A stretch of DNA of 64,000 bases, from the NCBI GenBank assembly GCA_944321735.1, contig CALUMK010000011.1, positions 1-64,000 of the forward strand. The letters are read 5' to 3'. Under the pieces are notes generated by a model. The model searched no databases. It was not told the DNA's origin and saw only the letters and a list, made by a program, of their open reading frames with translations. The DNA comes from an uncultured Bacteroidales bacterium. GTDB taxonomy: Bacteria > Bacteroidota > Bacteroidia > Bacteroidales > P3. Position numbers and translations under genes: made by a program. Positions 1 to 64,000 of this stretch are shown one piece after another; position 1 is the stretch's first letter, and every line of letters begins with the position of its first letter.

Positions 1-102
1 GCTTGCTCTATCTTTGCAGACTTCGTCTCGAAGATAGGCTGCGCCTCAGCATAGCTCGAACTCCGTTCGGCTCTGCGCTCGGCTTGCTCTATCTTTGCAG
101 AC
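1..102 (+). repeat. Promoter-bearing direct repeat upstream of the phosphoesterase gene
   Basis: Positions 1-21 and 82-102 are an identical 21-bp direct repeat. Each copy holds a TATCTTTG box (9-16 and 90-97) that fits the Bacteroidota -7 consensus TAnnTTTG. The segment between is rich in short runs such as ggctgcgcctcagc and ctctgcgctcggc. The second box lies 22 bp before the ATG at 119, so it is the likelier promoter. I see no TTG at the usual -33 distance. A comparable repeat with the same box lies at 35841-36005. Confidence 0.6.
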
Positions 103-118
103 CATTACAAATAAGACC

Positions 119-1819
119 ATGAACACTAAATTCTGCCTTTCCATCCTCGCTTTTGCGTTCTCGCTCGGAGTCTTGCCGCAACAAGCCAAAGCCAAACGGC
201 CCAAAGCAACAAAAGACACCCTGACCATCGTCTCGTTCAACGATTTCCACGGAGCGTTCCAGGAAGAAGGCGATGTGCCGGGCGCCGCACGGCTGGCCGC
301 CACCATCCAGAAAATACGACAAGAGTACCCCAATGTGATTGTAGTAGCCGGAGGCGACAACTACAGCGGCGGGTACTTTCCCCGAATCACCCAAGGCAGA
401 CCCTTGAAGGAATTCTTCGAAGCCTGCCAAGTGGAATACTCCGCCATCGGGAACCACGAATTCGACTGGGGAATCCCCGCCATGATAGAACGACTCCACT
501 GGGGACCGACCCGATACATAGCAGCCAACATTTTCTATTATCCATCCTCAGATGCCGCGCCCCAATCCATGTCGAACGCCGCGCCCCAACCGGCATCCAC
601 CAATACTTCGGCATCGACCCCAACACCAAATCCAACCGCTGGCAAACCCGCAAGGCTCCGTCCCGACTGGGCTATCCCCTACGCCATCAAACACGACACC
701 CTGCGCAACGGCACCCCGGTACGCATCGCGTTCATCGGACTCAGCACCCAAGAGACCAAGACCGCAGCCCTGCCCGAAATCGTCAAAGACCTGGATTTTG
801 CCGACCCCGTCCCGGTGGCCGCGCAGATAGCCGAACAGCTGCAAGACAGCGCCGAACTCCACATCCTCCTGGCGCATATCGGCACCGATAACCAAGACGG
901 CCGAATCATCTTCACCGATGCCGGAACCGACGGACTGAGCCGGATCGAAGGCATAGACGGCATCATCTCCGGCCATTCCCACAAAATAGTCTGCGGACTG
1001 AAAGACAGCATGCCGATAGTCCAAGCCCGGAACTACGGACGGAAATTAGCCCTGCTGCAATACGAAATAAGCCGGGACAGGAAAGGACACATCCAGAGCC
1101 GTTTCCTCGGTGCCCACCTGATGGATCCCAGCCAAAACGAAGACCCGAACATCCAAAGAATCGTGAACCAATACCTGAACGATCCCCAATACGGATTCCA
1201 GAACGTGATCTGCCAGAACCAGCAGGCAATGAACCCCGAAGACCTGATTCCCGGCAGCGGATTCTGCCTCTTAGGTTCGCTCGTGACCCAATCCTACCAA
1301 GACTGCTACCTGCAAGCCAAGCCCCAGGACAGCAACAAGATAGTCATCGGGGTCTGCAACTACGGAGCCATCCGGACCATCCTTCCCGAAGGCCCGGTCA
1401 ACAAGCTGCAAGCCGGCAACATCATCCCTTTCGGCGGGGTGCTGAATGCCTTCCACCTCAACGGGCAGCAAGTACGGCAGCTCTTCCAGTACGGCATCAA
1501 CCGGGACTTAGGCTGGCTGCAATACCATGACATGGAAATAACGCTCGATGCCCAAGACCGGATTCAAAGCATTGTATATACGGGGAACGGGCAGCGGATT
1601 CCTATTCAAGACACTGGAAATTACATCATTGTCACCGAAAATTTCCTTTCATCGGGCGGCGACGGATATCCCACCGAAGTATTCCGGAAACGCGATGAAG
1701 CGTTTGCCAAGACCGACCCGGCCCGGCGCAACCCGACCGATGTATTCATCCTCTATCTGAAAAAGTTGGAATCCATCGATGCCAAAGCCATAAGCGTACC
1801 AAAAACACTTCATCGATAA
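119..1819 (+). CDS. Secreted 5'-nucleotidase / UshA-like metallophosphoesterase
   Basis: This is probably an exported two-domain 5'-nucleotidase that hydrolyses nucleotides or related phosphomonoesters outside the inner membrane. The ATG at 119 gives a signal peptide ending near AKA at residue 25; the frame is open to a TTG at 95, but that codon overlaps the promoter box. The N-terminal calcineurin-like domain shows the metal motifs FNDFHG (Asp42, His44), GGDN (Asp80), GNHEFDWG (Asn112, His113) and GHSH. The C-terminal nucleotidase domain follows, with GDGYP near the end. A Pro/Ala/Ser/Thr-rich insertion, roughly residues 138-187, separates GNHE from GHSH and is probably a surface loop. The substrate cannot be told from sequence. 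No operon partner is evident. Confidence 0.88.
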   Translation: MNTKFCLSILAFAFSLGVLPQQAKAKRPKATKDTLTIVSFNDFHGAFQEEGDVPGAARLAATIQKIRQEYPNVIVVAGGDNYSGGYFPRITQGRPLKEFFEACQVEYSAIGNHEFDWGIPAMIERLHWGPTRYIAANIFYYPSSDAAPQSMSNAAPQPASTNTSASTPTPNPTAGKPARLRPDWAIPYAIKHDTLRNGTPVRIAFIGLSTQETKTAALPEIVKDLDFADPVPVAAQIAEQLQDSAELHILLAHIGTDNQDGRIIFTDAGTDGLSRIEGIDGIISGHSHKIVCGLKDSMPIVQARNYGRKLALLQYEISRDRKGHIQSRFLGAHLMDPSQNEDPNIQRIVNQYLNDPQYGFQNVICQNQQAMNPEDLIPGSGFCLLGSLVTQSYQDCYLQAKPQDSNKIVIGVCNYGAIRTILPEGPVNKLQAGNIIPFGGVLNAFHLNGQQVRQLFQYGINRDLGWLQYHDMEITLDAQDRIQSIVYTGNGQRIPIQDTGNYIIVTENFLSSGGDGYPTEVFRKRDEAFAKTDPARRNPTDVFILYLKKLESIDAKAISVPKTLHR

Positions 1820-1916
1820 GATTTCAGCGTCTCCCCTATACCGCCGTCAACTCACGGAAGCGGTCGCCGTCTTGGCACCGTACTTGATTTCAGCAGCTAC
1901 CATATACCGCCGCCAA
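1820..1916. repeat. Imperfect 31-bp direct repeat
   Basis: Positions 1820-1850 and 1886-1916 match at about 26 of 31 bases. Both begin GATTTCAGC and end in TATACCGCCG.CAA, with a 66-bp period. The first copy overlaps the end of the phosphoesterase stop codon region. No function is evident. Confidence 0.45.
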
Positions 1917-2011
1917 GCCCCAAAAACCAAAGGTTGAATGCGCCGTTTCCGGAGTGACCATAAGTACGCTCAGCGAAAGCTCCGGCAAGCGGAGCGGATT
2001 GTATTACCCGT

Positions 2012-2317
2012 TCAAGGATTGCACAGCATGTACACCCAGTGAATCAAGACAAGAAACAAAGTCAGATAAGCAAAAAAGAGAAGCAGCCTGCGCCAGAACC
2101 TGCGAGGCCGGAAGACGCAGACCAAAGCCAGCAGCAGAACGCATAAAAACGGCAACAAGGCAGGATAGGAAAGAAACGACTCCCCTATCCGTCCTTGCCA
2201 CAAAGCCCAAAGGGCGCGTTGCAGACCGCAGCCTGGGCAAGCTATTCCGAAAGCCTGCTGGAACTGGCAGGGCAACATCCAAGAAAGTGAGTCCACCGAA
2301 CAAGAAAGCGAATCCAT
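2012..2317 (-). CDS. DUF2752 small membrane protein
   Basis: About 101 residues. The signature CPGCGLQRALWAL, near residues 28-40, is the conserved Cys-Pro-x-Cys-Gly motif of DUF2752. Two hydrophobic segments follow, an alternation typical of that family. The ATG at 2317 is preferred over a TTG at 2320. A CAAAAATA on the plus strand at 2345-2352 reads TATTTTTG on the coding strand and could be its own promoter. In Bacteroidota this family often sits beside CCC-motif membrane proteins, as it does here. The biochemical role is unknown; paired cysteines suggest metal binding or redox, but that is only inference. Confidence 0.75.
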   Translation of the reverse strand: MDSLSCSVDSLSWMLPCQFQQAFGIACPGCGLQRALWALWQGRIGESFLSYPALLPFLCVLLLALVCVFRPRRFWRRLLLFFAYLTLFLVLIHWVYMLCNP

Positions 2318-2344
2318 CAAAGCCTCCTACAATCAGTCCTTATA

Positions 2345-2352
2345 CAAAAATA
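2345..2352 (-). promoter_or_regulatory. Candidate -7 box for the DUF2752 gene
   Basis: The coding strand reads TATTTTTG, a match to TAnnTTTG, about 28 bp before the ATG at 2317. No TTG lies at the usual -33 spacing. Confidence 0.4.
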
Positions 2353-2436
2353 CCTTGTCCGCCTACAAATACTCCAACGAGTCCGAACCAAAATCCATCC
2401 CCGTCATCGGCATCCCCGTAAAAACAATCCCTAAAA

Positions 2437-2476
2437 AAACACCTTGCCCCCGGCCTGCAAACCCAAGGACAAGGTG
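2437..2476 (-). terminator. Weak stem-loop after the CCC-motif gene
   Basis: caccttg at 2440-2446 pairs with caaggtg at 2470-2476. On the minus strand the stem is followed by a T-run (plus-strand aaaaaaa at 2433-2439). It lies 57 bp past the stop of the 2533-2835 gene. The 23-nt loop makes it a modest candidate. Confidence 0.4.
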
Positions 2477-2532
2477 AAACATAAAAAATCAGCACAGGAT
2501 GCAAGAAAAAGGACGTCCAATGCGCTCAGCTC

Positions 2533-2835
2533 TTAGCAACCCTCCAAGAAGGGCAACAGAGTGAATCCAGTGCCGATAATGCCAACAAGAACGATGGCAT
2601 ACACAACATAAAGCGCACCTAGAACCACCCCGATAATCGAGGTAATCTTGCCTGCCTGCAACATTCCGGTACCCGAATAGTCATCCGGATTAAGCCTATA
2701 AGCCTTGAAACCGTTACCCGACAAGACCAAGCCGATAATACCGCAAATCAAGCCGACAAAAGCGCAGCTGAAAACAATCGAGCAGATGCCCAATACCAAG
2801 GCAGCTACCGAATAAGGGGGATTTTTCTTTTCCAT
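2533..2835 (-). CDS. CCC-motif / DUF4190-like small membrane protein
   Basis: A 100-residue protein with a short polar start and three hydrophobic segments (about residues 9-40, 60-82 and 84-96). The glycine-rich first segment, with GICSIVFSCAFVGLICGIIG, is typical of the CCC-motif/DUF4190 group. The middle has NPDDYSGTGMLQAGKITSIIG, a pattern shared by that group. It is adjacent to a DUF2752 gene on the same strand, a pairing seen repeatedly in Bacteroidota. I cannot assign a function. The pair has separate promoter and terminator candidates, so co-transcription is uncertain. Confidence 0.7.
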   Translation of the reverse strand: MEKKNPPYSVAALVLGICSIVFSCAFVGLICGIIGLVLSGNGFKAYRLNPDDYSGTGMLQAGKITSIIGVVLGALYVVYAIVLVGIIGTGFTLLPFLEGC

Positions 2836-2968
2836 AAATTCAATATTTTATTACTTGTTAATGCATTTGCCCATCCCTCTTGATGTTCCACGCACCCATC
2901 TTCCAATCAGTCGAAACCACATCCTCCAGTCCACCCATCGCCGCATCTCTACCAAAATCAATCTCATT

Positions 2969-3012
2969 CAAAAAAACTGCCACAACAGGCAAAAAAAACT
3001 GCCGCAACAGGC
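2969..3012. repeat. Short tandem duplication
   Basis: Two near-identical units of about 22 bp lie back to back (A-run followed by ctgccacaacaggc, then ctgccgcaacaggc). The rest of the 2836-3087 gap shows nothing I can support as a gene. Confidence 0.4.
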
Positions 3013-3087
3013 TCAATGGCACGAACGAGCGGACTTCTTAACGAGCGAGCATCTTACGCGGGCCTCTTCAACGCAACCTCCAGCCGC

Positions 3088-3618
3088 CTAATACGACAGC
3101 AAGGAAAAAACATCGTAATCCGGGCCTATCTTTTTCCGCCCACCAAGTTCGGCCAACTCAATCAAAAAACAAATCGAAATATCGAAATGGCCCAATTGCT
3201 TGATCAAGTTGAGCGCCGCCACCGTGGTTCCTCCCGTCGCCAGCAAATCATCGTGCAACAGAATGCGGTCACCGGGAACCAAGGCATCCTTGTGCATCTC
3301 AATGCTGTCCTCTCCATATTCCAGCTGATAGGTCGAAACCACTTTCTCGGCCGGCAGCTTCCCCTTCTTGCGGATAGGCACAAAACCGGCATTCAGCTTA
3401 TAGGCCAAAATACTGCCAAAAATGAAACCTCGCGATTCAATTCCAAGAACTTTGGTAATCCCCTTGCCGGCATAACGCTGCACCAACAAGTCGGTAGTCA
3501 CTTCCACCGAACGAGGATCCTTGAACAAAGTGGTCAAATCCCGGAAAAGAATCCCCGGAATCGGGAAATCGGGAATGTCACGAACCTGTTTTCTCAAATA
3601 TTCAATTCTATCCATCAT
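3088..3618 (-). CDS. apt: Adenine phosphoribosyltransferase
   Basis: Cytoplasmic purine salvage: adenine + PRPP gives AMP + PPi. The sequence opens with RIEYLRKQVRDIPDFPIPGI, the characteristic Apt N-terminus. It continues with a GIESRGFIFG segment, RKKGKLP in the flexible loop, and the PRPP-binding loop LLHDDLLATGGTT. Length (176 aa) is normal. I chose the ATG at 3618 because an A-rich purine tract (gaaaagaaaaag) precedes it; an upstream in-frame GTG at 3645 would add nine non-conserved residues. It stands alone between the CCC-motif gene and ferritin. Confidence 0.93.
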   Translation of the reverse strand: MMDRIEYLRKQVRDIPDFPIPGILFRDLTTLFKDPRSVEVTTDLLVQRYAGKGITKVLGIESRGFIFGSILAYKLNAGFVPIRKKGKLPAEKVVSTYQLEYGEDSIEMHKDALVPGDRILLHDDLLATGGTTVAALNLIKQLGHFDISICFLIELAELGGRKKIGPDYDVFSLLSY

Positions 3619-3962
3619 CTTTTTCTTTTCTATATTTTGTTCCACCTGCCATTAAGGCACAAAAAGACCTCGCGCACAGCCAATCGCCGCCTGTACGGAG
3701 ACGCATTCCATAGAATCACACAATCGACAAATTTACAAAAATTCCGCAAAACAGAGACAGGAGGAAATATCCCCATATCAACACGGAAACACCTCACCCC
3801 CATGATTACCACAGAGTCCCGCTCACAACAACCCTCACAGAAACACCCCGAATCGACCCAAGAAGACAACATCCAACACGCATCCGCGCGACGCCTTGCC
3901 GATTTTCGACACCCCAAGGCAACGCCAACATTCAATACCCCCCGAAAAAACGGTAAGTCCTA
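3619..3962. other. Gap upstream of apt; one weak promoter candidate
   Basis: This stretch is open in several frames because it is stop-poor, but I see no conserved protein. A TAAATTTG box on the minus strand (plus 3728-3735) could be the -7 element for apt, about 110 bp before its ATG. Nothing else stands out. Confidence 0.35.
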
Positions 3963-3963
3963 A

Positions 3964-3998
3964 AACAAAAAAAAGCCGCACTCCCTAGGCAGTGCGGC
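3964..3998 (-). terminator. Rho-independent terminator of the ferritin gene
   Basis: gccgcact (3975-3982) pairs perfectly with agtgcggc (3991-3998) around an 8-nt loop. On the minus strand the stem is followed by a run of T (plus-strand A-run 3966-3974). It lies about 80 bp beyond the ferritin stop codon. Confidence 0.8.
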
Positions 3999-4078
3999 CA
4001 CCCCTGTCCTGCGCTTCCCGGCAAGATCCCCCACCTTTGCCCATCCACGACAGTCAGCGGAATCAGATTTTTACAAGA

Positions 4079-4564
4079 TTACTGACGCTCGCCCAATTTG
4101 GAATCGAGCATGAACAAAGCCGAATCCCCGAATTTTTCAATCTTGGAAACAATATCCGAAGCCGTCGCTTCTTCTTCCACCTGTTCGCGGACAAACTGCC
4201 AGAAGAAATCCTGCGCCGCCTTGTCGTTTTCCTCAATCGACAAATCCAACAGCTTGTTAATCATTTCAGAAACCTTGCATTCATGTTCATAGACACTCTT
4301 GAACATATCGATAGGCTTCTTCCACGTGCCGGGAACTTCGTCAATCTTGCCCATCTTGGCCGTACCGCCGCGCTTGATCAGGAAATCGGCCATCATGTAC
4401 GCATGGGAAATTTCCTCGTTCGACTGCTTTTTCAGCCAGTTGCCAAAGCCGCTGAAGCCTTCCTTTTCGCAGAAGAAAGACATGGCCATATACAAGTTAG
4501 CCGACCACATTTCAGCCGTAATCTGTTCGTTAATCGCTTTTTCGAGTTTCTTTGAAATCGTCAT
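4079..4564 (-). CDS. ftnA: Ferritin (bacterial FtnA type)
   Basis: Cytoplasmic 24-mer iron-storage protein that oxidises Fe(II) and stores it as mineral. The 161-residue length and sequence are typical of non-haem bacterial ferritin. The ferroxidase ligands are all visible: Glu18, Tyr25, Glu51 and His54 (EEISH), Glu95 (YEHECK), Gln128 and Glu131 (REQVEEE). It lies 224 bp downstream of hmuV on the same strand and ends in a strong terminator. Iron freed from haem by the Hmu system could therefore be stored by a neighbouring product. Whether it shares the hmu transcript is not clear from sequence. Confidence 0.93.
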   Translation of the reverse strand: MTISKKLEKAINEQITAEMWSANLYMAMSFFCEKEGFSGFGNWLKKQSNEEISHAYMMADFLIKRGGTAKMGKIDEVPGTWKKPIDMFKSVYEHECKVSEMINKLLDLSIEENDKAAQDFFWQFVREQVEEEATASDIVSKIEKFGDSALFMLDSKLGERQ

Positions 4565-4788
4565 GACAATAATTGTTTTTAGGTGTTTTTATATCTTTTT
4601 TTCTTTGAAGGCGAACCAAAAGGAGTTAAATTCCGCCGTCTTGCAAACCGGCTGATCCCCTTGGCATCCACCGCCAAACAAGAAATTTATCTATCAAATT
4701 CCGTGCAAAAGAGCCTTTTGCCTGCCATAACGCCCTTTGCCTGCCAGAATGGCACGAAACAACGGACAAATACCTTGGCTGTCCCGGC

Positions 4789-5112
4789 TTATTCCGGCAC
4801 GTAGATGATTTCACCGTTCTCCAGCTGGTAGGCCACGCCGACCCGCTTGCCCTTCTTTCCTTGGGCGCTCTGGTCCTCCGAAGGCTTGTACTTGTTTATC
4901 GTCTGCCCTTCCTTGGTGATGATTTCCATGTTCTCCTTGCCGGGATTCTTCACAATGGTGTAATCCTCCTGACTGAAAATCTCCGTCATGTTGAATTTGA
5001 AAACCAAAGCCACCATCAAAGCCACCGCGAACACCATCGCCACATCGAAAAGGTTCGACAGCATCGACATCGGATCCTGATCCTCGTTGTCGTCTATGAT
5101 TCTTCTTCGCAT
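4789..5112 (-). CDS. hmuV: HmuV-like DUF2149 protein, last gene of the haem locus
   Basis: A 107-residue DUF2149 protein with one N-terminal membrane segment (about residues 19-40) and a small soluble domain that should face the periplasm. The membrane segment carries an aspartate, Asp23, in the context MLSNLFDVAMVFAV. That placement resembles the proton-handling Asp of ExbD/TolR (LVD-x-MLVLL). With HmuU being ExbB/MotA-like, HmuV is likely its ExbD-like partner; this is inference from topology, not detectable homology by eye. It lies 149 bp downstream of hmuU and keeps the hmuY-R-S-T-U-V order known from Porphyromonas gingivalis. Confidence 0.85.
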   Translation of the reverse strand: MRRRIIDDNEDQDPMSMLSNLFDVAMVFAVALMVALVFKFNMTEIFSQEDYTIVKNPGKENMEIITKEGQTINKYKPSEDQSAQGKKGKRVGVAYQLENGEIIYVPE

Positions 5113-5261
5113 TTTTCCAATTCTTTTGAACTATCGATTAAACCGAATGCAAAAACGCCTTTATGCCTAACGAAAAAAAGGGCATATCAGGTTCGTAAAA
5201 CCCTGACAGGAAACCGCTCCCCGCCACGTCATCGGCATCGCTCCGGCATTCCCGCTCTTTT

Positions 5262-5855
5262 TCAAGCAACGGCTTCCTTTTTCAATCCGGCCACAAAATC
5301 CAAGCGGACCAAATCCTTCTGCGCCCAGCGCTGCTTGCTCTGGTAGAGGACAAAGCCCACCGCTCCGGCAAAAAGCCCCAGCACCGTGGTCGCAAAAGCC
5401 ACCTGCATGTTGTAGGCCATCGAAGCGATGTCGCCCGTGGAAAGTCCCGCCAAGGCAGGGCCCATCGGGATAAGCGTCCCCATCAGGCCAAGAATCGGCC
5501 CGAACTTGACCAAAATCTTAGCCTGGTTCAGTTCCTTGCTACAGGAAAGCTCGTATTCCGAAATCAACTTGCCTACAGCGGCTTCGCTATACGTCGAAGC
5601 GGTTATCCGGCTCATGCACTGCCCGAAGCGGGTCTTGGACAAAGCCTCCGGCAGCTGCAACTGCGCCACCTTGGTCTTGTCCAAGCCCTCCAGAAGCGAA
5701 GCCAATTCCTTTTCCAGCCGGGCCCGCTGCACATAACGCGACACGAACCCGCCCAAGAGCAGCACGCTCCAAACAAAGAAGAACAACAAGCCAACGACTA
5801 CCGGGATGAGGAAGCCGTTGGAGAGCCAGAACATTACGTTTGAAATCGTATCCAT
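5262..5855 (-). CDS. hmuU: HmuU-like MotA/TolQ/ExbB proton-channel protein
   Basis: Inner-membrane proton-channel family protein of about 197 residues. It has a first membrane segment near residues 8-36, then a cytoplasmic region. Next come the paired helices with the family signatures FGPILGLMGTLIPMGP (second helix) and AFATTVLGLFAGAVG (third helix, including the conserved threonines). The ATG at 5855 gives MDTISNVMFWLSNGF; the open frame upstream to 5927 runs through a hairpin repeat and is not part of the protein. It is probably the motor that energises HmuS/HmuT or the TonB-dependent receptor, with HmuV as partner. The 209-bp gap from hmuT is unusually large for this locus and is filled by repeats. 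Confidence 0.88.
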   Translation of the reverse strand: MDTISNVMFWLSNGFLIPVVVGLLFFFVWSVLLLGGFVSRYVQRARLEKELASLLEGLDKTKVAQLQLPEALSKTRFGQCMSRITASTYSEAAVGKLISEYELSCSKELNQAKILVKFGPILGLMGTLIPMGPALAGLSTGDIASMAYNMQVAFATTVLGLFAGAVGFVLYQSKQRWAQKDLVRLDFVAGLKKEAVA

Positions 5856-5859
5856 ATAA

Positions 5860-5985
5860 TTAAAATTATTTATAAAGGCATCTGCTTTGTTGCGACCCTC
5901 GGTCAGGTCGGTCATGTGCAAAAGCACACTCCCTCCCTGCCCTTCGGCTCGACGCCTCGCATCTGCTCTTTATAAATAATTTTAA
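5860..5985. repeat. Hairpin repeat family, copy in the hmuT-hmuU gap
   Basis: A 17-bp perfect inverted repeat (5860-5876 with 5969-5985; left arm TTAAAATTATTTATAAA) closes a 92-nt interior. In the middle is TGTGC-AAAA-GCACA (5916-5929). The interior aligns with the copies at 13436, 24268 and 25280: shared CATCTGCT..GTTGCG on the left, CACTCC after the central hairpin, and GACGCCTCGCATCT on the right. The outer arms here are A+T-rich and unrelated in sequence to the other copies, yet still pair perfectly. Confidence 0.8.
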
Positions 5986-6043
5986 TCTGAGCAGATGGAT
6001 GCCTCCGGTTATTAATCCTTTTTTATCCCGGCTCAGGCCTCGG

Positions 6044-6069
6044 TGCGACCCTCGGTCAGGTCGGTCATG
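6044..6069. repeat. 26-bp direct repeat overlapping the hmuT stop codon
   Basis: Positions 6044-6069 are identical to 5891-5916, which is the left interior of the hairpin element at 5860-5985. This looks like a fragment of a second copy. The TGA stop of hmuT (plus 6065-6067) lies inside it. Confidence 0.8.
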
Positions 6070-6748
6070 CGCTTCGCCGCTGCCGCCATACACGCCAGGC
6101 AAAGCCGGAGCCGAACAACACCACGATTACCAAAGCCGTGTACACCAGCGAAGCCCAGTCCACCCGGGTCTCCGGGCTAAAGACAATCGCCGCCGGATGG
6201 AAAATCGTGCTGCAAAGCATCAGGACAAACAGCAGGAACTCCATCATCAGCAAAAGCTCCACCCGGAGTTCTTCTTCCGGCACCGCCATCCGCAACAAGT
6301 ACGCCCCGCCGCCCACCAGCAGCAAAGCCAGAACCGACAGGATACCGCCCACCCAGCCAAACGGGACACCGACGAAAGAGAACAACAGGCTCAGGTACAA
6401 GTAAAAGAAGGCAGGCAATACCAGCAAAGCCGGCAGGTATTCCAGCATCCGCAGATACCACGGCCGAGCCAAGCCGAACACCTTCTTGAGCTTGGATGCG
6501 GCAAAGCCCAAAATCAGCAACAAATGCAATGTGACCACAATGTTCACATCCTGCATCACCTTGAAATCTTCCAAGGCCTCGGACACCGAAAGCTTGTTCA
6601 CCCGCACCGCGTACCTTCCGCTGAACCACACCGCCGCAGCGCAGAGGACGGCAAACACCAAAGGGTAATACCGGCCCGGAGCCAGACTGTTCTTGAAGAC
6701 GCCCGCCAGCAAGCAAAGCAAGGTCATTATCAAAAGCACATTTTCCAT
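6065..6748 (-). CDS. hmuT: HmuT-like integral membrane protein
   Basis: A 227-residue, very hydrophobic protein with about six membrane segments and no soluble domain. By position between the CobN-like gene and the MotA/ExbB-like gene it matches HmuT of hmuYRSTUV loci, whose precise role is not settled. The start ATG (6748) overlaps the hmuS stop by one base (TGATG), which implies translational coupling. An upstream in-frame extension lies wholly inside hmuS and is a shadow. The stop codon is supplied by a repeat fragment at 6044-6069, so the last residues (..WRQRRSA) may differ from relatives without the repeat. Confidence 0.8.
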   Translation of the reverse strand: MENVLLIMTLLCLLAGVFKNSLAPGRYYPLVFAVLCAAAVWFSGRYAVRVNKLSVSEALEDFKVMQDVNIVVTLHLLLILGFAASKLKKVFGLARPWYLRMLEYLPALLVLPAFFYLYLSLLFSFVGVPFGWVGGILSVLALLLVGGGAYLLRMAVPEEELRVELLLMMEFLLFVLMLCSTIFHPAAIVFSPETRVDWASLVYTALVIVVLFGSGFAWRVWRQRRSA

Positions 6749-9700
6749 CACGCACGCTTCCGCTTGATTATCACAAACACCGATATGGCCACTGCCAGCA
6801 AAGCCATCACCCCGAACACCACCAAGACAAGCCGGGTCGTATCCACCGAAACGGCATCGCCCGCCGCATTCCGAACCTGCTCCTTTTCCAGAACCACCGA
6901 ACGCTGCCCGTCCGGAAGCGGTTCCGCGTTCAAGGCCTTGCGCACATCGGAACGATACTGCGAAGCCTTCTCCTGCGTCAGATTCCGCGCCACGAAATCC
7001 TTCAACAGCGCGTTCCCGCAAGTGAAACCATTGCAGCAAGCCCCGAACTCGTCCACTAACTCAGCATGAACCTCGGCCAGGTTCGCCAGCTGTTCCGGGG
7101 ACGCTTCCCAATAACCCTTGCGGGCCGTTTCCAGCATCACCGCCGTCATCTCCTGCAAGGCCGCCGGGCTCTCCGACTCGAAGAAATCGCGGACCCCGAG
7201 ACGGTTCACGTCCTGCACGTACACCTCGTAAATCTCATCCCACATCCGGTCGTCGATGACCGAAGGCTTCATCACGTTCCAGCCGTAGGTATTCATCACC
7301 AAGTCGGAGATCCCGGCGGCCGAACTGGCGCCCCCTTTCATCTGTTCCTTGATGTATCGCGGATTGAAGAAGGTCGTCCTGGCTTCCACCCCGATAGCCG
7401 AACGCAAATCCTGCACCCGGGCATGGTAACGGTTGCGCAAATCGTTGAAGTAATTGTCCGGATCCTTGCCCGTCACGTTGCGGACCGTCAAGGTAAGACC
7501 GCCCATGAACTCATAGACATGATCCAAGCTCAATGCGCCCCATGTATTGCTCTGCCGCGGCTGGACCACCACATCGGTATTCTGCAAGGCGGCTTCGAAC
7601 ACACCTTCCTTGAAGTCTCCCCAATCCGAAGAAGAACCGTACATCGCTCCCATGTTGTGCAGGTAGGTATCCGAAATCTCCGACTCCTTTTCCCAGCGGT
7701 CGCCGGCCTGCACCATGCCGGTGATACCCGTCCCGCTCATGCCGTTGATGCCGCCGAAAACACGGGTCGTGGACAATTCACGCGCCTCCTGCGGACTGTA
7801 GCCTTTCTGCAACAAGACCTTCTCCGCCGCCAGATTCCCTTCCGCCACCGGATTCCTGCCCTTGTCGGATGCCTGCGATGCCAGAACGATAGCCCGTTGC
7901 AGCAGTTCCAGACGGGAAGCTGCCAAATCGCGGAACTGGCCGGAGGTCTGCACCACCACATCCACGCGGGGACGACCCAATTCCTCTTCCGGAATCAGAC
8001 GTATGTCGAGCACCCGCCCGAAACGGTCGCGGACCGGCTCAACCCCCAACAGGTAAAGAATCTGCGCCAAAGTCGCACCCTCGCTCTCGATGAAACTGCC
8101 CGACCAAAGCGTGAAGCTCACCTTCGACGGCAGTTCGCCATGATTCTTGGCATAATCGGCCAGCATCTCCTCCGCCATCTTCTTGCCTTTCTCCCAAGCC
8201 GTCGCGCTCGGGGTAGTCTCGGCATTGATTGCATACAGGTTCCGTCCCGTAGGCAAGGCCGACGGATTGGCTAAGAAATCCCCGCCCGAAGTAGGCGGCA
8301 CATAGCCTCCCTCCAGTGCATTCAGCATCGAGGCCATCTCCGCCTCGGGACTATCGCGCAAAGCTTCCCGGTAGAAATTCACTTTTCCCAAGGCCGCTTT
8401 CAGATTGCTCACCGCCTTGGCGAGCTCAACCTGTCGGGCGCTCAGCCTCCGTTGTCCGTCAACGGCTGTCCTGCTCGCCCCGGAAGCCGCATCCACCGGC
8501 TTGGAATCCTTGGCCGAAGCCGCTTTCATCCTGGCCCGCATCCCCTGTGTCTCTTCCCACTGGCAAGCCAGCGCGTAATCTTCCGCAGCCACGCCCATGC
8601 CCAGAATCAAATCCCGGATATCGGCCTTCGGATTCCGCAAGAGTTTCTCCACCGCCGTTTCCGCCGGTTTGTAATACCGCGAAGCGAACCACGATTGGTT
8701 TTTCAACTGTCCTCGTTTCACCTTGCCCTTGGCTATGTCCACTTCCGCCAAATTGAATGCTACCGGATCCTTCGACATCAGACGCACCGAACTCAGAATC
8801 TTGTCCTCTGCAAATGGCACGCCCAAGGTATATAAGCCGCCGCCAATCTTTTCCTGCACCAATTCGGTGGCAAAATTGTCTATCTCCTGTATATCCTCAT
8901 CGCTATAAGGCTGTTGCAGGTTGCTATCCAACTCCAAATCCCGGTGCAAGCCCATCGAAACCGCCTTTTCCTTGATTTGCAGATTCAGGGAGGTCAAATC
9001 CTTCTCCTCGTCCTTTTGCGAGAAATAAGCCCGGATCTTTTCCTGCAAGCCTTCCACCTGGTCGTTCAGCCCGCTCTCCATGAAAGGCGGATTGAGATAG
9101 GTCATCGTCACCGCGTATGAACGCCTTTTGGCTATCATGCCCTCGCCCACATCGGCTATCGTGTAGAAATAGAAATGCGGCACATCGCCCACCAGCAAGT
9201 CGCTCCAGTCCTCCGAACTCAGGGCCACCTGCTTGCCCGGGATGAACTCGAGCGAACCATGCGTTCCGAAATGCACCATCGCATCGGCCTTGAAACCGCA
9301 ACGGGTCCAGAAATAAGCCGCGATATAGGGATAAGGTGGCAACGGATTGGAACCATGCACCACCTGGAAGGAATTTTCGCCCGTACCCTGCACCGGCTGA
9401 GGCAACAGCACCACGTTGCCGAAGCGGATCCGGGTCACGGCTATCTCCGGCCCGTCCTCGGTCTGACGGGTATAGTAATCGCCCGGAACCGGCCCGTACC
9501 GTTCGGTCAAAGCCTGATAAGAAGAGGGCAGCAAATCCCGTTTCAGCCAGCCGTCGAGATCCGATGCCTTGACCCATTGCGGATAGCCCGATGCCAGGTA
9601 GCGGTCGCGGTTCCCTTCCGCATAGCTGTTGAAGACCGGCCCCTGCTCCATCACTATGTCCTCGAACTCTTTTTCGCTGGCAGGCAAGCCCGTCAAATCA

Positions 9701-10902
9701 TAACCGGCATCGCGCAAGGCGCAGAGGAAACGGTACAGGGAGGGCAGAACCTCCAAACCCGCCGCCGTCAAGGCCGCCGAACCAGGCCCTTTGAAATAAT
9801 AAACAGCTATCTTCTTGTCCTTATTAGCTTTCGAACGCAAATCCAAATAATGGCCCACCGTCTCGCAAAAGCCGTGCAAGCGTTCGGGTATCGTCTTGAA
9901 CAAATACAGCCCGTCTTGATCCTTGTACTGGGCAATCAGCGCGTAAGGCAATATGCCGCCGTCTATCTCGGGCATCACCACGCTCTGGCTCAGGAAGCCC
10001 CCTGCCATGCCTTGCTTGTCGGCCATCCACTGCTCGTAAGTGGCGTTCATCGTCAAGGGACAGAACAAGGGGATATCCTGTTCGCGCAGCCAGTCCACCG
10101 CTTTGTCCCCCTGCCCCATCAACAGGCGGCCATGCGGCAGATAGATTACCGCATCGGGCCGTATTTCCTGCAAGAACGCCATCCGCTTGCCGAAGCCGGC
10201 CACGGGATAGACTCGGTATCCCCGGTCCTGAAAGGCCGTGATAATGGAATCCAGATGCTCGGTATTGGTATTGAATGGCCCGGCAATGCCCGTCAGCAAG
10301 GCAAGCTTGCGCTGCCCGTCCCGGTACAGGCCTTTTTCCACCAAATAGGCTTCGTATTCGGCCACCGTATTGAAACTCAAATCCTCCCCTATATGGAAAA
10401 GGCAGTCGGGGTTTATCTCGCGTACCGGCTCCACCGCAGCGGTAAACATTCTTTTCCCGCAGAGCTCCCGGCGGACATAATTGAACAGGCTCCGGAAATT
10501 GCCCGTCCCGCCATTACCCAAATAGGCTTCCACCGTGGCTCTCTGCAGACTGTCCAGATTGCAGATATCGTTATCCGGACTGGTCACCGCATAGCTGTAG
10601 AAAGGCAGGCCTCTATCGGCCAAACGCTGCATTTCAGCCCTGTCCTCGGCCGTGATGCGCAGCCCCATCCCGAACACCAGCACGGCATCGTACTTCCTGA
10701 GGCGGTCTATCTCGTCCACGCCCAAGGCTTCCACTTTCACAAAGGAATTGCCCGCCGACCTCACCATCTTGGCCGTCTGGAAGTCCTGGAAATTGAGAAG
10801 AGCAATCCTGGTGGGCGATGCCCAATGCCACCAAGACAGGCATAGCAAGAGTACAAGCCCGGCTATGGCTGCCGCCACGCCTACTTTCGTTTTCATCCTC
10901 AT
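6748..10902 (-). CDS. hmuS: HmuS: CobN/BchH-like chelatase subunit of the haem locus
   Basis: A 1384-residue CobN/magnesium-chelatase H homologue anchored at both ends. There is an N-terminal hydrophobic segment (about residues 8-27) and a C-terminal membrane helix (about 1355-1378) followed by KRKRA, so the bulk should lie in the periplasm. Recognisable CobN blocks include the FGTHGSLEFIPGKQVAL region and FGGINGMSGTGITGM. No CobS/CobT or ChlI/ChlD ATPase partners are encoded nearby, so classical ATP-driven metal insertion is unlikely. Recent work on Bacteroides HmuS assigns anaerobic release of iron from haem, and that fits this context. It starts 29 bp after hmuR and overlaps hmuT by one base. 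Confidence 0.88.
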   Translation of the reverse strand: MRMKTKVGVAAAIAGLVLLLCLSWWHWASPTRIALLNFQDFQTAKMVRSAGNSFVKVEALGVDEIDRLRKYDAVLVFGMGLRITAEDRAEMQRLADRGLPFYSYAVTSPDNDICNLDSLQRATVEAYLGNGGTGNFRSLFNYVRRELCGKRMFTAAVEPVREINPDCLFHIGEDLSFNTVAEYEAYLVEKGLYRDGQRKLALLTGIAGPFNTNTEHLDSIITAFQDRGYRVYPVAGFGKRMAFLQEIRPDAVIYLPHGRLLMGQGDKAVDWLREQDIPLFCPLTMNATYEQWMADKQGMAGGFLSQSVVMPEIDGGILPYALIAQYKDQDGLYLFKTIPERLHGFCETVGHYLDLRSKANKDKKIAVYYFKGPGSAALTAAGLEVLPSLYRFLCALRDAGYDLTGLPASEKEFEDIVMEQGPVFNSYAEGNRDRYLASGYPQWVKASDLDGWLKRDLLPSSYQALTERYGPVPGDYYTRQTEDGPEIAVTRIRFGNVVLLPQPVQGTGENSFQVVHGSNPLPPYPYIAAYFWTRCGFKADAMVHFGTHGSLEFIPGKQVALSSEDWSDLLVGDVPHFYFYTIADVGEGMIAKRRSYAVTMTYLNPPFMESGLNDQVEGLQEKIRAYFSQKDEEKDLTSLNLQIKEKAVSMGLHRDLELDSNLQQPYSDEDIQEIDNFATELVQEKIGGGLYTLGVPFAEDKILSSVRLMSKDPVAFNLAEVDIAKGKVKRGQLKNQSWFASRYYKPAETAVEKLLRNPKADIRDLILGMGVAAEDYALACQWEETQGMRARMKAASAKDSKPVDAASGASRTAVDGQRRLSARQVELAKAVSNLKAALGKVNFYREALRDSPEAEMASMLNALEGGYVPPTSGGDFLANPSALPTGRNLYAINAETTPSATAWEKGKKMAEEMLADYAKNHGELPSKVSFTLWSGSFIESEGATLAQILYLLGVEPVRDRFGRVLDIRLIPEEELGRPRVDVVVQTSGQFRDLAASRLELLQRAIVLASQASDKGRNPVAEGNLAAEKVLLQKGYSPQEARELSTTRVFGGINGMSGTGITGMVQAGDRWEKESEISDTYLHNMGAMYGSSSDWGDFKEGVFEAALQNTDVVVQPRQSNTWGALSLDHVYEFMGGLTLTVRNVTGKDPDNYFNDLRNRYHARVQDLRSAIGVEARTTFFNPRYIKEQMKGGASSAAGISDLVMNTYGWNVMKPSVIDDRMWDEIYEVYVQDVNRLGVRDFFESESPAALQEMTAVMLETARKGYWEASPEQLANLAEVHAELVDEFGACCNGFTCGNALLKDFVARNLTQEKASQYRSDVRKALNAEPLPDGQRSVVLEKEQVRNAAGDAVSVDTTRLVLVVFGVMALLAVAISVFVIIKRKRA

Positions 10903-10931
10903 TTTATACGTTTATTTTCCGATGTACCTGT

Positions 10932-13148
10932 TTATCTTCCTCTTTTGAAAAAACGGGTCAAATCATCAATATCCATAGACAGGGACACGTAGAACGTAAT
11001 CCCCGGGGAAAGAGATCCCGACACCAGGTCGTATGCCTGCGGCCGGTAATTGAAAAGGTTGTCGATGCCGACATTGAGCGAGACGGCATCCATGAAACGC
11101 TGGTTCACATTCAGCTTCCAAAGCGTGTAGGCCGGATAGCGGGTCTCTTCATAGACGGCCACCTCCATCCCGGTCTCCGGGTCTTGCTCGTAACCGGCTA
11201 TGTTGTTCTGGGTAAGCGCCGAAAGCACCCGCCCGCTCAAGGAAACCCCCAATTGGTACCAGCTTTTCTCGTAATGGTAGTCCAGACGAAGCACCCCGGT
11301 ATGGGGACGGGCGTAGCTGGCGTTCACCCCGTCCACTTTCTGCAAATCATAGACATAGGAATAACTCAGCTTCAAGCCGAAACCGTAAGGCAGCTTGAAC
11401 ATCAGGTTGGCATCGAAGCCTGCCGTATGCGAGCTGTAGACGTTGCGGTAGAATGCCGTATCCTGACGCTCGTTGTAAACGGTGGTAATCTTGTCGCGCG
11501 TATAGCTATAATACCCTGTAGCCGTGAAACTTGCCGACTTCCGTGCGTATTCCAGGCTCAAAGTCGCGTTCTGGCTTTTTTCGGGCTTCAGATCCGGATT
11601 GCCGTAGATGATGAACCAGCCCTGGTTCCCCATGTCGTAATTGGAATAGCGTTCCTTGAGCGAAGGGGCTCGGAATCCTCCGGCATACGACAGGCGGATC
11701 GAAACCGGGTTGATCTTGTACATGAACGAGACCTTGGGCGAGAGATGCGGCAGCTTGAACTGGCTGTTGTAATCCATGCGCAAGCCATAGACCAGGAAGT
11801 AGCGTTCCTGGAAGCTGATGTCGTGCTGGGCGTAGGCCACGGCCGTATGCGCCTCGTAACTCATCCAATCCCCGCTCTCGGTGGTATCGAACTGGTTGGA
11901 GAGCAGGCTCTCGTTGAAATACTCGGCCCCGACCGTGAGGATGTTCTTCTCGGTGAAACGGTAGTCGAACTGGACATTGGCCGTATTGTACACATTGCGG
12001 TATTCCAAGGTGGTGAGCTCGGTTACCGGATAGAAATTGTTCTTGTTGTAAAGGTCGAAGGCGTAGTTGAAACGCAAATGCGCCTTGTCGTTGATTTCAT
12101 AATTCAAGGTAGCTCCGGCCGAGCCGTCATAATAACGGTTCTTTCGGGTTTCGGAATAATCCCTTTCCCTGTGGTAGAAAGAGCCGCGAAGTTTCAACGA
12201 AAGGCCGGGACGGAAATCGTAACGGAAGGCCTGGTTCACATTGAGGTTTCGCCCACCGTAAATCGGGGAGCTTTCCACTATGTTCCCGACCGAATCCTTG
12301 CTGTCCAGCCAATAGGTATCGACGAATTTGTACGAAGCGTTGGTCGTGCTGCTGAACTTGCCTCGGTTAAAGCCCAAAGTGGCTCCGTAACGCTGCTCGT
12401 TGTGCGAACCGTAACGCCCGTTCAGGTTGAGGCTCCAAGGCTCGTCGGCTTCCTTGGTGATGATGTTGACCACGCCGCCCACCGCATTGGAACCGTACAG
12501 GGCCGAACCGGCACCCCGCACGATTTCCACCCTTTCCACATTGTCCATATTAAGACGCTCGTAGTCGATATTGTTCATGCTTTCCCCGGCCATTTTCTCC
12601 CCGTCGATCAGGAAGAGGATGTCGCTCCCGCCCATGCCCTGCATGTTCATGACCACCTGGCCGTCCATCTGCCGGCCGAACTCCACGCCGGGGATCTCGG
12701 TCTGCAGCACGTCGGCTATCGTCAAAGAACCTGTCTTCTCTATTTCCCTTTCAGATATGACCGTCGTGACAACGGGAATGTCCTTGAGCATCTTCGGTGT
12801 CCGGGTTCCGGTCACCACCACTTCGCCTAACTGGTTGTGTTCAGGCTCCATCACGAAATCGACAGCCGTATCCTTATGAATGCTGATTACGGCATCGTAG
12901 GGGTGATAGCCCATATAACGGATGGATATCCTATACGTCCCCGGCTTGGCGAACCGATACTGGAAACGGCCGTCCACATCCGTCACCGCGCCCTTGCCGC
13001 CTTGCACCTGGAATGTGGCCAAGGGCAGCACGCCGCCCGCCGCGTCATGCACCACGCCGCTAAGCCGCTGGGCGGGCAGCAGGGCAGGCAGAGCCAGCAG
13101 GCAGACCGCCACCGTCCACAAAACACGTATCCTTTTCAAGTTTTCCAC
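10932..13148 (-). CDS. hmuR: HmuR-like TonB-dependent haem receptor
   Basis: Outer-membrane TonB-dependent receptor, 738 residues. Signal peptide (cleavage near LPAQ), a CarboxypepD_reg-like domain (about 28-105), then the plug starting near GEVVVTGTRTPK with VERVEIVRGAGSALYGSNAVGGVVNIITK, followed by the beta-barrel. FRAPSLKERY and GNPDLKPEKS correspond to the FRAP/NPDL boxes of haem and haemoglobin receptors. Membership of the hmu locus supports haem as the ligand. The start is unusual: no in-frame ATG precedes the signal peptide, and GTG at 13148 gives a normal one. It lies 402 bp downstream of hmuY across a repeat, and 29 bp before hmuS. Confidence 0.9.
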   Translation of the reverse strand: MENLKRIRVLWTVAVCLLALPALLPAQRLSGVVHDAAGGVLPLATFQVQGGKGAVTDVDGRFQYRFAKPGTYRISIRYMGYHPYDAVISIHKDTAVDFVMEPEHNQLGEVVVTGTRTPKMLKDIPVVTTVISEREIEKTGSLTIADVLQTEIPGVEFGRQMDGQVVMNMQGMGGSDILFLIDGEKMAGESMNNIDYERLNMDNVERVEIVRGAGSALYGSNAVGGVVNIITKEADEPWSLNLNGRYGSHNEQRYGATLGFNRGKFSSTTNASYKFVDTYWLDSKDSVGNIVESSPIYGGRNLNVNQAFRYDFRPGLSLKLRGSFYHRERDYSETRKNRYYDGSAGATLNYEINDKAHLRFNYAFDLYNKNNFYPVTELTTLEYRNVYNTANVQFDYRFTEKNILTVGAEYFNESLLSNQFDTTESGDWMSYEAHTAVAYAQHDISFQERYFLVYGLRMDYNSQFKLPHLSPKVSFMYKINPVSIRLSYAGGFRAPSLKERYSNYDMGNQGWFIIYGNPDLKPEKSQNATLSLEYARKSASFTATGYYSYTRDKITTVYNERQDTAFYRNVYSSHTAGFDANLMFKLPYGFGLKLSYSYVYDLQKVDGVNASYARPHTGVLRLDYHYEKSWYQLGVSLSGRVLSALTQNNIAGYEQDPETGMEVAVYEETRYPAYTLWKLNVNQRFMDAVSLNVGIDNLFNYRPQAYDLVSGSLSPGITFYVSLSMDIDDLTRFFKRGR

Positions 13149-13435
13149 AACCGCAATGATTACAAGTCTTACCCAAAAGCAAGTTCCCTAAATAAACGAA
13201 TCCAGCCCCTCTCGATTTGCCAATCCGCAAACATTCAATCGCGAACTTCAAACATTTTGAAAATGCCGCCGTATTGCGAATACCCCACGGGAACAGCAAT
13301 TATCCGTAACAATCCGCTCCCGATGGCAAGTCAGAATGGGCAAGATGCAAGACTCCGAGACAAAGGCGTGACGGAGATTGCGTATTTAAGAACACAATCT
13401 GCATCCAAACAAACTATTAACCTCTGTCCCTAACA
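13149..13435. other. hmuY-hmuR gap, repeat-bearing
   Basis: No gene is visible. Positions 13322-13351 are a 30-bp exact copy of 13436-13465, one end of the hairpin element next to hmuY. So the gap holds one full element and one end fragment. I found no clear TAnnTTTG box for hmuR, which suggests read-through from hmuY. Confidence 0.6.
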
Positions 13436-13562
13436 GATGGCAAGTCAGAATGGGCAAGATGCAAGGCGTCGCGAGGGTGAACGCGAAGGAGTGTACTTTA
13501 GTACATGACTGAACGTGAATCCCTCGCGCAACGCAGCAGATTGCCCATTATCACTTGCCATC
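13436..13562. repeat. Hairpin repeat family, copy at the 3' end of hmuY
   Basis: Outer arms 13436-13445 and 13553-13562 (gatggcaagt/acttgccatc) pair perfectly. Inside, atgggcaa pairs with ttgcccat across a 4x4 internal loop. The centre is TGTAC-TTTA-GTACA on the plus strand (13492-13505). The hmuY stop codon (TGA, plus 13551-13553) lies inside the outer arm, so the element starts within the gene's last codons. Confidence 0.85.
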
Positions 13563-14171
13563 GAAAACAGGATATGCATACGTAAAGGAAGCAAAACCAG
13601 TCTCATCCCCCGTCTCCCCGCCTTTGTAAGACGTAAACTGGATTTTGGCATACTTCCCCTCCTTGGTCCGCACCACATAGACATTGGGCTGAACGCTATA
13701 GACAGGGGGCATCCCGCTGCGGGTCACCCAGTCTTCCAAGACCATATTGATTTCGGTGGTATCGTAAATGATGATTCCCTGCATCATCTGGCTCATATCC
13801 ACAGCCACTTCGGTATAGGTCAGCTCATCGGGCATGAAGACGCTGCCTTCGGGTATCGCGGTCAAGGCATCGAAAGAAGTCTCACCGGTCATGATGGCCG
13901 AACCCTCGTTGGTCTTGACGTTCTCGCGGTGCATGGCAATGTCCCATTTTTCAGGAGCCGCTTCCTCGATGCCTTTGGCCACCGAAGTACCGTCCTCTAA
14001 CGACACATACACCCATTTGTCATAAGCCGAGACATCCAGGTTCTTCATCTGCTTGGAAACCACCGTGTCCGTGCCATCATCGTCCTTGTCTTTGCCCTTG
14101 TTCTTGTCGCACGAGGCCAAAATAGCCATACCCAGCAAGGCCGCGCCTGCATAATAAAGAATCTTCTTCAT
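13551..14171 (-). CDS. hmuY: HmuY-family haem-binding lipoprotein
   Basis: A 206-residue lipoprotein: signal peptide with lipobox ..MAILASC, Cys21 the predicted acylated residue, then an Asp/Lys-rich linker. The mature part has the HmuY-family start (NLDVSAYDKWVYVSLEDG), the W-DIAMHRENVKTN block, and a C-terminal Y-VVRTKEGKYAKIQF region. In P. gingivalis HmuY captures haem at the cell surface and passes it to HmuR. The true start is the ATG at 14171; the open frame upstream to 14333 adds non-coding sequence. It heads the locus; a 210-nt leader and the 3' hairpin may tune its expression relative to hmuR. Confidence 0.88.
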   Translation of the reverse strand: MKKILYYAGAALLGMAILASCDKNKGKDKDDDGTDTVVSKQMKNLDVSAYDKWVYVSLEDGTSVAKGIEEAAPEKWDIAMHRENVKTNEGSAIMTGETSFDALTAIPEGSVFMPDELTYTEVAVDMSQMMQGIIIYDTTEINMVLEDWVTRSGMPPVYSVQPNVYVVRTKEGKYAKIQFTSYKGGETGDETGFASFTYAYPVFDGK

Positions 14172-14388
14172 CTTATTTCTTGTTTTAAGGTTACACTCCT
14201 TTAGAATTATCGGACACGGTGACTTCAGCGTTTCCCGCATCTCCAAAGCCAATTCCGGTACATTGGGATTTCCCCCGCCCCGCAAATCAATCAAACCCGG
14301 GCATTCCCGAACCGGACTGCAAAATTCGGGCATCCGCCCAGTTTAAACAATACTAACTTGTAGGTATTTTTCAAGACCCCGGCATACC

Positions 14389-14419
14389 CAAAAATAGGTA
14401 TCTCATCGACCCCACACAA
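14389..14419 (-). promoter_or_regulatory. Candidate promoter of the hmu locus
   Basis: On the minus strand TTG (plus 14417-14419) is followed after 20 bp by TATTTTTG (plus 14389-14396), matching the Bacteroidota -33/-7 pattern. It would give a leader of roughly 210 nt before hmuY. A second TATTTTTG box lies at 14443-14450 without a good -33 partner. I could not identify a Fur-like operator with confidence. Confidence 0.55.
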
Positions 14420-14475
14420 CATCTATAATTTTCAATGTATTACAAAAATACGTCTCGAATTTTGGACTGAAATCC

Positions 14476-14483
14476 TATATTTG
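14476..14483 (+). promoter_or_regulatory. -7 box for the PfkB kinase gene
   Basis: TATATTTG, a TAnnTTTG match, ends 34 bp before the ATG at 14518. It is divergent from the hmuY promoters, so both sets share the 14172-14517 gap. That gap holds no other feature I can support. Confidence 0.6.
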
Positions 14484-14517
14484 CAAGTTTTTTTGCCAAT
14501 AGAGGAAATCCCGTATC

Positions 14518-15543
14518 ATGGACACACGAATCGACCACCACCTTTCAACGAACCGCCCGAAGGGCAAAGTGCTCGGTATGGGCAACGCCTTGGTGGACCT
14601 TATCTTCCATTTGGAATCGGATCAGATATTGCAGGAGTTCGGCTTGCCCAAAGGCAGCATGACCCTGATCGGGCAGGAAAAAGCCCGGGAAATCCTCGAC
14701 CATTTCGAAAACAAGGCCGATGCCGTCATCACCGGCGGTTCGGCATCCAACACGATTACCGCCATCGCCACGATGGGCGGGGAATGCGGCTTCATCGGAA
14801 GGACCGGCAAAGGCGACATCTACGCTGATTTCTATACGGACTATTTCAAGAAGCACGGCATCCGGACCCATTTCAGCCAGACCGACATACAGACCGGCAC
14901 GGCCATCACCCTGATGAGCCCTGACACGGAAAGGACCTTCGCCACTTACCTCGGGGCGGCGGCCACTCTGTCGGAACACGATATAAAAGCAGAAATCTTT
15001 GAGGGCTACGACATCTTCCATATCGAGGGCTACATGGTGCAGAACCATGCCTTGATGGAACGCGCCATCTCCTCGGCCAAGCAGAAGGGGTTGAAAATCT
15101 CGCTCGACTTAGCCAGCTACAATATTGTCATGGAAGACCGGGAGTTTATCGAGAAGCTGCTGCGGCAAGGCGTGGATATCGTTTTTGCCAACGAGGAAGA
15201 GGCCTTCGCTTTTACCGGCAAGCATGAATTGGAAGCCTTATGCCGTTTGGCGGAATGGGTGCCGACAGCCATCGTCAAATTAGGCAGCCGAGGCTCGCTG
15301 ATCATGAGTCAAGGCCGTCTATACCATATCGAAGCCGAAAAAGTGACCAAAATAGACAGCAACGGGGCGGGCGACAATTACGCGGCGGGCTTCCTTTACG
15401 GCCTCTGTTGCGGGCTTCCGCTGCACCGATGCGGCGAAATCGCCTCGATGGTGGCCACCGAAGCCGTCAAGGTGACCGGCCCCAAACTGAGCGAGGAACA
15501 ATGGGCATCGCTCCTGCCGCGAATTTCTGAAATCCGCGCCTGA
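14518..15543 (+). CDS. PfkB-family (adenosine-type) kinase
   Basis: A 341-residue ribokinase-fold kinase, cytoplasmic. It has the first PfkB motif (GGSASNTITAIATMGG-CGFIG, about 73-95) and the second DSNGAGDNYAAGFLYG (about 280-295), whose Asp of GAGD is the catalytic base. Bacteroidota proteins of this length and motif pattern are annotated as adenosine kinase or carbohydrate kinase; I cannot separate the two by eye. It stands alone between hmuY (divergent) and dusB. Adenine salvage by apt elsewhere in the window is consistent with a nucleoside role but is not proof. Confidence 0.85.
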   Translation: MDTRIDHHLSTNRPKGKVLGMGNALVDLIFHLESDQILQEFGLPKGSMTLIGQEKAREILDHFENKADAVITGGSASNTITAIATMGGECGFIGRTGKGDIYADFYTDYFKKHGIRTHFSQTDIQTGTAITLMSPDTERTFATYLGAAATLSEHDIKAEIFEGYDIFHIEGYMVQNHALMERAISSAKQKGLKISLDLASYNIVMEDREFIEKLLRQGVDIVFANEEEAFAFTGKHELEALCRLAEWVPTAIVKLGSRGSLIMSQGRLYHIEAEKVTKIDSNGAGDNYAAGFLYGLCCGLPLHRCGEIASMVATEAVKVTGPKLSEEQWASLLPRISEIRA

Positions 15544-15659
15544 ACCGAAAACCCATCCCTGTAACAGCTAAAAAGCAATATCCATACTGGCAATTTCGCA
15601 AAAATCACCTGTGCAAACCCGGTTTTCAAAGCAGGCATCAAAACCAAACCAATAAAACC

Positions 15660-16664
15660 ATGGCAAGAATCGGCAATACGGATTTAGGGGAGTTTTCCCT
15701 TTGGCTGGCCCCGATGGAAGCGGTCACCGACCCGCCCTTCCGCAGCCTCTGCAAGCGGTACGGGGCAGATGTATTGGTGAGCGAGTTCGTGTCGTCCGAT
15801 GCCATCGTGCGGCAAAAGAGCCTGTCGAAGATGGATTTCTCGCCGGAAGAACGCCCTACCGGAATACAGATTTTCGGCCATGACGAGAAGAGCATGCGAG
15901 AAGCTGCCGAAATCGCCGCCCGATGGAAACCGGATTTCATCGATATCAACTGGGGCTGCCCGGTAAAGAAAATCGTCAGCAAAGGAGCCGGTTCGGGCAT
16001 CCTACAAGATATTCCCAAGATGATCCGAATCACTTCGGCAGTGGTGGAAGCCATGCGGGAAGTGAATTTGCCGGTCACGGTCAAGACGCGCTTGGGCTGG
16101 GACGAGAGCAGCAAACCTATCGTGGAAGTGGCCGAACGCTTGCAGGACATCGGCATCGCCGCCATCAGCATCCATGGACGGACACGGGCGCAGCTCTATG
16201 CCGGGCAGGCGGACTGGACGCTGATCGGCGCAGTCAAGGCCAATCCCCGGATGCATATCCCGGTCTTCGGCAACGGGGACGTGGACTCGGCGGCCAAAGC
16301 AGCCTTGATGCGGGAAAAATACGGCGTGGACGGGGTCTTGATCGGACGAGCCGCCATCGGCAACCCTTGGATTTTTAGCCAATGCAAGCATTTCCTTGCC
16401 ACGAGGAACGAATCGGCATCGCCCTCTTTTGAAGAACGCAAACGGGTCTGCTTGGAACTGTTCCAAAAGGAAATCGAGGCCAAAGGAGAAAGAGTGGCCG
16501 CCCAGGAAATGAAAATCCATTATCCGGGATTCTTCAAAGGCATCCCCCACTTCAAGCCGGCCAAGATGCAACTGATGCTATGCAGCACTTTCGCCCAAGC
16601 GCAGGAAATCTTAGAAAACTTCGAAACCAGCATGGCCGACAATGGCCAAAGGCAACTTCCATAA
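15660..16664 (+). CDS. dusB: tRNA-dihydrouridine synthase (DusB type)
   Basis: FMN-dependent reduction of uridine to dihydrouridine in tRNA. The 334-residue protein starts with LWLAPMEAVTDPPFRSLCKRYGA, then SEFVSSDA, and has the catalytic-loop motif NWGCPVKKIVSKGAGSGIL with its conserved Cys. KTRLGWDE and IHGRTRAQLYAG follow, then the FMN-phosphate segment GNGDVDS..DGVLIGRAAIGNPWIF. All are Dus hallmarks. It is 116 bp downstream of the kinase with no obvious own promoter, so it may be co-transcribed with it. A repeat-rich gap follows. Confidence 0.93.
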   Translation: MARIGNTDLGEFSLWLAPMEAVTDPPFRSLCKRYGADVLVSEFVSSDAIVRQKSLSKMDFSPEERPTGIQIFGHDEKSMREAAEIAARWKPDFIDINWGCPVKKIVSKGAGSGILQDIPKMIRITSAVVEAMREVNLPVTVKTRLGWDESSKPIVEVAERLQDIGIAAISIHGRTRAQLYAGQADWTLIGAVKANPRMHIPVFGNGDVDSAAKAALMREKYGVDGVLIGRAAIGNPWIFSQCKHFLATRNESASPSFEERKRVCLELFQKEIEAKGERVAAQEMKIHYPGFFKGIPHFKPAKMQLMLCSTFAQAQEILENFETSMADNGQRQLP

Positions 16665-16676
16665 GGCAGGTTCTAT

Positions 16677-16784
16677 AAAGAGGGTGAGCCAAAAGTCGCT
16701 GCATTCTATTCTAGAGAGACCCCCCGCAGAATACATTCTGGCAGGGTTCCTCGATAAGGAAAACGGCTTTGGGGTCACTCTCTT
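16677..16784. repeat. Imperfect inverted repeat of about 108 bp
   Basis: aaagagggtgagccaaaag (16677-16695) is roughly the reverse complement of 16767-16784 (ctttggggtcactctctt). Between them cagaat-ac-attctg forms a small palindrome. It directly abuts the larger palindrome at 16786. The arrangement resembles a small non-autonomous repeat; no ORF is present. Confidence 0.5.
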
Positions 16785-16785
16785 A

Positions 16786-16982
16786 AACCCAAATCGGTCA
16801 TTAGACTTTGGGGAGATTGCCCGCTTGTGTCATGCAGCATGCTTCTCGCCTAGCCGAAGGCGTAGCGGGCTACGTCGAGGCGTAGCGAGAAACAGGATGC
16901 GGACAGAAGCGGGCAAGATGCCCGAATGCCTCATTTTCCCAATCAGAAACGGACTCGGCGTGTCTAATGACCGATTTGGGTT
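16786..16982. repeat. 197-bp nested palindrome
   Basis: Perfect 21-bp arms at 16786-16806 and 16962-16982 (right arm begins gtctaatgaccgatttggg). Inside, gcccgctt pairs with aagcgggc, and further in cttctcgcc pairs with ggcg..gcgagaa. The whole segment can fold as one long interrupted hairpin. One arm-like sequence recurs alone at 28874-28898 (24 of 25 bases). No coding potential is visible. Confidence 0.75.
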
Positions 16983-17021
16983 AAATCAAGCCAAAGTGAT
17001 TTTTCCGCTGGCGAACCAATC

Positions 17022-17109
17022 CTTGCTTTTACGCATGGATTACGCTACCTTTGCACTCAATAGTTCGGAAAAATGTAAATTCAAACACAAAACCGAACTA
17101 TTTTATGAA
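17022..17109 (+). repeat. Upstream copy of the ~88-bp repeat flanking the AAA_14 ATPase
   Basis: This segment is repeated at 18463-18549 with only a few differences in its first 28 bases and one (T/C) in the rest. It contains TACCTTTG (17046-17053, a -7 box) followed by a 10-bp inverted repeat, aatagttcgg (17059-17068) with ccgaactatt (17093-17102). It ends at ttttatgaa, just before the ATPase ATG. A transcript starting ~7 nt after the box would begin with the hairpin. Confidence 0.85.
17046..17053 (+). promoter_or_regulatory. -7 box for the AAA_14 ATPase
   Basis: TACCTTTG fits TAnnTTTG. The downstream repeat copy has CACCTTTG at the same place, losing the first T, so only the upstream copy keeps a full box. 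Confidence 0.55.
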
Positions 17110-17111
17110 GA

Positions 17112-18452
17112 ATGGAAATTGAAAGAGAGATACTGCACACCCTCGAACAGTGGAAAAACGCTGCCGACCGCAAGCCCGTCCTGCTGACGGGCGCACGCCA
17201 AACAGGGAAAACCTGGGTCATGGAAACATTCGGCCGTCGATACTTCGATCATTGTGTCAAATTCGATTTTGACCGCCAGCCGGAACTGAAATCGGTCTTT
17301 CAAACATCCAAAAGCCCTGACCGCATTCTCAAAGAACTCGCCCTGTACTGCGAGAAACCGATACTGCCTCATAGGACCCTCCTCTTGTTTGACGAAATAC
17401 AAGAATGCGAAGAAGCTCTCAACAGCTTGAAATACTTCTACGAAGACGCACCGGAATACCCCATCGTGGCGGCAGGCTCGCTGCTCGGCGTAGCTGTCAG
17501 GAAGCGAAAAATGACAGTTCCTGTCGGCAAAGTAAAAATACTCAAGCTTTTCCCGGTTTCCTTCAAAGAATTTCTCCAAGCCAGCGATCCTGCAACTTTC
17601 AGGTACGTAGATTCATTGAAGGAGATACAGAACCTTCCGGAAATCATCCTGAACAAACTGGGGTCGGAATACCGGCGATTCCAAGTATCGGGCGGAATGC
17701 CGGAATCCGTTGTGGCGCTGCTCGACAATAAAGGCATCGAAACCGTAGAATCCACCCTCCAAGACATACTCGACCTCTATGAAATGGACTTTGCCAAATA
17801 CGCTGAAGCCCGAGACATTCCCCGCATTCACGCCATCTGGCATTCCTTGCCTTCCCAATTGTCCAAGGAAAACCGCAAATTCATCTACAGAATCGTGCGA
17901 AACGGTGCCCGTTCAAAGGACTACGAAGATGCGCTGATGTGGCTGGAAGAGGCCGGAATGATATACCGTATCTACCATATCAGCAAACCCGGAATGCCTT
18001 TGTCTGCCTATCAGGAAACCGATGCATTCAAAGTATATGCATGCGATTGCGGACTTCTCCGCCGTTTGGCTCGACTGCCTGCCAGCGTTGTCACCGACCC
18101 GACCGCCAATTATACGGAATTCAAAGGAGCTATGGCTGAAAACATCGTTCTGCAATCCATCCTTTCCCTCTCCGACGGACAAATCCCCTGCTATTGGACA
18201 TCGGGCGCGACAGCAGAAGTAGAGTTTGTATGGCAATGGAAAGAAGAAATCGTCCCTATCGAAGTAAAAGCGGAGAAGAATATCAGCGGGAACAGCCTTT
18301 CCGAATACAACAAAAAATACAAGCCCGAGCACCGTATCCGCTTTTCCATGCGCAACCTGCAATCCAACCATGGCCTCCTCAGCTGCCCCGCACCCCTGGC
18401 CGGGTGGATGGACAAGCTGCTTCGCCTGACAGAACGCGCAACACAGGCATGA
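17112..18452 (+). CDS. AAA_14 / DUF4143 ATPase
   Basis: A 446-residue P-loop ATPase of the AAA_14 plus DUF4143 type, a family abundant in Bacteroidota and often multicopy, with no settled function. Walker A GARQTGKT is at residues 27-34, Walker B LLLFDEIQ near 91-97, and an AAGSLLG sensor-like strand follows. The C-terminal half is the DUF4143 region, with a nuclease-like ELVW/IEVKAEK stretch (EFVWQWKEEIVPIEVKAEKN). The ATG at 17112 immediately follows an 88-bp repeat; a second copy of that repeat lies 10 bp after the stop. The gene thus sits as a cassette between direct repeats, which would allow loss or gain by recombination. No toxin, antitoxin or transposase is adjacent. Confidence 0.88.
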   Translation: MEIEREILHTLEQWKNAADRKPVLLTGARQTGKTWVMETFGRRYFDHCVKFDFDRQPELKSVFQTSKSPDRILKELALYCEKPILPHRTLLLFDEIQECEEALNSLKYFYEDAPEYPIVAAGSLLGVAVRKRKMTVPVGKVKILKLFPVSFKEFLQASDPATFRYVDSLKEIQNLPEIILNKLGSEYRRFQVSGGMPESVVALLDNKGIETVESTLQDILDLYEMDFAKYAEARDIPRIHAIWHSLPSQLSKENRKFIYRIVRNGARSKDYEDALMWLEEAGMIYRIYHISKPGMPLSAYQETDAFKVYACDCGLLRRLARLPASVVTDPTANYTEFKGAMAENIVLQSILSLSDGQIPCYWTSGATAEVEFVWQWKEEIVPIEVKAEKNISGNSLSEYNKKYKPEHRIRFSMRNLQSNHGLLSCPAPLAGWMDKLLRLTERATQA

Positions 18453-18462
18453 TTCCATGGAA

Positions 18463-18549
18463 CTTGCTCTACGAATGGGTTGCGCCACCTTTGCACTCAA
18501 TAGTTCGGAAAAATGCAAATTCAAACACAAAACCGAACTATTTTATGAA
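18463..18549 (+). repeat. Downstream copy of the AAA_14 flanking repeat
   Basis: It matches 17022-17109, including the 10-bp inverted repeat (18499-18508 with 18533-18542) and the ttttatgaa end. No ORF follows it, so it may mark the start of a deleted second gene copy. Confidence 0.85.
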
Positions 18550-18591
18550 CGGCAGCTTACATGGTTCCTTGCTTCAGTTTCTCAAAATAAC

Positions 18592-18636
18592 AAAACAAAA
18601 GCGACCCCGATAGAACCTATTCCCTATCAGGGTCGC
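18592..18636 (-). terminator. Rho-independent terminator of ftsE
   Basis: gcgaccc with inner gatag (from 18601) pairs with ctatc..gggtcgc (ending 18636). On the minus strand a T-rich tract follows (plus-strand aaaacaaaa just left of the stem). It lies 35 bp after the ftsE stop. Confidence 0.75.
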
Positions 18637-18670
18637 TTCGCATAAAAAGCCCTCTTCCCGATTTTTCCGC

Positions 18671-19351
18671 TTACAACTGTTCGTGGCGGACTTGGCCATC
18701 CTCGCAGACCAGGATATGGGAGGGGTATTTGGTAATCATCAGAAAATCGTGCGTGGCCACCAAGACCGCGCAGCCCGCCTTGCTGATATCGACAAGAAGC
18801 TTCATGATTTCCTCGGACGTGTCCGGATCCAGATTGCCGGTAGGTTCGTCGGCCAAGATGATTTCCGGCCTGTTGAGCAAGGCGCGGGCAATGGCGATGC
18901 GCTGCTGCTCCCCGCCCGAAAGCTGGTAAGGCATCTTGCGGGCTTTGGCTTCCAGCCCCACCAATTCCAGAACCTGACGGATACGGTAGTCCATCTCGTC
19001 CTTGTTCTTCCAATCGGTAGCACCGAGGACAAAGGAAAGGTTGTCATAGACCGAACGGTCGGTCAGCAGCTGGAAATCCTGGAACACGATGCCGAGCTTG
19101 CGCCTGAGGTAAGGGATATCGCGCGTCCGCAGCCGTGCCAAGTCGTAACCGGCCACGCTCGCCTGCCCTGAAACCACCGGTATATCCGCATAAAACGTGC
19201 GCAACAGGGAGCTTTTCCCCGTGCCGGTCTTGCCAATCAAGTACACGAAATCGCCCTGGGCAATCTCCAAGTTCACATCCGAAAGGATTTTCACATTCTT
19301 CTGGTACACATCCAAGTTCCGCGTCCAGATGACCGCATTCGAATCTTCCAT
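18671..19351 (-). CDS. ftsE: FtsE-like ABC transporter ATP-binding protein
   Basis: A 226-residue ATP-binding subunit. Walker A GKTGTGKSS (40-48), Q-loop VFQDFQLL, signature LSGGEQQR (144-151), Walker B ILADEPTGNLDP (165-) and the ATHD switch histidine are all present. The pattern MxRRKLGIVFQDFQLLTDRSVYDNLSFVL is typical of FtsE, which with FtsX transmits a signal to peptidoglycan hydrolases at division. FtsX is not adjacent here, so the gene is separated from its usual partner. A LolD-type role is possible but less likely by motif pattern. Confidence 0.85.
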   Translation of the reverse strand: MEDSNAVIWTRNLDVYQKNVKILSDVNLEIAQGDFVYLIGKTGTGKSSLLRTFYADIPVVSGQASVAGYDLARLRTRDIPYLRRKLGIVFQDFQLLTDRSVYDNLSFVLGATDWKNKDEMDYRIRQVLELVGLEAKARKMPYQLSGGEQQRIAIARALLNRPEIILADEPTGNLDPDTSEEIMKLLVDISKAGCAVLVATHDFLMITKYPSHILVCEDGQVRHEQL

Positions 19352-19562
19352 AAGCTCCTATCTTGCATTATCTGCCGACGGCACGGCAACATTTCAGCCC
19401 GCATGACACGTCAATTTGCCATTGCCGCAGACCGCCAACATCCTGCGAAGATACACCAAAAACGACATACCCCCAAAAAGAGAACCGGACTTGCCAGCCC
19501 GACCCCATTCCAAAGGCCGCCTATCGGATATAGAACATGCCTAAAGTTTGGCAAAAACCAAG

Positions 19563-20624
19563 CTAGTCCTTCCCGAACGGCTTCAAGCCCTTCACTGCTT
19601 CATCCGGCGTAATCCGCTTGCCGCCGTTGTCCAAGTCAATCAGCACGTAACGCCTATTGCCCATACCCAATTCCTCCATGTACGAAAGCTGGCGATGCCC
19701 GTGCCGGCTCTCGATCCGTTCCACCAAAGCCCGGTTCTCGGCCTCGGTCATCGCGTAGATCAAATCCACGCAAGCTTGGTCGAGGGCAAGAATATCGGTC
19801 GAGGACAGAATCCCCACATTGGGCGTCACCACCGGTTCGGCATTGCCCCCTTCGCAATCGCAGGACACCGACATATTGCGCATCACGTTCACATAAGTGA
19901 TATGCTCGCCGAAATGGTCCACCACCGCCTTGGTCGATTCGGTCATCCGCTCCATGAATTCCTCCTTGGCAATGTCCCACTGGTTATCCTGATGGGGCGT
20001 GGTATGGATCCAAGCCTTGCCCACCCGGCCATCGGCGCATCCAATCCCGATGTTCTTGTTGCTGCCGCCGAAACCGCCTTGGCTATGGCCCTTGAAATGT
20101 GTCAGAACCACCATGGAATTGTAATCGGCAATATGGCTGCCCATGGCCATCTTCGTGAACCATTTCCCTCCCTTGACAGGCAGGCAGAGCGTGTCCTCCT
20201 CGTCCATGATGTCCACCGGGCAGAACGTCCAACCGTTCACCTTCAAGGTCTGGCGATGCTGCTCAGTCGTGTAGCGGTCGCCCGTGTAATAGGTGTTGGT
20301 TTCCACGATACGGGCATCGGGCAAGTCTTTTTTGATTAATGATTCGACCCAATCATGGGGAATAATGTTGGGCCCGTTTTGCTCGCCGGTGTGCAACTTC
20401 ACCGCCGTTTCGCCTTCAATATTCCCGCAAACCTGCTCATAGGCCTTGATCAGCCCTTCGGCACTGAGATTCCGGGTAAAGTACACAATGGATTCGTTGC
20501 CATTCCGTTCTTCGTAGGACACGTACTTGTCGCCGCCCGTCCCCGGCACAGGCTTTGTCTGCGCCATGGCGGCAAGGTTCAAGGCCACCATGCCGGCCAT
20601 CATCGTTGTCAGTATTTTTTTCAT
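19563..20624 (-). CDS. Exported DUF362 protein
   Basis: A 353-residue protein with a signal peptide (cleavage after LAAMAQ, about residue 22), then a DUF362 domain. Visible blocks include HTGEQNGPNIIPHDWVESLIK, the MVVLTHFKGHSQGGFGGSNKNIGIGCADG segment, and PNVGILSSTDILALDQACVDLIY. Some DUF362 proteins carry a ferredoxin domain; this one has only scattered cysteines (a C-D-C pair near NMSVSCDCEGG) and no CxxCxxC cluster. The molecular function of the exported subgroup is unknown to me. The gene is solitary, with long gaps on both sides and no clear promoter box. Confidence 0.8.
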   Translation of the reverse strand: MKKILTTMMAGMVALNLAAMAQTKPVPGTGGDKYVSYEERNGNESIVYFTRNLSAEGLIKAYEQVCGNIEGETAVKLHTGEQNGPNIIPHDWVESLIKKDLPDARIVETNTYYTGDRYTTEQHRQTLKVNGWTFCPVDIMDEEDTLCLPVKGGKWFTKMAMGSHIADYNSMVVLTHFKGHSQGGFGGSNKNIGIGCADGRVGKAWIHTTPHQDNQWDIAKEEFMERMTESTKAVVDHFGEHITYVNVMRNMSVSCDCEGGNAEPVVTPNVGILSSTDILALDQACVDLIYAMTEAENRALVERIESRHGHRQLSYMEELGMGNRRYVLIDLDNGGKRITPDEAVKGLKPFGKD

Positions 20625-21113
20625 ACCGAATAGTTTTTTTTACTGTAAAACGTTGCCCCTTGCGGTGACGATAGATTCCCGCAGCGGGGTGATATACGTG
20701 CATTTTGCCATAAACCGTTGCCCTTTACGCTCTTCATATCAAGCTTGAACTCCGCCCAAAGAAATCGATACCAAGCCGAAACCGATGCCATTCAAGTCAA
20801 ATCAGCACAGCCAATGAGCGATCCAGACACAATCCCGCCAATGAAATCAATGGCAAAATTAAACATTGGCCATCAACCAGCATCTACCTGCATGCACGGA
20901 ATCATGACCCGGATTACAGGAAGCCGTATCCTGCCCGACCGCAAACCCAATCAGCGGATATGTAAAGCAATTTCTGTGAAAGGCTATCCAGAACAAGGAT
21001 TTTTTGTAACTTCGCTTTTTTCGTGCGCACTGCGATAACTCGCAGCCAAGCTTCGCGCCCCAGCTTAGGGTGTGTCCTATACGCCTTAATTGAAACGTGC
21101 CAAACACAGCAGC
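20625..21113. other. 489-bp gap between the DUF362 gene and the broken ATPase gene
   Basis: No conserved ORF. Near its right end TAACTTCG (21007-21014) resembles the TAnnTTcG variant of the -7 box. CTGCGA-TAAC-TCGCAG (21030-21045) forms a short hairpin just downstream. Both would belong to the leader of the gene at 21114. Confidence 0.45.
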
Positions 21114-22710
21114 ATGATGAAATTTCCGGTAAACGTACAATCGTTCAGACAACTCCGAGAAGAAGGCTATGTCTATGTGGACAAGACCGCCATGGTGTAC
21201 CAATTGGTCAAGACCGGCCACGTGTATTTCCTGAGCCGTCCCCGGCGTTTCGGCAAAAGCCTCCTTGTCTCCACGCTCCGGAACTATTTCGAAGGGCGGA
21301 AAGAACTTTTTCCAAGGCTTGGCCATCGAAAAGCTCGAAACCGAATGGAACCAATATCCGGTATTCCATATCGACTTCAACGGCGGGGACTTCCTGACTG
21401 CCGGCAGTTTGGAGGGAATTTTGGAGGGCATTGTCTCATCTTGGGAAAGGCAATACGGGAAAAGTCCTGACTACACAGACGTAGGCAACCGTTTCGCCTA
21501 CGTCCTGCACCAGGCCCGGCAGCAATACGGCCGCCGCTGCGCCGTCCTGATAGACGAGTACGACAAACCCATTCTAGATGTCCTGGACACCGGGCGGAAG
21601 ACCAGTCTCGACGGCCAGGAATGTCTTTTGGAAGACCGCCATCGGGACATCCTCAAGGCTTTTTACTCGGTCTTCAAGGCCGCTGACGAGGATATCCAGT
21701 TCGTCCTCCTCACCGGCGTCACCAAATTTTCCCAAGTCAGCGTGTTCAGCGGCTTCAACAAACCCGCCGACATCAGCATGAACGCCCAGTTCGAGAGCCT
21801 ATGCGGCATCACCCAAGAGGAACTGGAGAACTGCTTTGCCGAACCGATAGCCCAGATGGCACGGGAGCTGGGACTCAGCCGGGAAAAAATACTCCAGAAT
21901 CTCAAAGACCAGTACGACGGCTACCATTTCAGCCATCGCATGACCGATATCTACAACCCGTTCAGCCTGCTCAACGCTTTTTACCAGCAATCCATCCAAG
22001 ATTTCTGGTTCAGCAGCGGAACACCTTCCTACCTGCTCCGCCTGCTCTCCCATAGCCACGAGAACCTGAACGAAATGACCGGCAAATACTACAGCCCCAA
22101 TGAATTCGTGGATTACAAGGCCGATGTGGAAAAGCCCCTGCCCATGATTTACCAAAGCGGGTATCTGACCATTAAGAAATACGACCCGTTCTTCCATACA
22201 TTCCTATTGGATTTCCCCAACAACGAAGTCAAAAATGGCTTTGTGTCCTTAGTCGCCTCCAACTATCTGAAGCCCAAACAGAATATGGACAGCTGGATTC
22301 GGAAGATTGTTTCTGCGCTGCACCAAGGCCAACCGGAGAGCTTGCGCGACATCTTCACCGCTTTCCTGGCCGACATTCCTTACACCATGCGGCGCAAAAA
22401 AAGCTTGCCGGAACGCGAGAACTTTTTCCATTACACGTTCTACCTTATATTCAAGTTGATAAGCGTCTACACGGTTTATACTGAAAAAGAACAAAGCCAA
22501 GGTCGGTCCGACTGCATCGTGGAGACCCCGCAGTATGTCTATATTTTCGAATTCAAGCTGGACGGAACAGCCGAAGAAGCCCTCAGGCAAATAGAAGAAA
22601 AAGGATATGCCCGGCCTTACGCCGCCGACTCCCGCAAACTCTTCCGCATCGGGGCTTCGTTTTCCTCCAAGACCGGCACGATAGCTGACTGGAAGCACAT
22701 CCCAGCGTAG
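21114..22710 (+). pseudogene. AAA-ATPase-like / PD-(D/E)XK nuclease protein, frameshifted
   Basis: Two overlapping frames make up one protein. The first (from ATG 21114) encodes the AAA-ATPase-like start: VNVQSFRQLREEGYVYVDKTAMVY and the P-loop-like SRPRRFGKSLL. The second frame (to 22710) encodes the rest: AIEKLETEW, IDEYDKPIL, LLTGVTKFSQVSVFSGFNK, and a C-terminal PD-(D/E)XK domain with FEFKLDG. The frames join at a five-T run (21307-21311). Removing one T gives KELFQGLAIEKLE, the expected family sequence, so this is a single +1 change. It could be a decayed gene, phase variation in the T-run, or a sequence error. Everything downstream is intact, which favours a recent or reversible event. 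Confidence 0.85.
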
Positions 22711-22783
22711 CAAACGACTGTACTGCTTGCCGCAAGCCCCCTGCGCATTGGCATGTCCAAGCCTGCGTATTCGGATTTTTACC

Positions 22784-22791
22784 TATCTTTG
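22784..22791 (+). promoter_or_regulatory. -7 box for tig
   Basis: TATCTTTG, a full TAnnTTTG match, lies 95 bp before the trigger factor ATG. No TTG is found at the usual -33 spacing. Confidence 0.5.
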
Positions 22792-22886
22792 CTGTTTGGT
22801 TTGTCCGCTGGAATAGCATGATGCCGACATGGGCATCGCACGCAAGCCAAAACAGGAAACGCTGATATTTAAATATTTGTAAAATA

Positions 22887-24269
22887 ATGAACATCACAAG
22901 AGAACCAAAAGGGGAATTGTCCGCTTACCTGAAGTTAGAGCTGGTACCCCAGGATTACGAAGGCAAGGTTGCCGAGGAGTTGAAGAATTATCGTAAGAAG
23001 GTAACGATGCACGGGTTCCGTCCCGGACAGGTTCCCATGGGACTTGTAAAGAAGATGTACGGGCAGGCCGTCCTGATGGATCAGATTAACAAAATCGTGG
23101 CCGAAAGCATAACCAATTATATCAAGGAGAACAAAATCGATATCTTAGGCCATGCCCTCCCCGTGCCGGAAGAAGAAAAGAAGAGCGAATACGATTTCGA
23201 GAACCCCGGCGACTTCACGATGTGGTTCGAAATCGGGCTGGCTCCCGAATTCTCGATCGACCTGGCCGGCATCAAGACGACGGCTTACCATGTAGTGGCC
23301 ACCGATGAACAGATCGACAAGCACCAGGAAAGCATCTGCCGCCGCTACGGCGTAGTCAGCAGCCCTGAAACCGCAGGCGCTGCCGACACCTTGGGCGGGG
23401 AACTCTTCGAATTGGACGAAGAAGGCAACATCAAGGAAGGCGGCATCAACACCAAGACATCGATTGCCATCGACCTGATTGCCCTGAAGACCATCCAGAA
23501 GCAGTTCATCGGCAAGAAGGTGGGAGACACCGTGGATTTCGAAATCCAGAAGGCATTCAAGAACAAGGCCGACCTTTCCTCGATGCTCAACATCAAGGAA
23601 GAAGAACTGGCCAACATCGCGCCCAAGTTCCGTTTCCGGATCGACAGCATCACCCACGTGGAACCGGCCGTTCCCGGAGAAGACCTTTACGCCAAGGCTT
23701 ACCCCGGCGTGGAAATCAAGGACGAAGCCGCTTTCCGCGAACAAATGCGCAAGGAAATCGAAGGCTACTACAAGCAGCATAGCGACAAGAAGCTCTTTGT
23801 CGATACCGTTGACAAAATCATCGACAATACCAAGTTCGACCTGCCGATGGACTTCATCAAGCGTTGGGTCATCTCCGAAACCAACCGCGATGCCGAAGAA
23901 AAGAAACAGGAACCCATCAACGACATCCCCGAAGAAGAGCTCAAGCAGATTGAACGCTCGCTGCGCTGGGATTTGATCCAGAACAAGATTACCGCCCAAT
24001 ACGAAGTGAAGCTGGAAATGCAGGATTTGCGCGACTTCTACAAGAACCGGGTGCTGGCCCAGTACTTCCCGGTAAATGCCGAAGACGAAGAAAGCAAGAA
24101 GCGCATTGAAGCCTTCATCGATTCGATGATGAAGAACGAGGAAGAAGTGAAACGTGTCTACGACATGGTTTTTGAAGAAAAGCTGACCGCCCTGTTCATG
24201 GAGAAGACGCAGATGGAGACGAAGGATGTGGATATGGATGAGTTTGTGGCTATTCTCCAGAAAAAGTAG
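22887..24269 (+). CDS. tig: Trigger factor
   Basis: Ribosome-bound chaperone, 460 residues. The N-terminal ribosome-binding domain carries the GFRPGQVPMGLVKKMYG signature (residues 45-61, counterpart of the GFRxGKxP loop). A divergent FKBP-like middle domain follows (about 150-240), then a long helical C-terminal arm. Bacteroidota trigger factors have a shortened or divergent PPIase domain, as seen here. It is followed by clpP after 343 bp, a partnership also found in other phyla, although clpX is not here. A hairpin repeat starts right at its stop codon. Confidence 0.93.
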   Translation: MNITREPKGELSAYLKLELVPQDYEGKVAEELKNYRKKVTMHGFRPGQVPMGLVKKMYGQAVLMDQINKIVAESITNYIKENKIDILGHALPVPEEEKKSEYDFENPGDFTMWFEIGLAPEFSIDLAGIKTTAYHVVATDEQIDKHQESICRRYGVVSSPETAGAADTLGGELFELDEEGNIKEGGINTKTSIAIDLIALKTIQKQFIGKKVGDTVDFEIQKAFKNKADLSSMLNIKEEELANIAPKFRFRIDSITHVEPAVPGEDLYAKAYPGVEIKDEAAFREQMRKEIEGYYKQHSDKKLFVDTVDKIIDNTKFDLPMDFIKRWVISETNRDAEEKKQEPINDIPEEELKQIERSLRWDLIQNKITAQYEVKLEMQDLRDFYKNRVLAQYFPVNAEDEESKKRIEAFIDSMMKNEEEVKRVYDMVFEEKLTALFMEKTQMETKDVDMDEFVAILQKK

Positions 24270-24392
24270 CGGCTTGTGATAATGGGCAATCTACCGCGTT
24301 GCACTCCCTTGGCAAAATCCTCACGTACAAAAGTACGCTCCGGTTTGCCTGCGGTCGCGCGCCTTGTATCTTGCCCATTCTGACAAGCCGCT
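24268..24392. repeat. Hairpin repeat family, copy after tig
   Basis: Outer arms agcggcttgt (24268-24277) and acaagccgct (24383-24392) pair over 10 bp. Inside, atgggcaa pairs with ttgcccat across a 4x4 loop. The centre is CGTAC-AAAA-GTACG (24324-24337). It begins inside the tig stop codon region. Compared with the copy at 13436, the outer arm differs at several positions and both sides have changed together. Confidence 0.85.
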
Positions 24393-24428
24393 TAGGAACG
24401 GGTATTTCTTGGCAATCATAAAAACGAA

Positions 24429-24457
24429 CGCCTCGTATTTTAGCCGTTCTGACACGC
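24429..24457. repeat. End fragment of the hairpin repeat
   Basis: Matches the right end of the copy at 25280-25403 (cgcctcg.at.ttagccgttctgacacgc) at about 27 of 29 bases. No left half is present. It lies in the tig-clpP gap; the rest of that gap (to 24612) shows no further feature. Confidence 0.65.
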
Positions 24458-24612
24458 TACTTATGAGAACAGGAAAAGGCTTCGGGCAAACCGTCCGAAT
24501 TCTTTGACAAGTCGCTTGAAAGGGGGAATTCTCTGATAGCCATGCGGTTGTCGGATTCTCCAGAACAAGCAAACGGATATTTATTCCGATTCACTTCCAA
24601 AAGGAAACTGAA

Positions 24613-25293
24613 ATGAACAACGAATTCAGAAAATACGCCATGGGGCATCGGGGCATCAGCAGTCTGGCTTTGGACCGCTTTGATGCCTATACCCGGGCCT
24701 ATATTTCGCCGACCATTATCGAGGAACGCCAGCTGAACGTGGCGCAGATGGATGTGTTCTCCCGTTTGATGATGGACCGCATCATCTTCTTGGGAACGGC
24801 CATCAACGACGAAGTGGCCAACATCATCCAAGCCCAGCTGCTGTTCCTCGATTCGGTGGATTCCAAGAAGGATATCCAGATTTACCTCAACACGCCCGGC
24901 GGTTCGGTTTATGCCGGCCTTGGCATCTACGACACGATGCAGTACGTTTCATCGGACGTAGCTACAATCTGTACCGGCATGGCAGCCTCGATGGGTTCCA
25001 TCCTGCTCTGCGCCGGCGCCAAAGGCAAACGCTCGGCCTTGAAGCACTCCCGCGTGCTGATTCACCAGCCGCTCGGCGGCGCGGAAGGGCAGGCTTCAGA
25101 CATCGAGATTACCGCCCGCGAAATCCTCAAGGTAAAGAAGGAACTTTACGACATCATCGCCGAGCACAGCGGCCAGCCTTACGAGAAAATCTACAAGGAT
25201 GCCGACCGCGACTTCTGGATGACCTCGCAGGAGGCGCTGGAGTATGGGATGATTGATGAGATTCTCGAAAAACCGAAAAGCGGCGTGCGATAA
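24613..25293 (+). CDS. clpP: ATP-dependent Clp protease proteolytic subunit
   Basis: Serine peptidase that forms the 14-mer chamber of Clp protease, 226 residues. The catalytic triad is Ser126 (GMAASMGS), His151 (IHQPLGG) and Asp200 ([12 protein letters not shown]). [19 protein letters not shown] is the substrate-strand region. The N-terminus is about 25 residues longer than the E. coli precursor. In most genomes clpX follows; here the next gene is lepB. The stop codon TAA lies inside the left arm of a hairpin repeat. Confidence 0.95.
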
Positions 25294-25403
25294 CGGCCAA
25301 TCTGCTTCGTTGCGCGAGGGGTCGGGCTAAGTCATTTACAACAGTAAACTCCTGTCGCCCTCACCCTCGCGCGCCTCGCATCTTAGCCGTTCTGACACGC
25401 CGC
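25280..25403. repeat. Hairpin repeat family, copy over the clpP stop
   Basis: gcggcgtg (25280-25287) pairs with cacgccgc (25396-25403). Inside, acggc pairs with gccgt. The centre is TTTAC-AACA-GTAAA (25335-25348). The last clpP codons and its stop form the left arm. Confidence 0.85.
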
Positions 25404-25455
25404 AAAATAGCGTGGCAGCAAGATCTCGCGCTATTAGAAATACTCAATGAGGCCT

Positions 25456-25480
25456 GCGTTAATTTGACAAAAATTAGCGC
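25456..25480. promoter_or_regulatory. Hairpin upstream of lepB
   Basis: gcgttaattt (25456-25465) pairs with aaattagcgc (25471-25480), one G-T wobble, loop gacaa. It lies 80 bp before the lepB ATG. It has no T-run, so it looks more like an operator or leader structure than a terminator. Confidence 0.35.
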
Positions 25481-25559
25481 CCTACAGTTACCTCTGATAG
25501 GGAAAAACTTGAAAAGGTATTCTTTTCAAAATAAAGGCTCCAATCAAAACTACTAGACC

Positions 25560-27086
25560 ATGTTAGCAGGGATTCTGACCATTATCGTTTACAAGCTTTT
25601 GCTGTTGCCCTCCTTGTGGGGCGTGTTCAAAGATTCCGGCCGGAATCCCTACTTGGTCTTAGTGCCTTTCTACGGAGAATGGGTCTGGATCCGCATCCTG
25701 AAAGTGAAATGGTACACCCACTTCATCTTCCTGTTCTTCCCTTTTATCAATGTCTTCATTTTCTGGTTGCTGTGCGTGGAAACCTCTTACGGGTACAAAC
25801 GCCGTAAGATTCTGGAATGCTTAGCCGCCAGTGTTTTCTTTTTCCTCTACTTCCCGCATTTGGTCTTCCGCAACAAGGAGAAATACACCTGCGCCAAAGA
25901 CCTCCCACCCGTCAAGAAATCCTCGGCCCGCGAATGGTTCGACACCATCGTGTTCGCCTTGGTAGCCGTGCTGATCATCCACGCCTTCTATTTCAAAGGC
26001 TATGTGATTCCTTCCTCTTCGATGGAAAAGTCGTTGAACGTGGGCGACTTCCTTTTTGTCAGCAAAGTAGCTTACGGGCCAAGGATGCCGCAGACCGTGC
26101 TGAGCTTTCCTTTCGTGCAGCATACCTTGCCGCTCACCAAGGACGTTCCTTCCTACCTCACCTGGCTCGAACTTCCCTACCACCGTATGCCCGGATTCCG
26201 GCAAGTGAAGCATAACGATGTGATTGTATTCAACTTCCCTGACGGGGACACGGTTTCGAGCGTGTTCCAAAGCAATATCAGCTACAATACCTTGGTCAAG
26301 GAAGTGGGCCGCGAGCGCGTATGGCGCGACAAGGCCAATTTCGGGCGTATCACTTACCGCCCGGTAGACCGTCGGGAAAACTTTGTGAAACGCTGCATCG
26401 GCTTGCCCGGCGACACGGTAGCGATTCGAGACCGCCAAGTCTACATCAACGGCCAAATGGCCGAAAATCCGGAACTTTTACAGTATAATTACCGGATCCT
26501 GCCCTCGCCGATGGTAGTCGCCCACAAGACATGGCGCGAGCTGGGCGTTTCGGAAGCCGACTTGAAAATGCTTTTCAATCCCGATTACGGCACAGTGCCT
26601 CTGACCGAGGAAATGGTGGCCAAAATCCGGCAGATTCCCGGCGTGCAAGGCGTTGAACCCATCATCGAACCGGCCGGCATGGGCGATGGACGGCTCTTCC
26701 CTTTCAGCCCGGTGGACTATCCTTGGAACGTGGACAATTACGGCCCGGTTTATGTGCCTAAGAAAGGGGATGTGCTGCATCTGGACAGCAAGAACATCGC
26801 CCTCTACGAACGCCTGATCCGGATTTACGAAGGCAACGATCTGCGCGTGGAAGCGGACGGACGCATCTTCATCAATGGAGAAGAGAGCGATACCTACACC
26901 TGCAAGATGGACTATTACTGGGCCATGGGCGACAACCGCCACAATTCGGCCGATTCCCGCTACTGGGGCTTCGTGCCTGAAGACCACCTGGTCGGCAAGG
27001 CGTTCATCGTCTGGTTCTCCTGGGACAAGGATGCCAGCGGATTGAAGAAAGTACGCTGGAACAAGGTGATGCGGCTGATCCGGTAA
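25560..27086 (+). CDS. lepB: Signal peptidase I, long Bacteroidota form
   Basis: Membrane serine/lysine protease that removes Sec signal peptides. At 508 residues it is much longer than typical LepB, as usual in Bacteroidota. It has an N-terminal membrane region with several hydrophobic segments (to about 100), then one more near 127-147. Catalytic Ser154 lies in PSSSME and catalytic Lys277 in FVKRCIGLPGD. Between them, and again after, are family inserts. The C-terminal box MGDNRHNSADSRYWGFVPEDHLVGKA is intact. All exported proteins in this window would pass through it. Confidence 0.95.
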   Translation: MLAGILTIIVYKLLLLPSLWGVFKDSGRNPYLVLVPFYGEWVWIRILKVKWYTHFIFLFFPFINVFIFWLLCVETSYGYKRRKILECLAASVFFFLYFPHLVFRNKEKYTCAKDLPPVKKSSAREWFDTIVFALVAVLIIHAFYFKGYVIPSSSMEKSLNVGDFLFVSKVAYGPRMPQTVLSFPFVQHTLPLTKDVPSYLTWLELPYHRMPGFRQVKHNDVIVFNFPDGDTVSSVFQSNISYNTLVKEVGRERVWRDKANFGRITYRPVDRRENFVKRCIGLPGDTVAIRDRQVYINGQMAENPELLQYNYRILPSPMVVAHKTWRELGVSEADLKMLFNPDYGTVPLTEEMVAKIRQIPGVQGVEPIIEPAGMGDGRLFPFSPVDYPWNVDNYGPVYVPKKGDVLHLDSKNIALYERLIRIYEGNDLRVEADGRIFINGEESDTYTCKMDYYWAMGDNRHNSADSRYWGFVPEDHLVGKAFIVWFSWDKDASGLKKVRWNKVMRLIR

Positions 27087-27162
27087 TCGACGCCGCAGGG
27101 GTCTCCGGCTTCGGAACGGCTTCCATCCAAGGCATGTCAGTCCCGCAAGGGCAAGCCGTGAT

Positions 27163-28854
27163 ATGTTGAAAAAATCCTTCATACTATTCTCATGCATCCT
27201 GACGGGCTTCGGCACGCAGGAAGCCCATGCCTACCAGAATCCTGAAGAGACACGGGGGCGTTGTACCTACATCGATACGGCACGGCAATACCTTGAAAAT
27301 GCGAAGAACCTCATAGACAACGAACTTTACAACAGTGCCACTACGGTTTTGAAAGAAGGCATCGCCGCCTATCAACGCTGCGTGGAACCCGATGACAGCA
27401 ACTTCCAGACCCTTTCATCGTTGTACTACAACTTAGGCTTCGCCTACTACCATGTTTCCGACTACGAACACTCCTTGGCCTACTTTTACAAGATTGTCAA
27501 GCTCCAAGGCACCAATCCCCGGATGCAGGCCAAGGCCTACATCGGCATCTCCAACGTATTCAACAGCCTGAAAAACCCGCAAGAATCCATCCATGCCCTC
27601 AAGCGAGCAAGAAGAATCAACCAAAGCCTGCAAGACAGGGACATCGAGATAGGAGTTCTCAACAATTTAGCCAATGCCCACGCAATCAACGGGGAATACG
27701 ACTCGGTACTGTACTGCCTGCAACGCGCCTACGAGTATTCCTTCCTCCTGGCGGACACGACCGGGAAACAGGTTTCCATCCTGCTCAACATGGCCAATGC
27801 GCTGCAAGCGCTGTTCCGGTGGGAAGAATCTGAATATTGCTACCGGAAAGCCCTGGACGAAGCCCGCAAACTGCACAACCACTATCTCTGCAACCAAGTC
27901 GAATACGGGCTGGCCTTGGTCCTGCTGAATCAAGGGCAAGACCAAGCCGGGCTGGAACTGCTGGAAAAATGCCTGGAAGAAGCATCGATTCTGGACCACA
28001 AGCGGCTGGAAGCCTTGGCGCACCAACGGCTCAGCCGATTCTGCATGGAACATGGGAATTACAAGGAAGCCTACAATCACCTTGCCATTAAACAATCGCT
28101 GGACGACTCCATTTTCAACATAGAAAGCGAGCGGAACATCAACCGTCTCAAAGCCGACTTCGACATCTACCAGATTGAAACCTCCAAACAGCTTCTGGAA
28201 CGGGACTTGGCCATCTACAAGAACAAGATATTCAGAAGGAACCTGAATATAGCCATTCTGGCTCTCCTCGCCGTGGCCGCTCTGGGCATCGCTCTTTTCA
28301 TTGCCAGGAAGCTCATCCGCCGCAACCGGGAATACAACCAGCTGAACAACCGCCTCGACTCCCTCAAAGAGCACATCGACAGCGAAAAGCAGAAACTGAA
28401 CGAACGTTTCCGCTCCGAATTGGAACTGAAACACAAAGAGCTGACTACAAACGCCCTGCTGCTTGTCAAATCGGAAGAGATAGCCGGAGACATCCTGGAA
28501 AACGTAAAACGACTCCAATCGCCTGTCTCCAAAGCCGAAAACGATAAACGCCTACGGGAAATAGAAAGCCTGGCGCAGGAACTCTATGCAGGCAAAGGAT
28601 GGGAAGAATTCAAATACAGTTTCGAGCAAGTCAACTCCGCCTTCTACAAGAACCTGAACGAGAAATATCCCGGACTGACCGCCAGCGACCAGCGTTTTGC
28701 CGCCTTGCTCAGCCTGGGGCTGACCACCAAGGAAATAGCCATCATGACAAACCGCTCTGTCCGCGGCGTGGAAACCTCCAAATTCCGGCTCAAGAAGAAA
28801 ATGGGATTAGATGTTTCCGAGAATCTGATCGAAGTCCTGATGAATCTCAAATAA
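27163..28854 (+). CDS. Membrane-tethered TPR protein with C-terminal LuxR-like HTH
   Basis: A 563-residue protein. In order: signal peptide (1-23), a tetratricopeptide array (about 35-310), one membrane helix (361-382), a charged coiled coil (385-430), and a C-terminal helix-turn-helix (about 504-550; LTASDQRFAALLSLGLTTKEIAIMTNRSVRGVETSKFRLKK). The topology puts TPRs in the periplasm and the DNA-binding-like domain in the cytoplasm, as in a one-component membrane regulator. Its ligand is unknown. The gene at 53350-55227 has the same design. The T9SS cargo gene at 29214 lies downstream on the same strand and could be a target; that is only positional. Confidence 0.82.
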   Translation: MLKKSFILFSCILTGFGTQEAHAYQNPEETRGRCTYIDTARQYLENAKNLIDNELYNSATTVLKEGIAAYQRCVEPDDSNFQTLSSLYYNLGFAYYHVSDYEHSLAYFYKIVKLQGTNPRMQAKAYIGISNVFNSLKNPQESIHALKRARRINQSLQDRDIEIGVLNNLANAHAINGEYDSVLYCLQRAYEYSFLLADTTGKQVSILLNMANALQALFRWEESEYCYRKALDEARKLHNHYLCNQVEYGLALVLLNQGQDQAGLELLEKCLEEASILDHKRLEALAHQRLSRFCMEHGNYKEAYNHLAIKQSLDDSIFNIESERNINRLKADFDIYQIETSKQLLERDLAIYKNKIFRRNLNIAILALLAVAALGIALFIARKLIRRNREYNQLNNRLDSLKEHIDSEKQKLNERFRSELELKHKELTTNALLLVKSEEIAGDILENVKRLQSPVSKAENDKRLREIESLAQELYAGKGWEEFKYSFEQVNSAFYKNLNEKYPGLTASDQRFAALLSLGLTTKEIAIMTNRSVRGVETSKFRLKKKMGLDVSENLIEVLMNLK

Positions 28855-28873
28855 TCCCCATCGGGAACAGACC

Positions 28874-28898
28874 CGGCGTGTCTAATGACCGATTCGGG
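28874..28898 (+). repeat. Solo arm of the 197-bp palindrome
   Basis: cggcgtgtctaatgaccgat and the following ggg match 16956-16980 at 24 of 25 bases. No inverted partner is seen nearby. The remainder of the 28855-29213 gap has no gene or full promoter box I can support. Confidence 0.6.
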
Positions 28899-29213
28899 AT
28901 AATCCGGACGAGACCCTGGCAAGACGACGCGTGAACGCCGCACCTCGTCCCCATCTCTACAAACACCACGTAACAAGCAACATATAAAACATGTTGTGTC
29001 TTTGACGTAGCCATCCGGCAGCATGGTTCGGATTTTGGCGAACCGTCTTCCGTTGCCTCTTCCTGAAATTTCCTTAATCTTGGAACCGCAAGCCGGATGC
29101 CGGGAAAGGGACGCAGGCTCCCTGGCCCGACAGCAAGCCCGAAGCCACATCCGCCCGGCATCCCGGAGAAAGACAAATGCTGAAACTATCGTAAAACCAA
29201 CAAAAACTTTCTT

Positions 29214-32200
29214 ATGAAAAAGTCTTTCATGATTCGGACTTTCTGCATGGCCATGGGAACGATTTCCTGCATCCCAGCGCTTGCTCAGGAAGGAAGCGGC
29301 TTGATTCCTCCTTCCAACCTGGAATACACCCGGCTCTGGGCCGACAGCATCCGCCTCCGCTGGTCTCCGCCCCAAGAAACGGCCGGGCAGCAAAAGACCG
29401 AATGGACGGATTTGCCATTGACACACATCGCCACTTACCGATTGGACGGAATCACCACCCAAGGGCATCCACGCAACCCAGCCTCAGATGGAGAATACAT
29501 CTACATGAGTTCCTGGAACAGTTCCGGCGCGTCGGTCTTCTTCAAATACGACTTATACGGCAACTTCATCGAACAGTTCGAAATCGAAGGCATGGAAGCC
29601 AGCCTCCGGGATCTGGCCTACGACGGGGAATATTTCTACGGCGGCTACGAGAACATCAACAAGATTGCCAAGATAGACCTGGAAAACAGGAAATTGATTG
29701 GTGCCATCAATACCGACCGCCCAGTCCGCCATATCTGCTACATCCCAACCTTGGACGAGGGGAAAGGCGGTTTTGAAATCGGAGACTGGACCACCAGCGC
29801 GTTCATAGACCGGGATGGCAGCGTGATAAAAGACTCTGCCTTGAATTTCAGCTTTGCCGATGACCTCACCAACTCTCCTTACCTGAGCGTGTACGGCACA
29901 GCCTATCACAATGGGAAAATTTACGCCCACAGCGAACTGGGCATCATGGACCTGGAGGCAGGGTATCCCATTCCTTACGATGGCCCTTATTCCCGCATCG
30001 TGGAATTCGACATGGAGACCGGCCAACCCACGGGAAGAAGGTATCTCCTTGCCCGCAAGGATTCCGTGCTCGGATTGGACGGATACAATTCCGCCTGCGG
30101 CATCGAAGTCCTTGAATCCCCGGAGGGAATCACCAACATCCTGCTCGGATTCCAGGATATAGGACAGAATGCAGAGCCTCTTGTCGTATTCGAGCTGGAA
30201 CGAGTTCCTTGCCCCGACAATTTCAGCGGTTACAACCTCTATGCCGATGGAGAGAAAATCAATGCCGAACCCATCGGCAGGGATGCCTACACCTATGATT
30301 TAGGGAACGTAGCCCAAGGCGAGGAAACCGTCTACAGCCTCAAAGCCCTGTACGGCAGCCAGGAATCGGAAGGTGCCGAACTGACCCTCAATCTGCCCGA
30401 TTCCCGACAGCTCCCGTTCATTGAGGATTTCAACTCCATGTCCTTAGCAACCAACTACTGGCGGATCCAGGACACCAGCATGGACGAACAAAGCCCATGG
30501 CAGGTTTCCTCACTCCAATCCATCGCCGAAAACGAACCCAACACGATCCTTCTGGACTACAATGCCGGCGGACAGAACATCCATTTCTCCGACATGCTGT
30601 TATCCAAGGAACTGGACTTCTCCAAGCACGAAACCATCCTGATAAGATTTCAGACAGCCCAGACAATCAACTGGTCCAATCCGCCCTTCTGCGACACTCT
30701 TTTCCTGGAAATCAACACCGGGGAAGGCTGGCAGACCGTGTGCAAGGACACCACGCAAGGCAACGGAAAAGCACTGACATACTACACGTATGACATTACA
30801 GAACTGGCCGCCGGGAAACCATCCGCCCGTTTCCGCTTCCGCGTGGACGGCAACAGCCGCTCCGAAGCAAACCCCTACGGGTACGGATTCCATTTCTACG
30901 TAGACAACTTCAAAGTCTGGGAACCGGAATACAGTGTTGTCCAAGGGACAGTCAGCTTTGGCGGAGAAAAAGTGGAGAATGTGGCTATCCGCTTGGAAAA
31001 GCAGGATGACATTCTGGTCTACACGGCAGAAACCGATGCCCAAGGAGCGTTCCGTATCGAAGACATGGAAACCGGCACCTACGTCCTGACCGCCACACGT
31101 CCCGACTACAACACCTACACCGCCACCGTGGAACTGAACCAGACCGAAGAGAACGTGGACATCCGGCTTCTCCAGCCCCGTTTTGACGTAGTGGACGACA
31201 CGCTCCGGATTACCATGAAACCGGAAGAAGAAATGCGTTCAGGCTTCAACCTGGCCAACAGCGGAACCGGCCCCATGCAATGGAACGCAGGCTTTGAATT
31301 CCCCTCGGAGGCCAAGAGCCGGAAAGCCATGGAAGAGCCTTCTGTCATTGCCGCATGGGAAGCCCGGGGCAATGTGGAAACCTCCTACGCTTTCCTGAAC
31401 GACACCATCTATTCGTTCTACATGCAAGGCAACAGCCGTTGCGCCTTGCTGAGGACACTCAAGGATGGAACCGCCCTGAGCGAGGAAACCTTGTTGCCGC
31501 TGCCCCAATACACCCGTCTGGGACAAATCTTCAGCGACGGCAAGGATCTCTGGTTCAGCCAGAGCTATGGAAACCTCATCTTCAAATACGATTTGGCCTC
31601 CAATACCTTCACTGATACCATCGCCACCCCGCTCGGCAGCATCCGCCTGGCAGCCTGGAATCCTGCTGCAAACACCTTTTTCGTCGGCGACAACAACACC
31701 CTTTATGAAATCGACAAAGAAGGGGACTCCCTGCATTCCTACGATATTTCATACAAATGGATCAACTACATCGCGGTAGATGCCGTCTCGCACGAGAAGC
31801 CTGTGCTTTGGGTGACCCGGAACAACGAAGAGCCGGAAGGCGGCATGCAGGGCGAATACCTCGGCGTCTACGAATTTTCGCTCGATTCGGCCAATTTCAC
31901 CGGACGTTACTTCATCGCCAACAAGCATCCGCAGTACGTCCCGCCAAAATACACTTCCATGGAAACCGCTGTAGTGTCCGGCTTCTTCGGCACCACCGAA
32001 TATTTCCCGGGCCGGTTCAGCCTTTTCGTCACAACGGCCATCTCCAGAATGGGACAGCAAAGCGCGAACCTCTGCGCCGTCTACAACGTGGCCCAGTCCG
32101 TCAAATGGATCAGCATGGAAGAATACCAAGGGTCTCTGGCCGCCGGCGAATCCCAACCTTTCCACTTGGACTTCAACACTGAAGGCATGGTCCATGGGGA

Positions 32201-34610
32201 CAGGGAACAATGCCTGCTCAATCTGAACGCCGACATACAGATACCCTCCGTGCAAATCCCGATTGTCCTGGAAGTGGACACCGCCTACGAAAACCCCTGC
32301 TACACGCCCCGTATCCTCAGCCATGAGGTCAATGGCATGGAATCCGTGGACTTGGAATGGACGGTGGAAACCGAAAGCGGAGCCTTGGTAACAGAGAACC
32401 TGACCGGATTCACCGTCCGCCGCAACGGACAGACCTTGACCGACACCCTGGTCACAGACATGCGTTTCCGGGACAGCGCCCCCGTCATGGGCATGAACAT
32501 CTATGAAATCCAAGCCTCCTACGACTTTCCCGATTACGAATGTTCTTCCCCTTGGTCGATTCCCGATACTGTCACCGTAATATATACCGGGAACTGCGCC
32601 ACTGTGACGAACCTGCAAGCCTCGACGGAACGGCAGCGTCACGTCATCCTCACTTGGGATTATCCTGAAAACGAACTGCCGGAAGGAGAAGCCTTCAACG
32701 AATCCTTCGAGCAGATGGAAGCTTTCCGGAACACGGAAGACCTTGGCAATGGATGGACCTCCAAAGACATGGACCGTGCTGCGACCTACGGCCTGACCGA
32801 TTTCACTTACCCCCATGCAGGAGAGGCCTTGGGATTCATCGTGTTCGACCCGATGCAGACCACACCCTCTTCCATCAACCAAATCGGAGCCTATTCCGGG
32901 AACCGGATGGTTGCCAGTTTCAATGCCCGCTTGGACGGGGCATCGACCAATGACTGGCTAATCAGCCCCGAAATCACCGATACCACGGGAACCATGAGCC
33001 TGTTCTTCATGGCCAGGACGGCTTTCCTCAACTACGGCTACGAGCAGCTCAAGGTGGCTTACTCCACCACCGGCAAGGACATCGAGGATTTTGAATTCCT
33101 CAACGACGGCCAAGCCTTGCTCGTGCCCGGAGAATGGACCCAGTACAGCTACTCCCTGCCCGAAGGTACCAAGTACGTAGCTCTGAACTGCGTCTCTGCC
33201 AATAATTTCATGCTGCTGGTAGACGATATCTACATTGGCCCGGCCCGCCATCACATGAACTTGGAAAGCTATTCGATCTACAAGAACGGGGAATTTTTCC
33301 AAGACGTGACACCCAGAGCTTACGGCTTCTACGACTTTGCATTGGAGGACGGCTCGTACACATACACGGTTCAAGCCAAGTACGACAACGGCTGCGTTTC
33401 GGACCAGAGCGAAGCCGCCACTGTGGATATCGAGTTCAAGCACGGGATTACTCCGGCACGCGGGCTTACCGCCGTCATCAACGACCAGTCCAAGAGCATC
33501 GACCTCAACTGGAAGGAACCCGCCTGGGGCCCGGCGGAAACCATCGGCTACCATAACGGTCTGGAATACGGCTTCGCCCTTTCTTCCTCCGGCAACGAGC
33601 CTGTGCCTTTCTCGGCCGCCATCAAAATAGATGCCGACGACCAGACTCTGATGGATTATTCCATCTCGGCCGTTTCCATCGGATTCTTCAACCAATGCAA
33701 GGCCACTGCCTTTGTCATCGACATGGAAAGCGGCCAGTACGTGGCCGAACAGGCTGTCCCTTACATGAACGAGCAAAGCTTCACCACGGTCAGCTTCGAT
33801 TATCCGGTCCTTCTGGAAATCGGGAAATCCTACCTGGCAGGAGTCCGCATTGACGAGTACCAAGCCAATACCTACCCGCTCGGGCAGGACGCCGGCCCGG
33901 TGGCCACCGGACAAGGGGAATGGTTCTCCCAGGACGGCAGCAACTGGACGACCCTGAGCGAGCAGTTCGCAAATCAAGAAAACGGCAACTGGTGCATCGA
34001 TGCAGTCCTGGAAGTAGTGACGCATCCCTTGGACGCGGGCAACATGAAACAAGACCGCAAGGTTTCGTTCGCTCCGGCATCGCAAAACGGCGAACTCCAA
34101 ATCAAACGCCAGAAAGCCGAAGAAACGCAATATCCGCCGCTTTCCACAAACGCAGCCAAAGCGCAGTATCCTGAAATCGCCATCGAGGGCTACCAGCTCT
34201 ACCGCGACGGCAACAGCCTGCAGAAGCAACCGGAACAAATCTTTGCGTACCAGGACAAGGACGTAACCGAAGGGCAGACTTACCTCTACCAGGTACTGAC
34301 GACTTACGAAAACGAGGAAACCGCCATGTCCGACAGCCTGCAGGTGGTCTTCATTACCGACGTGCAGAACGAAGCCAGCCTGCAGCAGGATTTCAAAGTC
34401 TGGACATCCAGCCGCCACGTCTTCATCCAGAACCTGAGCGGACGGGCTTACGAGGCCGAAATCTGCAATATCAACGGCAGCAACATGGCCCGACGGACTT
34501 CTGTTTCAGAAAGCCTGACGGAAATCCCGATGGAAAACGCAGCCCAAGGCCTTTACTTAGTCCTGATAAGGCAAGACGGGAAACTGTTCGTCAAGAAAAT
34601 TGCACTATGA
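29214..34610 (+). CDS. Large secreted T9SS cargo with cleaved-adhesin-like and Fn3-like domains
   Basis: A 1798-residue exported multidomain protein. Signal peptide to about residue 25 (..PALAQ). Residues roughly 60-380 look like a beta-propeller or Fn3 region. A lectin-like block follows near 400-570 (FIEDFNSM..YWRI..; FRFRVDG..GYGFHFYVDNF), then a CarboxypepD_reg-like domain (about 575-650). A second block near 1160-1345 is close to the cleaved-adhesin domain (NESFEQM..GWTSKDMD.., NDWLISPEI, FMLLVDDIYIGP). The last ~75 residues (VFIQNLSGRAYEAEICNINGS..GLYLVLIRQDGKLFVKKI) form a type A T9SS sorting domain. It is likely secreted by T9SS and anchored by PorU. No catalytic motif is visible; adhesion is the likeliest role. 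Confidence 0.8.
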   Translation: MKKSFMIRTFCMAMGTISCIPALAQEGSGLIPPSNLEYTRLWADSIRLRWSPPQETAGQQKTEWTDLPLTHIATYRLDGITTQGHPRNPASDGEYIYMSSWNSSGASVFFKYDLYGNFIEQFEIEGMEASLRDLAYDGEYFYGGYENINKIAKIDLENRKLIGAINTDRPVRHICYIPTLDEGKGGFEIGDWTTSAFIDRDGSVIKDSALNFSFADDLTNSPYLSVYGTAYHNGKIYAHSELGIMDLEAGYPIPYDGPYSRIVEFDMETGQPTGRRYLLARKDSVLGLDGYNSACGIEVLESPEGITNILLGFQDIGQNAEPLVVFELERVPCPDNFSGYNLYADGEKINAEPIGRDAYTYDLGNVAQGEETVYSLKALYGSQESEGAELTLNLPDSRQLPFIEDFNSMSLATNYWRIQDTSMDEQSPWQVSSLQSIAENEPNTILLDYNAGGQNIHFSDMLLSKELDFSKHETILIRFQTAQTINWSNPPFCDTLFLEINTGEGWQTVCKDTTQGNGKALTYYTYDITELAAGKPSARFRFRVDGNSRSEANPYGYGFHFYVDNFKVWEPEYSVVQGTVSFGGEKVENVAIRLEKQDDILVYTAETDAQGAFRIEDMETGTYVLTATRPDYNTYTATVELNQTEENVDIRLLQPRFDVVDDTLRITMKPEEEMRSGFNLANSGTGPMQWNAGFEFPSEAKSRKAMEEPSVIAAWEARGNVETSYAFLNDTIYSFYMQGNSRCALLRTLKDGTALSEETLLPLPQYTRLGQIFSDGKDLWFSQSYGNLIFKYDLASNTFTDTIATPLGSIRLAAWNPAANTFFVGDNNTLYEIDKEGDSLHSYDISYKWINYIAVDAVSHEKPVLWVTRNNEEPEGGMQGEYLGVYEFSLDSANFTGRYFIANKHPQYVPPKYTSMETAVVSGFFGTTEYFPGRFSLFVTTAISRMGQQSANLCAVYNVAQSVKWISMEEYQGSLAAGESQPFHLDFNTEGMVHGDREQCLLNLNADIQIPSVQIPIVLEVDTAYENPCYTPRILSHEVNGMESVDLEWTVETESGALVTENLTGFTVRRNGQTLTDTLVTDMRFRDSAPVMGMNIYEIQASYDFPDYECSSPWSIPDTVTVIYTGNCATVTNLQASTERQRHVILTWDYPENELPEGEAFNESFEQMEAFRNTEDLGNGWTSKDMDRAATYGLTDFTYPHAGEALGFIVFDPMQTTPSSINQIGAYSGNRMVASFNARLDGASTNDWLISPEITDTTGTMSLFFMARTAFLNYGYEQLKVAYSTTGKDIEDFEFLNDGQALLVPGEWTQYSYSLPEGTKYVALNCVSANNFMLLVDDIYIGPARHHMNLESYSIYKNGEFFQDVTPRAYGFYDFALEDGSYTYTVQAKYDNGCVSDQSEAATVDIEFKHGITPARGLTAVINDQSKSIDLNWKEPAWGPAETIGYHNGLEYGFALSSSGNEPVPFSAAIKIDADDQTLMDYSISAVSIGFFNQCKATAFVIDMESGQYVAEQAVPYMNEQSFTTVSFDYPVLLEIGKSYLAGVRIDEYQANTYPLGQDAGPVATGQGEWFSQDGSNWTTLSEQFANQENGNWCIDAVLEVVTHPLDAGNMKQDRKVSFAPASQNGELQIKRQKAEETQYPPLSTNAAKAQYPEIAIEGYQLYRDGNSLQKQPEQIFAYQDKDVTEGQTYLYQVLTTYENEETAMSDSLQVVFITDVQNEASLQQDFKVWTSSRHVFIQNLSGRAYEAEICNINGSNMARRTSVSESLTEIPMENAAQGLYLVLIRQDGKLFVKKIAL

Positions 34611-34700
34611 CAACATTGCCGAGGATGATTCCACATCCTCGTTCTGAAAATTCCGATACCGGCTCGGCCAACTCGCGCCGGTATTGGTTTTGGGTGTTAA

Positions 34701-34725
34701 AAGGAGGCTCCAGCCTCCTTTTTGC
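34701..34725. terminator. Bidirectional terminator between convergent genes
   Basis: aaggaggc pairs with gcctcctt around a tcca loop, followed by ttttt on the plus strand. On the minus strand a shorter T-run follows. It separates the 1798-residue cargo gene (plus) from tsaD (minus). Confidence 0.75.
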
Positions 34726-34743
34726 ATCCCATAGGGATAGCTT

Positions 34744-35751
34744 TTAGGCTCTGGCATAAGGCACCGCCGACAAATCGCAGAAACGGCCGTCCTTGAACTT
34801 GAAATACCCGGCCATGCCCACCATGGCGGCATTGTCGGTCGTGAACGAGAAAGGCGGCACAAAGGCTTCCCACCCGTATTTCTCCTGCCCCTCTTCCATG
34901 CGGCTCCGCAACAAGGAATTGGCCGATACGCCGCCGCCTATCGCTACCTGCCGGATACCTGTCTGGCGCGATGCCAGAACCAGTTTTTCCATCAGACTGT
35001 CCACCACCGCCGCCTGCACCGAGGCGCACAAATCATTTACATTCTGCTGAATGAAATCCGGATTCTCCTTCAAATGATCCCGGACCATATAGAGGAAAGA
35101 GGTCTTCAAGCCGCTGAAACTGAAATCCAGACCCGGAATCCGAGGCCTGGCAATCTTGAATGCCTTGGGATTCCCCTCTTTGGCGAGCCTGTCTATCACC
35201 GGACCGCCAGGATAACCTAATCCCATGATTTTGGCCGCCTTGTCGATGCACTCGCCGGCCGCATCATCGATAGTCCCGCCCAGTGTGGTGAACTTGGATG
35301 GGCTTTCCACCTTCAGAATCTGCGTGTGACCGCCCGAAACCAACAGGCAAAGGAAAGGGAAGGAGGGCGCATGATGATACTGGGGCGTCCGCAAAAAATG
35401 CGAGAGCACATGGGCCTCCAAATGGTTCACTTCCACCAAAGGGATATGCAAGGACAAAGACAAAGCCTTGGCAAAGGAAACCCCGACCAACAAAGAACCT
35501 AACAAGCCCGGCCCCCGGGTAAAGGCAACCGCAGCGATCTTTTCCTTGCCGATTCCGGCCGTCTTCAAAGCCGCATCCACCACGGGCACAATGTTCTGCA
35601 TATGGGCACGGGATGCTAGTTCCGGCACCACGCCTCCGTACATTTCATGCACCTTCTGGCTGGCAATCATATTGGAGAGCAAAAGGTCGCCGTTCAGGAC
35701 AGCGGCCGAAGTATCATCGCAAGACGATTCTATGGCAAGAATGTAGGACAT
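34744..35751 (-). CDS. tsaD: tRNA N6-adenosine threonylcarbamoyltransferase
   Basis: TsaD transfers the threonylcarbamoyl group to A37 of ANN-decoding tRNAs, acting with TsaB/TsaE. At 335 residues it has ESSCDDTSAA near the start, PELASRAH, GPGLLGSLLVG, the metal-binding HxxxH in VNHLEAHV (His110, His114), VSGGHTQI, and GYPGGP. Length and motifs are standard. Its leader carries two tandem -7 boxes within promoter-type repeats (35841-36005). Confidence 0.95.
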   Translation of the reverse strand: MSYILAIESSCDDTSAAVLNGDLLLSNMIASQKVHEMYGGVVPELASRAHMQNIVPVVDAALKTAGIGKEKIAAVAFTRGPGLLGSLLVGVSFAKALSLSLHIPLVEVNHLEAHVLSHFLRTPQYHHAPSFPFLCLLVSGGHTQILKVESPSKFTTLGGTIDDAAGECIDKAAKIMGLGYPGGPVIDRLAKEGNPKAFKIARPRIPGLDFSFSGLKTSFLYMVRDHLKENPDFIQQNVNDLCASVQAAVVDSLMEKLVLASRQTGIRQVAIGGGVSANSLLRSRMEEGQEKYGWEAFVPPFSFTTDNAAMVGMAGYFKFKDGRFCDLSAVPYARA

Positions 35752-35840
35752 GTCTTTATTATTTCTACCTTTGTTTATTTGAGGCGAACCCTATGGCGCC
35801 ACATTGAGTCCGCTCTATTGGCGAAGTCCGCACAAAGTTG

Positions 35841-36022
35841 CAAAAATAGTGAAAGTCGAGAGCAGAGCAAACGAGATTGCTCGATTTGCTCTGCCGAGGC
35901 GCATCCAAAGCCCCGATTAAGCCGAACGCAAACTGAACTTGTTCGGGTTTGCTGAGGCGGAGGGGCTTCGGCGTAGCCAATCTTCGATGCGAAGCAATCA
36001 AAGATAGTGAAAGTCGAGCGCC
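35841..36022 (-). repeat. Tandem promoter-bearing repeats in the tsaD-tamB gap
   Basis: On the minus strand ctcgactttcacta is followed by TATTTTTG (plus 35841-35848), and again by TATCTTTG (plus 35998-36005). The shared core is about 22 bp; a gcct/ggct, aaccgaac-like filler lies between. Both boxes point towards tsaD. On the plus strand TACCTTTG at 35766-35773 points to tamB, and gattttgcagac near 36050 resembles a degenerate box. The rest of the 35752-36108 gap is not coding. Confidence 0.6.
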
Positions 36023-36108
36023 ATGCAAAAAGAGCTCGTGCGATTTTGCAGACGGAAGGGGTCGCGCGAAGCCAAGCTTTGACAAAGTCCTCGTTAAAGA
36101 AATTTGAT

Positions 36109-39100
36109 TTGAAAAAGGCATTCCGAATCATCCGAAAGATACTGCTCAGCCTTCTGCTGGCAGTCATTCTTCTCCTGCTTCTGGCGGGCGGCTTGGTTCA
36201 TGTCCCGTTCGTCCAGAAATTCCTGGCCGACAAAGCCTCCGGATACCTGAGCGAATACATGGAATGCGAAGTAAGCGTCACCAGTGCGGAAATCGATTTC
36301 CTGGATCTTACCGCCACATTGCGGGGCATCCAAATCTTAGACAAGCGCAAGAACCCCACGGTCTATATCGAATACGCCCAAGCCATACTGCAATCCTTCA
36401 ATTCCAAGAAAATCGTCTTGGCCTCGGCACATCTGAGAAACCCGCAAATCATCATCCGGCGTTACGAAGGAGATACCCAATCCGACTTCAAACGGGTCAT
36501 AAGCAAAATCGCCGCCCGGCCCAAGAAAGACACTGCCTTGCGCAAAGCCTTCATCATGGACCGAATCCGTATAGACAACGGAACCTTTTATTACGATGCC
36601 GAGGACTTTGCCGGCAAACCGGTAGGCCAGACCGATTTCAAGCATATCGCCCTTTCGGGAGTAGAGGTGAATGCCCGCAATTTCTATACCCGCTGCGGAC
36701 GGGTAATGGCCCAGATCGACCATCTGGAAGCCTGGGAAAAATCGGAAGTGCTCATAACCGATTTCGTTTCACGCATATACGTGGACAAAGGCCGGTTGCA
36801 TTTCATGGGTACCCGGATCCAGACACCGGAAAGCGACATCAAACTGGATTTGAATCTCAAGGCAAAAGACTGGAAACGATACAAATATTTTACCGAAGAA
36901 GTAAATTTGAACGGAACCATACAAGGACATTCCGAACTGGCGCTTTCGGATCTGGCCCATTTCGTACCGGCAGTCAAGAACTTGACAGCCACCGTGCAAT
37001 TGAGCGGGAAAGTGCGCGGTCCGGTATCCGATCTGCAATTAAGCAAATTGAAAATAGCGACAGGCGATTCCACCCGGATCGAAGGCGACTTCCACTTAAA
37101 AGGATTGCCGGACATACAAAAGGGCAAACTAAACTTGAACATACAGGATATCAAGCTAAACCGAGCCGACTTGGACACGATGGGACTGTTCCGGGCTTTC
37201 AGCATCCAGATACCGAAAAGCTTGCACGCCCTGCGGTTCGCAAACTTGAAAGGAACCTTCTCCGGCCAAGGAGACTTTGACAGATTCAGTGCCAACCTCC
37301 GCCTTCAAACCAATGTAGGCAATTTTCATTTCCAGAATTCCGCCACCGACACCACGCAAGGGCAAACGTTCATGAACGGGCATCTGCAGGCCGAAAGAGT
37401 CGATATCGGCCGAATCCTCCACAAAAGAGAGCTTTTAGGCTGTCTGGACTTGCAAACCTCGTTTTCCATGATAGGCAAGAGCCTAAAGACCATGACATAC
37501 GATATGAGCGGACAGGTCAGCAACTTGGAAATCGACCAAGACATCATGGCTCCGCTGGACTTCGACCTTGTCTTTGCCCGGAATTTTTTCGCCGGACGAA
37601 TGGGTTGCCAAGACCCCGATTTGGACTTTGACATGGGAGGCATCGTGGATTTCCGTTCCGACACTTCGCATACACGCTATCTTCTGGATTTGAGGAATAT
37701 CAATCTCACCCCACTGCATTTGCTGGGCGACACCGGTTTCTGCGCACTCCAGACCAAACTCGATGTAAACCATATTGGAAACAGGGTTTTCAACATCTAT
37801 GGCAATATACTTTTGGAAGATACCCGGATTACCCGATTGGACAACCAATTCCATTTGGATAGCCTCCGTCTAAGCATCAAACAAATCGATGCCGACATCA
37901 AGCAAGTCGCCGTTCGTTCAGACCTGCTGAAACTGGACGCTCAAGGACAATGGGACATCAAAAACCTCGGAGAGGAAAGCCGTCGGTATATCACGCACTA
38001 TTTCCCGTATGCCTTCGACAGCCTGCCGGCCAGAGACAGCCTGCTGCCGGTCCCCGGATTCAACCTCAGCCTGCAATTGACCGACCCGGACTCATTGCTG
38101 GACGTATTCTTTCCTGCCTGGCGAATGCCTTTAGGAATGCAGCTGGATCTGACTTACGATGCAAGGCAAAAATACTCGGAAATACATTTGGACTTGCCTT
38201 ACATCCAAAACGGAAACATCGCCTTGATGCGAAACAACATAGAATTGCATTCCGATACCAACCATATCGGAATGGAACTCCAGACCAAGGATCTTTACTT
38301 GGACGACAGTCTCCGTTTCAAGGATTTTGCCATTTCTCTGCAAAAGCAGAATCAAAACATTCTGTCCTACCATATAGGCTGGGCCAAAGATTCGGCAAAA
38401 ATCAGTCGGCAGACGGCTTCATTGAATGGAAACATCCAATTCCTTGCTCCCAGCAAGATTGGCATCCTGCTGCAAGATTTCGCTCTTTATGTAGGGAACA
38501 CTTTCTGGAGAAACTATCCTGACGGGAACATCCTGGTCAGCAAGGATTCCCTGGTTTTCGACAGCGTGGGGATGTATTCGCCGCAAACCCACGACGGGAT
38601 TCTGATCAAAGGCGACCTGTCCCATAATCCCGCGTCCTTGCTGCGGGCGGACTTCTCCAACTTCAACTTCTCCTATTTTGATTTCCTCTTGCGCCAGTTC
38701 AAAATGGATATTGACGCCCAGATCAACGGCTTTGCCGAAATCAAGGATTTCCACGGTCTCTTTGACCTGAATGCCAATCTGAGTTTGGACGACCTGCACA
38801 TCAACCAGACCCCTTACGGGAAAGGAGAGCTGAATCTGGCATTCAATCGGGAGGAGGCCGTCAAAGCCATGTTCCGCATTTTGCAAGCCGGGCAAATGAC
38901 ATCAGACTCCCGTTCCTCCTTGATTTTATCAGGCACATACAGACCCAAAAAAGACAAGCTCTTGGCAGCTGAGGGTCGTATTTCGGGTTTGCCAGTCTCG
39001 TTCCTTGATGGCTTCTTTTCATCGTTCGCACGAGAGATGGATGGTCGGCTGAACGGGACATTCCGTATCGGAGGAACGCTTTCCCGCCCCATATTCGATG

Positions 39101-40665
39101 CACGTTTTTACTCGGATTCATTAGCTTTCACTATCTCCGCATTGGAAAGCCGTTACGTGTTTTCCGATTTGGATTTTCGTTTAGACTCCAAAGAAATCCG
39201 ATTCATTTCAGGTCGGTTCAAAGACCCCTTATTCAACACGGAAGGCGACTTGCAAGGCAGAATTTCACACAATAACTTCAAGGACATACGATTGGATCTT
39301 GGGGTGAATTTCAACAACCTCCTAGCCATGAATACGTCCCGGCAACCGGGTTCGTTATTCTGGGGCACGGTTTTCGGTTCGGGTTCGCTGAACATAACAG
39401 GCCCCGTATCCGACTTGAACATGACCCTGAACGCCCAAGTCGATGAAAACTCTGATATTTCGTTTGATTTCTCCTCATCCTCAGGAGGAAGCGGCGCCAG
39501 TTTCATCTCCTTTGTCGAGAAGCAGAAAAACAAAGACAGCCTTACGGCATTGGAAAACCTCTATGCCCGCAACCGGATCCGTTTTGCCCGCAAAGGCCGC
39601 CTCACCTTGGATCTCAACCTGAATGTAACCCCAGGCTTGAATGTCAACGTAGGCCTGCATAATAACTCCATGGCCGGTAATCTTGTAGCAACCGGCAACG
39701 GGATACTGCGCCTGTACATGCCTGGAGGCAATCCCCAGCTGTTCGGGACATACACCATCGAAGGCGGGGAATTCGATTTCTCGATGGTAAACCTGATTAA
39801 CCGAAATTTCACACTGGAAGAAGGCGGCACGATTTCGTGGATAGGCCCCATGGCCGATGCCAGAGTCAACATCCGGGCCGACTACCAAACCAAAGCCAGC
39901 CTGTATCCTGTATTGGCCTCGCTCGGCGTCAGCGAAGAAGACGCCCAACAATTAAAACAAAATGCAACGGTCAAAAGCATCATTGTCTTATCAGGCAAGC
40001 TCACCAACCCGGATATCGGCTTCGATATCGATTTAGCCAATACCGATGAAGACACCCGGGACAGGTTCTTCTCCGTTATCAAGAAAGACGATGAAGACGA
40101 AATGCTGCGCCAGACCTTCTCCTTGCTGATGTTCAACAGTTTCATGGCCGTGGAAGGCTCTACCGCAAACTCAGCTGGCAACGCAGCCCTGTCTTCTTCT
40201 TCCGAATTCATTTTCAGCCAATTCAACAACTTCTTATCCCAATTTGGCAGCGATTTCAATGTCGGGGTCAATTACAAGCCCGGCGATATCAATACAAATT
40301 CGGAATGGCAGGTATCCATGTCCGGCCAGCTTTTCGACGATCGCTTGGTCATCAACGGCAATCTAGGCGTATCAGACCGAAGCAATAACACAGGAGCCAA
40401 CACCGTGGTGGGCGATGTTGATGTGGAATGGAAATTCACCGAAGAATTACGCTTGCGAGGTTTCAACCACTCCAACGACCAAGACCTGACCAAACCTGCC
40501 AATTCCTACACCCAAGGTGTCGGAATCGTATTCCGAAGGAATTTCGACAACCTGCACGAATTCCTGCACGGTACCAAGCCTCGCCGGACTAGATCCGAAC
40601 GCCAGGCGGAACGGAAGAAGAACCGGGAAATCCGCCAACTGAAACGGGAACAGAAGCAACAATAA
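36109..40665 (+). CDS. tamB: TamB-like translocation/assembly module protein (DUF490)
   Basis: A ~1518-residue AsmA/TamB-superfamily protein: one N-terminal membrane helix, then a very long beta-helical periplasmic domain that is thought to bridge inner and outer membranes for lipid or outer-membrane protein traffic. The conserved DUF490 C-terminus is clear (GNGILRLYMPGGNPQLFGTY, EGGEFDFSMVNLINRNFTLEEGGTISW). It ends in a lysine/arginine-rich tail. No ATG is available: the frame opens at GTG 36007 inside a promoter repeat. I prefer TTG 36109 (then AAAAAGGCATTC), preceded by aaagaaa, because it gives MKKAFRIIRKILL before the helix. TTG 36079 is the alternative. TamA/BamA partners are not nearby. 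Confidence 0.87.
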   Translation: MKKAFRIIRKILLSLLLAVILLLLLAGGLVHVPFVQKFLADKASGYLSEYMECEVSVTSAEIDFLDLTATLRGIQILDKRKNPTVYIEYAQAILQSFNSKKIVLASAHLRNPQIIIRRYEGDTQSDFKRVISKIAARPKKDTALRKAFIMDRIRIDNGTFYYDAEDFAGKPVGQTDFKHIALSGVEVNARNFYTRCGRVMAQIDHLEAWEKSEVLITDFVSRIYVDKGRLHFMGTRIQTPESDIKLDLNLKAKDWKRYKYFTEEVNLNGTIQGHSELALSDLAHFVPAVKNLTATVQLSGKVRGPVSDLQLSKLKIATGDSTRIEGDFHLKGLPDIQKGKLNLNIQDIKLNRADLDTMGLFRAFSIQIPKSLHALRFANLKGTFSGQGDFDRFSANLRLQTNVGNFHFQNSATDTTQGQTFMNGHLQAERVDIGRILHKRELLGCLDLQTSFSMIGKSLKTMTYDMSGQVSNLEIDQDIMAPLDFDLVFARNFFAGRMGCQDPDLDFDMGGIVDFRSDTSHTRYLLDLRNINLTPLHLLGDTGFCALQTKLDVNHIGNRVFNIYGNILLEDTRITRLDNQFHLDSLRLSIKQIDADIKQVAVRSDLLKLDAQGQWDIKNLGEESRRYITHYFPYAFDSLPARDSLLPVPGFNLSLQLTDPDSLLDVFFPAWRMPLGMQLDLTYDARQKYSEIHLDLPYIQNGNIALMRNNIELHSDTNHIGMELQTKDLYLDDSLRFKDFAISLQKQNQNILSYHIGWAKDSAKISRQTASLNGNIQFLAPSKIGILLQDFALYVGNTFWRNYPDGNILVSKDSLVFDSVGMYSPQTHDGILIKGDLSHNPASLLRADFSNFNFSYFDFLLRQFKMDIDAQINGFAEIKDFHGLFDLNANLSLDDLHINQTPYGKGELNLAFNREEAVKAMFRILQAGQMTSDSRSSLILSGTYRPKKDKLLAAEGRISGLPVSFLDGFFSSFAREMDGRLNGTFRIGGTLSRPIFDARFYSDSLAFTISALESRYVFSDLDFRLDSKEIRFISGRFKDPLFNTEGDLQGRISHNNFKDIRLDLGVNFNNLLAMNTSRQPGSLFWGTVFGSGSLNITGPVSDLNMTLNAQVDENSDISFDFSSSSGGSGASFISFVEKQKNKDSLTALENLYARNRIRFARKGRLTLDLNLNVTPGLNVNVGLHNNSMAGNLVATGNGILRLYMPGGNPQLFGTYTIEGGEFDFSMVNLINRNFTLEEGGTISWIGPMADARVNIRADYQTKASLYPVLASLGVSEEDAQQLKQNATVKSIIVLSGKLTNPDIGFDIDLANTDEDTRDRFFSVIKKDDEDEMLRQTFSLLMFNSFMAVEGSTANSAGNAALSSSSEFIFSQFNNFLSQFGSDFNVGVNYKPGDINTNSEWQVSMSGQLFDDRLVINGNLGVSDRSNNTGANTVVGDVDVEWKFTEELRLRGFNHSNDQDLTKPANSYTQGVGIVFRRNFDNLHEFLHGTKPRRTRSERQAERKKNREIRQLKREQKQQ

Positions 40666-40675
40666 ACTGCTTCCC

Positions 40676-40705
40676 TTGCCGCAATCCAAATTTTGCCTAT
40701 CTTTG
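40676..40705 (+). promoter_or_regulatory. Promoter of porU
   Basis: TTG (40676-40678), 19-bp spacer, then TATCTTTG (40698-40705). This is a textbook Bacteroidota -33/-7 pair, 31 bp before the porU ATG. Confidence 0.8.
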
Positions 40706-40736
40706 CTCTAATGGCCTTGGATACGCCTCAGAAACC

Positions 40737-43700
40737 ATGAATCGCATACCTCTTCATCTAAGAAATTTGCTATGCCTGCTCGCTTGCTGGAGCATTGCAG
40801 CGACAGCTTTCCCCTGCCAGGCGCAAGAATCCTCCCATCCATACCAAGCCCAAAAGCAGTCCGTATTGTCATCAGGCCCCAGCCTTAAAATCGGCGTCAC
40901 ACAAGACGGCGTCTATCGTATCCGATATGAAGACTTGGTTTCCGCCGGTCTGACCAACCAAGCCGAACCCAGTTCCAATATCGCCCTCTACGGCAACAAA
41001 AGCGGGATGCTGCCCTACTTCAACACGCCGGATATACCGGACGACCTCAGCCCCTTGCCGATTTGGATCCAAGACGGGGGCGACGGAACCTTCGGCCCAG
41101 GCGACTATTTCCTGTTCCTTGGACAATCCCCGCATATCTGGACCTACGACACCTCGCATGGATTTCTCCACCAGACCAATTATTACAGCGACACTACTTA
41201 TTATTTCGTCTCCTTGAATCCCGTATCGACTTGCCGTATCGAAAATGCTACCGAAACGGGACAAGGGGATACCCGCATAACCACATCCATCGAGCATGTC
41301 CACCACGAAAACGACCTCAGCAATATCTGCAACGGCAGCGTGCATTGGTTAGGAGAACGTTTTTCTTCATCGGGAGAGAGCCAGACTGTCACGCTTTCCA
41401 CCCCCGACCCCGCCAACGGGAATCAAAAAAACGCGAAATTGTTAATACAGACTGCCGTCCAAACCAATAACGGAACAGCCTCCTTCAAAATTCATGCGAA
41501 CGGAGAAAACATGCAAATCAATCATACAGGTGCCACCGGCTCAAATGCCGTATCTCCCTGCACCGACATGAGAAGCCTGCAACAAGAGTTATCAATCTCC
41601 GCCAGCCAGACTTCCATAGTCTTTACGTACCAGAAAAGCAATGCGGCAAGCAGCGGGTTCATCGACTTCATCGACTTGTTGTACGAACGTTCCTTGCGCG
41701 TTCGGGATCAAGCCCTTTTCTTCCGCAACCCGGCAGCCTTGAACCAAAAAGCCTCATTCATCCTGCAAGCCGATGCAGGGCTGCAAGTCTGGGACATCAC
41801 TAATGTTTACCGAATCCGAAAACTGAGCGTAAACCAAAGTGGGACATCGTATTCGTTTACCGCCGCAGCCGATTCCATCCTGCATGAATACGTGGCATTC
41901 CATCCCAATAATGCATCCAGCCCGGCTTCCATACTCTTGCAGAAAGAGCAGAACCTGCATGGAGCCAACAATATAGACTATATCTTAGTGACCCATCCCC
42001 AATTCCTGGACTATGCCAATCAAATTGCCGACATGCACCGGGAAAGGAACGGGTACTCCGTATTAGTAGCCACTACAGACCAAATATACAACGAGTTTTC
42101 TTCGGGCGCGAAAGACCCTTCGGCAATCCGGATGCTTGCCAAACACCTTTGGGACAAATCAGATTCTCTTCACCGCCCTCGCCATTTGCTGCTTTTAGGC
42201 GCTGCCTCTTACGACTACAAAGGGCGGCTAGGGCATTTGACCGATTTTGTCCCCACCTTCGAATCCCTGTCCAACCTGCATGAAGGCGGAGGAGACCCAA
42301 TTGAGGACAACTTCGGCTACATGGGAGAGAATGAAGGCTTCTCCCCCGGAGAGAGCCAAGGACGGGGCAACATGGACATAGCCGTCGGACGGCTTCCCAT
42401 CCGAAACCAAGAAGATGCCGAGGCCGTAGTGGAAAAAATCGATATCTATTCCAGTCCGGAATACCTGTACGATGCGCGGAACCCGAACCTGCCGGGCAAT
42501 CTGGGCGACTGGAGGAACGAGATTTCCTTTGTTTGCGACGATGGCTTTGAAAGCCGTATGGAAAGCGACATCCTGGCCAACAACTGGCCCGACACACGAA
42601 TTCCTGCTTTCCATATCAACAAGCTGTACTCGGACGCCTACGAAAGAGTCTCTTCATCCACCTCCAACCGTGTTCCTGCCCTAGAATCCAACATCCGCAC
42701 GGCCATCGAGGAAGGCAATTTGTTCATTGGCTATTACGGACATAGCGGCTGGGATGCCTGGTCCGATGAAAGAATCCTGTCGATTGATATCATCAACCAG
42801 CTCAAAGAAAGCCTTTCTTATCCCATCATGTTCTCTTCTTCCTGCACATTCGGTTATTTCGATTACATAGACCGGCCTTCTGCGGCAGAACTATTGGTGC
42901 TCCGTCCCCGCAGCGGTGCCATTGCCATCGTCACCACGACCCGCACCGCCTATACCGGAGCGATAGAATCCATCCTGAAACTGTTCATCCAAAAGATAAC
43001 CGAACGTGCATCGGGACAAGTCACTACCATCGGGGACGCCTATTTGTACGCCAAACAAAGGCATACTGGGGGAGCTGTCCAAAAATTCGCATTATTGGGC
43101 GATCCGGGACTGCGAACCGCTACCCCGCGCTACAATGTACAAACCTTGCAAATCAACGGGCAGGAAGCCTCGTCAAAGCAAATAGACACGCTCAAAGCTT
43201 TAAGTCCCATTACAATAGAAGGATGCATCACCGACCATCAAGGCCGCTTGTTAGAAGACTTTAATGGAACCGTCATTACCAAAGTTTACGACAAATCCGT
43301 CATGGAGTCCACTTTGGGCAACTACAATCCTCAAAGTAATACAAACAACAGAGTCATCACATTCCAAAGCCAGAACAGCCTGCTTTTCCAAGGCTACTCG
43401 GATGTAAAAGACGGACGTTTCAGCGTCAGCTTCATCGTGCCCAAAGACATTCAATACAATTACGGGAATGGGAAAATAGAATATTACGCCTATTCCAACA
43501 CTTCCGATGCCAACGGCTGCTTTGAAGATATCGTGGTAGGAGGGTTCGACGCCGAAAGCGTTCTGGACACCATGCCGCCCATAGTTGACTTGTACATCAA
43601 CCGGAACAACTACATCCCTGGCACTGTCGGAGAGTCGCCTTACTTGTATGCCGAGATTAGCGACCGCTTCGGCATCAACACAACCGGTACCGGCATCGGA

Positions 43701-44231
43701 CACAACATGACCTTGGTGATTGACGAAGACTTCAGTAATCCTATCGTGGTCAACAATCTGTTCCGATACAATCCTGGCAGCTATACCGAAGGGACTTTGA
43801 GCTACCCGCTGAACCTGGAACGCGGCGAGCATACAGCACAGCTCAAAGTATGGAATATCAATAACATATCAACAACGGAATCCATTTCATTCCGCATTGG
43901 AGAATCCGATAAACCGGAGATTTTTGAAATCCGTGCGATTCCCAACCCTGTCAAAAACGATTATGTGGATATCTACTTCAACCATAATGGCTACGGAGGA
44001 GGCATAGAACAGTGTGAAGTAAATATTTTCAATTTGCAAGGAAGGCGCATAGCCAGTTTTGACTACCCTGTAGAAGACATTTCCGGCTATTCGATAGGCC
44101 CTATCCGCTGGGACATGAGCCGAACCAATGGCGGTCGCGTCCAATCCGGAATGTACATCGCCCACATCCGGGCGCATCATGCGGATGGCAACATCAGTCA
44201 CAAGACGGTCAAGATTATTGTCTTGAAATAA
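40737..44231 (+). CDS. porU: PorU, type IX secretion C25 sortase
   Basis: PorU is the gingipain-like C25 cysteine peptidase that removes the sorting domain of T9SS cargo and attaches it to A-LPS on the surface. This protein is 1164 residues, near the known length. Signal peptide at the start (..PCQAQ). Catalytic His669 lies in YYGHSGWDAW and Cys703 in MFSSSCTFGYFD, a spacing close to that in P. gingivalis PorU. The C-terminal ~90 residues (VNIFNLQGRRIASFDYP..SGMYIAHIRA..KTVKIIVLK) form a type A sorting-like domain, as in other PorU proteins. The partner PorV is not adjacent. It has its own strong promoter. Confidence 0.93.
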   Translation: MNRIPLHLRNLLCLLACWSIAATAFPCQAQESSHPYQAQKQSVLSSGPSLKIGVTQDGVYRIRYEDLVSAGLTNQAEPSSNIALYGNKSGMLPYFNTPDIPDDLSPLPIWIQDGGDGTFGPGDYFLFLGQSPHIWTYDTSHGFLHQTNYYSDTTYYFVSLNPVSTCRIENATETGQGDTRITTSIEHVHHENDLSNICNGSVHWLGERFSSSGESQTVTLSTPDPANGNQKNAKLLIQTAVQTNNGTASFKIHANGENMQINHTGATGSNAVSPCTDMRSLQQELSISASQTSIVFTYQKSNAASSGFIDFIDLLYERSLRVRDQALFFRNPAALNQKASFILQADAGLQVWDITNVYRIRKLSVNQSGTSYSFTAAADSILHEYVAFHPNNASSPASILLQKEQNLHGANNIDYILVTHPQFLDYANQIADMHRERNGYSVLVATTDQIYNEFSSGAKDPSAIRMLAKHLWDKSDSLHRPRHLLLLGAASYDYKGRLGHLTDFVPTFESLSNLHEGGGDPIEDNFGYMGENEGFSPGESQGRGNMDIAVGRLPIRNQEDAEAVVEKIDIYSSPEYLYDARNPNLPGNLGDWRNEISFVCDDGFESRMESDILANNWPDTRIPAFHINKLYSDAYERVSSSTSNRVPALESNIRTAIEEGNLFIGYYGHSGWDAWSDERILSIDIINQLKESLSYPIMFSSSCTFGYFDYIDRPSAAELLVLRPRSGAIAIVTTTRTAYTGAIESILKLFIQKITERASGQVTTIGDAYLYAKQRHTGGAVQKFALLGDPGLRTATPRYNVQTLQINGQEASSKQIDTLKALSPITIEGCITDHQGRLLEDFNGTVITKVYDKSVMESTLGNYNPQSNTNNRVITFQSQNSLLFQGYSDVKDGRFSVSFIVPKDIQYNYGNGKIEYYAYSNTSDANGCFEDIVVGGFDAESVLDTMPPIVDLYINRNNYIPGTVGESPYLYAEISDRFGINTTGTGIGHNMTLVIDEDFSNPIVVNNLFRYNPGSYTEGTLSYPLNLERGEHTAQLKVWNINNISTTESISFRIGESDKPEIFEIRAIPNPVKNDYVDIYFNHNGYGGGIEQCEVNIFNLQGRRIASFDYPVEDISGYSIGPIRWDMSRTNGGRVQSGMYIAHIRAHHADGNISHKTVKIIVLK

Positions 44232-44316
44232 TCCCGAAACGACAGGCATCGCCCTCTGAGCCTTGCAAACCAAGGATACCGACCAGCGAAGATAAACAAG
44301 GGAGGCCGAACAAGGC

Positions 44317-45645
44317 TCAAAGCGTCCGTCCTAACAGAGTAGCAGGAGTGCAGCCTGTCACTTCCGCCACGGCGTAATCGCCCACCTGGTAGCGGAAACT
44401 GCCATCGGGAAGCACGGGATTGTCGAATACAACGACCTTGTTCTGCGAGTTGCGTCCGAAATACTGCGCCTTGTTCTTCTTGGATTCGCCTTCCACTAAA
44501 ATCTCGAAACGCTTGCCCACATCCCGTTTGTTGCTCTCATGCGAAAGATGCTGCTGGAGATTGATGATTTCGTTGAGGCGACGGAGCTTGACTTCTTCAG
44601 GTATGTCATCCGGATAGTGCCGGGAGGCGAAAGTGCCGGGGCGTTCGGAATACTTGAACATGAACGCGAAATCGTAACCGACCTCTTCCATCAGGCTCAA
44701 TGTCTGCTTATGATCCTCTTCGGTCTCGCCGCAAAAGCCGGCAATGATATCGGTCGAAATCCCGCAATCCGGCATCGCCTTGCGGATGGCACGGATCCTG
44801 TCCAGATACCATTCCCTGTCGTACTTCCGGTTCATCTTCTTGAGCATGACAGAACTTCCCGACTGCACCGGCAAATGAATCGAGCGGCAGATATTAGGGT
44901 ATGCCGCCATCACGGCAATCAGTTCGTCCGAAAGATCCTTGGGATGGGAGGTAGAAAAACGTATCCGCAACGAAGGGCTGACAGAGGCCACCCGCCGCAT
45001 CAGTTCGGCAAAATTGACATCGCCGTCCTTGTATGAATTGACGTTTTGCCCCAAAAGCGTCACTTCCTTGTAACCCTGATCTACCAAAGACCTTGCTTCG
45101 TCCACAATCGTACCGGCATCGCGGCTCCTCTCCCTGCCCCGGGTGTAAGGCACCACGCAATAGGAACAATAATTCTGGCATCCCCGCATAATCGAGATGA
45201 AGGCTGATATCCGATTGGTTCCCAAGCGTACCGGCAGGATATCTTCGTAAGTCTCATCCTCGGAGAGCAAGGTATCGATGCCTTTCTGCCCGGCTTCCAC
45301 CTGGCTCAAAAGACGCGGCAGGCTGCGGTAGGCATCCGGCCCAACCACCAAATCGATATCCAGATCCGAATCGAGCAGCTGCTCTTTGAGGCGTTCGGCC
45401 ATGCAGCCCACCAAACCCAATTTCATTCCGGGCCGCTTTTTCTTGAGCGCGGCAAATTCTTTGAGACGATTGAAAACCCTCTGCTCGGCATGATCCCGAA
45501 TCGAACAGGTATTGACCAGAATGAGGTCGGCCTGCGCGTAATCCTGCGTAGTGTCGTACTGATCTTTCAAAATGGATACCAGAATCTCGGAATCGGCAAA
45601 ATTCATCTGGCAGCCGTAGGTTTCTATAAAAAGAAGTGGTTTCAT
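44317..45645 (-). CDS. miaB: tRNA-2-methylthio-N6-dimethylallyladenosine synthase
   Basis: Radical-SAM methylthiotransferase modifying i6A37. At 442 residues it has the MTTase N-terminal domain with Cys12, Cys47 and Cys81 for one Fe-S cluster, then the radical-SAM cluster Cys156/Cys160/Cys163 in GCQNYCSYC, and a C-terminal TRAM domain. YCVVPYTRGRERSR is the MiaB-specific stretch that separates it from RimO and MtaB. It follows rpsU on the same strand, separated by a hairpin. Confidence 0.95.
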   Translation of the reverse strand: MKPLLFIETYGCQMNFADSEILVSILKDQYDTTQDYAQADLILVNTCSIRDHAEQRVFNRLKEFAALKKKRPGMKLGLVGCMAERLKEQLLDSDLDIDLVVGPDAYRSLPRLLSQVEAGQKGIDTLLSEDETYEDILPVRLGTNRISAFISIMRGCQNYCSYCVVPYTRGRERSRDAGTIVDEARSLVDQGYKEVTLLGQNVNSYKDGDVNFAELMRRVASVSPSLRIRFSTSHPKDLSDELIAVMAAYPNICRSIHLPVQSGSSVMLKKMNRKYDREWYLDRIRAIRKAMPDCGISTDIIAGFCGETEEDHKQTLSLMEEVGYDFAFMFKYSERPGTFASRHYPDDIPEEVKLRRLNEIINLQQHLSHESNKRDVGKRFEILVEGESKKNKAQYFGRNSQNKVVVFDNPVLPDGSFRYQVGDYAVAEVTGCTPATLLGRTL

Positions 45646-45660
45646 GACGTTCTATTACGA

Positions 45661-45686
45661 AGAGAGCGGGATAAATCCCGCTCTCT
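45661..45686 (-). terminator. Hairpin between rpsU and miaB
   Basis: agagagcggga pairs perfectly with tcccgctctct (11 bp, loop taaa). It lies 5 bp past the rpsU stop and 15 bp before the miaB ATG. On the minus strand there is only a weak T-tract, so partial termination or mRNA processing is as likely as full termination. Confidence 0.65.
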
Positions 45687-45690
45687 TGTT

Positions 45691-45894
45691 TTACATCGCG
45701 TTGTTTTCAGCTTTGGTTTGCAGCTGCTGGATGTAAATGGCCTTTAGTTTGCGTTCCCGGGCTACAACGGAGGGCTTGGTGAACTTCTGACGGTTTCTCA
45801 ATTCCCTTACCACGCCTGTTTTCTCAAATTTTCTCTTGAGTTTCTTCAAGGCGCGTTCAATGTTTTCGCCTTCTTTTACAGGAACAATAATCAT
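45691..45894 (-). CDS. rpsU: 30S ribosomal protein S21
   Basis: Small-subunit ribosomal protein bS21, 67 residues, with the family start MIIVPVKEGENIERALKKLKRKFEKTG and a basic C-terminal tail. The ATG at 45894 is certain by homology; the open frame upstream to 46140 runs through the promoter and the antisense of a tRNA. The bS21 start MIIVPVKEGE is typical of Bacteroidota. Confidence 0.95.
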   Translation of the reverse strand: MIIVPVKEGENIERALKKLKRKFEKTGVVRELRNRQKFTKPSVVARERKLKAIYIQQLQTKAENNAM

Positions 45895-45979
45895 ACTAAA
45901 TACCTTTTCCTTTCTTAAAGGGTTAATAATAATTGAATTACCGATACGCATCAAGTCTCCCTGCCACGCATCGAGGCCA

Positions 45980-45987
45980 CAAAAATA
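45980..45987 (-). promoter_or_regulatory. -7 box of rpsU
   Basis: On the minus strand TATTTTTG, about 86 bp before the rpsU ATG. It is divergent from, and only 32 bp from, the tRNA-Cys -7 box. Confidence 0.5.
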
Positions 45988-45996
45988 ATTTTTTTT

Positions 45997-46026
45997 TTGC
46001 AATTCCGAAATTTTAGAGTAATTTTG
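45997..46026 (+). promoter_or_regulatory. Promoter of tRNA-Cys
   Basis: TTG (45997-45999), 19-bp spacer, then TAATTTTG (46019-46026). The tRNA begins 23 bp later. Confidence 0.8.
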
Positions 46027-46048
46027 CACTCCTGTTTGGCAGGAAAAC

Positions 46049-46119
46049 GGTCTCGTGGCCGAGAGGTTAGGCACTGGTCTGCAAAACCACTTACAGCAGT
46101 TCGAATCTGCTCGAGACCT
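46049..46119 (+). tRNA. tRNA-Cys (anticodon GCA)
   Basis: A 71-nt cloverleaf. Acceptor ggtctcg pairs with cgagacc. D-arm gcc/ggc. Anticodon loop ctgcaaa with anticodon GCA. T-arm agcag-ttcgaat-ctgct. The discriminator base is T (U73), as expected for tRNA-Cys. The bottom pair of the anticodon stem is a C-C mismatch. CCA is not encoded. Confidence 0.93.
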
Positions 46120-46147
46120 CAAACGAAAGTTGTCCGACAAGTTTCCC

Positions 46148-46190
46148 AGCGTTGAAATCGCCGCACCACGGTTTTTTCAACGCTTTTTTT
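46148..46190 (+). terminator. Terminator of tRNA-Cys
   Basis: agcgttgaaa (46148-46157) pairs perfectly with tttcaacgct (46175-46184), followed by a T7 run to 46190. Confidence 0.85.
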
Positions 46191-46269
46191 ATGCTTATTC
46201 CGAGCCTTTGCCTCGCCATACGCCCGCCGGAGCCGAGGCAAGCAACCATCCGCAGCAAAAAAGCACGAC

Positions 46270-48048
46270 ATGAAAAGAGCATTCCTCCTTATCCTGACAA
46301 TTCTCTTTATCAAAGCCTGCAATATTCCTGCGCTTCAAGCCGCTGCGATTGAACCGCAAGAGAAAAGCCTTCTTTCTTTTCTCGACTCCATCTTCCAAAA
46401 TCGGACCGAAACCGTTTTTCAGTTCATCGAAACCGACCCGGCTCAAATCGAGGCCATAAGCCGCATGGTATCCATCGATCGGAAGCAGGACAGCTTGTTC
46501 ACCGCATACGCCAACCGTCAAGAGATGGCGGCCTTTTTGCAATCCGGACACAGGATTCATTCCATTCTGGCATCGCCCACCGAGATAGCAAGACAGCAAA
46601 AATCCATTTCCATGGCCCAAACCATGGAAGAAATGGCGGAATGGAACCGATATCCCACCTACCCGCTATATATAGAAATGATGCGGTCCTTCGCGCAAGA
46701 GCATCCGGACATCTGCCGCTTGGACACCATCGGGTTCTCGGTAAAAGGCCGGCTCATCCTTTGCCTCAAGATTTCGGACAACGCGCATCAGGAGGAGCCT
46801 GAACCGAGCTTTTTCTATTCCTCCTCCATCCACGGGGACGAACTGACGGGCTATGTGCTGATGCTCAGGCTTGCCGATTACCTGCTGGACAATTACGGTT
46901 CGGACGAGGAGGCAACCCGTTTGGTGGACGAGATGCAAATCCATATCAACCCTCTCTCCAATCCGGATGGGGCTTACGCGCTTTCCGATGAAAACGTGTC
47001 CGGAGCAACCCGCTACAACGCCAATGGAATAGACCTGAACCGGAACTACCCGGATTTCTGGAGCGGCGACCATTCCCGGATTGAAAAGGAAAACCAAGCC
47101 ATGATCGATTACGTGGCTGCCCATGATTTTGTGATGGCGGTCAATGTCCACGGAGGCTCCGACGTGCTGAACTATCCTTGGGACGGCTTTCGTTCTTCCC
47201 AGAAGGAACATGCCGATGCCGCTTGGTGGCAAGCGATATGCGCCCGTTACGTGGATTCCTGCCGCTTGGTGGATGCGGCCTCTTACCGGGACGTGAACAG
47301 CCAAGGTTACATCCACGGGGGTGACTGGTACGTGGTCCACAATGGCCGCCAGGACTACTTCAATATCTACAATCATGTACGGGAACTGACCTTGGAAATT
47401 TCCGTGACCAAACTTCCCGATGCATCCCGGCTTCCGGACTTCTGGAATACCAATTGGAGGTCGCTTCTCAATTACATGAAAGAAGCCGGATACGGCATAA
47501 GAGGCAGTGTTTCCGATTCGGTTTCGGGCGAACCCATCCGAGCCCTTGTCTGCGTGCAAGGGCATGACAAAGACAGTTCGCAAATTTACAGCTCGGCCAT
47601 CCACGGGGCTTACTTCCGCCCCATTGAAGCCGGGACATACGACTTGAGATTTTCCGCACCGGGCTATTTTCCCAAAACCATCCAAGGAATCCAAGTCCGC
47701 AATTTAAACTATACTGTAAACAATATCGCATTACTTCCGGACACATCCTGGCATAGCGGTCTCGCCAACGACCCCCCCGTTGATGCCAACGGCCTTGACA
47801 AAAATCCAGCCACTTGCCGATTGTACCCCAACCCGGTCTCCGGCACGCTTCATATAGAAGCCGATGAACCCGTTTCCTTGCAAGCCGTCTATCGGGTCTC
47901 TGATGGAAGAAGGGTACTGGCTCCCCGCATACGGAATTTTCAAAAAGCACACCGCTTGGACGCAAGCATCCTGCCCTCCGGATTCTATCTTTTGGAAATC
48001 GAAACCGAAAACGGGTCGAGGAATATTCTCCGCTTTGTAAAACAGTAG
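46270..48048 (+). CDS. Secreted M14 zinc carboxypeptidase with T9SS sorting domain
   Basis: A 592-residue exported peptidase. Signal peptide (to about residue 24), a short pro-region, then the M14 catalytic domain (about 125-405). Zinc ligands His188 and Glu191 (SIHGDELTG) and His294 (NVHGGSD); substrate Arg258 (DLNRNYPDF); catalytic Glu376 (LTLEISVTK). A CarboxypepD_reg-like domain follows (about 408-480). The C-terminal ~75 residues (LYPNPVSGTLHIEADEPVS..LPSGFYLLEIETENG) are a type A T9SS sorting domain. It is predicted to be a T9SS cargo, matured by a PorU-type sortase, and involved in extracellular peptide breakdown. Confidence 0.92.
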   Translation: MKRAFLLILTILFIKACNIPALQAAAIEPQEKSLLSFLDSIFQNRTETVFQFIETDPAQIEAISRMVSIDRKQDSLFTAYANRQEMAAFLQSGHRIHSILASPTEIARQQKSISMAQTMEEMAEWNRYPTYPLYIEMMRSFAQEHPDICRLDTIGFSVKGRLILCLKISDNAHQEEPEPSFFYSSSIHGDELTGYVLMLRLADYLLDNYGSDEEATRLVDEMQIHINPLSNPDGAYALSDENVSGATRYNANGIDLNRNYPDFWSGDHSRIEKENQAMIDYVAAHDFVMAVNVHGGSDVLNYPWDGFRSSQKEHADAAWWQAICARYVDSCRLVDAASYRDVNSQGYIHGGDWYVVHNGRQDYFNIYNHVRELTLEISVTKLPDASRLPDFWNTNWRSLLNYMKEAGYGIRGSVSDSVSGEPIRALVCVQGHDKDSSQIYSSAIHGAYFRPIEAGTYDLRFSAPGYFPKTIQGIQVRNLNYTVNNIALLPDTSWHSGLANDPPVDANGLDKNPATCRLYPNPVSGTLHIEADEPVSLQAVYRVSDGRRVLAPRIRNFQKAHRLDASILPSGFYLLEIETENGSRNILRFVKQ

Positions 48049-48098
48049 CATTGCCGTTAAAAGCCTACCGCCAAACGGCATTCAAAACAGAACCTAAA

Positions 48099-48572
48099 AT
48101 GCAAATCACATTCTTGCAGAACGGGAAAACGGAAGAAAACTATCTGAAGGAAGGCATCGCCATCTTTGAGCATCGGATTCGCCGCTACCTGCCCTACCAG
48201 AGCGAAGTGATTCCGGCCTTGAAGAACACCAAGAACCTGCCGGTGGCGCAACAAAAGCAAAAGGAATTCGAACTGATGCGCAAATGGTTCGAAAAGTCGG
48301 ACTGCGTGGTGCTGTTAGATGAGCATGGCAAAGAGTTTTCCTCGGTTCAATTTGCCGAATACCTGCAAGGCAAGATGAACGCCGGAATCCGCAATCTGAC
48401 CTTCGTTGCCGGCGGCCCTTACGGTTTCGCGCCAGAAGCCTACGCCTTGGCATCGGACAAGATTTCCCTTTCCAAGATGACCTTCTCCCACCAGATGATC
48501 CGCCTCCTGTTCACCGAGCAGCTCTACCGCGCGTTCTCGATCCTCAACCACGAACCCTACCACAACGAATAA
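48099..48572 (+). CDS. rlmH: 23S rRNA (pseudouridine1915-N3)-methyltransferase
   Basis: SPOUT-class methyltransferase, 157 residues. C-terminal knot signatures are plain: FVAGGPYGF and LSKMTFSHQMIRLLFTEQLYRA, then NHEPYHNE at the end. The ATG at 48099 is the family start (MQITFLQNGK); the frame is open to 48051 with a TTG but no homology. It follows the M14 gene by 50 bp and is convergent with the oxidoreductase gene. Confidence 0.94.
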   Translation: MQITFLQNGKTEENYLKEGIAIFEHRIRRYLPYQSEVIPALKNTKNLPVAQQKQKEFELMRKWFEKSDCVVLLDEHGKEFSSVQFAEYLQGKMNAGIRNLTFVAGGPYGFAPEAYALASDKISLSKMTFSHQMIRLLFTEQLYRAFSILNHEPYHNE

Positions 48573-48619
48573 GGGGTACGTGAAACTGCAACATGCATCC
48601 CCACATAAATCCCTGATAC

Positions 48620-48656
48620 GAAAAAGGCTTGCCCAAGGTAAGCCCAAGCAAGCCTT
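48620..48656 (-). terminator. Terminator of the NfnAB-like gene
   Basis: aaggcttgc (48624-48632) pairs with gcaagcctt (48648-48656), loop 15 nt. On the minus strand a T-run follows (plus-strand aaaaa 48621-48625). Confidence 0.65.
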
Positions 48657-48676
48657 CGCTATCTTTGAAGAACGGA

Positions 48677-50989
48677 CTACTTCGTCTTCAGGTACTCGTC
48701 TATGGCTTTGGCGGCCTTGCGGGCGGCGCCCATCGCCAGGATGACGGTAGCCGCGCCAGAAACCACGTCCCCGCCGGCAAACACGCCCGGACGGGATGTC
48801 TGTCCGTGTTCGTCGGCCACGATGCAACCTTTGCGATTGGTTTCCAAACCTTTGATGGAGTGCGCCAACATCGGGTTGGGCACCGTACCCAAGGACATCA
48901 CCACTTCGTCCACTTCGATTTCAAATTCCGAACCGGGGATTTCCACCGGGCTGCGGCGTCCCGAAGCATCGGGTTCACCCAATTCCATGCGGATGCAGCG
49001 AATCGCCTTCACCCAGCCCTTTTCATCGCCGATGATTTCCACCGGGTTCACCAATTCGTTGAAATGAATCCCTTCTTCCTGGGCATGATGCACTTCCTCG
49101 CGGCGAGCCGGCATCTCATTGATGGTACGGCGGTAAACCACATACACATCCGAACCTAAACGCTTGGAAGTACGGGCCGCATCCATCGCCACGTTCCCGC
49201 CGCCTACCACGGCCACCTTCTTGCCGATGTAAACCGGGGTATCGTAATCCTCGCGGTATGCCTTCATCAAATTGGAGCGGGTCAACAGCTCGTTAGCCGA
49301 CAGCACCCCGTTCAGGTTCTCTCCCGGAATGTTCATGAAACGAGGCAGACCGGCACCCGAACCGATGAACACCGCATCGTATTTTTCCACATCCAGCAGA
49401 TGATCCACCGTATCGGTCTTGCCGATAATCACATCCGTCTCGAATTCCACGCCCAACTGCTTGAGGTTTTCTATTTCATGCGCCACGATGGCCTTGGGCA
49501 GACGGAATTCGGGAATACCGTAAACCAATACGCCGCCCGCCTTGTGCAAGGCTTCGAACACCCGTACCGAATAACCCATCTTGGCCAAGTCGCCCGCGCA
49601 GGTCAAGCCCGCCGGACCGCTGCCCACGATAGCTACCCGCTTGCCGTTCTTAGCCGGTACTTCCGGCTTGCCAGCCCCGTGAATCCGCGTATAATCGGCC
49701 ACGAAGCGTTCCAACTTGCCAATGGCAATGGCATCGAACTTCTTGCCCATCACGCAAGAACCTTCGCACTGCGTTTCCTGCGGGCAGACACGGCCGCAGA
49801 CCGCCGGCAAAGCCGAGTCAATCGCGATTACCTTGGCCGCTTCCGCGAAATTGCGCTGAGCCACTTCGTGGATGAACTGTGGAATCTTGATCGATACCGG
49901 GCAAGCTTCCACACAGGACGGCTTCTTGCACTGCAAGCAGCGCGAAGCTTCCAAAACCGCTTCTTCCTCGCTGTAGCCCAAGCAGACTTCCTTGAAATTA
50001 TGGTTGCGTTCTTCGGGATCCTGCTCCTTGACCGGCACCCGTTTCTTCTTGTCGAAACCGTCCAATCCCGCTTGTTCCGCGGCACGCAAGGCGGCCGACT
50101 CCTCTACGGCTGCCGCCAGGTTGCAATGATGGTCTTCGGTATTGCTCGCAATCTCGTACTTCTTGTACATGCCCTGACGGCGCATGGCTTCATCGAAGTC
50201 CACCTGATGGGCATCGAACTCCGGACCGTCCACGCAGGCGAACTTGGTCTTCCCGCCCACCTTGACACGGCAAGCCCCGCACATGCCCGTTCCGTCTACC
50301 ATCAAGGTATTGAGGCTGACAACGGTAGGAATACCGTATTCCTTGGTCAGCAAGGAGACGAACTTCATCATGATCATCGGGCCGATGCAAATCACTTCAT
50401 CGTACTTCTTGCCCTGGTTGTCAATCAAGTCCCTGATCAAATCCGGTATCCGGCCATGGAAACCGACCGTTCCGTCATCGGTGCAAAGAAACACATCCTT
50501 GGCCACCTTGCGCATCTCATCTTCGAGCACCAAGAGATTGGCCGAACGGGCACCCAAGATCACATCGCAGGCCACGCCCTTTTCATGCATCCATTTCACC
50601 TGGGGATACACCGGAGCGGCCGCGAAACCACCGGCCACGAACAGGATATTGCGTTTCTTCACTTCGGCCAAATCTTCATGAATGAAGTCCGACGGTCTTC
50701 CGAGCGGCCCGACCACATCCTGGAAGCAGTCTCCTACTTGGAACCGGCCCAGTTTCTTGGTCGAAGCCCCCAGCATCTGGAACACGATGCGGATAGTCCC
50801 TTTTTCCCTATCGTAATCGCAGACAGTCAAAGGAATACGTTCCCCTTGCTCGTCCGGAATCACAATCAGGAACTGTCCCGGCTGGGCGGATTCCGCCAAA
50901 CGGGGAGCGTACACTTGCATGCTGACAATCTCAGGAGCGATTGTCTCCTTCTCTAAGATCTGGAATCGTTTTGTTTCCATGCGCCTCAT
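48677..50989 (-). CDS. Fused NfnA/NfnB-like NAD(P)H oxidoreductase (GltD-like)
   Basis: A 770-residue fusion annotated in Bacteroidota as dihydroorotate dehydrogenase B NAD-binding subunit / glutamate synthase small subunit. The first ~280 residues are a ferredoxin-NADP reductase-like FAD/NAD domain ending in a 2Fe-2S site (GTGMCGACRVKVGGKTKFACVDGP). The second part has two cysteine clusters (CLQCKKPSCVEACP; VCGRVCPQETQCEGSC) and two Rossmann folds (VAIVGSGPAGLTCAGDLA; VAVVGGGNVAMDAA). This equals NfnA and NfnB of the bifurcating ferredoxin:NADP transhydrogenase in one chain. The start ATG overlaps the helicase stop (ATGA), implying coupling; ATG 50980 is the alternative. Confidence 0.88.
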   Translation of the reverse strand: MRRMETKRFQILEKETIAPEIVSMQVYAPRLAESAQPGQFLIVIPDEQGERIPLTVCDYDREKGTIRIVFQMLGASTKKLGRFQVGDCFQDVVGPLGRPSDFIHEDLAEVKKRNILFVAGGFAAAPVYPQVKWMHEKGVACDVILGARSANLLVLEDEMRKVAKDVFLCTDDGTVGFHGRIPDLIRDLIDNQGKKYDEVICIGPMIMMKFVSLLTKEYGIPTVVSLNTLMVDGTGMCGACRVKVGGKTKFACVDGPEFDAHQVDFDEAMRRQGMYKKYEIASNTEDHHCNLAAAVEESAALRAAEQAGLDGFDKKKRVPVKEQDPEERNHNFKEVCLGYSEEEAVLEASRCLQCKKPSCVEACPVSIKIPQFIHEVAQRNFAEAAKVIAIDSALPAVCGRVCPQETQCEGSCVMGKKFDAIAIGKLERFVADYTRIHGAGKPEVPAKNGKRVAIVGSGPAGLTCAGDLAKMGYSVRVFEALHKAGGVLVYGIPEFRLPKAIVAHEIENLKQLGVEFETDVIIGKTDTVDHLLDVEKYDAVFIGSGAGLPRFMNIPGENLNGVLSANELLTRSNLMKAYREDYDTPVYIGKKVAVVGGGNVAMDAARTSKRLGSDVYVVYRRTINEMPARREEVHHAQEEGIHFNELVNPVEIIGDEKGWVKAIRCIRMELGEPDASGRRSPVEIPGSEFEIEVDEVVMSLGTVPNPMLAHSIKGLETNRKGCIVADEHGQTSRPGVFAGGDVVSGAATVILAMGAARKAAKAIDEYLKTK

Positions 50990-53178
50990 TTTTTCTTGCG
51001 TTTGCCGCCTTTGTCCTTCTTGGACTTCTTAGGCGATGCCGAACGCTTATTTTGCTTTTTACGTGTGTTTCCGTAGGTATCGGTCTCGAAAGCCGAGAAA
51101 TCATAGCCGCCCCCGCGTTTGGATTTCTTAGGTTTCCCGTAACCATCTTGATCGAAGCCCAAAGAATCCAAATCCATCCATTCCTGTTTTCCGCCTCGCG
51201 AACCGCGACGGTAATCATCCTGGTAGAAATCATCCCAGACATCTTCCCGCTTGCGTTTGGATGCTCTCAATCGGGAATCCCGGCTTGATGCCGGAACCGC
51301 CGACTCTTTCCGTCCTGACTTGCGGGAAGCACGCTCCGAACGCTCCGGCTTCTCCGAATAGAAATCTTCTTCCGAAGCGCGTTTCCGGGAAGCAGAACGA
51401 GGAGAACCCTCATAATCGAATCCGTCCCAATCATCCCTGTGTCTGCCGGAACCTTTCCTGCGCGAAGAGGAACGGCGTTCCGAACCTTGCTTGTCCGAAG
51501 CGTCTTCTTTGGATGCCATCCGTTCCGAAGTCCGCTTGCCCTTGGCTTTTTCCTCGCCTTTGGCCGATTCGGCATACAGCTTGCGGTCTCCCCATACCGT
51601 ATGGTTCAAGCCGTCCAGCACCTCCTGCTGGTAACGTTCGTCTATTTCGACAAAAGAACAGGTCTTGTAAATCTCGATCCGGCCAATCCGGGCATCCTTG
51701 GAACCCACCGTATCGTTGATGATGCCCATCATGCTCTGCGGCTTGATGCCGTCCATGTGACCCAGGTTGACAAAAATCCGCGTCAGACCTTCTTCCACGC
51801 CCTTCTGGCCCCGTTTGGTATCGCTCTTGGCTTTTTGACGGACATCCCCCATATCCTGCACAATCGGGGCATTGGCGTAATATTCCGAGAATCGGTTGAA
51901 TTCCCTCCAAACGAAGCGCTTGATGATTTCTTCCTTGCTCAAATCTTCCAAACGTTCGTAAATAGCCGGGAGGTATTTGTCGATAGGCCCTGCTCCCTCG
52001 CCCATGTCCAGCTGCATCATCTTGTTGACCTGATACAACAGCTGCTTTTCGCAAATCTCCTCTCCCTGAGGAATATGCTGTAGGATAAATTCCTTTTTCA
52101 GCACCTTTTCTATCGCCCGCAGACGGCTTTTTTCGCGAGGCGTGATAATCGCGATGGAAATACCTGTGGCAGAAGCCCTTCCGGTTCGTCCGCTCCGATG
52201 GATATACTGTTCTATCTCGTCCGGCAGATTGTAATTGAGCACATGGGTCAGGTTGTTCACATCCAGACCTCTGGCCGCCACGTCGGTAGCCACCAAAAGC
52301 TGGAGGTTCTTGAGACGGAACCGGCTCATGGCATTGTCGCGTTGCGCCTGGGAAAGGTCCCCGTGCAAGGCATCGGCATTATACCCATCCTTGATCAGCT
52401 GTTCGGCCACCTCCTGGGTCTCGCGCCGGGTTCGGCAGAATATGATGGAATAAATATCCGGGTAAAAGTCGATAATCCGCTTCAAGGCCAGGTAGCGATC
52501 CTTGGAATTGACCATGTAGTAATGATGAGTCACATTGGCCGAACCCTCGTTCTTGGTCCCAATCGTCACCTCCTGCGGCTCATGCATGTAATGATTGGCT
52601 ATCTGACGGATTTCCTTGGGCATCGTAGCCGAGAAAAGCCAAGTGTGCTTGTCTTCGGGCGTGTTTTCCAGAATACCGTCCAGCTCGTCCCGGAAACCCA
52701 TGTTGAGCATCTCGTCGGCCTCATCGAACACCACCGTATGCAGATGGCTGAAATCGATTTTGCCCCGGCGCAGGATATCCAGCATACGCCCCGGCGTGGC
52801 CACGACGATTTTCACGCCCCGGGCAATCTCGTCCAGCTGGCGTTCTATGCTGGCGCCACCGTAAACGGCGCAAATCCTCAAATCGGGAATATTCTTGGAA
52901 AAATTCTTCAGATCCTTGGCTATCTGCATGCAGAGTTCCCGTGTAGGACTCAGCACCAAGGCTTCGACAGTCTTGTCCTTGGGATTGCACTTTTCAATCA
53001 AAGGAAGGCCGAAGGCCGCCGTCTTTCCTGTCCCAGTCTGAGCCAAGGCGACCATATCGGTCTCTGTAGTCAAAAGTATGGGCAAGACCTTAGCCTGTAC
53101 CGGCATGGGTTCTGAAAATCCTAAATCCTCAATAGCTGCGAGGATCTCCGGCCGCAGGTTGAAGTCTGAAAACGTCAT
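50986..53178 (-). CDS. DEAD-box RNA helicase with basic C-terminal tail
   Basis: A 730-residue ATP-dependent RNA helicase of the DeaD/CsdA kind. Q motif (F21..Q28), Walker A AQTGTGKT (46-53), PTREL (78-82), DEAD (152-155), SAT (183-185), HRSGRTGR (327-334) are all intact. A DbpA-like RNA-binding domain follows (about 480-560: TRIFVNLGHMDGIKPQSMMGIINDT). The tail of about 170 residues is Lys/Arg/Ser-rich and low complexity. ATG 53178 is chosen because MTFSDFNL is the family start; the frame is open to 53226. A TACTTTTG box on the minus strand (plus 53270-53277) may be its promoter. Confidence 0.94.
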   Translation of the reverse strand: MTFSDFNLRPEILAAIEDLGFSEPMPVQAKVLPILLTTETDMVALAQTGTGKTAAFGLPLIEKCNPKDKTVEALVLSPTRELCMQIAKDLKNFSKNIPDLRICAVYGGASIERQLDEIARGVKIVVATPGRMLDILRRGKIDFSHLHTVVFDEADEMLNMGFRDELDGILENTPEDKHTWLFSATMPKEIRQIANHYMHEPQEVTIGTKNEGSANVTHHYYMVNSKDRYLALKRIIDFYPDIYSIIFCRTRRETQEVAEQLIKDGYNADALHGDLSQAQRDNAMSRFRLKNLQLLVATDVAARGLDVNNLTHVLNYNLPDEIEQYIHRSGRTGRASATGISIAIITPREKSRLRAIEKVLKKEFILQHIPQGEEICEKQLLYQVNKMMQLDMGEGAGPIDKYLPAIYERLEDLSKEEIIKRFVWREFNRFSEYYANAPIVQDMGDVRQKAKSDTKRGQKGVEEGLTRIFVNLGHMDGIKPQSMMGIINDTVGSKDARIGRIEIYKTCSFVEIDERYQQEVLDGLNHTVWGDRKLYAESAKGEEKAKGKRTSERMASKEDASDKQGSERRSSSRRKGSGRHRDDWDGFDYEGSPRSASRKRASEEDFYSEKPERSERASRKSGRKESAVPASSRDSRLRASKRKREDVWDDFYQDDYRRGSRGGKQEWMDLDSLGFDQDGYGKPKKSKRGGGYDFSAFETDTYGNTRKKQNKRSASPKKSKKDKGGKRKKK

Positions 53179-53269
53179 AGTAAAAATCGTGGTTTTTTTT
53201 CTACAATACGAATGCAATACAAGCAAAAACGCCTAAAACATCCTTATCGAATGCATCCTTAACAAAGGA

Positions 53270-53277
53270 CAAAAGTA
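53270..53277 (-). promoter_or_regulatory. -7 box for the DEAD-box helicase
   Basis: On the minus strand TACTTTTG fits TAnnTTTG, 92 bp before the ATG at 53178. No TTG at the expected distance. Confidence 0.45.
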
Positions 53278-53349
53278 ATATTTTTATTCATCTGTTTTTG
53301 AACAAATCGCAAAATCCGAAGCCCGAGACATCCTCCATACATCCATCCC

Positions 53350-55227
53350 TTATTCCTGTTTTCGGCATGAAGACAGAAAATCCTGCAAGAAAGACAAGGT
53401 CCGAACCTCGGCCGGTATCGCCATTTTCTTGCGGATTTGATATATCGAAGCTTCCACGGTTCTAATGGAACGATGCGTAATTCCCGCAATCTCCTTCACA
53501 CTCAGATTCAACACCAACAAAGCGCAGATCCTCTGCTCCGTACGGGAAAGTTCAGGACAAGCTTCGTGCAAACGGACAAAAAAGGAACTATTCACCTGAT
53601 TGAAACAAAGCTCGAATTCTTCCCATGCGGAATCGTAATTGAAAGCCGAAAGGATCTCTTCCAGCCTTTGTTGGATTTCTTTGGTTTCACTTGCCTTGCT
53701 ATAACGCAGTTTCTTCACTTCGGTACGGCATTCGGCAATTGTTTCCGTAGCCTGTACCAATTGCAGGTTAAGCGTGGCCAACTGCTTGGATTTTTCTTCC
53801 ACATCCCACTTGTACTCAGTATTTTTCTTCTCAAAACCCTGTTCCTTTTCTTTCCTTTGCCTCCGTTCTTTGAAATAATGATACAAAGCCAAACAGAAAC
53901 TCATGCAGAAAATCAGCAAAAACACTATCAGAATAGCCAGAATCGTATTTTTGTGCCTATTGGACAATTCGGCATATTCCAACTGCTTGGCCAGCATCTC
54001 CATCGCCATCGCCTTCTCTTTCTGCTGGTATTCTTGCGAGAGCAGATTCATCTGTTCCTGCTGTTCCGCCCCAAACAGGCTATCACGCAAGGCCACCCCT
54101 CTTTCATAAAGTGCCAAGGCTCGCTTGTATCCGCCTTTGGCCTTATACAAACCGGCCATCTCCAAATAGGCGGTAGCTTCGATTTTTCGCGTTCCAATTT
54201 TCTGCGCCCATTCCAAGGCTCGCTGATAATAATCAAGAGCCAAGTCGTATTCTTGCTCCAAGCCGTACAAAAAACCCAAATTAACCAACGATATCACATG
54301 AGCATACCCCCAGAATGAAGAATCGCTCTTACCGCTTATGGCCGAGTTCAGACTGGCTTTTGCCAAATCCGACTCCCCGATTCCCATATAGATATTGCCG
54401 ATATTGTAGCTCCATATAGCGCGCTCTTCCTCGTTTTCTATCAATTTCTCCGCTTGTTGCATGACAATTACTGCCGAATCAAACTGATTGCGGACATAAT
54501 ACCATCCAGCCCAATTATTATAATACACCCACATGGCATCCCTGTCCACAGAATCCGCCTCCAACACAAGCTGACGCCCCCTGTTCAAATAATAGGCCGC
54601 TTGGGATTCTTGATCCAGATTCATAAACAGCAATGTCAGCGTAGAATAGGCTCGTACAGCATAACTTTCCTTGATCAAAACCTGGTCGGACACCGATCCG
54701 CCGATACGCGGAGAGTCGCCGAACTGTTGCGCAGACTCGCCGTCCGCCCCGTCTTTTCCTTTTGCATCGGAAACCGCTTTACCCTCCCCACAAAGTTCCA
54801 ATAAATCAAAAAAATAATGAACGCTCTGAGAATAAAAGCCCAAACGCATGGTAACCTGCCCAAGCCCATAAAGGCATCGCAGCTTGCAAGCAAACCATCG
54901 CATTTGCGCACCGTCATGCATACTGTCCAAGCGTCCCTTCACTTGTTCATACCGCCGCAAGGCTGGCAGATACTGTCCCAAAGAATTCTGCGCCGAAGCA
55001 TAGTCCAGCATCGCATCGATGCATTCGTACGCCTTATCCTGACGCTCCAATGTCGATATCAAGCTATCGTACGATGTCAGACGCTCCTCATAAGTCAAGA
55101 GCGCATCCTTGACCCTGTTCCTATAAAAAGCCTCCCTGGCCGCCAAATTCAAATCTGTTCCAGCTTGAATAGCATCCGAACAAAAAAACAACAATACTGC
55201 CCCGATAAAACCATATATCTTTTTCAT
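53350..55227 (-). CDS. Second membrane-tethered TPR protein with LuxR-like HTH
   Basis: A 625-residue protein with the same order as the gene at 27163-28854: signal peptide (to about 22), periplasmic TPRs (to about 400), a membrane helix (about 428-450), a charged coiled coil, and a C-terminal HTH (about 560-605; LSRTEQRICALLVLNLSVKEIAGITHRSIRTVEASIYQIRKKM). A Gly/Asp/Ser-rich insert lies near 148-182. The two proteins are clearly paralogous in plan though diverged in the TPR part. Ligand and targets are unknown. A TACCTTTG box on the minus strand (plus 55338-55345) lies about 110 bp upstream. Confidence 0.82.
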   Translation of the reverse strand: MKKIYGFIGAVLLFFCSDAIQAGTDLNLAAREAFYRNRVKDALLTYEERLTSYDSLISTLERQDKAYECIDAMLDYASAQNSLGQYLPALRRYEQVKGRLDSMHDGAQMRWFACKLRCLYGLGQVTMRLGFYSQSVHYFFDLLELCGEGKAVSDAKGKDGADGESAQQFGDSPRIGGSVSDQVLIKESYAVRAYSTLTLLFMNLDQESQAAYYLNRGRQLVLEADSVDRDAMWVYYNNWAGWYYVRNQFDSAVIVMQQAEKLIENEEERAIWSYNIGNIYMGIGESDLAKASLNSAISGKSDSSFWGYAHVISLVNLGFLYGLEQEYDLALDYYQRALEWAQKIGTRKIEATAYLEMAGLYKAKGGYKRALALYERGVALRDSLFGAEQQEQMNLLSQEYQQKEKAMAMEMLAKQLEYAELSNRHKNTILAILIVFLLIFCMSFCLALYHYFKERRQRKEKEQGFEKKNTEYKWDVEEKSKQLATLNLQLVQATETIAECRTEVKKLRYSKASETKEIQQRLEEILSAFNYDSAWEEFELCFNQVNSSFFVRLHEACPELSRTEQRICALLVLNLSVKEIAGITHRSIRTVEASIYQIRKKMAIPAEVRTLSFLQDFLSSCRKQE

Positions 55228-55337
55228 CTACTTCCTTGCATGTCAAAAAAAACAAACCGGACCGGACGCAAACCGGAGACTCAACATACCGGATCTCTGA
55301 TCCACATTTGCAAGTCACATTTACAAAATAAAAATTG

Positions 55338-55345
55338 CAAAGGTA
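55338..55345 (-). promoter_or_regulatory. -7 box for the second TPR/HTH gene
   Basis: On the minus strand TACCTTTG. No TTG at the expected distance. The gap 55228-55431 shows no other feature. Confidence 0.45.
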
Positions 55346-55431
55346 ATCAGATTATCCCAACCCCTTTCATCAGATTCCTCATCTGCCCAGCACTCTACAC
55401 ATTCGCGCCATCGTATCATATCCACACACCA

Positions 55432-57243
55432 TCATTCCTTTACGTTGGCTTTCAGCTTCAAGTAATCTGCCGAATCAAAAAACGCACGTTCCTCCAATAA
55501 AGACAGTGTTCGCAATTTTTCTTGGTAAAGACGTTTCATCTCGGCTTGCAAAGCCTGCAACTTTTTCGTGACGGCAGCAGCTTCTGCATCCACTTTCAAT
55601 CGTGGCAACAAAGGTCCTACAATTTCTTGAAGCCTGCCGGAGAAATAATTAGCGGCTTTCCGATACCGATCAGCACGTTGTTCCGGTGAAGCCTGCCTCA
55701 ACCGGCACAATTCCTTGAAAAAGTTTTCTCCGACCCTATAAATTTCCAGCTCAAACCTGTCTTCGGCTTCCGCAATATCCTCTGTCAAACGAGGGTACAT
55801 CTTCCGAAGAGACTTGGCAGCCACAAGCCGAAGATTCTGAAAAAGTTTTTCTATAGCCGAAAAGTCGAATTGTTCGGACAAGAGCCTGAACCGGTAGTCT
55901 TCCTTAAATTTATCCAACTGCAGTTTTCCGCATGGAACCTCCGCATGATGCAAGAAATCTTCTATCTGCCTGTCTCCGGCCAAGGCCTCTTGCGACAAAG
56001 GCGAACGCAAGACCAAGCCTTCCAATGAACGGCAACGACTCAATGCCACATATACCTGTCCATGCGCAAAAGCCCGCCCGGCATCTACCACCACTTTGTC
56101 AAAAGTCAGACCTTGGCTTTTATGTATCGTAATAGCCCAAGCCGGTTTCAATGGCAACTGACTGAAGGATCCTTCGGATATTTCCCGGATTTCCTTAGTC
56201 TCGGCATCTATCGTATAACGCACATTTTCCCACTTTTCGGGCATCACCTTGATTTCGTTGTCTTCACTCCTTACCCATACCCCGTCAGACTCGCACCGAC
56301 TAATCCGCCCTATCTTACCATTATAAAAACGATGCTGGGCATCGTTTTTCACAAACATAACCTGAGAACCCGGCTTGAATCTCAAGGTTTGCCAAGTCGG
56401 GAACGAACTTTCCGGAAAACTGCCGCTGACTTTGGCCTGATAATGGCAAAAGGCACCGGGAAGAGCTTCCGCATTTGCATCGTTAATCTTGTCCGCCTGA
56501 TAGTTATGCGTAGTCAACACTACATATCCTTCTTCATCTGCGGGCGTAAACCCTGGCATATAACGAGCCGAGAGCCTGTTCCAAGTCTCCGAATCCAAAT
56601 CTCCTTGCCGTATCTTCTCCAATATTCCGATAAACTCCTGATCTTTCTGCCTATAGATATGCTTAAGTTCCACTGTCAGGAAACCGGCCGCTTTCAATGC
56701 CGTGCTCTCGAAAAAATAGGGCGAGTGATAATAGGGCTTCATCTCGTTCCACTCCGATTCCTTGACAACCGGAGCCAATTGCCGTAAATCACCTATCAGC
56801 AACAGCTGGACACCGCCAAAAGGACGCTGGTCGCGACGATACTTCTGCAACAGACCGCTCACTTCATCCAGCAAATCCGGCCTCAACATGCTCACTTCGT
56901 CGATGACCATCACCTCCATTTTCTGCATCACATCGATTTTCTCCTTGCCTATCCTATACCTGTTCTTCCGATAATATCCTGGCAGATACAAACCAAACGG
57001 CAACTGAAAAAACGAATGCAAGGTAGCTCCTCCGGCATTGATAGCCGCAATACCGGTAGGCGCAAGCACTAAAATCCGTTTCCTTGCCCGTTCACGCAAT
57101 TCCTTCAAAAAGGTCGTCTTTCCCGTGCCTGCCCTTCCGGTCAAAAACACATTCTGGCCGGTTTCTTCCACCAAGCTTCTCGCCAGAAGGTAGTCTTCAT
57201 TGTGTCTTTCCAAATCAATGTATCCCTTTTGCTCCAATTCCAT
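55432..57243 (-). CDS. Pif1/RecD-like superfamily 1B helicase
   Basis: A 603-residue 5'-3' DNA helicase of the Pif1-like group. Walker A GRAGTGKTTF (36-45), motif Ia APTGIAAINAGGATLHSFF, Walker B VMVIDEVSMLRPDLLDEV, motif III LIGDLRQLAPV, and the C-terminal AWAITIHKSQGLTFDKVVVD and YVALSRCRSLEGL. These are the Pif1 signatures. Beyond residue ~430 is a helical tail rich in Lys/Glu, HRDC- or coiled-coil-like. Probable roles are replication restart or G-quadruplex removal. It is a chromosomal housekeeping type, not an obvious mobile-element gene. Confidence 0.88.
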   Translation of the reverse strand: MELEQKGYIDLERHNEDYLLARSLVEETGQNVFLTGRAGTGKTTFLKELRERARKRILVLAPTGIAAINAGGATLHSFFQLPFGLYLPGYYRKNRYRIGKEKIDVMQKMEVMVIDEVSMLRPDLLDEVSGLLQKYRRDQRPFGGVQLLLIGDLRQLAPVVKESEWNEMKPYYHSPYFFESTALKAAGFLTVELKHIYRQKDQEFIGILEKIRQGDLDSETWNRLSARYMPGFTPADEEGYVVLTTHNYQADKINDANAEALPGAFCHYQAKVSGSFPESSFPTWQTLRFKPGSQVMFVKNDAQHRFYNGKIGRISRCESDGVWVRSEDNEIKVMPEKWENVRYTIDAETKEIREISEGSFSQLPLKPAWAITIHKSQGLTFDKVVVDAGRAFAHGQVYVALSRCRSLEGLVLRSPLSQEALAGDRQIEDFLHHAEVPCGKLQLDKFKEDYRFRLLSEQFDFSAIEKLFQNLRLVAAKSLRKMYPRLTEDIAEAEDRFELEIYRVGENFFKELCRLRQASPEQRADRYRKAANYFSGRLQEIVGPLLPRLKVDAEAAAVTKKLQALQAEMKRLYQEKLRTLSLLEERAFFDSADYLKLKANVKE

Positions 57244-57424
57244 GTTTTTGCCCTTAGCTTCAAAATATCGTATCGAGTATTTGATTTTTCGTCCCCTATC
57301 TTGCCTGCGCCTGTCTCAACACCCTTGTCAAAATACGATCTTCCTTGTCAAAATTACAAAAACAACCGAAATTGCAAGAGCAGAATCCTTGCATTCCCAA
57401 AAGTCCAGATGCAACTTCAAGTAT

Positions 57425-59641
57425 TCAATATTCAATACCGTAAAGCTTGGTATATTCGCTCCAGCTTCCATCCGAAAACTCCATCTGCAAGCAATATCGG
57501 TAATAGGTGTTCATTTTCACATTCGCATCCACATGAACCTGACGGGATTCTTGCTGCCCGTCCAAAGCAACCAACAAACGCAAAGGTTCTGTTTCCGAAG
57601 CCCTGTACAAATAAACCCGTTTTACACACTTGTCATCCGGATTTTTCCATTCTACCTGTACAAACCGTTTTTCCCTATCGGCAAAAAGATCTAGTACAGG
57701 AAGTTTCACAGAAGGCATGTACTGGGCCGAAAACATAAAAGGCGCATGCGCAGTGTCCAAGACCCCTTCCCCATAAGCCACAATATTGAACAGTTGCAAT
57801 CCGGGAAGCGTGGAAGACGGGTATTCAAAAGAAAACGAAGCCGTATCCGCCAACTCGCCCGATGCCGGCAAAGGGAAATCGGCTATCGCTACCCATTTTG
57901 CCGTATCCGATTTATGATACAAACGGAAACCTTTCAAATAAGGAGACTTTCCATGATACCACGCCAGCTCCACTCCAGCAGGATGCCGATGGCAATGCTG
58001 CAAAGCAAACAGAGCCGGTGCTGGTTTCTGAGGCCGAAGATTCTTCACGGCCAAGGCTTCACTGAAATCCGACATATTGCCGGTCCTATCTTCGGCCGTC
58101 ACCCGGTAATAGAAATACTGAGCCGTCTTGAGCGACAAGGTGTCGAGAAAAACAGTATCCTCCAATACCGAAGATGTCAACTGAACCGGCTCGCCATCTT
58201 TTGAATTACTCAAAAACACCCGGTATCCCGCCAGATCCTTTTCGGGCGAGGCTTGCCAGCTTAACCGCATCCGGCCGTTCCCATCCACCGCATATGCCAA
58301 GCCCACCGGAATCGCCGGCGGCAGGCTGTCAACCATTTGATAAAAGAAAGGTAGCGAAAAAACAGATTCTCCATGCTTGCCCACAGCTCGCAAGTAAAAA
58401 TAAGACGAATACGATTCCAAATCGGAAATTTCTATCAGAAAAATCTGCCGTTCCCTTTTGCTTATTTCTCCTTGCACCAAATGCTCCGCTCCTGGCTTCT
58501 GATAAGGAGAATGCGTCACATACAACTCCATTTTCTCTACACAAGGCTCTTGCTCGGCCGAAAAGGACCAGGCTACCGCCAAATTCCTAGAATTCAATGC
58601 ATAGACAGAATCTATACGGGGTATCGCCCGCAACAGATCCTTGCCTTGCCCGGCACGGCTCTCCGCCACCACGATTTCCTGACCAAACAAATCCCGCCCC
58701 AAAAGCCGATAGACATATTTTTGATTATTAGAAGGAAGGCTGTCGCGATACACCATCCCGTCGCCGCTCCTTTCCTGCAAGGATGTATAAGGAACATCGT
58801 TCAATCTCACGTAATCGTCCGGTTTCGGATTATCGCCTTCGGCCCTCTCTATATAGTATCCTGTGAACATGCAAGACTCGAAACGATCTCGCCAGGTCAA
58901 TTCCACCATCCCGTCCCCGTATTCCGCATCCAAGACCTGCAAAGGCGGCACCATGGCGAAATTCTCGAAACGAGAAAAATAAATAGCCGTATCGTTTCCA
59001 TCAAAGGACGAATCCACATAAACCCGATACAGATAATAGGAATCAGACTGCACTGTTGTGTCCTTATACCCCATCGTTCCAAGACAAGCTACGGGGAAAG
59101 ATCTGTCGTAAGCCAAATTGGCCAAAGTGAAACGAACCATCTTTTCCTGCAGGCTTTCCGATATGGCCTTCCACGGCGAATTTCCGGACTCATCGTTCCC
59201 CAACGTAAATTGAATCTCTGATGAAAAAACAGCTTCTCCCAACAAGGCCGCATAATCATCTTCCATAGCCATTCTTGCCAAAGAAGCGGTATCCATTGCC
59301 AAAAACGGAGGAATCCGAATCAGTTGCCTTACAGGAGGCGGAACGCTATCCGAATATGCCAAAGCCGAAGACAAGCGTGCCGTGTCGAATGCATAGCGTT
59401 CCAGCACAAAGCCTCTTTGCATGGCTGCCATCCACAAATCATAATCGCCTGCAGCCCATCGCAACAGCACCGCTTTTTCTTGACCTCTCCCCACCAAATG
59501 CAGGCCTTCCAGAGATTTGCCTCCAGCAAGCGTATCCCGGGCAGACAATACACAAGGCAGCCAAAGTACACACAAGCCCATCCACAATCGTTTGACCACT
59601 CTCACTGGCAATAAATTCTGTTTTTTCCTATCCTTTTTCAT
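57425..59641 (-). CDS. Exported multi-Fn3 protein, unrecognised family
   Basis: A 738-residue exported protein. N-terminal signal-anchor or signal peptide (basic start MKKDRKKQ, hydrophobic core to about residue 35, ..VLSA). The rest is a chain of fibronectin type III-like units: repeated patterns such as VELTWRDRFESCMFTGYYIERAEG, RMRLSWQASPEKDLAGYRVFLS and VQVEWKNPDDKCVKRVYLYRA, spaced about 95-110 residues. No T9SS sorting domain and no enzymatic motif is visible. It lies 50 bp downstream of the large gene at 59692 and is probably co-transcribed. I do not recognise a named family; the pair is treated as one module. Confidence 0.75.
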   Translation of the reverse strand: MKKDRKKQNLLPVRVVKRLWMGLCVLWLPCVLSARDTLAGGKSLEGLHLVGRGQEKAVLLRWAAGDYDLWMAAMQRGFVLERYAFDTARLSSALAYSDSVPPPVRQLIRIPPFLAMDTASLARMAMEDDYAALLGEAVFSSEIQFTLGNDESGNSPWKAISESLQEKMVRFTLANLAYDRSFPVACLGTMGYKDTTVQSDSYYLYRVYVDSSFDGNDTAIYFSRFENFAMVPPLQVLDAEYGDGMVELTWRDRFESCMFTGYYIERAEGDNPKPDDYVRLNDVPYTSLQERSGDGMVYRDSLPSNNQKYVYRLLGRDLFGQEIVVAESRAGQGKDLLRAIPRIDSVYALNSRNLAVAWSFSAEQEPCVEKMELYVTHSPYQKPGAEHLVQGEISKRERQIFLIEISDLESYSSYFYLRAVGKHGESVFSLPFFYQMVDSLPPAIPVGLAYAVDGNGRMRLSWQASPEKDLAGYRVFLSNSKDGEPVQLTSSVLEDTVFLDTLSLKTAQYFYYRVTAEDRTGNMSDFSEALAVKNLRPQKPAPALFALQHCHRHPAGVELAWYHGKSPYLKGFRLYHKSDTAKWVAIADFPLPASGELADTASFSFEYPSSTLPGLQLFNIVAYGEGVLDTAHAPFMFSAQYMPSVKLPVLDLFADREKRFVQVEWKNPDDKCVKRVYLYRASETEPLRLLVALDGQQESRQVHVDANVKMNTYYRYCLQMEFSDGSWSEYTKLYGIEY

Positions 59642-59691
59642 TTTCTTCACTTTTTATTTCAATGCACTTTTTCAATTCTTTTTTACTCCAC

Positions 59692-62600
59692 TTATTCGAC
59701 CCTGTTCTTGAACACCATGCGCCGCCGCGAAGTCACCGTGCCGTCTGGCAGCACATATTCCAACCAGACCGGATAATCACCTTTCCGAATGGGAACAAAC
59801 TTCTTTTTGAGCCAACCCAAATAATAAGGTCTGCCAAGAGCCCCCATATTAGCTACTCCGTACAATACGTTCTCAAAATCTTTTTTATACTGAAAAGGCT
59901 GGTAGTAAATCCATGGGAAATAATCATTAGCCGTTTCGTTGTAAAGGCTCGATGGATACACCGCCCAATCCGGAATTGCATCCGAATGCGCTGCCGTTCG
60001 GTCAAAGGACACAAAACCATCATAAGGATACTCCTTGTAAACCAACGGATAAACATCTTCCTGAAAATAAGGCTCCGTTCCCAAATCGGCCTTGACCCGA
60101 ACCAAAGGCTTGCCCTCCGTATAAAGGCTTCCTTCTCTTTCTATCTTGTCAAAACCTTCGCCCGCCTTCATCTTGGCTTGAAGATAATGCACATCAGGTT
60201 CTGTCACATAGGGATTTCCATATTCATCCATGTTCATAACAGGGGTACGGTAGGTTTTTGTTATCGAAAGACGGGTCATCTTCTCACCGAAATTGGCATA
60301 ACGGCTCGTCCGGAAAGAATATTGCAATATCACCTTATCCTTATCGGATTTAAGCAAGGATCCCGACAACTGCACAGTCTCCTGATTCAAACTGCCGTCT
60401 TCAGACTCATACAGGAGCGCCGAACCAGAAGTCATCTGGGAAGACGGATCTTCCCCCTGCCCGGACACATAGGCGGCCTCCCCCTTATGCTGCAAGACAA
60501 AGAATAGCATGTAATCCGTTTCTGGCTGCATACCTTGCGGTATTGTCCAAAGAAGCCGACGGTCTGCTTGATTATAAGTAAAAGCCACATCCAAGGTGTC
60601 CGTACCCGACACTATGAAAACCCGTTTTTTATAGTCCGCATCCGTCAACAGCCCCGCCATGCCTCTTTCCAAGTAAACAAAACCGCGATTGTACTCTCTC
60701 GGGAGAAAATACTGCTGATTCCTGACCGGGTAACAAAAACGGACATTACTCCAAGGAATGCTGTCCGGTCCATCTCCGGTCATGAAAGCAAATTCCCTGC
60801 TCTCCTGATAGCCGCCCCCATCCTCATCCTGCAAAGCCTTCCAAGAGGCGCCAGACTTTTCCTTGGCAGCAACCGTCAAACGGCAATCTATCCTAGCATT
60901 CGGAGGCAAGATATCATGCGAAACGAATTCCACCTTCCGCTTGTCTTCATTCCAACTCAAATCCCCGTCCAAACGAGTACCTCCGTACCAAAACTCGTAT
61001 TGATCCAAATCTATCTTCATCTGTTTTTCTTCATTGTAATACTCTTCTTGAATCTCCGTTTCCAAAGGCAGATTGAAAGCCGCTTGAGGCATAGAGAAAA
61101 CATCCACGTCCGTAGCATTTTCCCCCGGCAAGACATCGGCAATAATCTCCACGCCATCGGCAAATCCTTGATTCAGTATCGTGCAAGGAGTCCCCAAATC
61201 AAAACCCAGATTGAACCTGCCTTTGACCAAACCATTCAACAAGGAAACATTCAACCCTAAGTCTCCCGCAAAAGAAGAGGGGTTAGGCAAACCTGCCCGC
61301 AACAATGTCCCAACTTCTCCTTTCAACACAGAAAAATTGCGTTTTTTCCCGAACAATTTCAGATACAGGCCCACATCGGCCATCATATAAGCATAAGCCT
61401 GACCTTGCGCATACCAGCCATTGATACCCGGCTGCTCTCCGCTTTCCAGACAGATACTGTTCTGATACTGCTTGAGCATCACATCAAAACCCACTTCCGC
61501 ATCAAAATCCGCATAGAAAATCAGCAAAGGAATCGTGCCGGTTCCCATGGAAAAGGATGCCCCGAAAGCCAAGCCATTGCCTTGTGCCAATTCAGAAAGA
61601 GATGGCCGTGGATAAGAGACATTCATCAAGGATGCCACATTTGAAGGAAGTTCGGGGAATGCCGGCAAACGGTTTCCTGTCATGAAATAGGCATTCAAAC
61701 CAGCTTGCAACGGCCCCACTTTCATCTTCAAGCCCAATGGATGATCCGGCTCGCCCACTTTGACATACCATTCGTCCCCGCCAAAACTCATGCCCATCTG
61801 CCCAAGATGACCTTTGCTCCCGCTGCCCTTGATGATTCCCATATCCATATAGGAGTCGAACGTCCCCGTAAACTGTCCATTTTCTATGTCTAACAGCAAC
61901 TTGACCTTAGCCGAAATAGAGGCTTCCGATGCAATAGCCACTTGCTGGGATTCCAAAGACGGCTGCACCGCTTGAGCCAATTGCAAGACTTTCTGGTTGA
62001 AACGCTGCATCGCATTCATCTCTTTCGACATAAGTTGCCCGGCTCCCATCAATGCCATGGAAGACAAGCCCCCATGCTGGTTAAACAACATTTCCATCGT
62101 GAGTTCCGCATTGAAAAGCTTTTCATTCTGCGCAGCCAGCACCACCGAAGCCTTCAGACCCAAGGCTTTTGTATTGTCCGGTTCGTAGAAGATGCCGGAA
62201 GAGGTTCGTCCCAAATCCGATTTTCTGTCCTTGTCTTCCACCATTCGCATCCGCCGATACGCACCGCCGCCGATTGCGGCAATCTTGAAACCGGGTCCTA
62301 TCGGGATACCTGTCGTTCCCAATTGAGCCATTATATCCACATACCAATAACGAAAGTCTTCCCTGCTTCCAATCATCAAATCTCCCCGTATCCCCAAAGA
62401 CAAGGGCGTGATTTCAAAATCCACGCTTCCCTGAAAACCATCCCCATAGACCGCATTATTGTCCACCAGTTCCACTTCCCCGTCAAATTTCAAACCGCTT
62501 TTCGAAAAATCAACAGCCACCTTGTCCACATCCACGCCTGCAAAATCCCAATTCTGCCGTCCTCCTTCTTCCTTTACTTCCGAATTGATCTTCATCCCGA

Positions 62601-64000
62601 ATTCCCCACCGAAATTCCCGTCTTCCTTTCCGCCAAAATGAAGCATCGTATTGAAATCAAAACCTATTTTCTTCTCAATGGCACTTATGGATATATCCTT
62701 TATTGTCACAGGAAAATTTTTAATTTTCAACTCATTATCCCAACTTAAATCTTTCAATTCGAAATATGGGGCTTGATTTGAGACTTCCATTCCTGTAAAC
62801 GAAACATTGGCAAAACCGAATTTGTCATTCTGCTCCGCCAACGGATTCAGCTTCATGCTTCCCGACAAATTAGCCTTGATTAGGAAATCCTCATCCTTCT
62901 CCTTGCCCGCTTCCAAATAAGAAGACGACAAAAGCGCGACTTCACGCCCATTCATAAAATCGAAATCCAACTTTTCGCCTAATCCCAATTTCAGCTTCCA
63001 ACTTCCATCGACCTCGAATCCACCCTCATAAGCATATTTCCCAGCCTTGCTCACCGGCAATTCTATCTCTCCTGCCATGCTTCCGCCTTTTATCTGGTCA
63101 TGCAGGAATTCCATCGAAAAGTCTTCTATCGAAAATCCCCAGCCGCCCAAACTTCCCTCGGTCAACATCAGCACATCTTCAGCCCCGATGGCTCCTGTCA
63201 ATCCTTTCTCGTCGATCCACATCTTGTCGGCCAGAACCGAAGGCTTCGCCCCATCCACCTTCTTAATGTAATCGGGAAACTGCAAACGGATTTTCCCAAT
63301 ATACAAGCCTTGCCAGATTTCGCTAAAATCAATAGAACCGGAATTGCTTCCTGCAACAGAATATCCTTTAAAACCAGGTGCGTTGCTCGTCTGGCTGAAA
63401 TCCAACATCACATCCTCTGCCGCGAATGTCCAATCGGGGACATGCTTTAAACCGAACTCCGGCAAATCCACTTTGACCACGATATCGTCCAAAGCCTCCG
63501 CCGTACAGAAAAAGGATGTCTTGACCGGCTGGTCTGTCACTTTGCCGTTTTCCACAAGCCCTATCTTGTCCGAATTCAATTCCAATACGGCACTAAGCTG
63601 TAATTCTTTGAAACCTTCGCAACTCACAATAGCGTACGAAGGAGGCAATCCGTCATCTGTATTCGTATGTTCTCCATCCTCTTTCTTCCCCAAAAACCGC
63701 AACTTGAACATATCCCCTTTAGCCGTTAAGGCAATATCGCCCATCAAGGCCAACTTGGCATCACCGATAAAACCACCCTGACTGCTTATCAATATCTTAT
63801 CAGCCCCAAAGTAAAGGCTTCTATCCTCGCCTTGCCAGTCCGGACCGGACACACGCAGATAGACCGCCAACTCCGTGGTTTCCGGCCCGAAAATTGCCTG
63901 AGTAACCAAAAGGTCGTAATGCGTGTTTCCAATGGTAGTTCGCAACCCGACAGGCAGTTTCTGCAACTCTCCCGGTGTAATCAAATCGGTCCGTTCCACA
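59692..64000 (-). CDS. Giant exported beta-rich protein, 5' end outside the window
   Basis: At least 1435 residues; the start is beyond 64000. The composition is strongly beta-type, with long runs of alternating hydrophobic/polar residues and many short repeats around FDG/FGG/LKG. The region near residues 240-420 reads like stacked strands (EIWQGLYIGKIRLQFPDYIKK, GSMAGEIELPVSKAGKYAYEGGFEVDGSWKLKLG). A glycine-rich stretch occurs near GTTGIPIGPGFKIAAIGGGAYRR. The C-terminal ~450 residues look like Ig/Fn3-like domains (EFVSHDILPPNARIDCRL..). No sorting domain is seen at the C-terminus (..TSRRRMVFKNRVE). I do not recognise the family. With the Fn3 gene downstream it forms an operon-like pair. 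Confidence 0.7.
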   Translation of the reverse strand, partial: VERTDLITPGELQKLPVGLRTTIGNTHYDLLVTQAIFGPETTELAVYLRVSGPDWQGEDRSLYFGADKILISSQGGFIGDAKLALMGDIALTAKGDMFKLRFLGKKEDGEHTNTDDGLPPSYAIVSCEGFKELQLSAVLELNSDKIGLVENGKVTDQPVKTSFFCTAEALDDIVVKVDLPEFGLKHVPDWTFAAEDVMLDFSQTSNAPGFKGYSVAGSNSGSIDFSEIWQGLYIGKIRLQFPDYIKKVDGAKPSVLADKMWIDEKGLTGAIGAEDVLMLTEGSLGGWGFSIEDFSMEFLHDQIKGGSMAGEIELPVSKAGKYAYEGGFEVDGSWKLKLGLGEKLDFDFMNGREVALLSSSYLEAGKEKDEDFLIKANLSGSMKLNPLAEQNDKFGFANVSFTGMEVSNQAPYFELKDLSWDNELKIKNFPVTIKDISISAIEKKIGFDFNTMLHFGGKEDGNFGGEFGMKINSEVKEEGGRQNWDFAGVDVDKVAVDFSKSGLKFDGEVELVDNNAVYGDGFQGSVDFEITPLSLGIRGDLMIGSREDFRYWYVDIMAQLGTTGIPIGPGFKIAAIGGGAYRRMRMVEDKDRKSDLGRTSSGIFYEPDNTKALGLKASVVLAAQNEKLFNAELTMEMLFNQHGGLSSMALMGAGQLMSKEMNAMQRFNQKVLQLAQAVQPSLESQQVAIASEASISAKVKLLLDIENGQFTGTFDSYMDMGIIKGSGSKGHLGQMGMSFGGDEWYVKVGEPDHPLGLKMKVGPLQAGLNAYFMTGNRLPAFPELPSNVASLMNVSYPRPSLSELAQGNGLAFGASFSMGTGTIPLLIFYADFDAEVGFDVMLKQYQNSICLESGEQPGINGWYAQGQAYAYMMADVGLYLKLFGKKRNFSVLKGEVGTLLRAGLPNPSSFAGDLGLNVSLLNGLVKGRFNLGFDLGTPCTILNQGFADGVEIIADVLPGENATDVDVFSMPQAAFNLPLETEIQEEYYNEEKQMKIDLDQYEFWYGGTRLDGDLSWNEDKRKVEFVSHDILPPNARIDCRLTVAAKEKSGASWKALQDEDGGGYQESREFAFMTGDGPDSIPWSNVRFCYPVRNQQYFLPREYNRGFVYLERGMAGLLTDADYKKRVFIVSGTDTLDVAFTYNQADRRLLWTIPQGMQPETDYMLFFVLQHKGEAAYVSGQGEDPSSQMTSGSALLYESEDGSLNQETVQLSGSLLKSDKDKVILQYSFRTSRYANFGEKMTRLSITKTYRTPVMNMDEYGNPYVTEPDVHYLQAKMKAGEGFDKIEREGSLYTEGKPLVRVKADLGTEPYFQEDVYPLVYKEYPYDGFVSFDRTAAHSDAIPDWAVYPSSLYNETANDYFPWIYYQPFQYKKDFENVLYGVANMGALGRPYYLGWLKKKFVPIRKGDYPVWLEYVLPDGTVTSRRRMVFKNRVE

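Follow-up and report, generated by a model that had tools for sequence, protein, structure and literature searches.

Palindromic repeats at gene ends in a Bacteroidales genome are probably relatives of the enterobacterial ERIC elements

We analyzed a 64,000-nucleotide stretch of DNA (the window) from an uncultured Bacteroidales bacterium. The window contains four full copies of a palindromic repeat, three of which adjoin the ends of genes for a HmuY-family protein, trigger factor, and ClpP, together with three leftover pieces. The features are listed below, with the fold z score relative to shuffled sequences and the score under R1, a model built from the four copies.

5859..5986, plus strand: full element with class A arms (A+T-rich, private to this copy); fold z −7.9; R1 123.8 bits
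6044..6069, plus strand: leftover piece, a repeat of part of the 5′ inner stem seen in the 5859 element
13322..13351, minus strand: remnant of an older copy (L005), consisting of its 3′ block and right arm, downstream of the 13436 element
13436..13562, minus strand: full element with class B arms; fold z −8.6; R1 141.5 bits
24268..24392, plus strand: full element with class B arms; fold z −5.3; R1 130.8 bits
24429..24457, plus strand: remnant of an older copy (L006), consisting of its 3′ block and right arm, downstream of the 24268 element
25280..25403, plus strand: full element with class B arms; fold z −6.7; R1 139.6 bits

The initial annotation had placed the four full copies correctly to about one base, and the central hairpins and outer arms it quoted were the same on re-reading. 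Their paired spans are 124–128 nt, and for each copy none of 200 shuffles folded as well (z −5.3 to −8.6). All three fragments that it listed exist, but their folds were not clearly below those of shuffles (z +1.4, −1.7, and −1.1). Beyond these four, R1 detected no full copy in the window. It gave the four copies themselves 123.8–141.5 bits and their reverse strands 26.5–48.6 bits, and the next match after these scored 11.7 bits.

The left arm of the 13436 copy contains the stop codon (TGA, 13 nt from the core) of a HmuY-family gene (13551–14333, minus strand; Pfam), and its orthologue in one relative, G011, carries an additional ~79 bp within the central loop. The trigger factor gene (22887–24269; Pfam) ends in TAG, and the 24268 copy starts at this stop codon. 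At this site, G011 has identical arms with another core, and a second relative, G001, is without a full element. The left arm of the 25280 copy encodes the final codons and TAA stop of clpP (24613–25293). In five relatives without this element (G002, G005, G006, G007, and G010), clpP ends in NK-stop or KK-stop, and the next ATG is only 4–10 nt past the stop. The 5859 copy is an exception to the stop-codon rule described below, as a minus-strand ORF (5262–5927) has an in-frame ATG at 5855, 4 bases away from the left end of this copy. It occupies the same place in G011 and G001, and in G009, G010, G007, and G005 the match breaks off here. The fragments at 6044 and 24429 are also present in G001 and G011.

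Searching the 2.71-Mb genome with R1 yielded at least 111 matches at E ≤ 1, a count for which 150 of 424 first-look candidates were scored. The copies share a core that consists of a 5′ block (TCTRCKKCGTTGC), a central hairpin (GTCA-CGTAC-NNNN-GTACG-CTCC), a 3′ block (GCCTYGYATC), and fixed internal loops. The initial annotation was silent on this strongly conserved core. It had described a 4×4 internal loop in most copies; this loop (GATA/TCTG) marks class B, to which a simple rule assigns 59 of 94 copies, the other 35 being class A, whose arms have A's at the start and T's at the end. In both classes the outer arms are self-complementary and private to each copy. Left-arm identity was 0.39 in pairs of copies with 90–95% core identity and 0.39–0.47 in less related pairs, rising to 0.60 in 18 pairs with core identity above 95%. 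From these sequence comparisons, the arms appear largely uncoupled from the core, a new feature of the family.

A second new feature is placement. Copies are intergenic; by a simple ORF caller, 1 of 98 fell inside an ORF, and 12 could not be classed for want of a neighbor. They lie in a single orientation, with the left arm beginning at a stop codon that is TAA or TAG in most cases. With one detector applied throughout, gene ends lay at 19–29 nt in 55 of 91 cases on the left side, 5 of 81 on the right side, and 77 of 2,769 (2.8%) at random. Genome-wide, about 40% of gene ends on the left fall outside this range, and some of those stops lie inside the arm. The lock was also found in G011 (left 38/63, right 3/54) and in other members of the genus (left 11/19, right 0/12). 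It is weak or absent outside the genus: Porphyromonas copies gave 6/19 on the left and 3/17 on the right (p 0.45), and 18 copies from Enterobacterales showed no lock, with flush gene ends on the left in three and on the right in four. The initial annotation had missed the lock, the uncoupling of core and arms, and the relation to ERIC that we describe below.

Elements turn over fast between close relatives. At 43 sites syntenic with a sister species, an automatic rule classed 20 as conserved, 8 as holding a different element, and 5 as core-swapped; among the automatic classes, "core swapped" at L089:2001 and "loop insert" at L089:1886 stem from sequence deleted in the window's own genome, and "different element" at L044:2001 is doubtful, the right arm being identical. 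Despite this turnover, flanks at these sites are mostly 96–100% identical. Of 87 copies, 27 have an extra 3′ block on their downstream side, usually a leftover and at a few loci a whole neighboring copy, and 1 has such a block upstream. Right halves are tandemly duplicated at several loci. At several sites a fresh copy sits at the stop-codon end and the old right arm remains downstream. Cores are also exchanged between arms, as at the 24268 site, where we considered fold-back copying of the left arm, which the data do not separate from gene conversion.

We saw no clean insertion with a target duplication among these comparisons. For ERIC, 5′TA3′ termini and target duplication are listed (PMC2229807, Table 1); in our family, TA dinucleotides occur near both outer ends of only 15 of the 35 copies in class A and 11 of the 59 in class B. 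At one site in another family of the same phylum, four aligned relatives without the element have unrelated sequence past the stop codon, so insertion and replacement are indistinguishable there. These four relatives also lack the arms, and the idea that the core lands inside pre-existing terminators was unsupported at that site.

The proposal that this is a dispersed hairpin family with compensatory change was borne out genome-wide and at orthologous sites. Across 91 copies the covariation score was 0.441, compared to 0.160 in shuffled and 0.084–0.224 in slid alignments. Both sides changed in 31 of 36 pairs (630 such cells versus 236.5 in shuffles). Orthologous copies show it too: one pair reads C-G in one genome, T-A in a second, and A-T in a third, and another changes from C-G to T-A between L061 and its G011 orthologue. 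The paired change is real; to call it direct evidence for selection on a fold was too strong, since many arm differences accompany whole-element replacement and the movement of cores between arms, events that alter both arms together without stepwise selection. As to whether the fold acts in RNA or as a DNA cruciform, the counts favor pairing at the DNA level. RNA selection on the gene-sense strand should favor G·U pairs, yet G·T mismatches were not in excess over A·C, either in the arms (45 versus 66) or in the core (93 versus 106), and the pairing therefore looks DNA-like rather than RNA-like.

One explanation for the paired change, which has a real if minor chance of being right, is mutational upkeep, in which template switching or quasi-palindrome correction copies one arm onto the other; covariation would then be no evidence of selection. 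Both arms change where flanks are ~98% identical, the tandem duplications of right halves suggest strand switching, and the mismatches are without strand bias. This explanation does not fit the internal loops and core blocks, which persist uncorrected across copies and phyla, or the separate compensatory steps between orthologous copies.

Rather less probable, in our judgment, is that the elements are vertically inherited regulatory RNAs, 3′ UTR hairpins that act as terminators, mRNA stabilizers, or destabilizers, such that the lock arises from function and not from insertion. Their fixed orientation, their exact position after stop codons, the 20 conserved sites of 43, and the A's and T's that begin and end class A arms are all consistent with such a role. 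However, the same stop codon in close relatives is without an element or has a different one, G·T pairs are not in excess, and the five relatives without the clpP element have a mere 4–10-nt gap. Compared to a Rho-independent terminator, which has a short G+C-rich stem and a long U run, the hairpin is ~125 nt with conserved internal loops; the downstream consensus is tTTta in class A, with no T run in class B.

We consider it likely that the family belongs to the ERIC (IRU, RU-1) superfamily as a branch within Bacteroidota, and that its ~125-bp palindromes are mobile but non-autonomous, lie at gene ends, and turn over fast. ERIC is the namesake of a PCR typing method. The ERIC element is ~127 bp, an imperfect palindrome, multi-copy and intergenic, with variable self-paired arms and a co-linear core (GTCAC-TAC-NNNN-GTA-GCTCC) between flanking blocks, as in our family. 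It differs in host phylum and in lacking the lock in the 18 enterobacterial copies. R1 aligned over its full length with one ERIC copy from E. coli (29 bits, E 1.1e-6 in 1,044 bases). R2, a model from the window's genome alone, scored 30.4 bits (E 1.2e-5 in 587 kb); its pair structure fits some inner stems poorly (helix 4, 69% paired) because inner-stem length differs between subfamilies. In the script's reading of the Verrucomicrobia copies, a non-Watson–Crick link was not borne out. ERIC has been known since 1990–91 (PMC2229807), and its range is given as Enterobacteriaceae and Vibrionaceae (PMC10969869). As a host outside these families is a question of known range and not of kind, we use the name ERIC superfamily and do not call the element an ERIC.

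With at most 150 candidates scored per genome, R2 found matches in 14 of 15 genomes tried. Counts were at least 34 in Citrobacter youngae, 71 in Buttiauxella brennerae, and 5 in E. cloacae; at least 58 in Clostridiaceae M8S5 and 16 in Shouchella (both Bacillota); at least 79, 69, and 22 in Porphyromonas genomes; and at least 128 and 148 in two Verrucomicrobia MAGs. Four further genomes had 1–4 matches each. The Bacteroidota group included five loci from two MAGs labeled Ruminococcus or Bacteroides, one label probably being wrong and the genome belonging to the window's genus. These matches indicate that ERIC relatives exist in several other major bacterial groups.

We think it very unlikely that the ERIC likeness is convergence, with a comparable score open to every long palindrome that has a GTAC-type loop. 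In favor of convergence, the core is a short palindrome, and a central pattern was used to choose the sequences from other phyla. However, the other strand inside the same ERIC palindrome scored just 3.6 bits (an 8.6-bit match overlaps its edge by one base), and two of the three named enterobacterial genomes, not just the pattern-selected one, hold tens of R2 copies. The outer blocks, which are absent from the search pattern, recur in 24 of 25 Bacillales copies (0.5% of shuffles) and 6 of 19 Enterobacterales copies (1.2% of shuffles).

That these are REPs or REPINs mobilized by a RAYT, a Y1 tyrosine transposase, is highly improbable and was already disfavored: like REPs, BIMEs, and REPINs they are dispersed, many-copy extragenic palindromes, but they are ~125 bp compared to 20–40 bp for REPs (PMC3733652), and Y1_Tnp (PF01797) was found in none of 13 genomes of the genus versus 5 of 14 controls. 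The IS630-type DDE_3 domain (PF13358), whose transposases would move a MITE with a TA target, was searched with one Pfam model and likewise found in none of the 13, and with no match in any of them we rejected both RAYT and IS630 as mobilizers. RVT_1 occurs in 2 of 13 genomes, G012 (no copies) and G010 (38 copies), and no reverse transcriptase was found in the three copy-richest genomes.

Other known systems invite comparison. Rfam RF02818 (V_AS5, Vibrio RNA AS5) matches the whole of the E. coli and Enterobacter ERIC sequences in reverse orientation (40.2 and 45.9 bits, under the gathering score of 96). It had no match at E ≤ 0.5 to three loci from the window's own genome and none at the gathering score in the window, where Rfam returned one tRNA and nothing else. 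A permissive Rfam scan of 11 loci gave V_AS5 on the two ERIC sequences, rRNAs, and a cobalamin riboswitch; sub-threshold matches to HrrF (which overlaps a 5S gene in L149) and sX9 were not credited. In integron attC sites, conserved outer R and L boxes flank a variable center and are used by a tyrosine integrase, a layout opposite to the conserved center and variable outer arms seen here. BrickBuilt, a long stem-loop MITE of Porphyromonas gingivalis, also a Bacteroidales genome, is described as containing a minisatellite, and the description does not mention an ERIC core (PMC4596501). YPAL/RU-2 of Yersinia, a palindromic repeat whose targets adjoin dyad symmetries, is described as ~168 bp and without TA at its ends (PMC2229807).

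The folded DNA core may be recognized by a putative recombination or replication machinery, with insertion at the TA of the stop codon. Within the genus, elements are placed or kept right at gene ends in one orientation, the left arm supplying or adjoining the stop codon, and the opposite orientation may be either not produced or selected against. Once transcribed, the 3′ UTR hairpin would probably affect the ends of mRNAs; an effect of this sort is reported for Yersinia ERIC, where it acts on the upstream mRNA and depends on orientation. More tentatively, ERIC could be the enterobacterial branch of bacteria-wide, enzyme-less folded DNA elements. Insertion exactly at stop codons in Bacteroidota would then occur in one orientation and be driven by a machinery other than IS630, Y1/HUH, or reverse transcriptase. 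This machinery might be a universal function of the host, in replication or recombination, by which the folded core is read, and the arms would be rewritten at each event, leaving each copy with self-complementary arms of its own.

These elements carry a warning that paired changes in palindromes need not imply selection at the RNA level. With relatives in Bacteroidota, Bacillota, Verrucomicrobiota, and other groups, hundreds of copies can be compared. Since the genomes are without the usual transposases and a sister pair has turned-over sites in flanks that are mostly 96–100% identical, the mobilizing factor could be sought, and the lock on stop codon and orientation gives a sharp lead on mechanism or selection.

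The four full copies of the element, a ~125-bp hairpin repeat made up of a core and two outer arms, lie where the initial annotation had placed them:

5859-5986, + strand, full copy
13436-13562, - strand, full copy
24268-24392, + strand, full copy
25280-25403, + strand, full copy

As had been proposed, each folds as a single long hairpin (z of -7.9, -8.6, -5.3, and -6.7), with none of 200 shuffles as good. A search of the window with a covariance model built from these copies (R1) revealed no fifth full copy. Across the 2,714,796-base genome, the same model gave 111 matches (E<=1), with 150 of 424 first-look candidates scored. A search of 99 fetched loci returned 115 matches (E<=1e-9) that represent 99 distinct sequences; both core blocks are retained in 98. 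For alignment, we used the 91 copies whose core measures 80-84 nt and whose 12-nt flanks are complete.

The core of the aligned copies runs from TCTRCKKCGTTGC through a variable inner stem, whose two halves flank GTCA-CGTAC-NNNN-GTACG-CTCC, to GCCTYGYATC. By a simple rule, 59 of 94 copies have class B arms, which follow the consensus cGGcGtGtgATAAcGGGcAA and carry a GATA/TCTG internal loop, and 35 of 94 have class A arms (consensus taAAA.g.aTTT.tagcGGca). Among 97 copies, pairing between a copy's own left and right arms scored 16.4, versus 6.7 between arms of different copies. Arms that vary between copies yet pair within each copy are a general feature: own arms scored 17.8 versus 7.1 for swapped arms in Verrucomicrobia, 11.2 versus 6.2 in Enterobacterales, and 13.1 versus 9.4 in Porphyromonas.

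The initial claim that sequence changes while pairing is kept also held in the 91-copy alignment, where 81.6% of cells are paired versus 63.6% after shuffling, and 630 cells are altered on both sides versus 236.5. The covariation score was 0.441, compared to 0.160 when shuffled and 0.084 to 0.224 when partners were slid by 1 to 3 columns. The fold had been attributed to either RNA or a DNA cruciform. In neither the arms (45 versus 66) nor the core (93 versus 106) do G.T pairs outnumber A.C mismatches, so these counts give no pointer to gene-sense RNA and agree better with a DNA hairpin or cruciform. In f43, a family in the same phylum, a single arm pair reads C-G, T-A, and A-T in orthologous copies from three genomes. 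A second, non-Watson-Crick link joins one 5′ block base to one 3′ block base (T/C 44, T/T 5, G/C 4, G/T 24; 14 of the 91 copies unread), with p 3e-11 by a statistic that ignores the relatedness of copies. The link is obeyed by 17 of 24 Bacillales copies. An automatic reading of Verrucomicrobia runs contrary to it, with G/C in 8 of 11; here, CCTCG directly before GCCTTG may have been read in place of the GCCTTG block.

The layout of the element resembles that of ERIC, the ~127-bp enterobacterial palindromic repeat also called IRU or RU-1, and we tested this likeness with models. R1 aligned end to end, at 29 bits, with an ERIC that lies in the pgk-fbaA interval of E. coli; on the opposite strand, the match within the palindrome scored 3.6 bits, and an 8.6-bit match overlaps its edge by one base. 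A model from the window's genome only (R2) scored 30.4 bits on the same ERIC in a search of 587 kb. The element family is a variant of the ERIC kind, with a bacteria-wide range. ERIC in enterobacteria has TA ends and an orientation-dependent effect on mRNA in Yersinia (PMC2229807), and occurs in 30 to 711 copies in Enterobacteriaceae and Vibrionaceae (PMC10969869). Fusions to gene 3′ ends and a Vibrio variant are reported for RU-1 (PMC2759123), and BrickBuilt is described in PMC4596501. Separately, the Rfam family V_AS5, named as a Vibrio antisense RNA, matches the opposite strand of the E. coli and Enterobacter ERIC (loci L105 and L154) with scores under its gathering threshold. As these matches are full length, V_AS5 may rest on Vibrio ERIC copies.

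Scanning species genomes for the central pattern yielded at least 115 stretches. Those listed include, by record title, Enterobacterales, Bacillales, Porphyromonas and other Bacteroidales, Verrucomicrobia, Lentisphaerae, Vampirovibrio, Coriobacteriales, and others. (The public label "Ruminococcus flavefaciens" on MAG JAMPAI01, loci L136 and L145, looks wrong.) Because the pattern itself selects the centre, we counted two outer blocks that lie outside it, written from Bacteroidales copies. Both were present in 24/25 Bacillales, 26/35 Bacteroidota, 5/5 other Bacillota or Actinomycetota, 7/17 Verrucomicrobiota or Lentisphaerota, 6/19 Enterobacterales, and 9/12 other stretches, and in 0.5 to 1.3% of shuffles. 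Whole-genome R2 searches of 15 genomes (E<=0.001; 150 candidates scored per genome) gave 5 matches in E. cloacae, 34 in C. youngae, 71 in B. brennerae, 79, 69, and 22 in three Porphyromonas, 58 in Clostridiaceae M8S5, 16 in Shouchella, 4 in Lysinibacillus, 128 and 148 in two Verrucomicrobia MAGs, one each in Siminovitchia, Marinobacter, and Vampirovibrio, and none in Sporosarcina thermotolerans. In a sample of 395 genomes of the phylum, among them the window's own, 48 gave matches (E<=1e-4). Among 61 genomes at E<=0.001, matches occur in 11/13 of the genus, 2/24 of the rest of the family, and 8/24 of the rest of the order.

The element is also fixed in position and orientation relative to stop codons. 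Using one detector, 55 of the 91 gene ends detected on the left fall 19-29 nt before the core, versus 5 of 81 on the right and 77 of 2,769 at random positions in the same loci. A codon-scored version gave 59/78 on the left (14-32 nt) versus 0/30 on the right. A simple ORF caller placed 46 copies between same-strand genes in the genes' own direction and 10 against it, 29 between convergent and none between divergent genes, and one inside an ORF; 12 were not classed. The lock recurs in the sister species G011 (38/63 left versus 3/54 right), in other species of the genus (11/19 versus 0/12), and weakly in other Bacteroidales (4/6 versus 1/9 within 34 nt, p 0.09) and in family f43 (10/24 versus 3/27, p 0.02). 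It is not clear in Porphyromonas (6/19 versus 3/17) and was not seen among 18 Enterobacterales copies (3 left, 4 right). Among 26 Bacillales copies, 6 have a left end that directly abuts the 5′ end of an antisense tRNA gene. ERIC-like copies lie within Bacillales tRNA gene arrays (L139, L143, L162, L178, L188, L220, and L238); in six of these seven loci, the left end of one copy abuts a tRNA gene in this way. Three of the window's four copies obey the lock (at trigger factor, clpP, and HmuY), 5859-5986 being the exception. In five relatives without the clpP element, clpP is about three codons shorter, with an ATG 4-10 nt past the stop. We found no description of this positional rule; among the papers listed by literature searches, no title or abstract opening reports a stop-codon lock or relatives of ERIC from other phyla. 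Earlier work on ERIC (De Gregorio 2005, Wilson and Sharp 2006, Zo 2011) may already mention copies that lie flush with stop codons.

Searches with one Pfam model each for PF01797 (Y1_Tnp, RAYT type) and PF13358 (DDE_3, IS630 type) gave no match in any of the 13 genus genomes (76-98% complete). PF00078 (RVT_1; one model) matched in two, one with no copies (G012) and one with 38 (G010). The window also contains an unrelated repeat:

16783-16986, ~203-bp repeat, ends CCCAAATCGGTCATTAGAC / GTCTAATGACCGATTTGGG beside TTAA

This repeat, which is not present at the syntenic G011 site but occurs dozens of times in G011 and two other genomes of the genus (G001 and G009), often with 95-100% identity between copies, is a recently active TTAA-type MITE.

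To compare sites between sister species, we used the 842 kb fetched of the ~2.6-Mb G011 genome, in which 43 of the 98 own copies could be located by both flanks. The flanks are mostly 96-100% identical (lowest 88%). Classed by an automatic rule, two of whose entries reflect sequence lost from the window's own genome and one of whose "different" calls is doubtful, 20 sites are conserved, 8 carry a different element in the same place, 5 have the core swapped with arms kept, 3 have extra loop sequence, 3 lack an element between the flanks (two being one locus), 2 have an arm changed or cut off, one is other, and one is unclear. At 24268-24392, outside these 43, the arms are common to both genomes and the cores unrelated. 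Pairs with 90-95% core identity have an arm identity of 0.39, no more than average, and this value rises to 0.60 in the 18 pairs whose core identity exceeds 95%. Among 87 copies, an additional same-sense 3′ block, at a few loci a whole neighbouring copy, lies downstream of 27 and upstream, on the gene side, of one; additional 5′ blocks lie downstream of 12 and upstream of 5. In G011, the additional 3′ block is downstream of 13 and upstream of 3 of 57. Some additional blocks are direct duplications of right halves.

Similar ~79-bp sequences occupy the central loop of two different elements in G011, one orthologous to 13436-13562 (L005) and the other to L022, and the end part of this sequence recurs in L015; it may be a nested repeat for which the hairpin loop serves as the site. 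Sites without the element in family f43 (L444, L445, and L448) contain another intergenic near-palindrome with short GGAC-/GTCC-containing units.

We conclude that the element family is real, large, and fast-turning.
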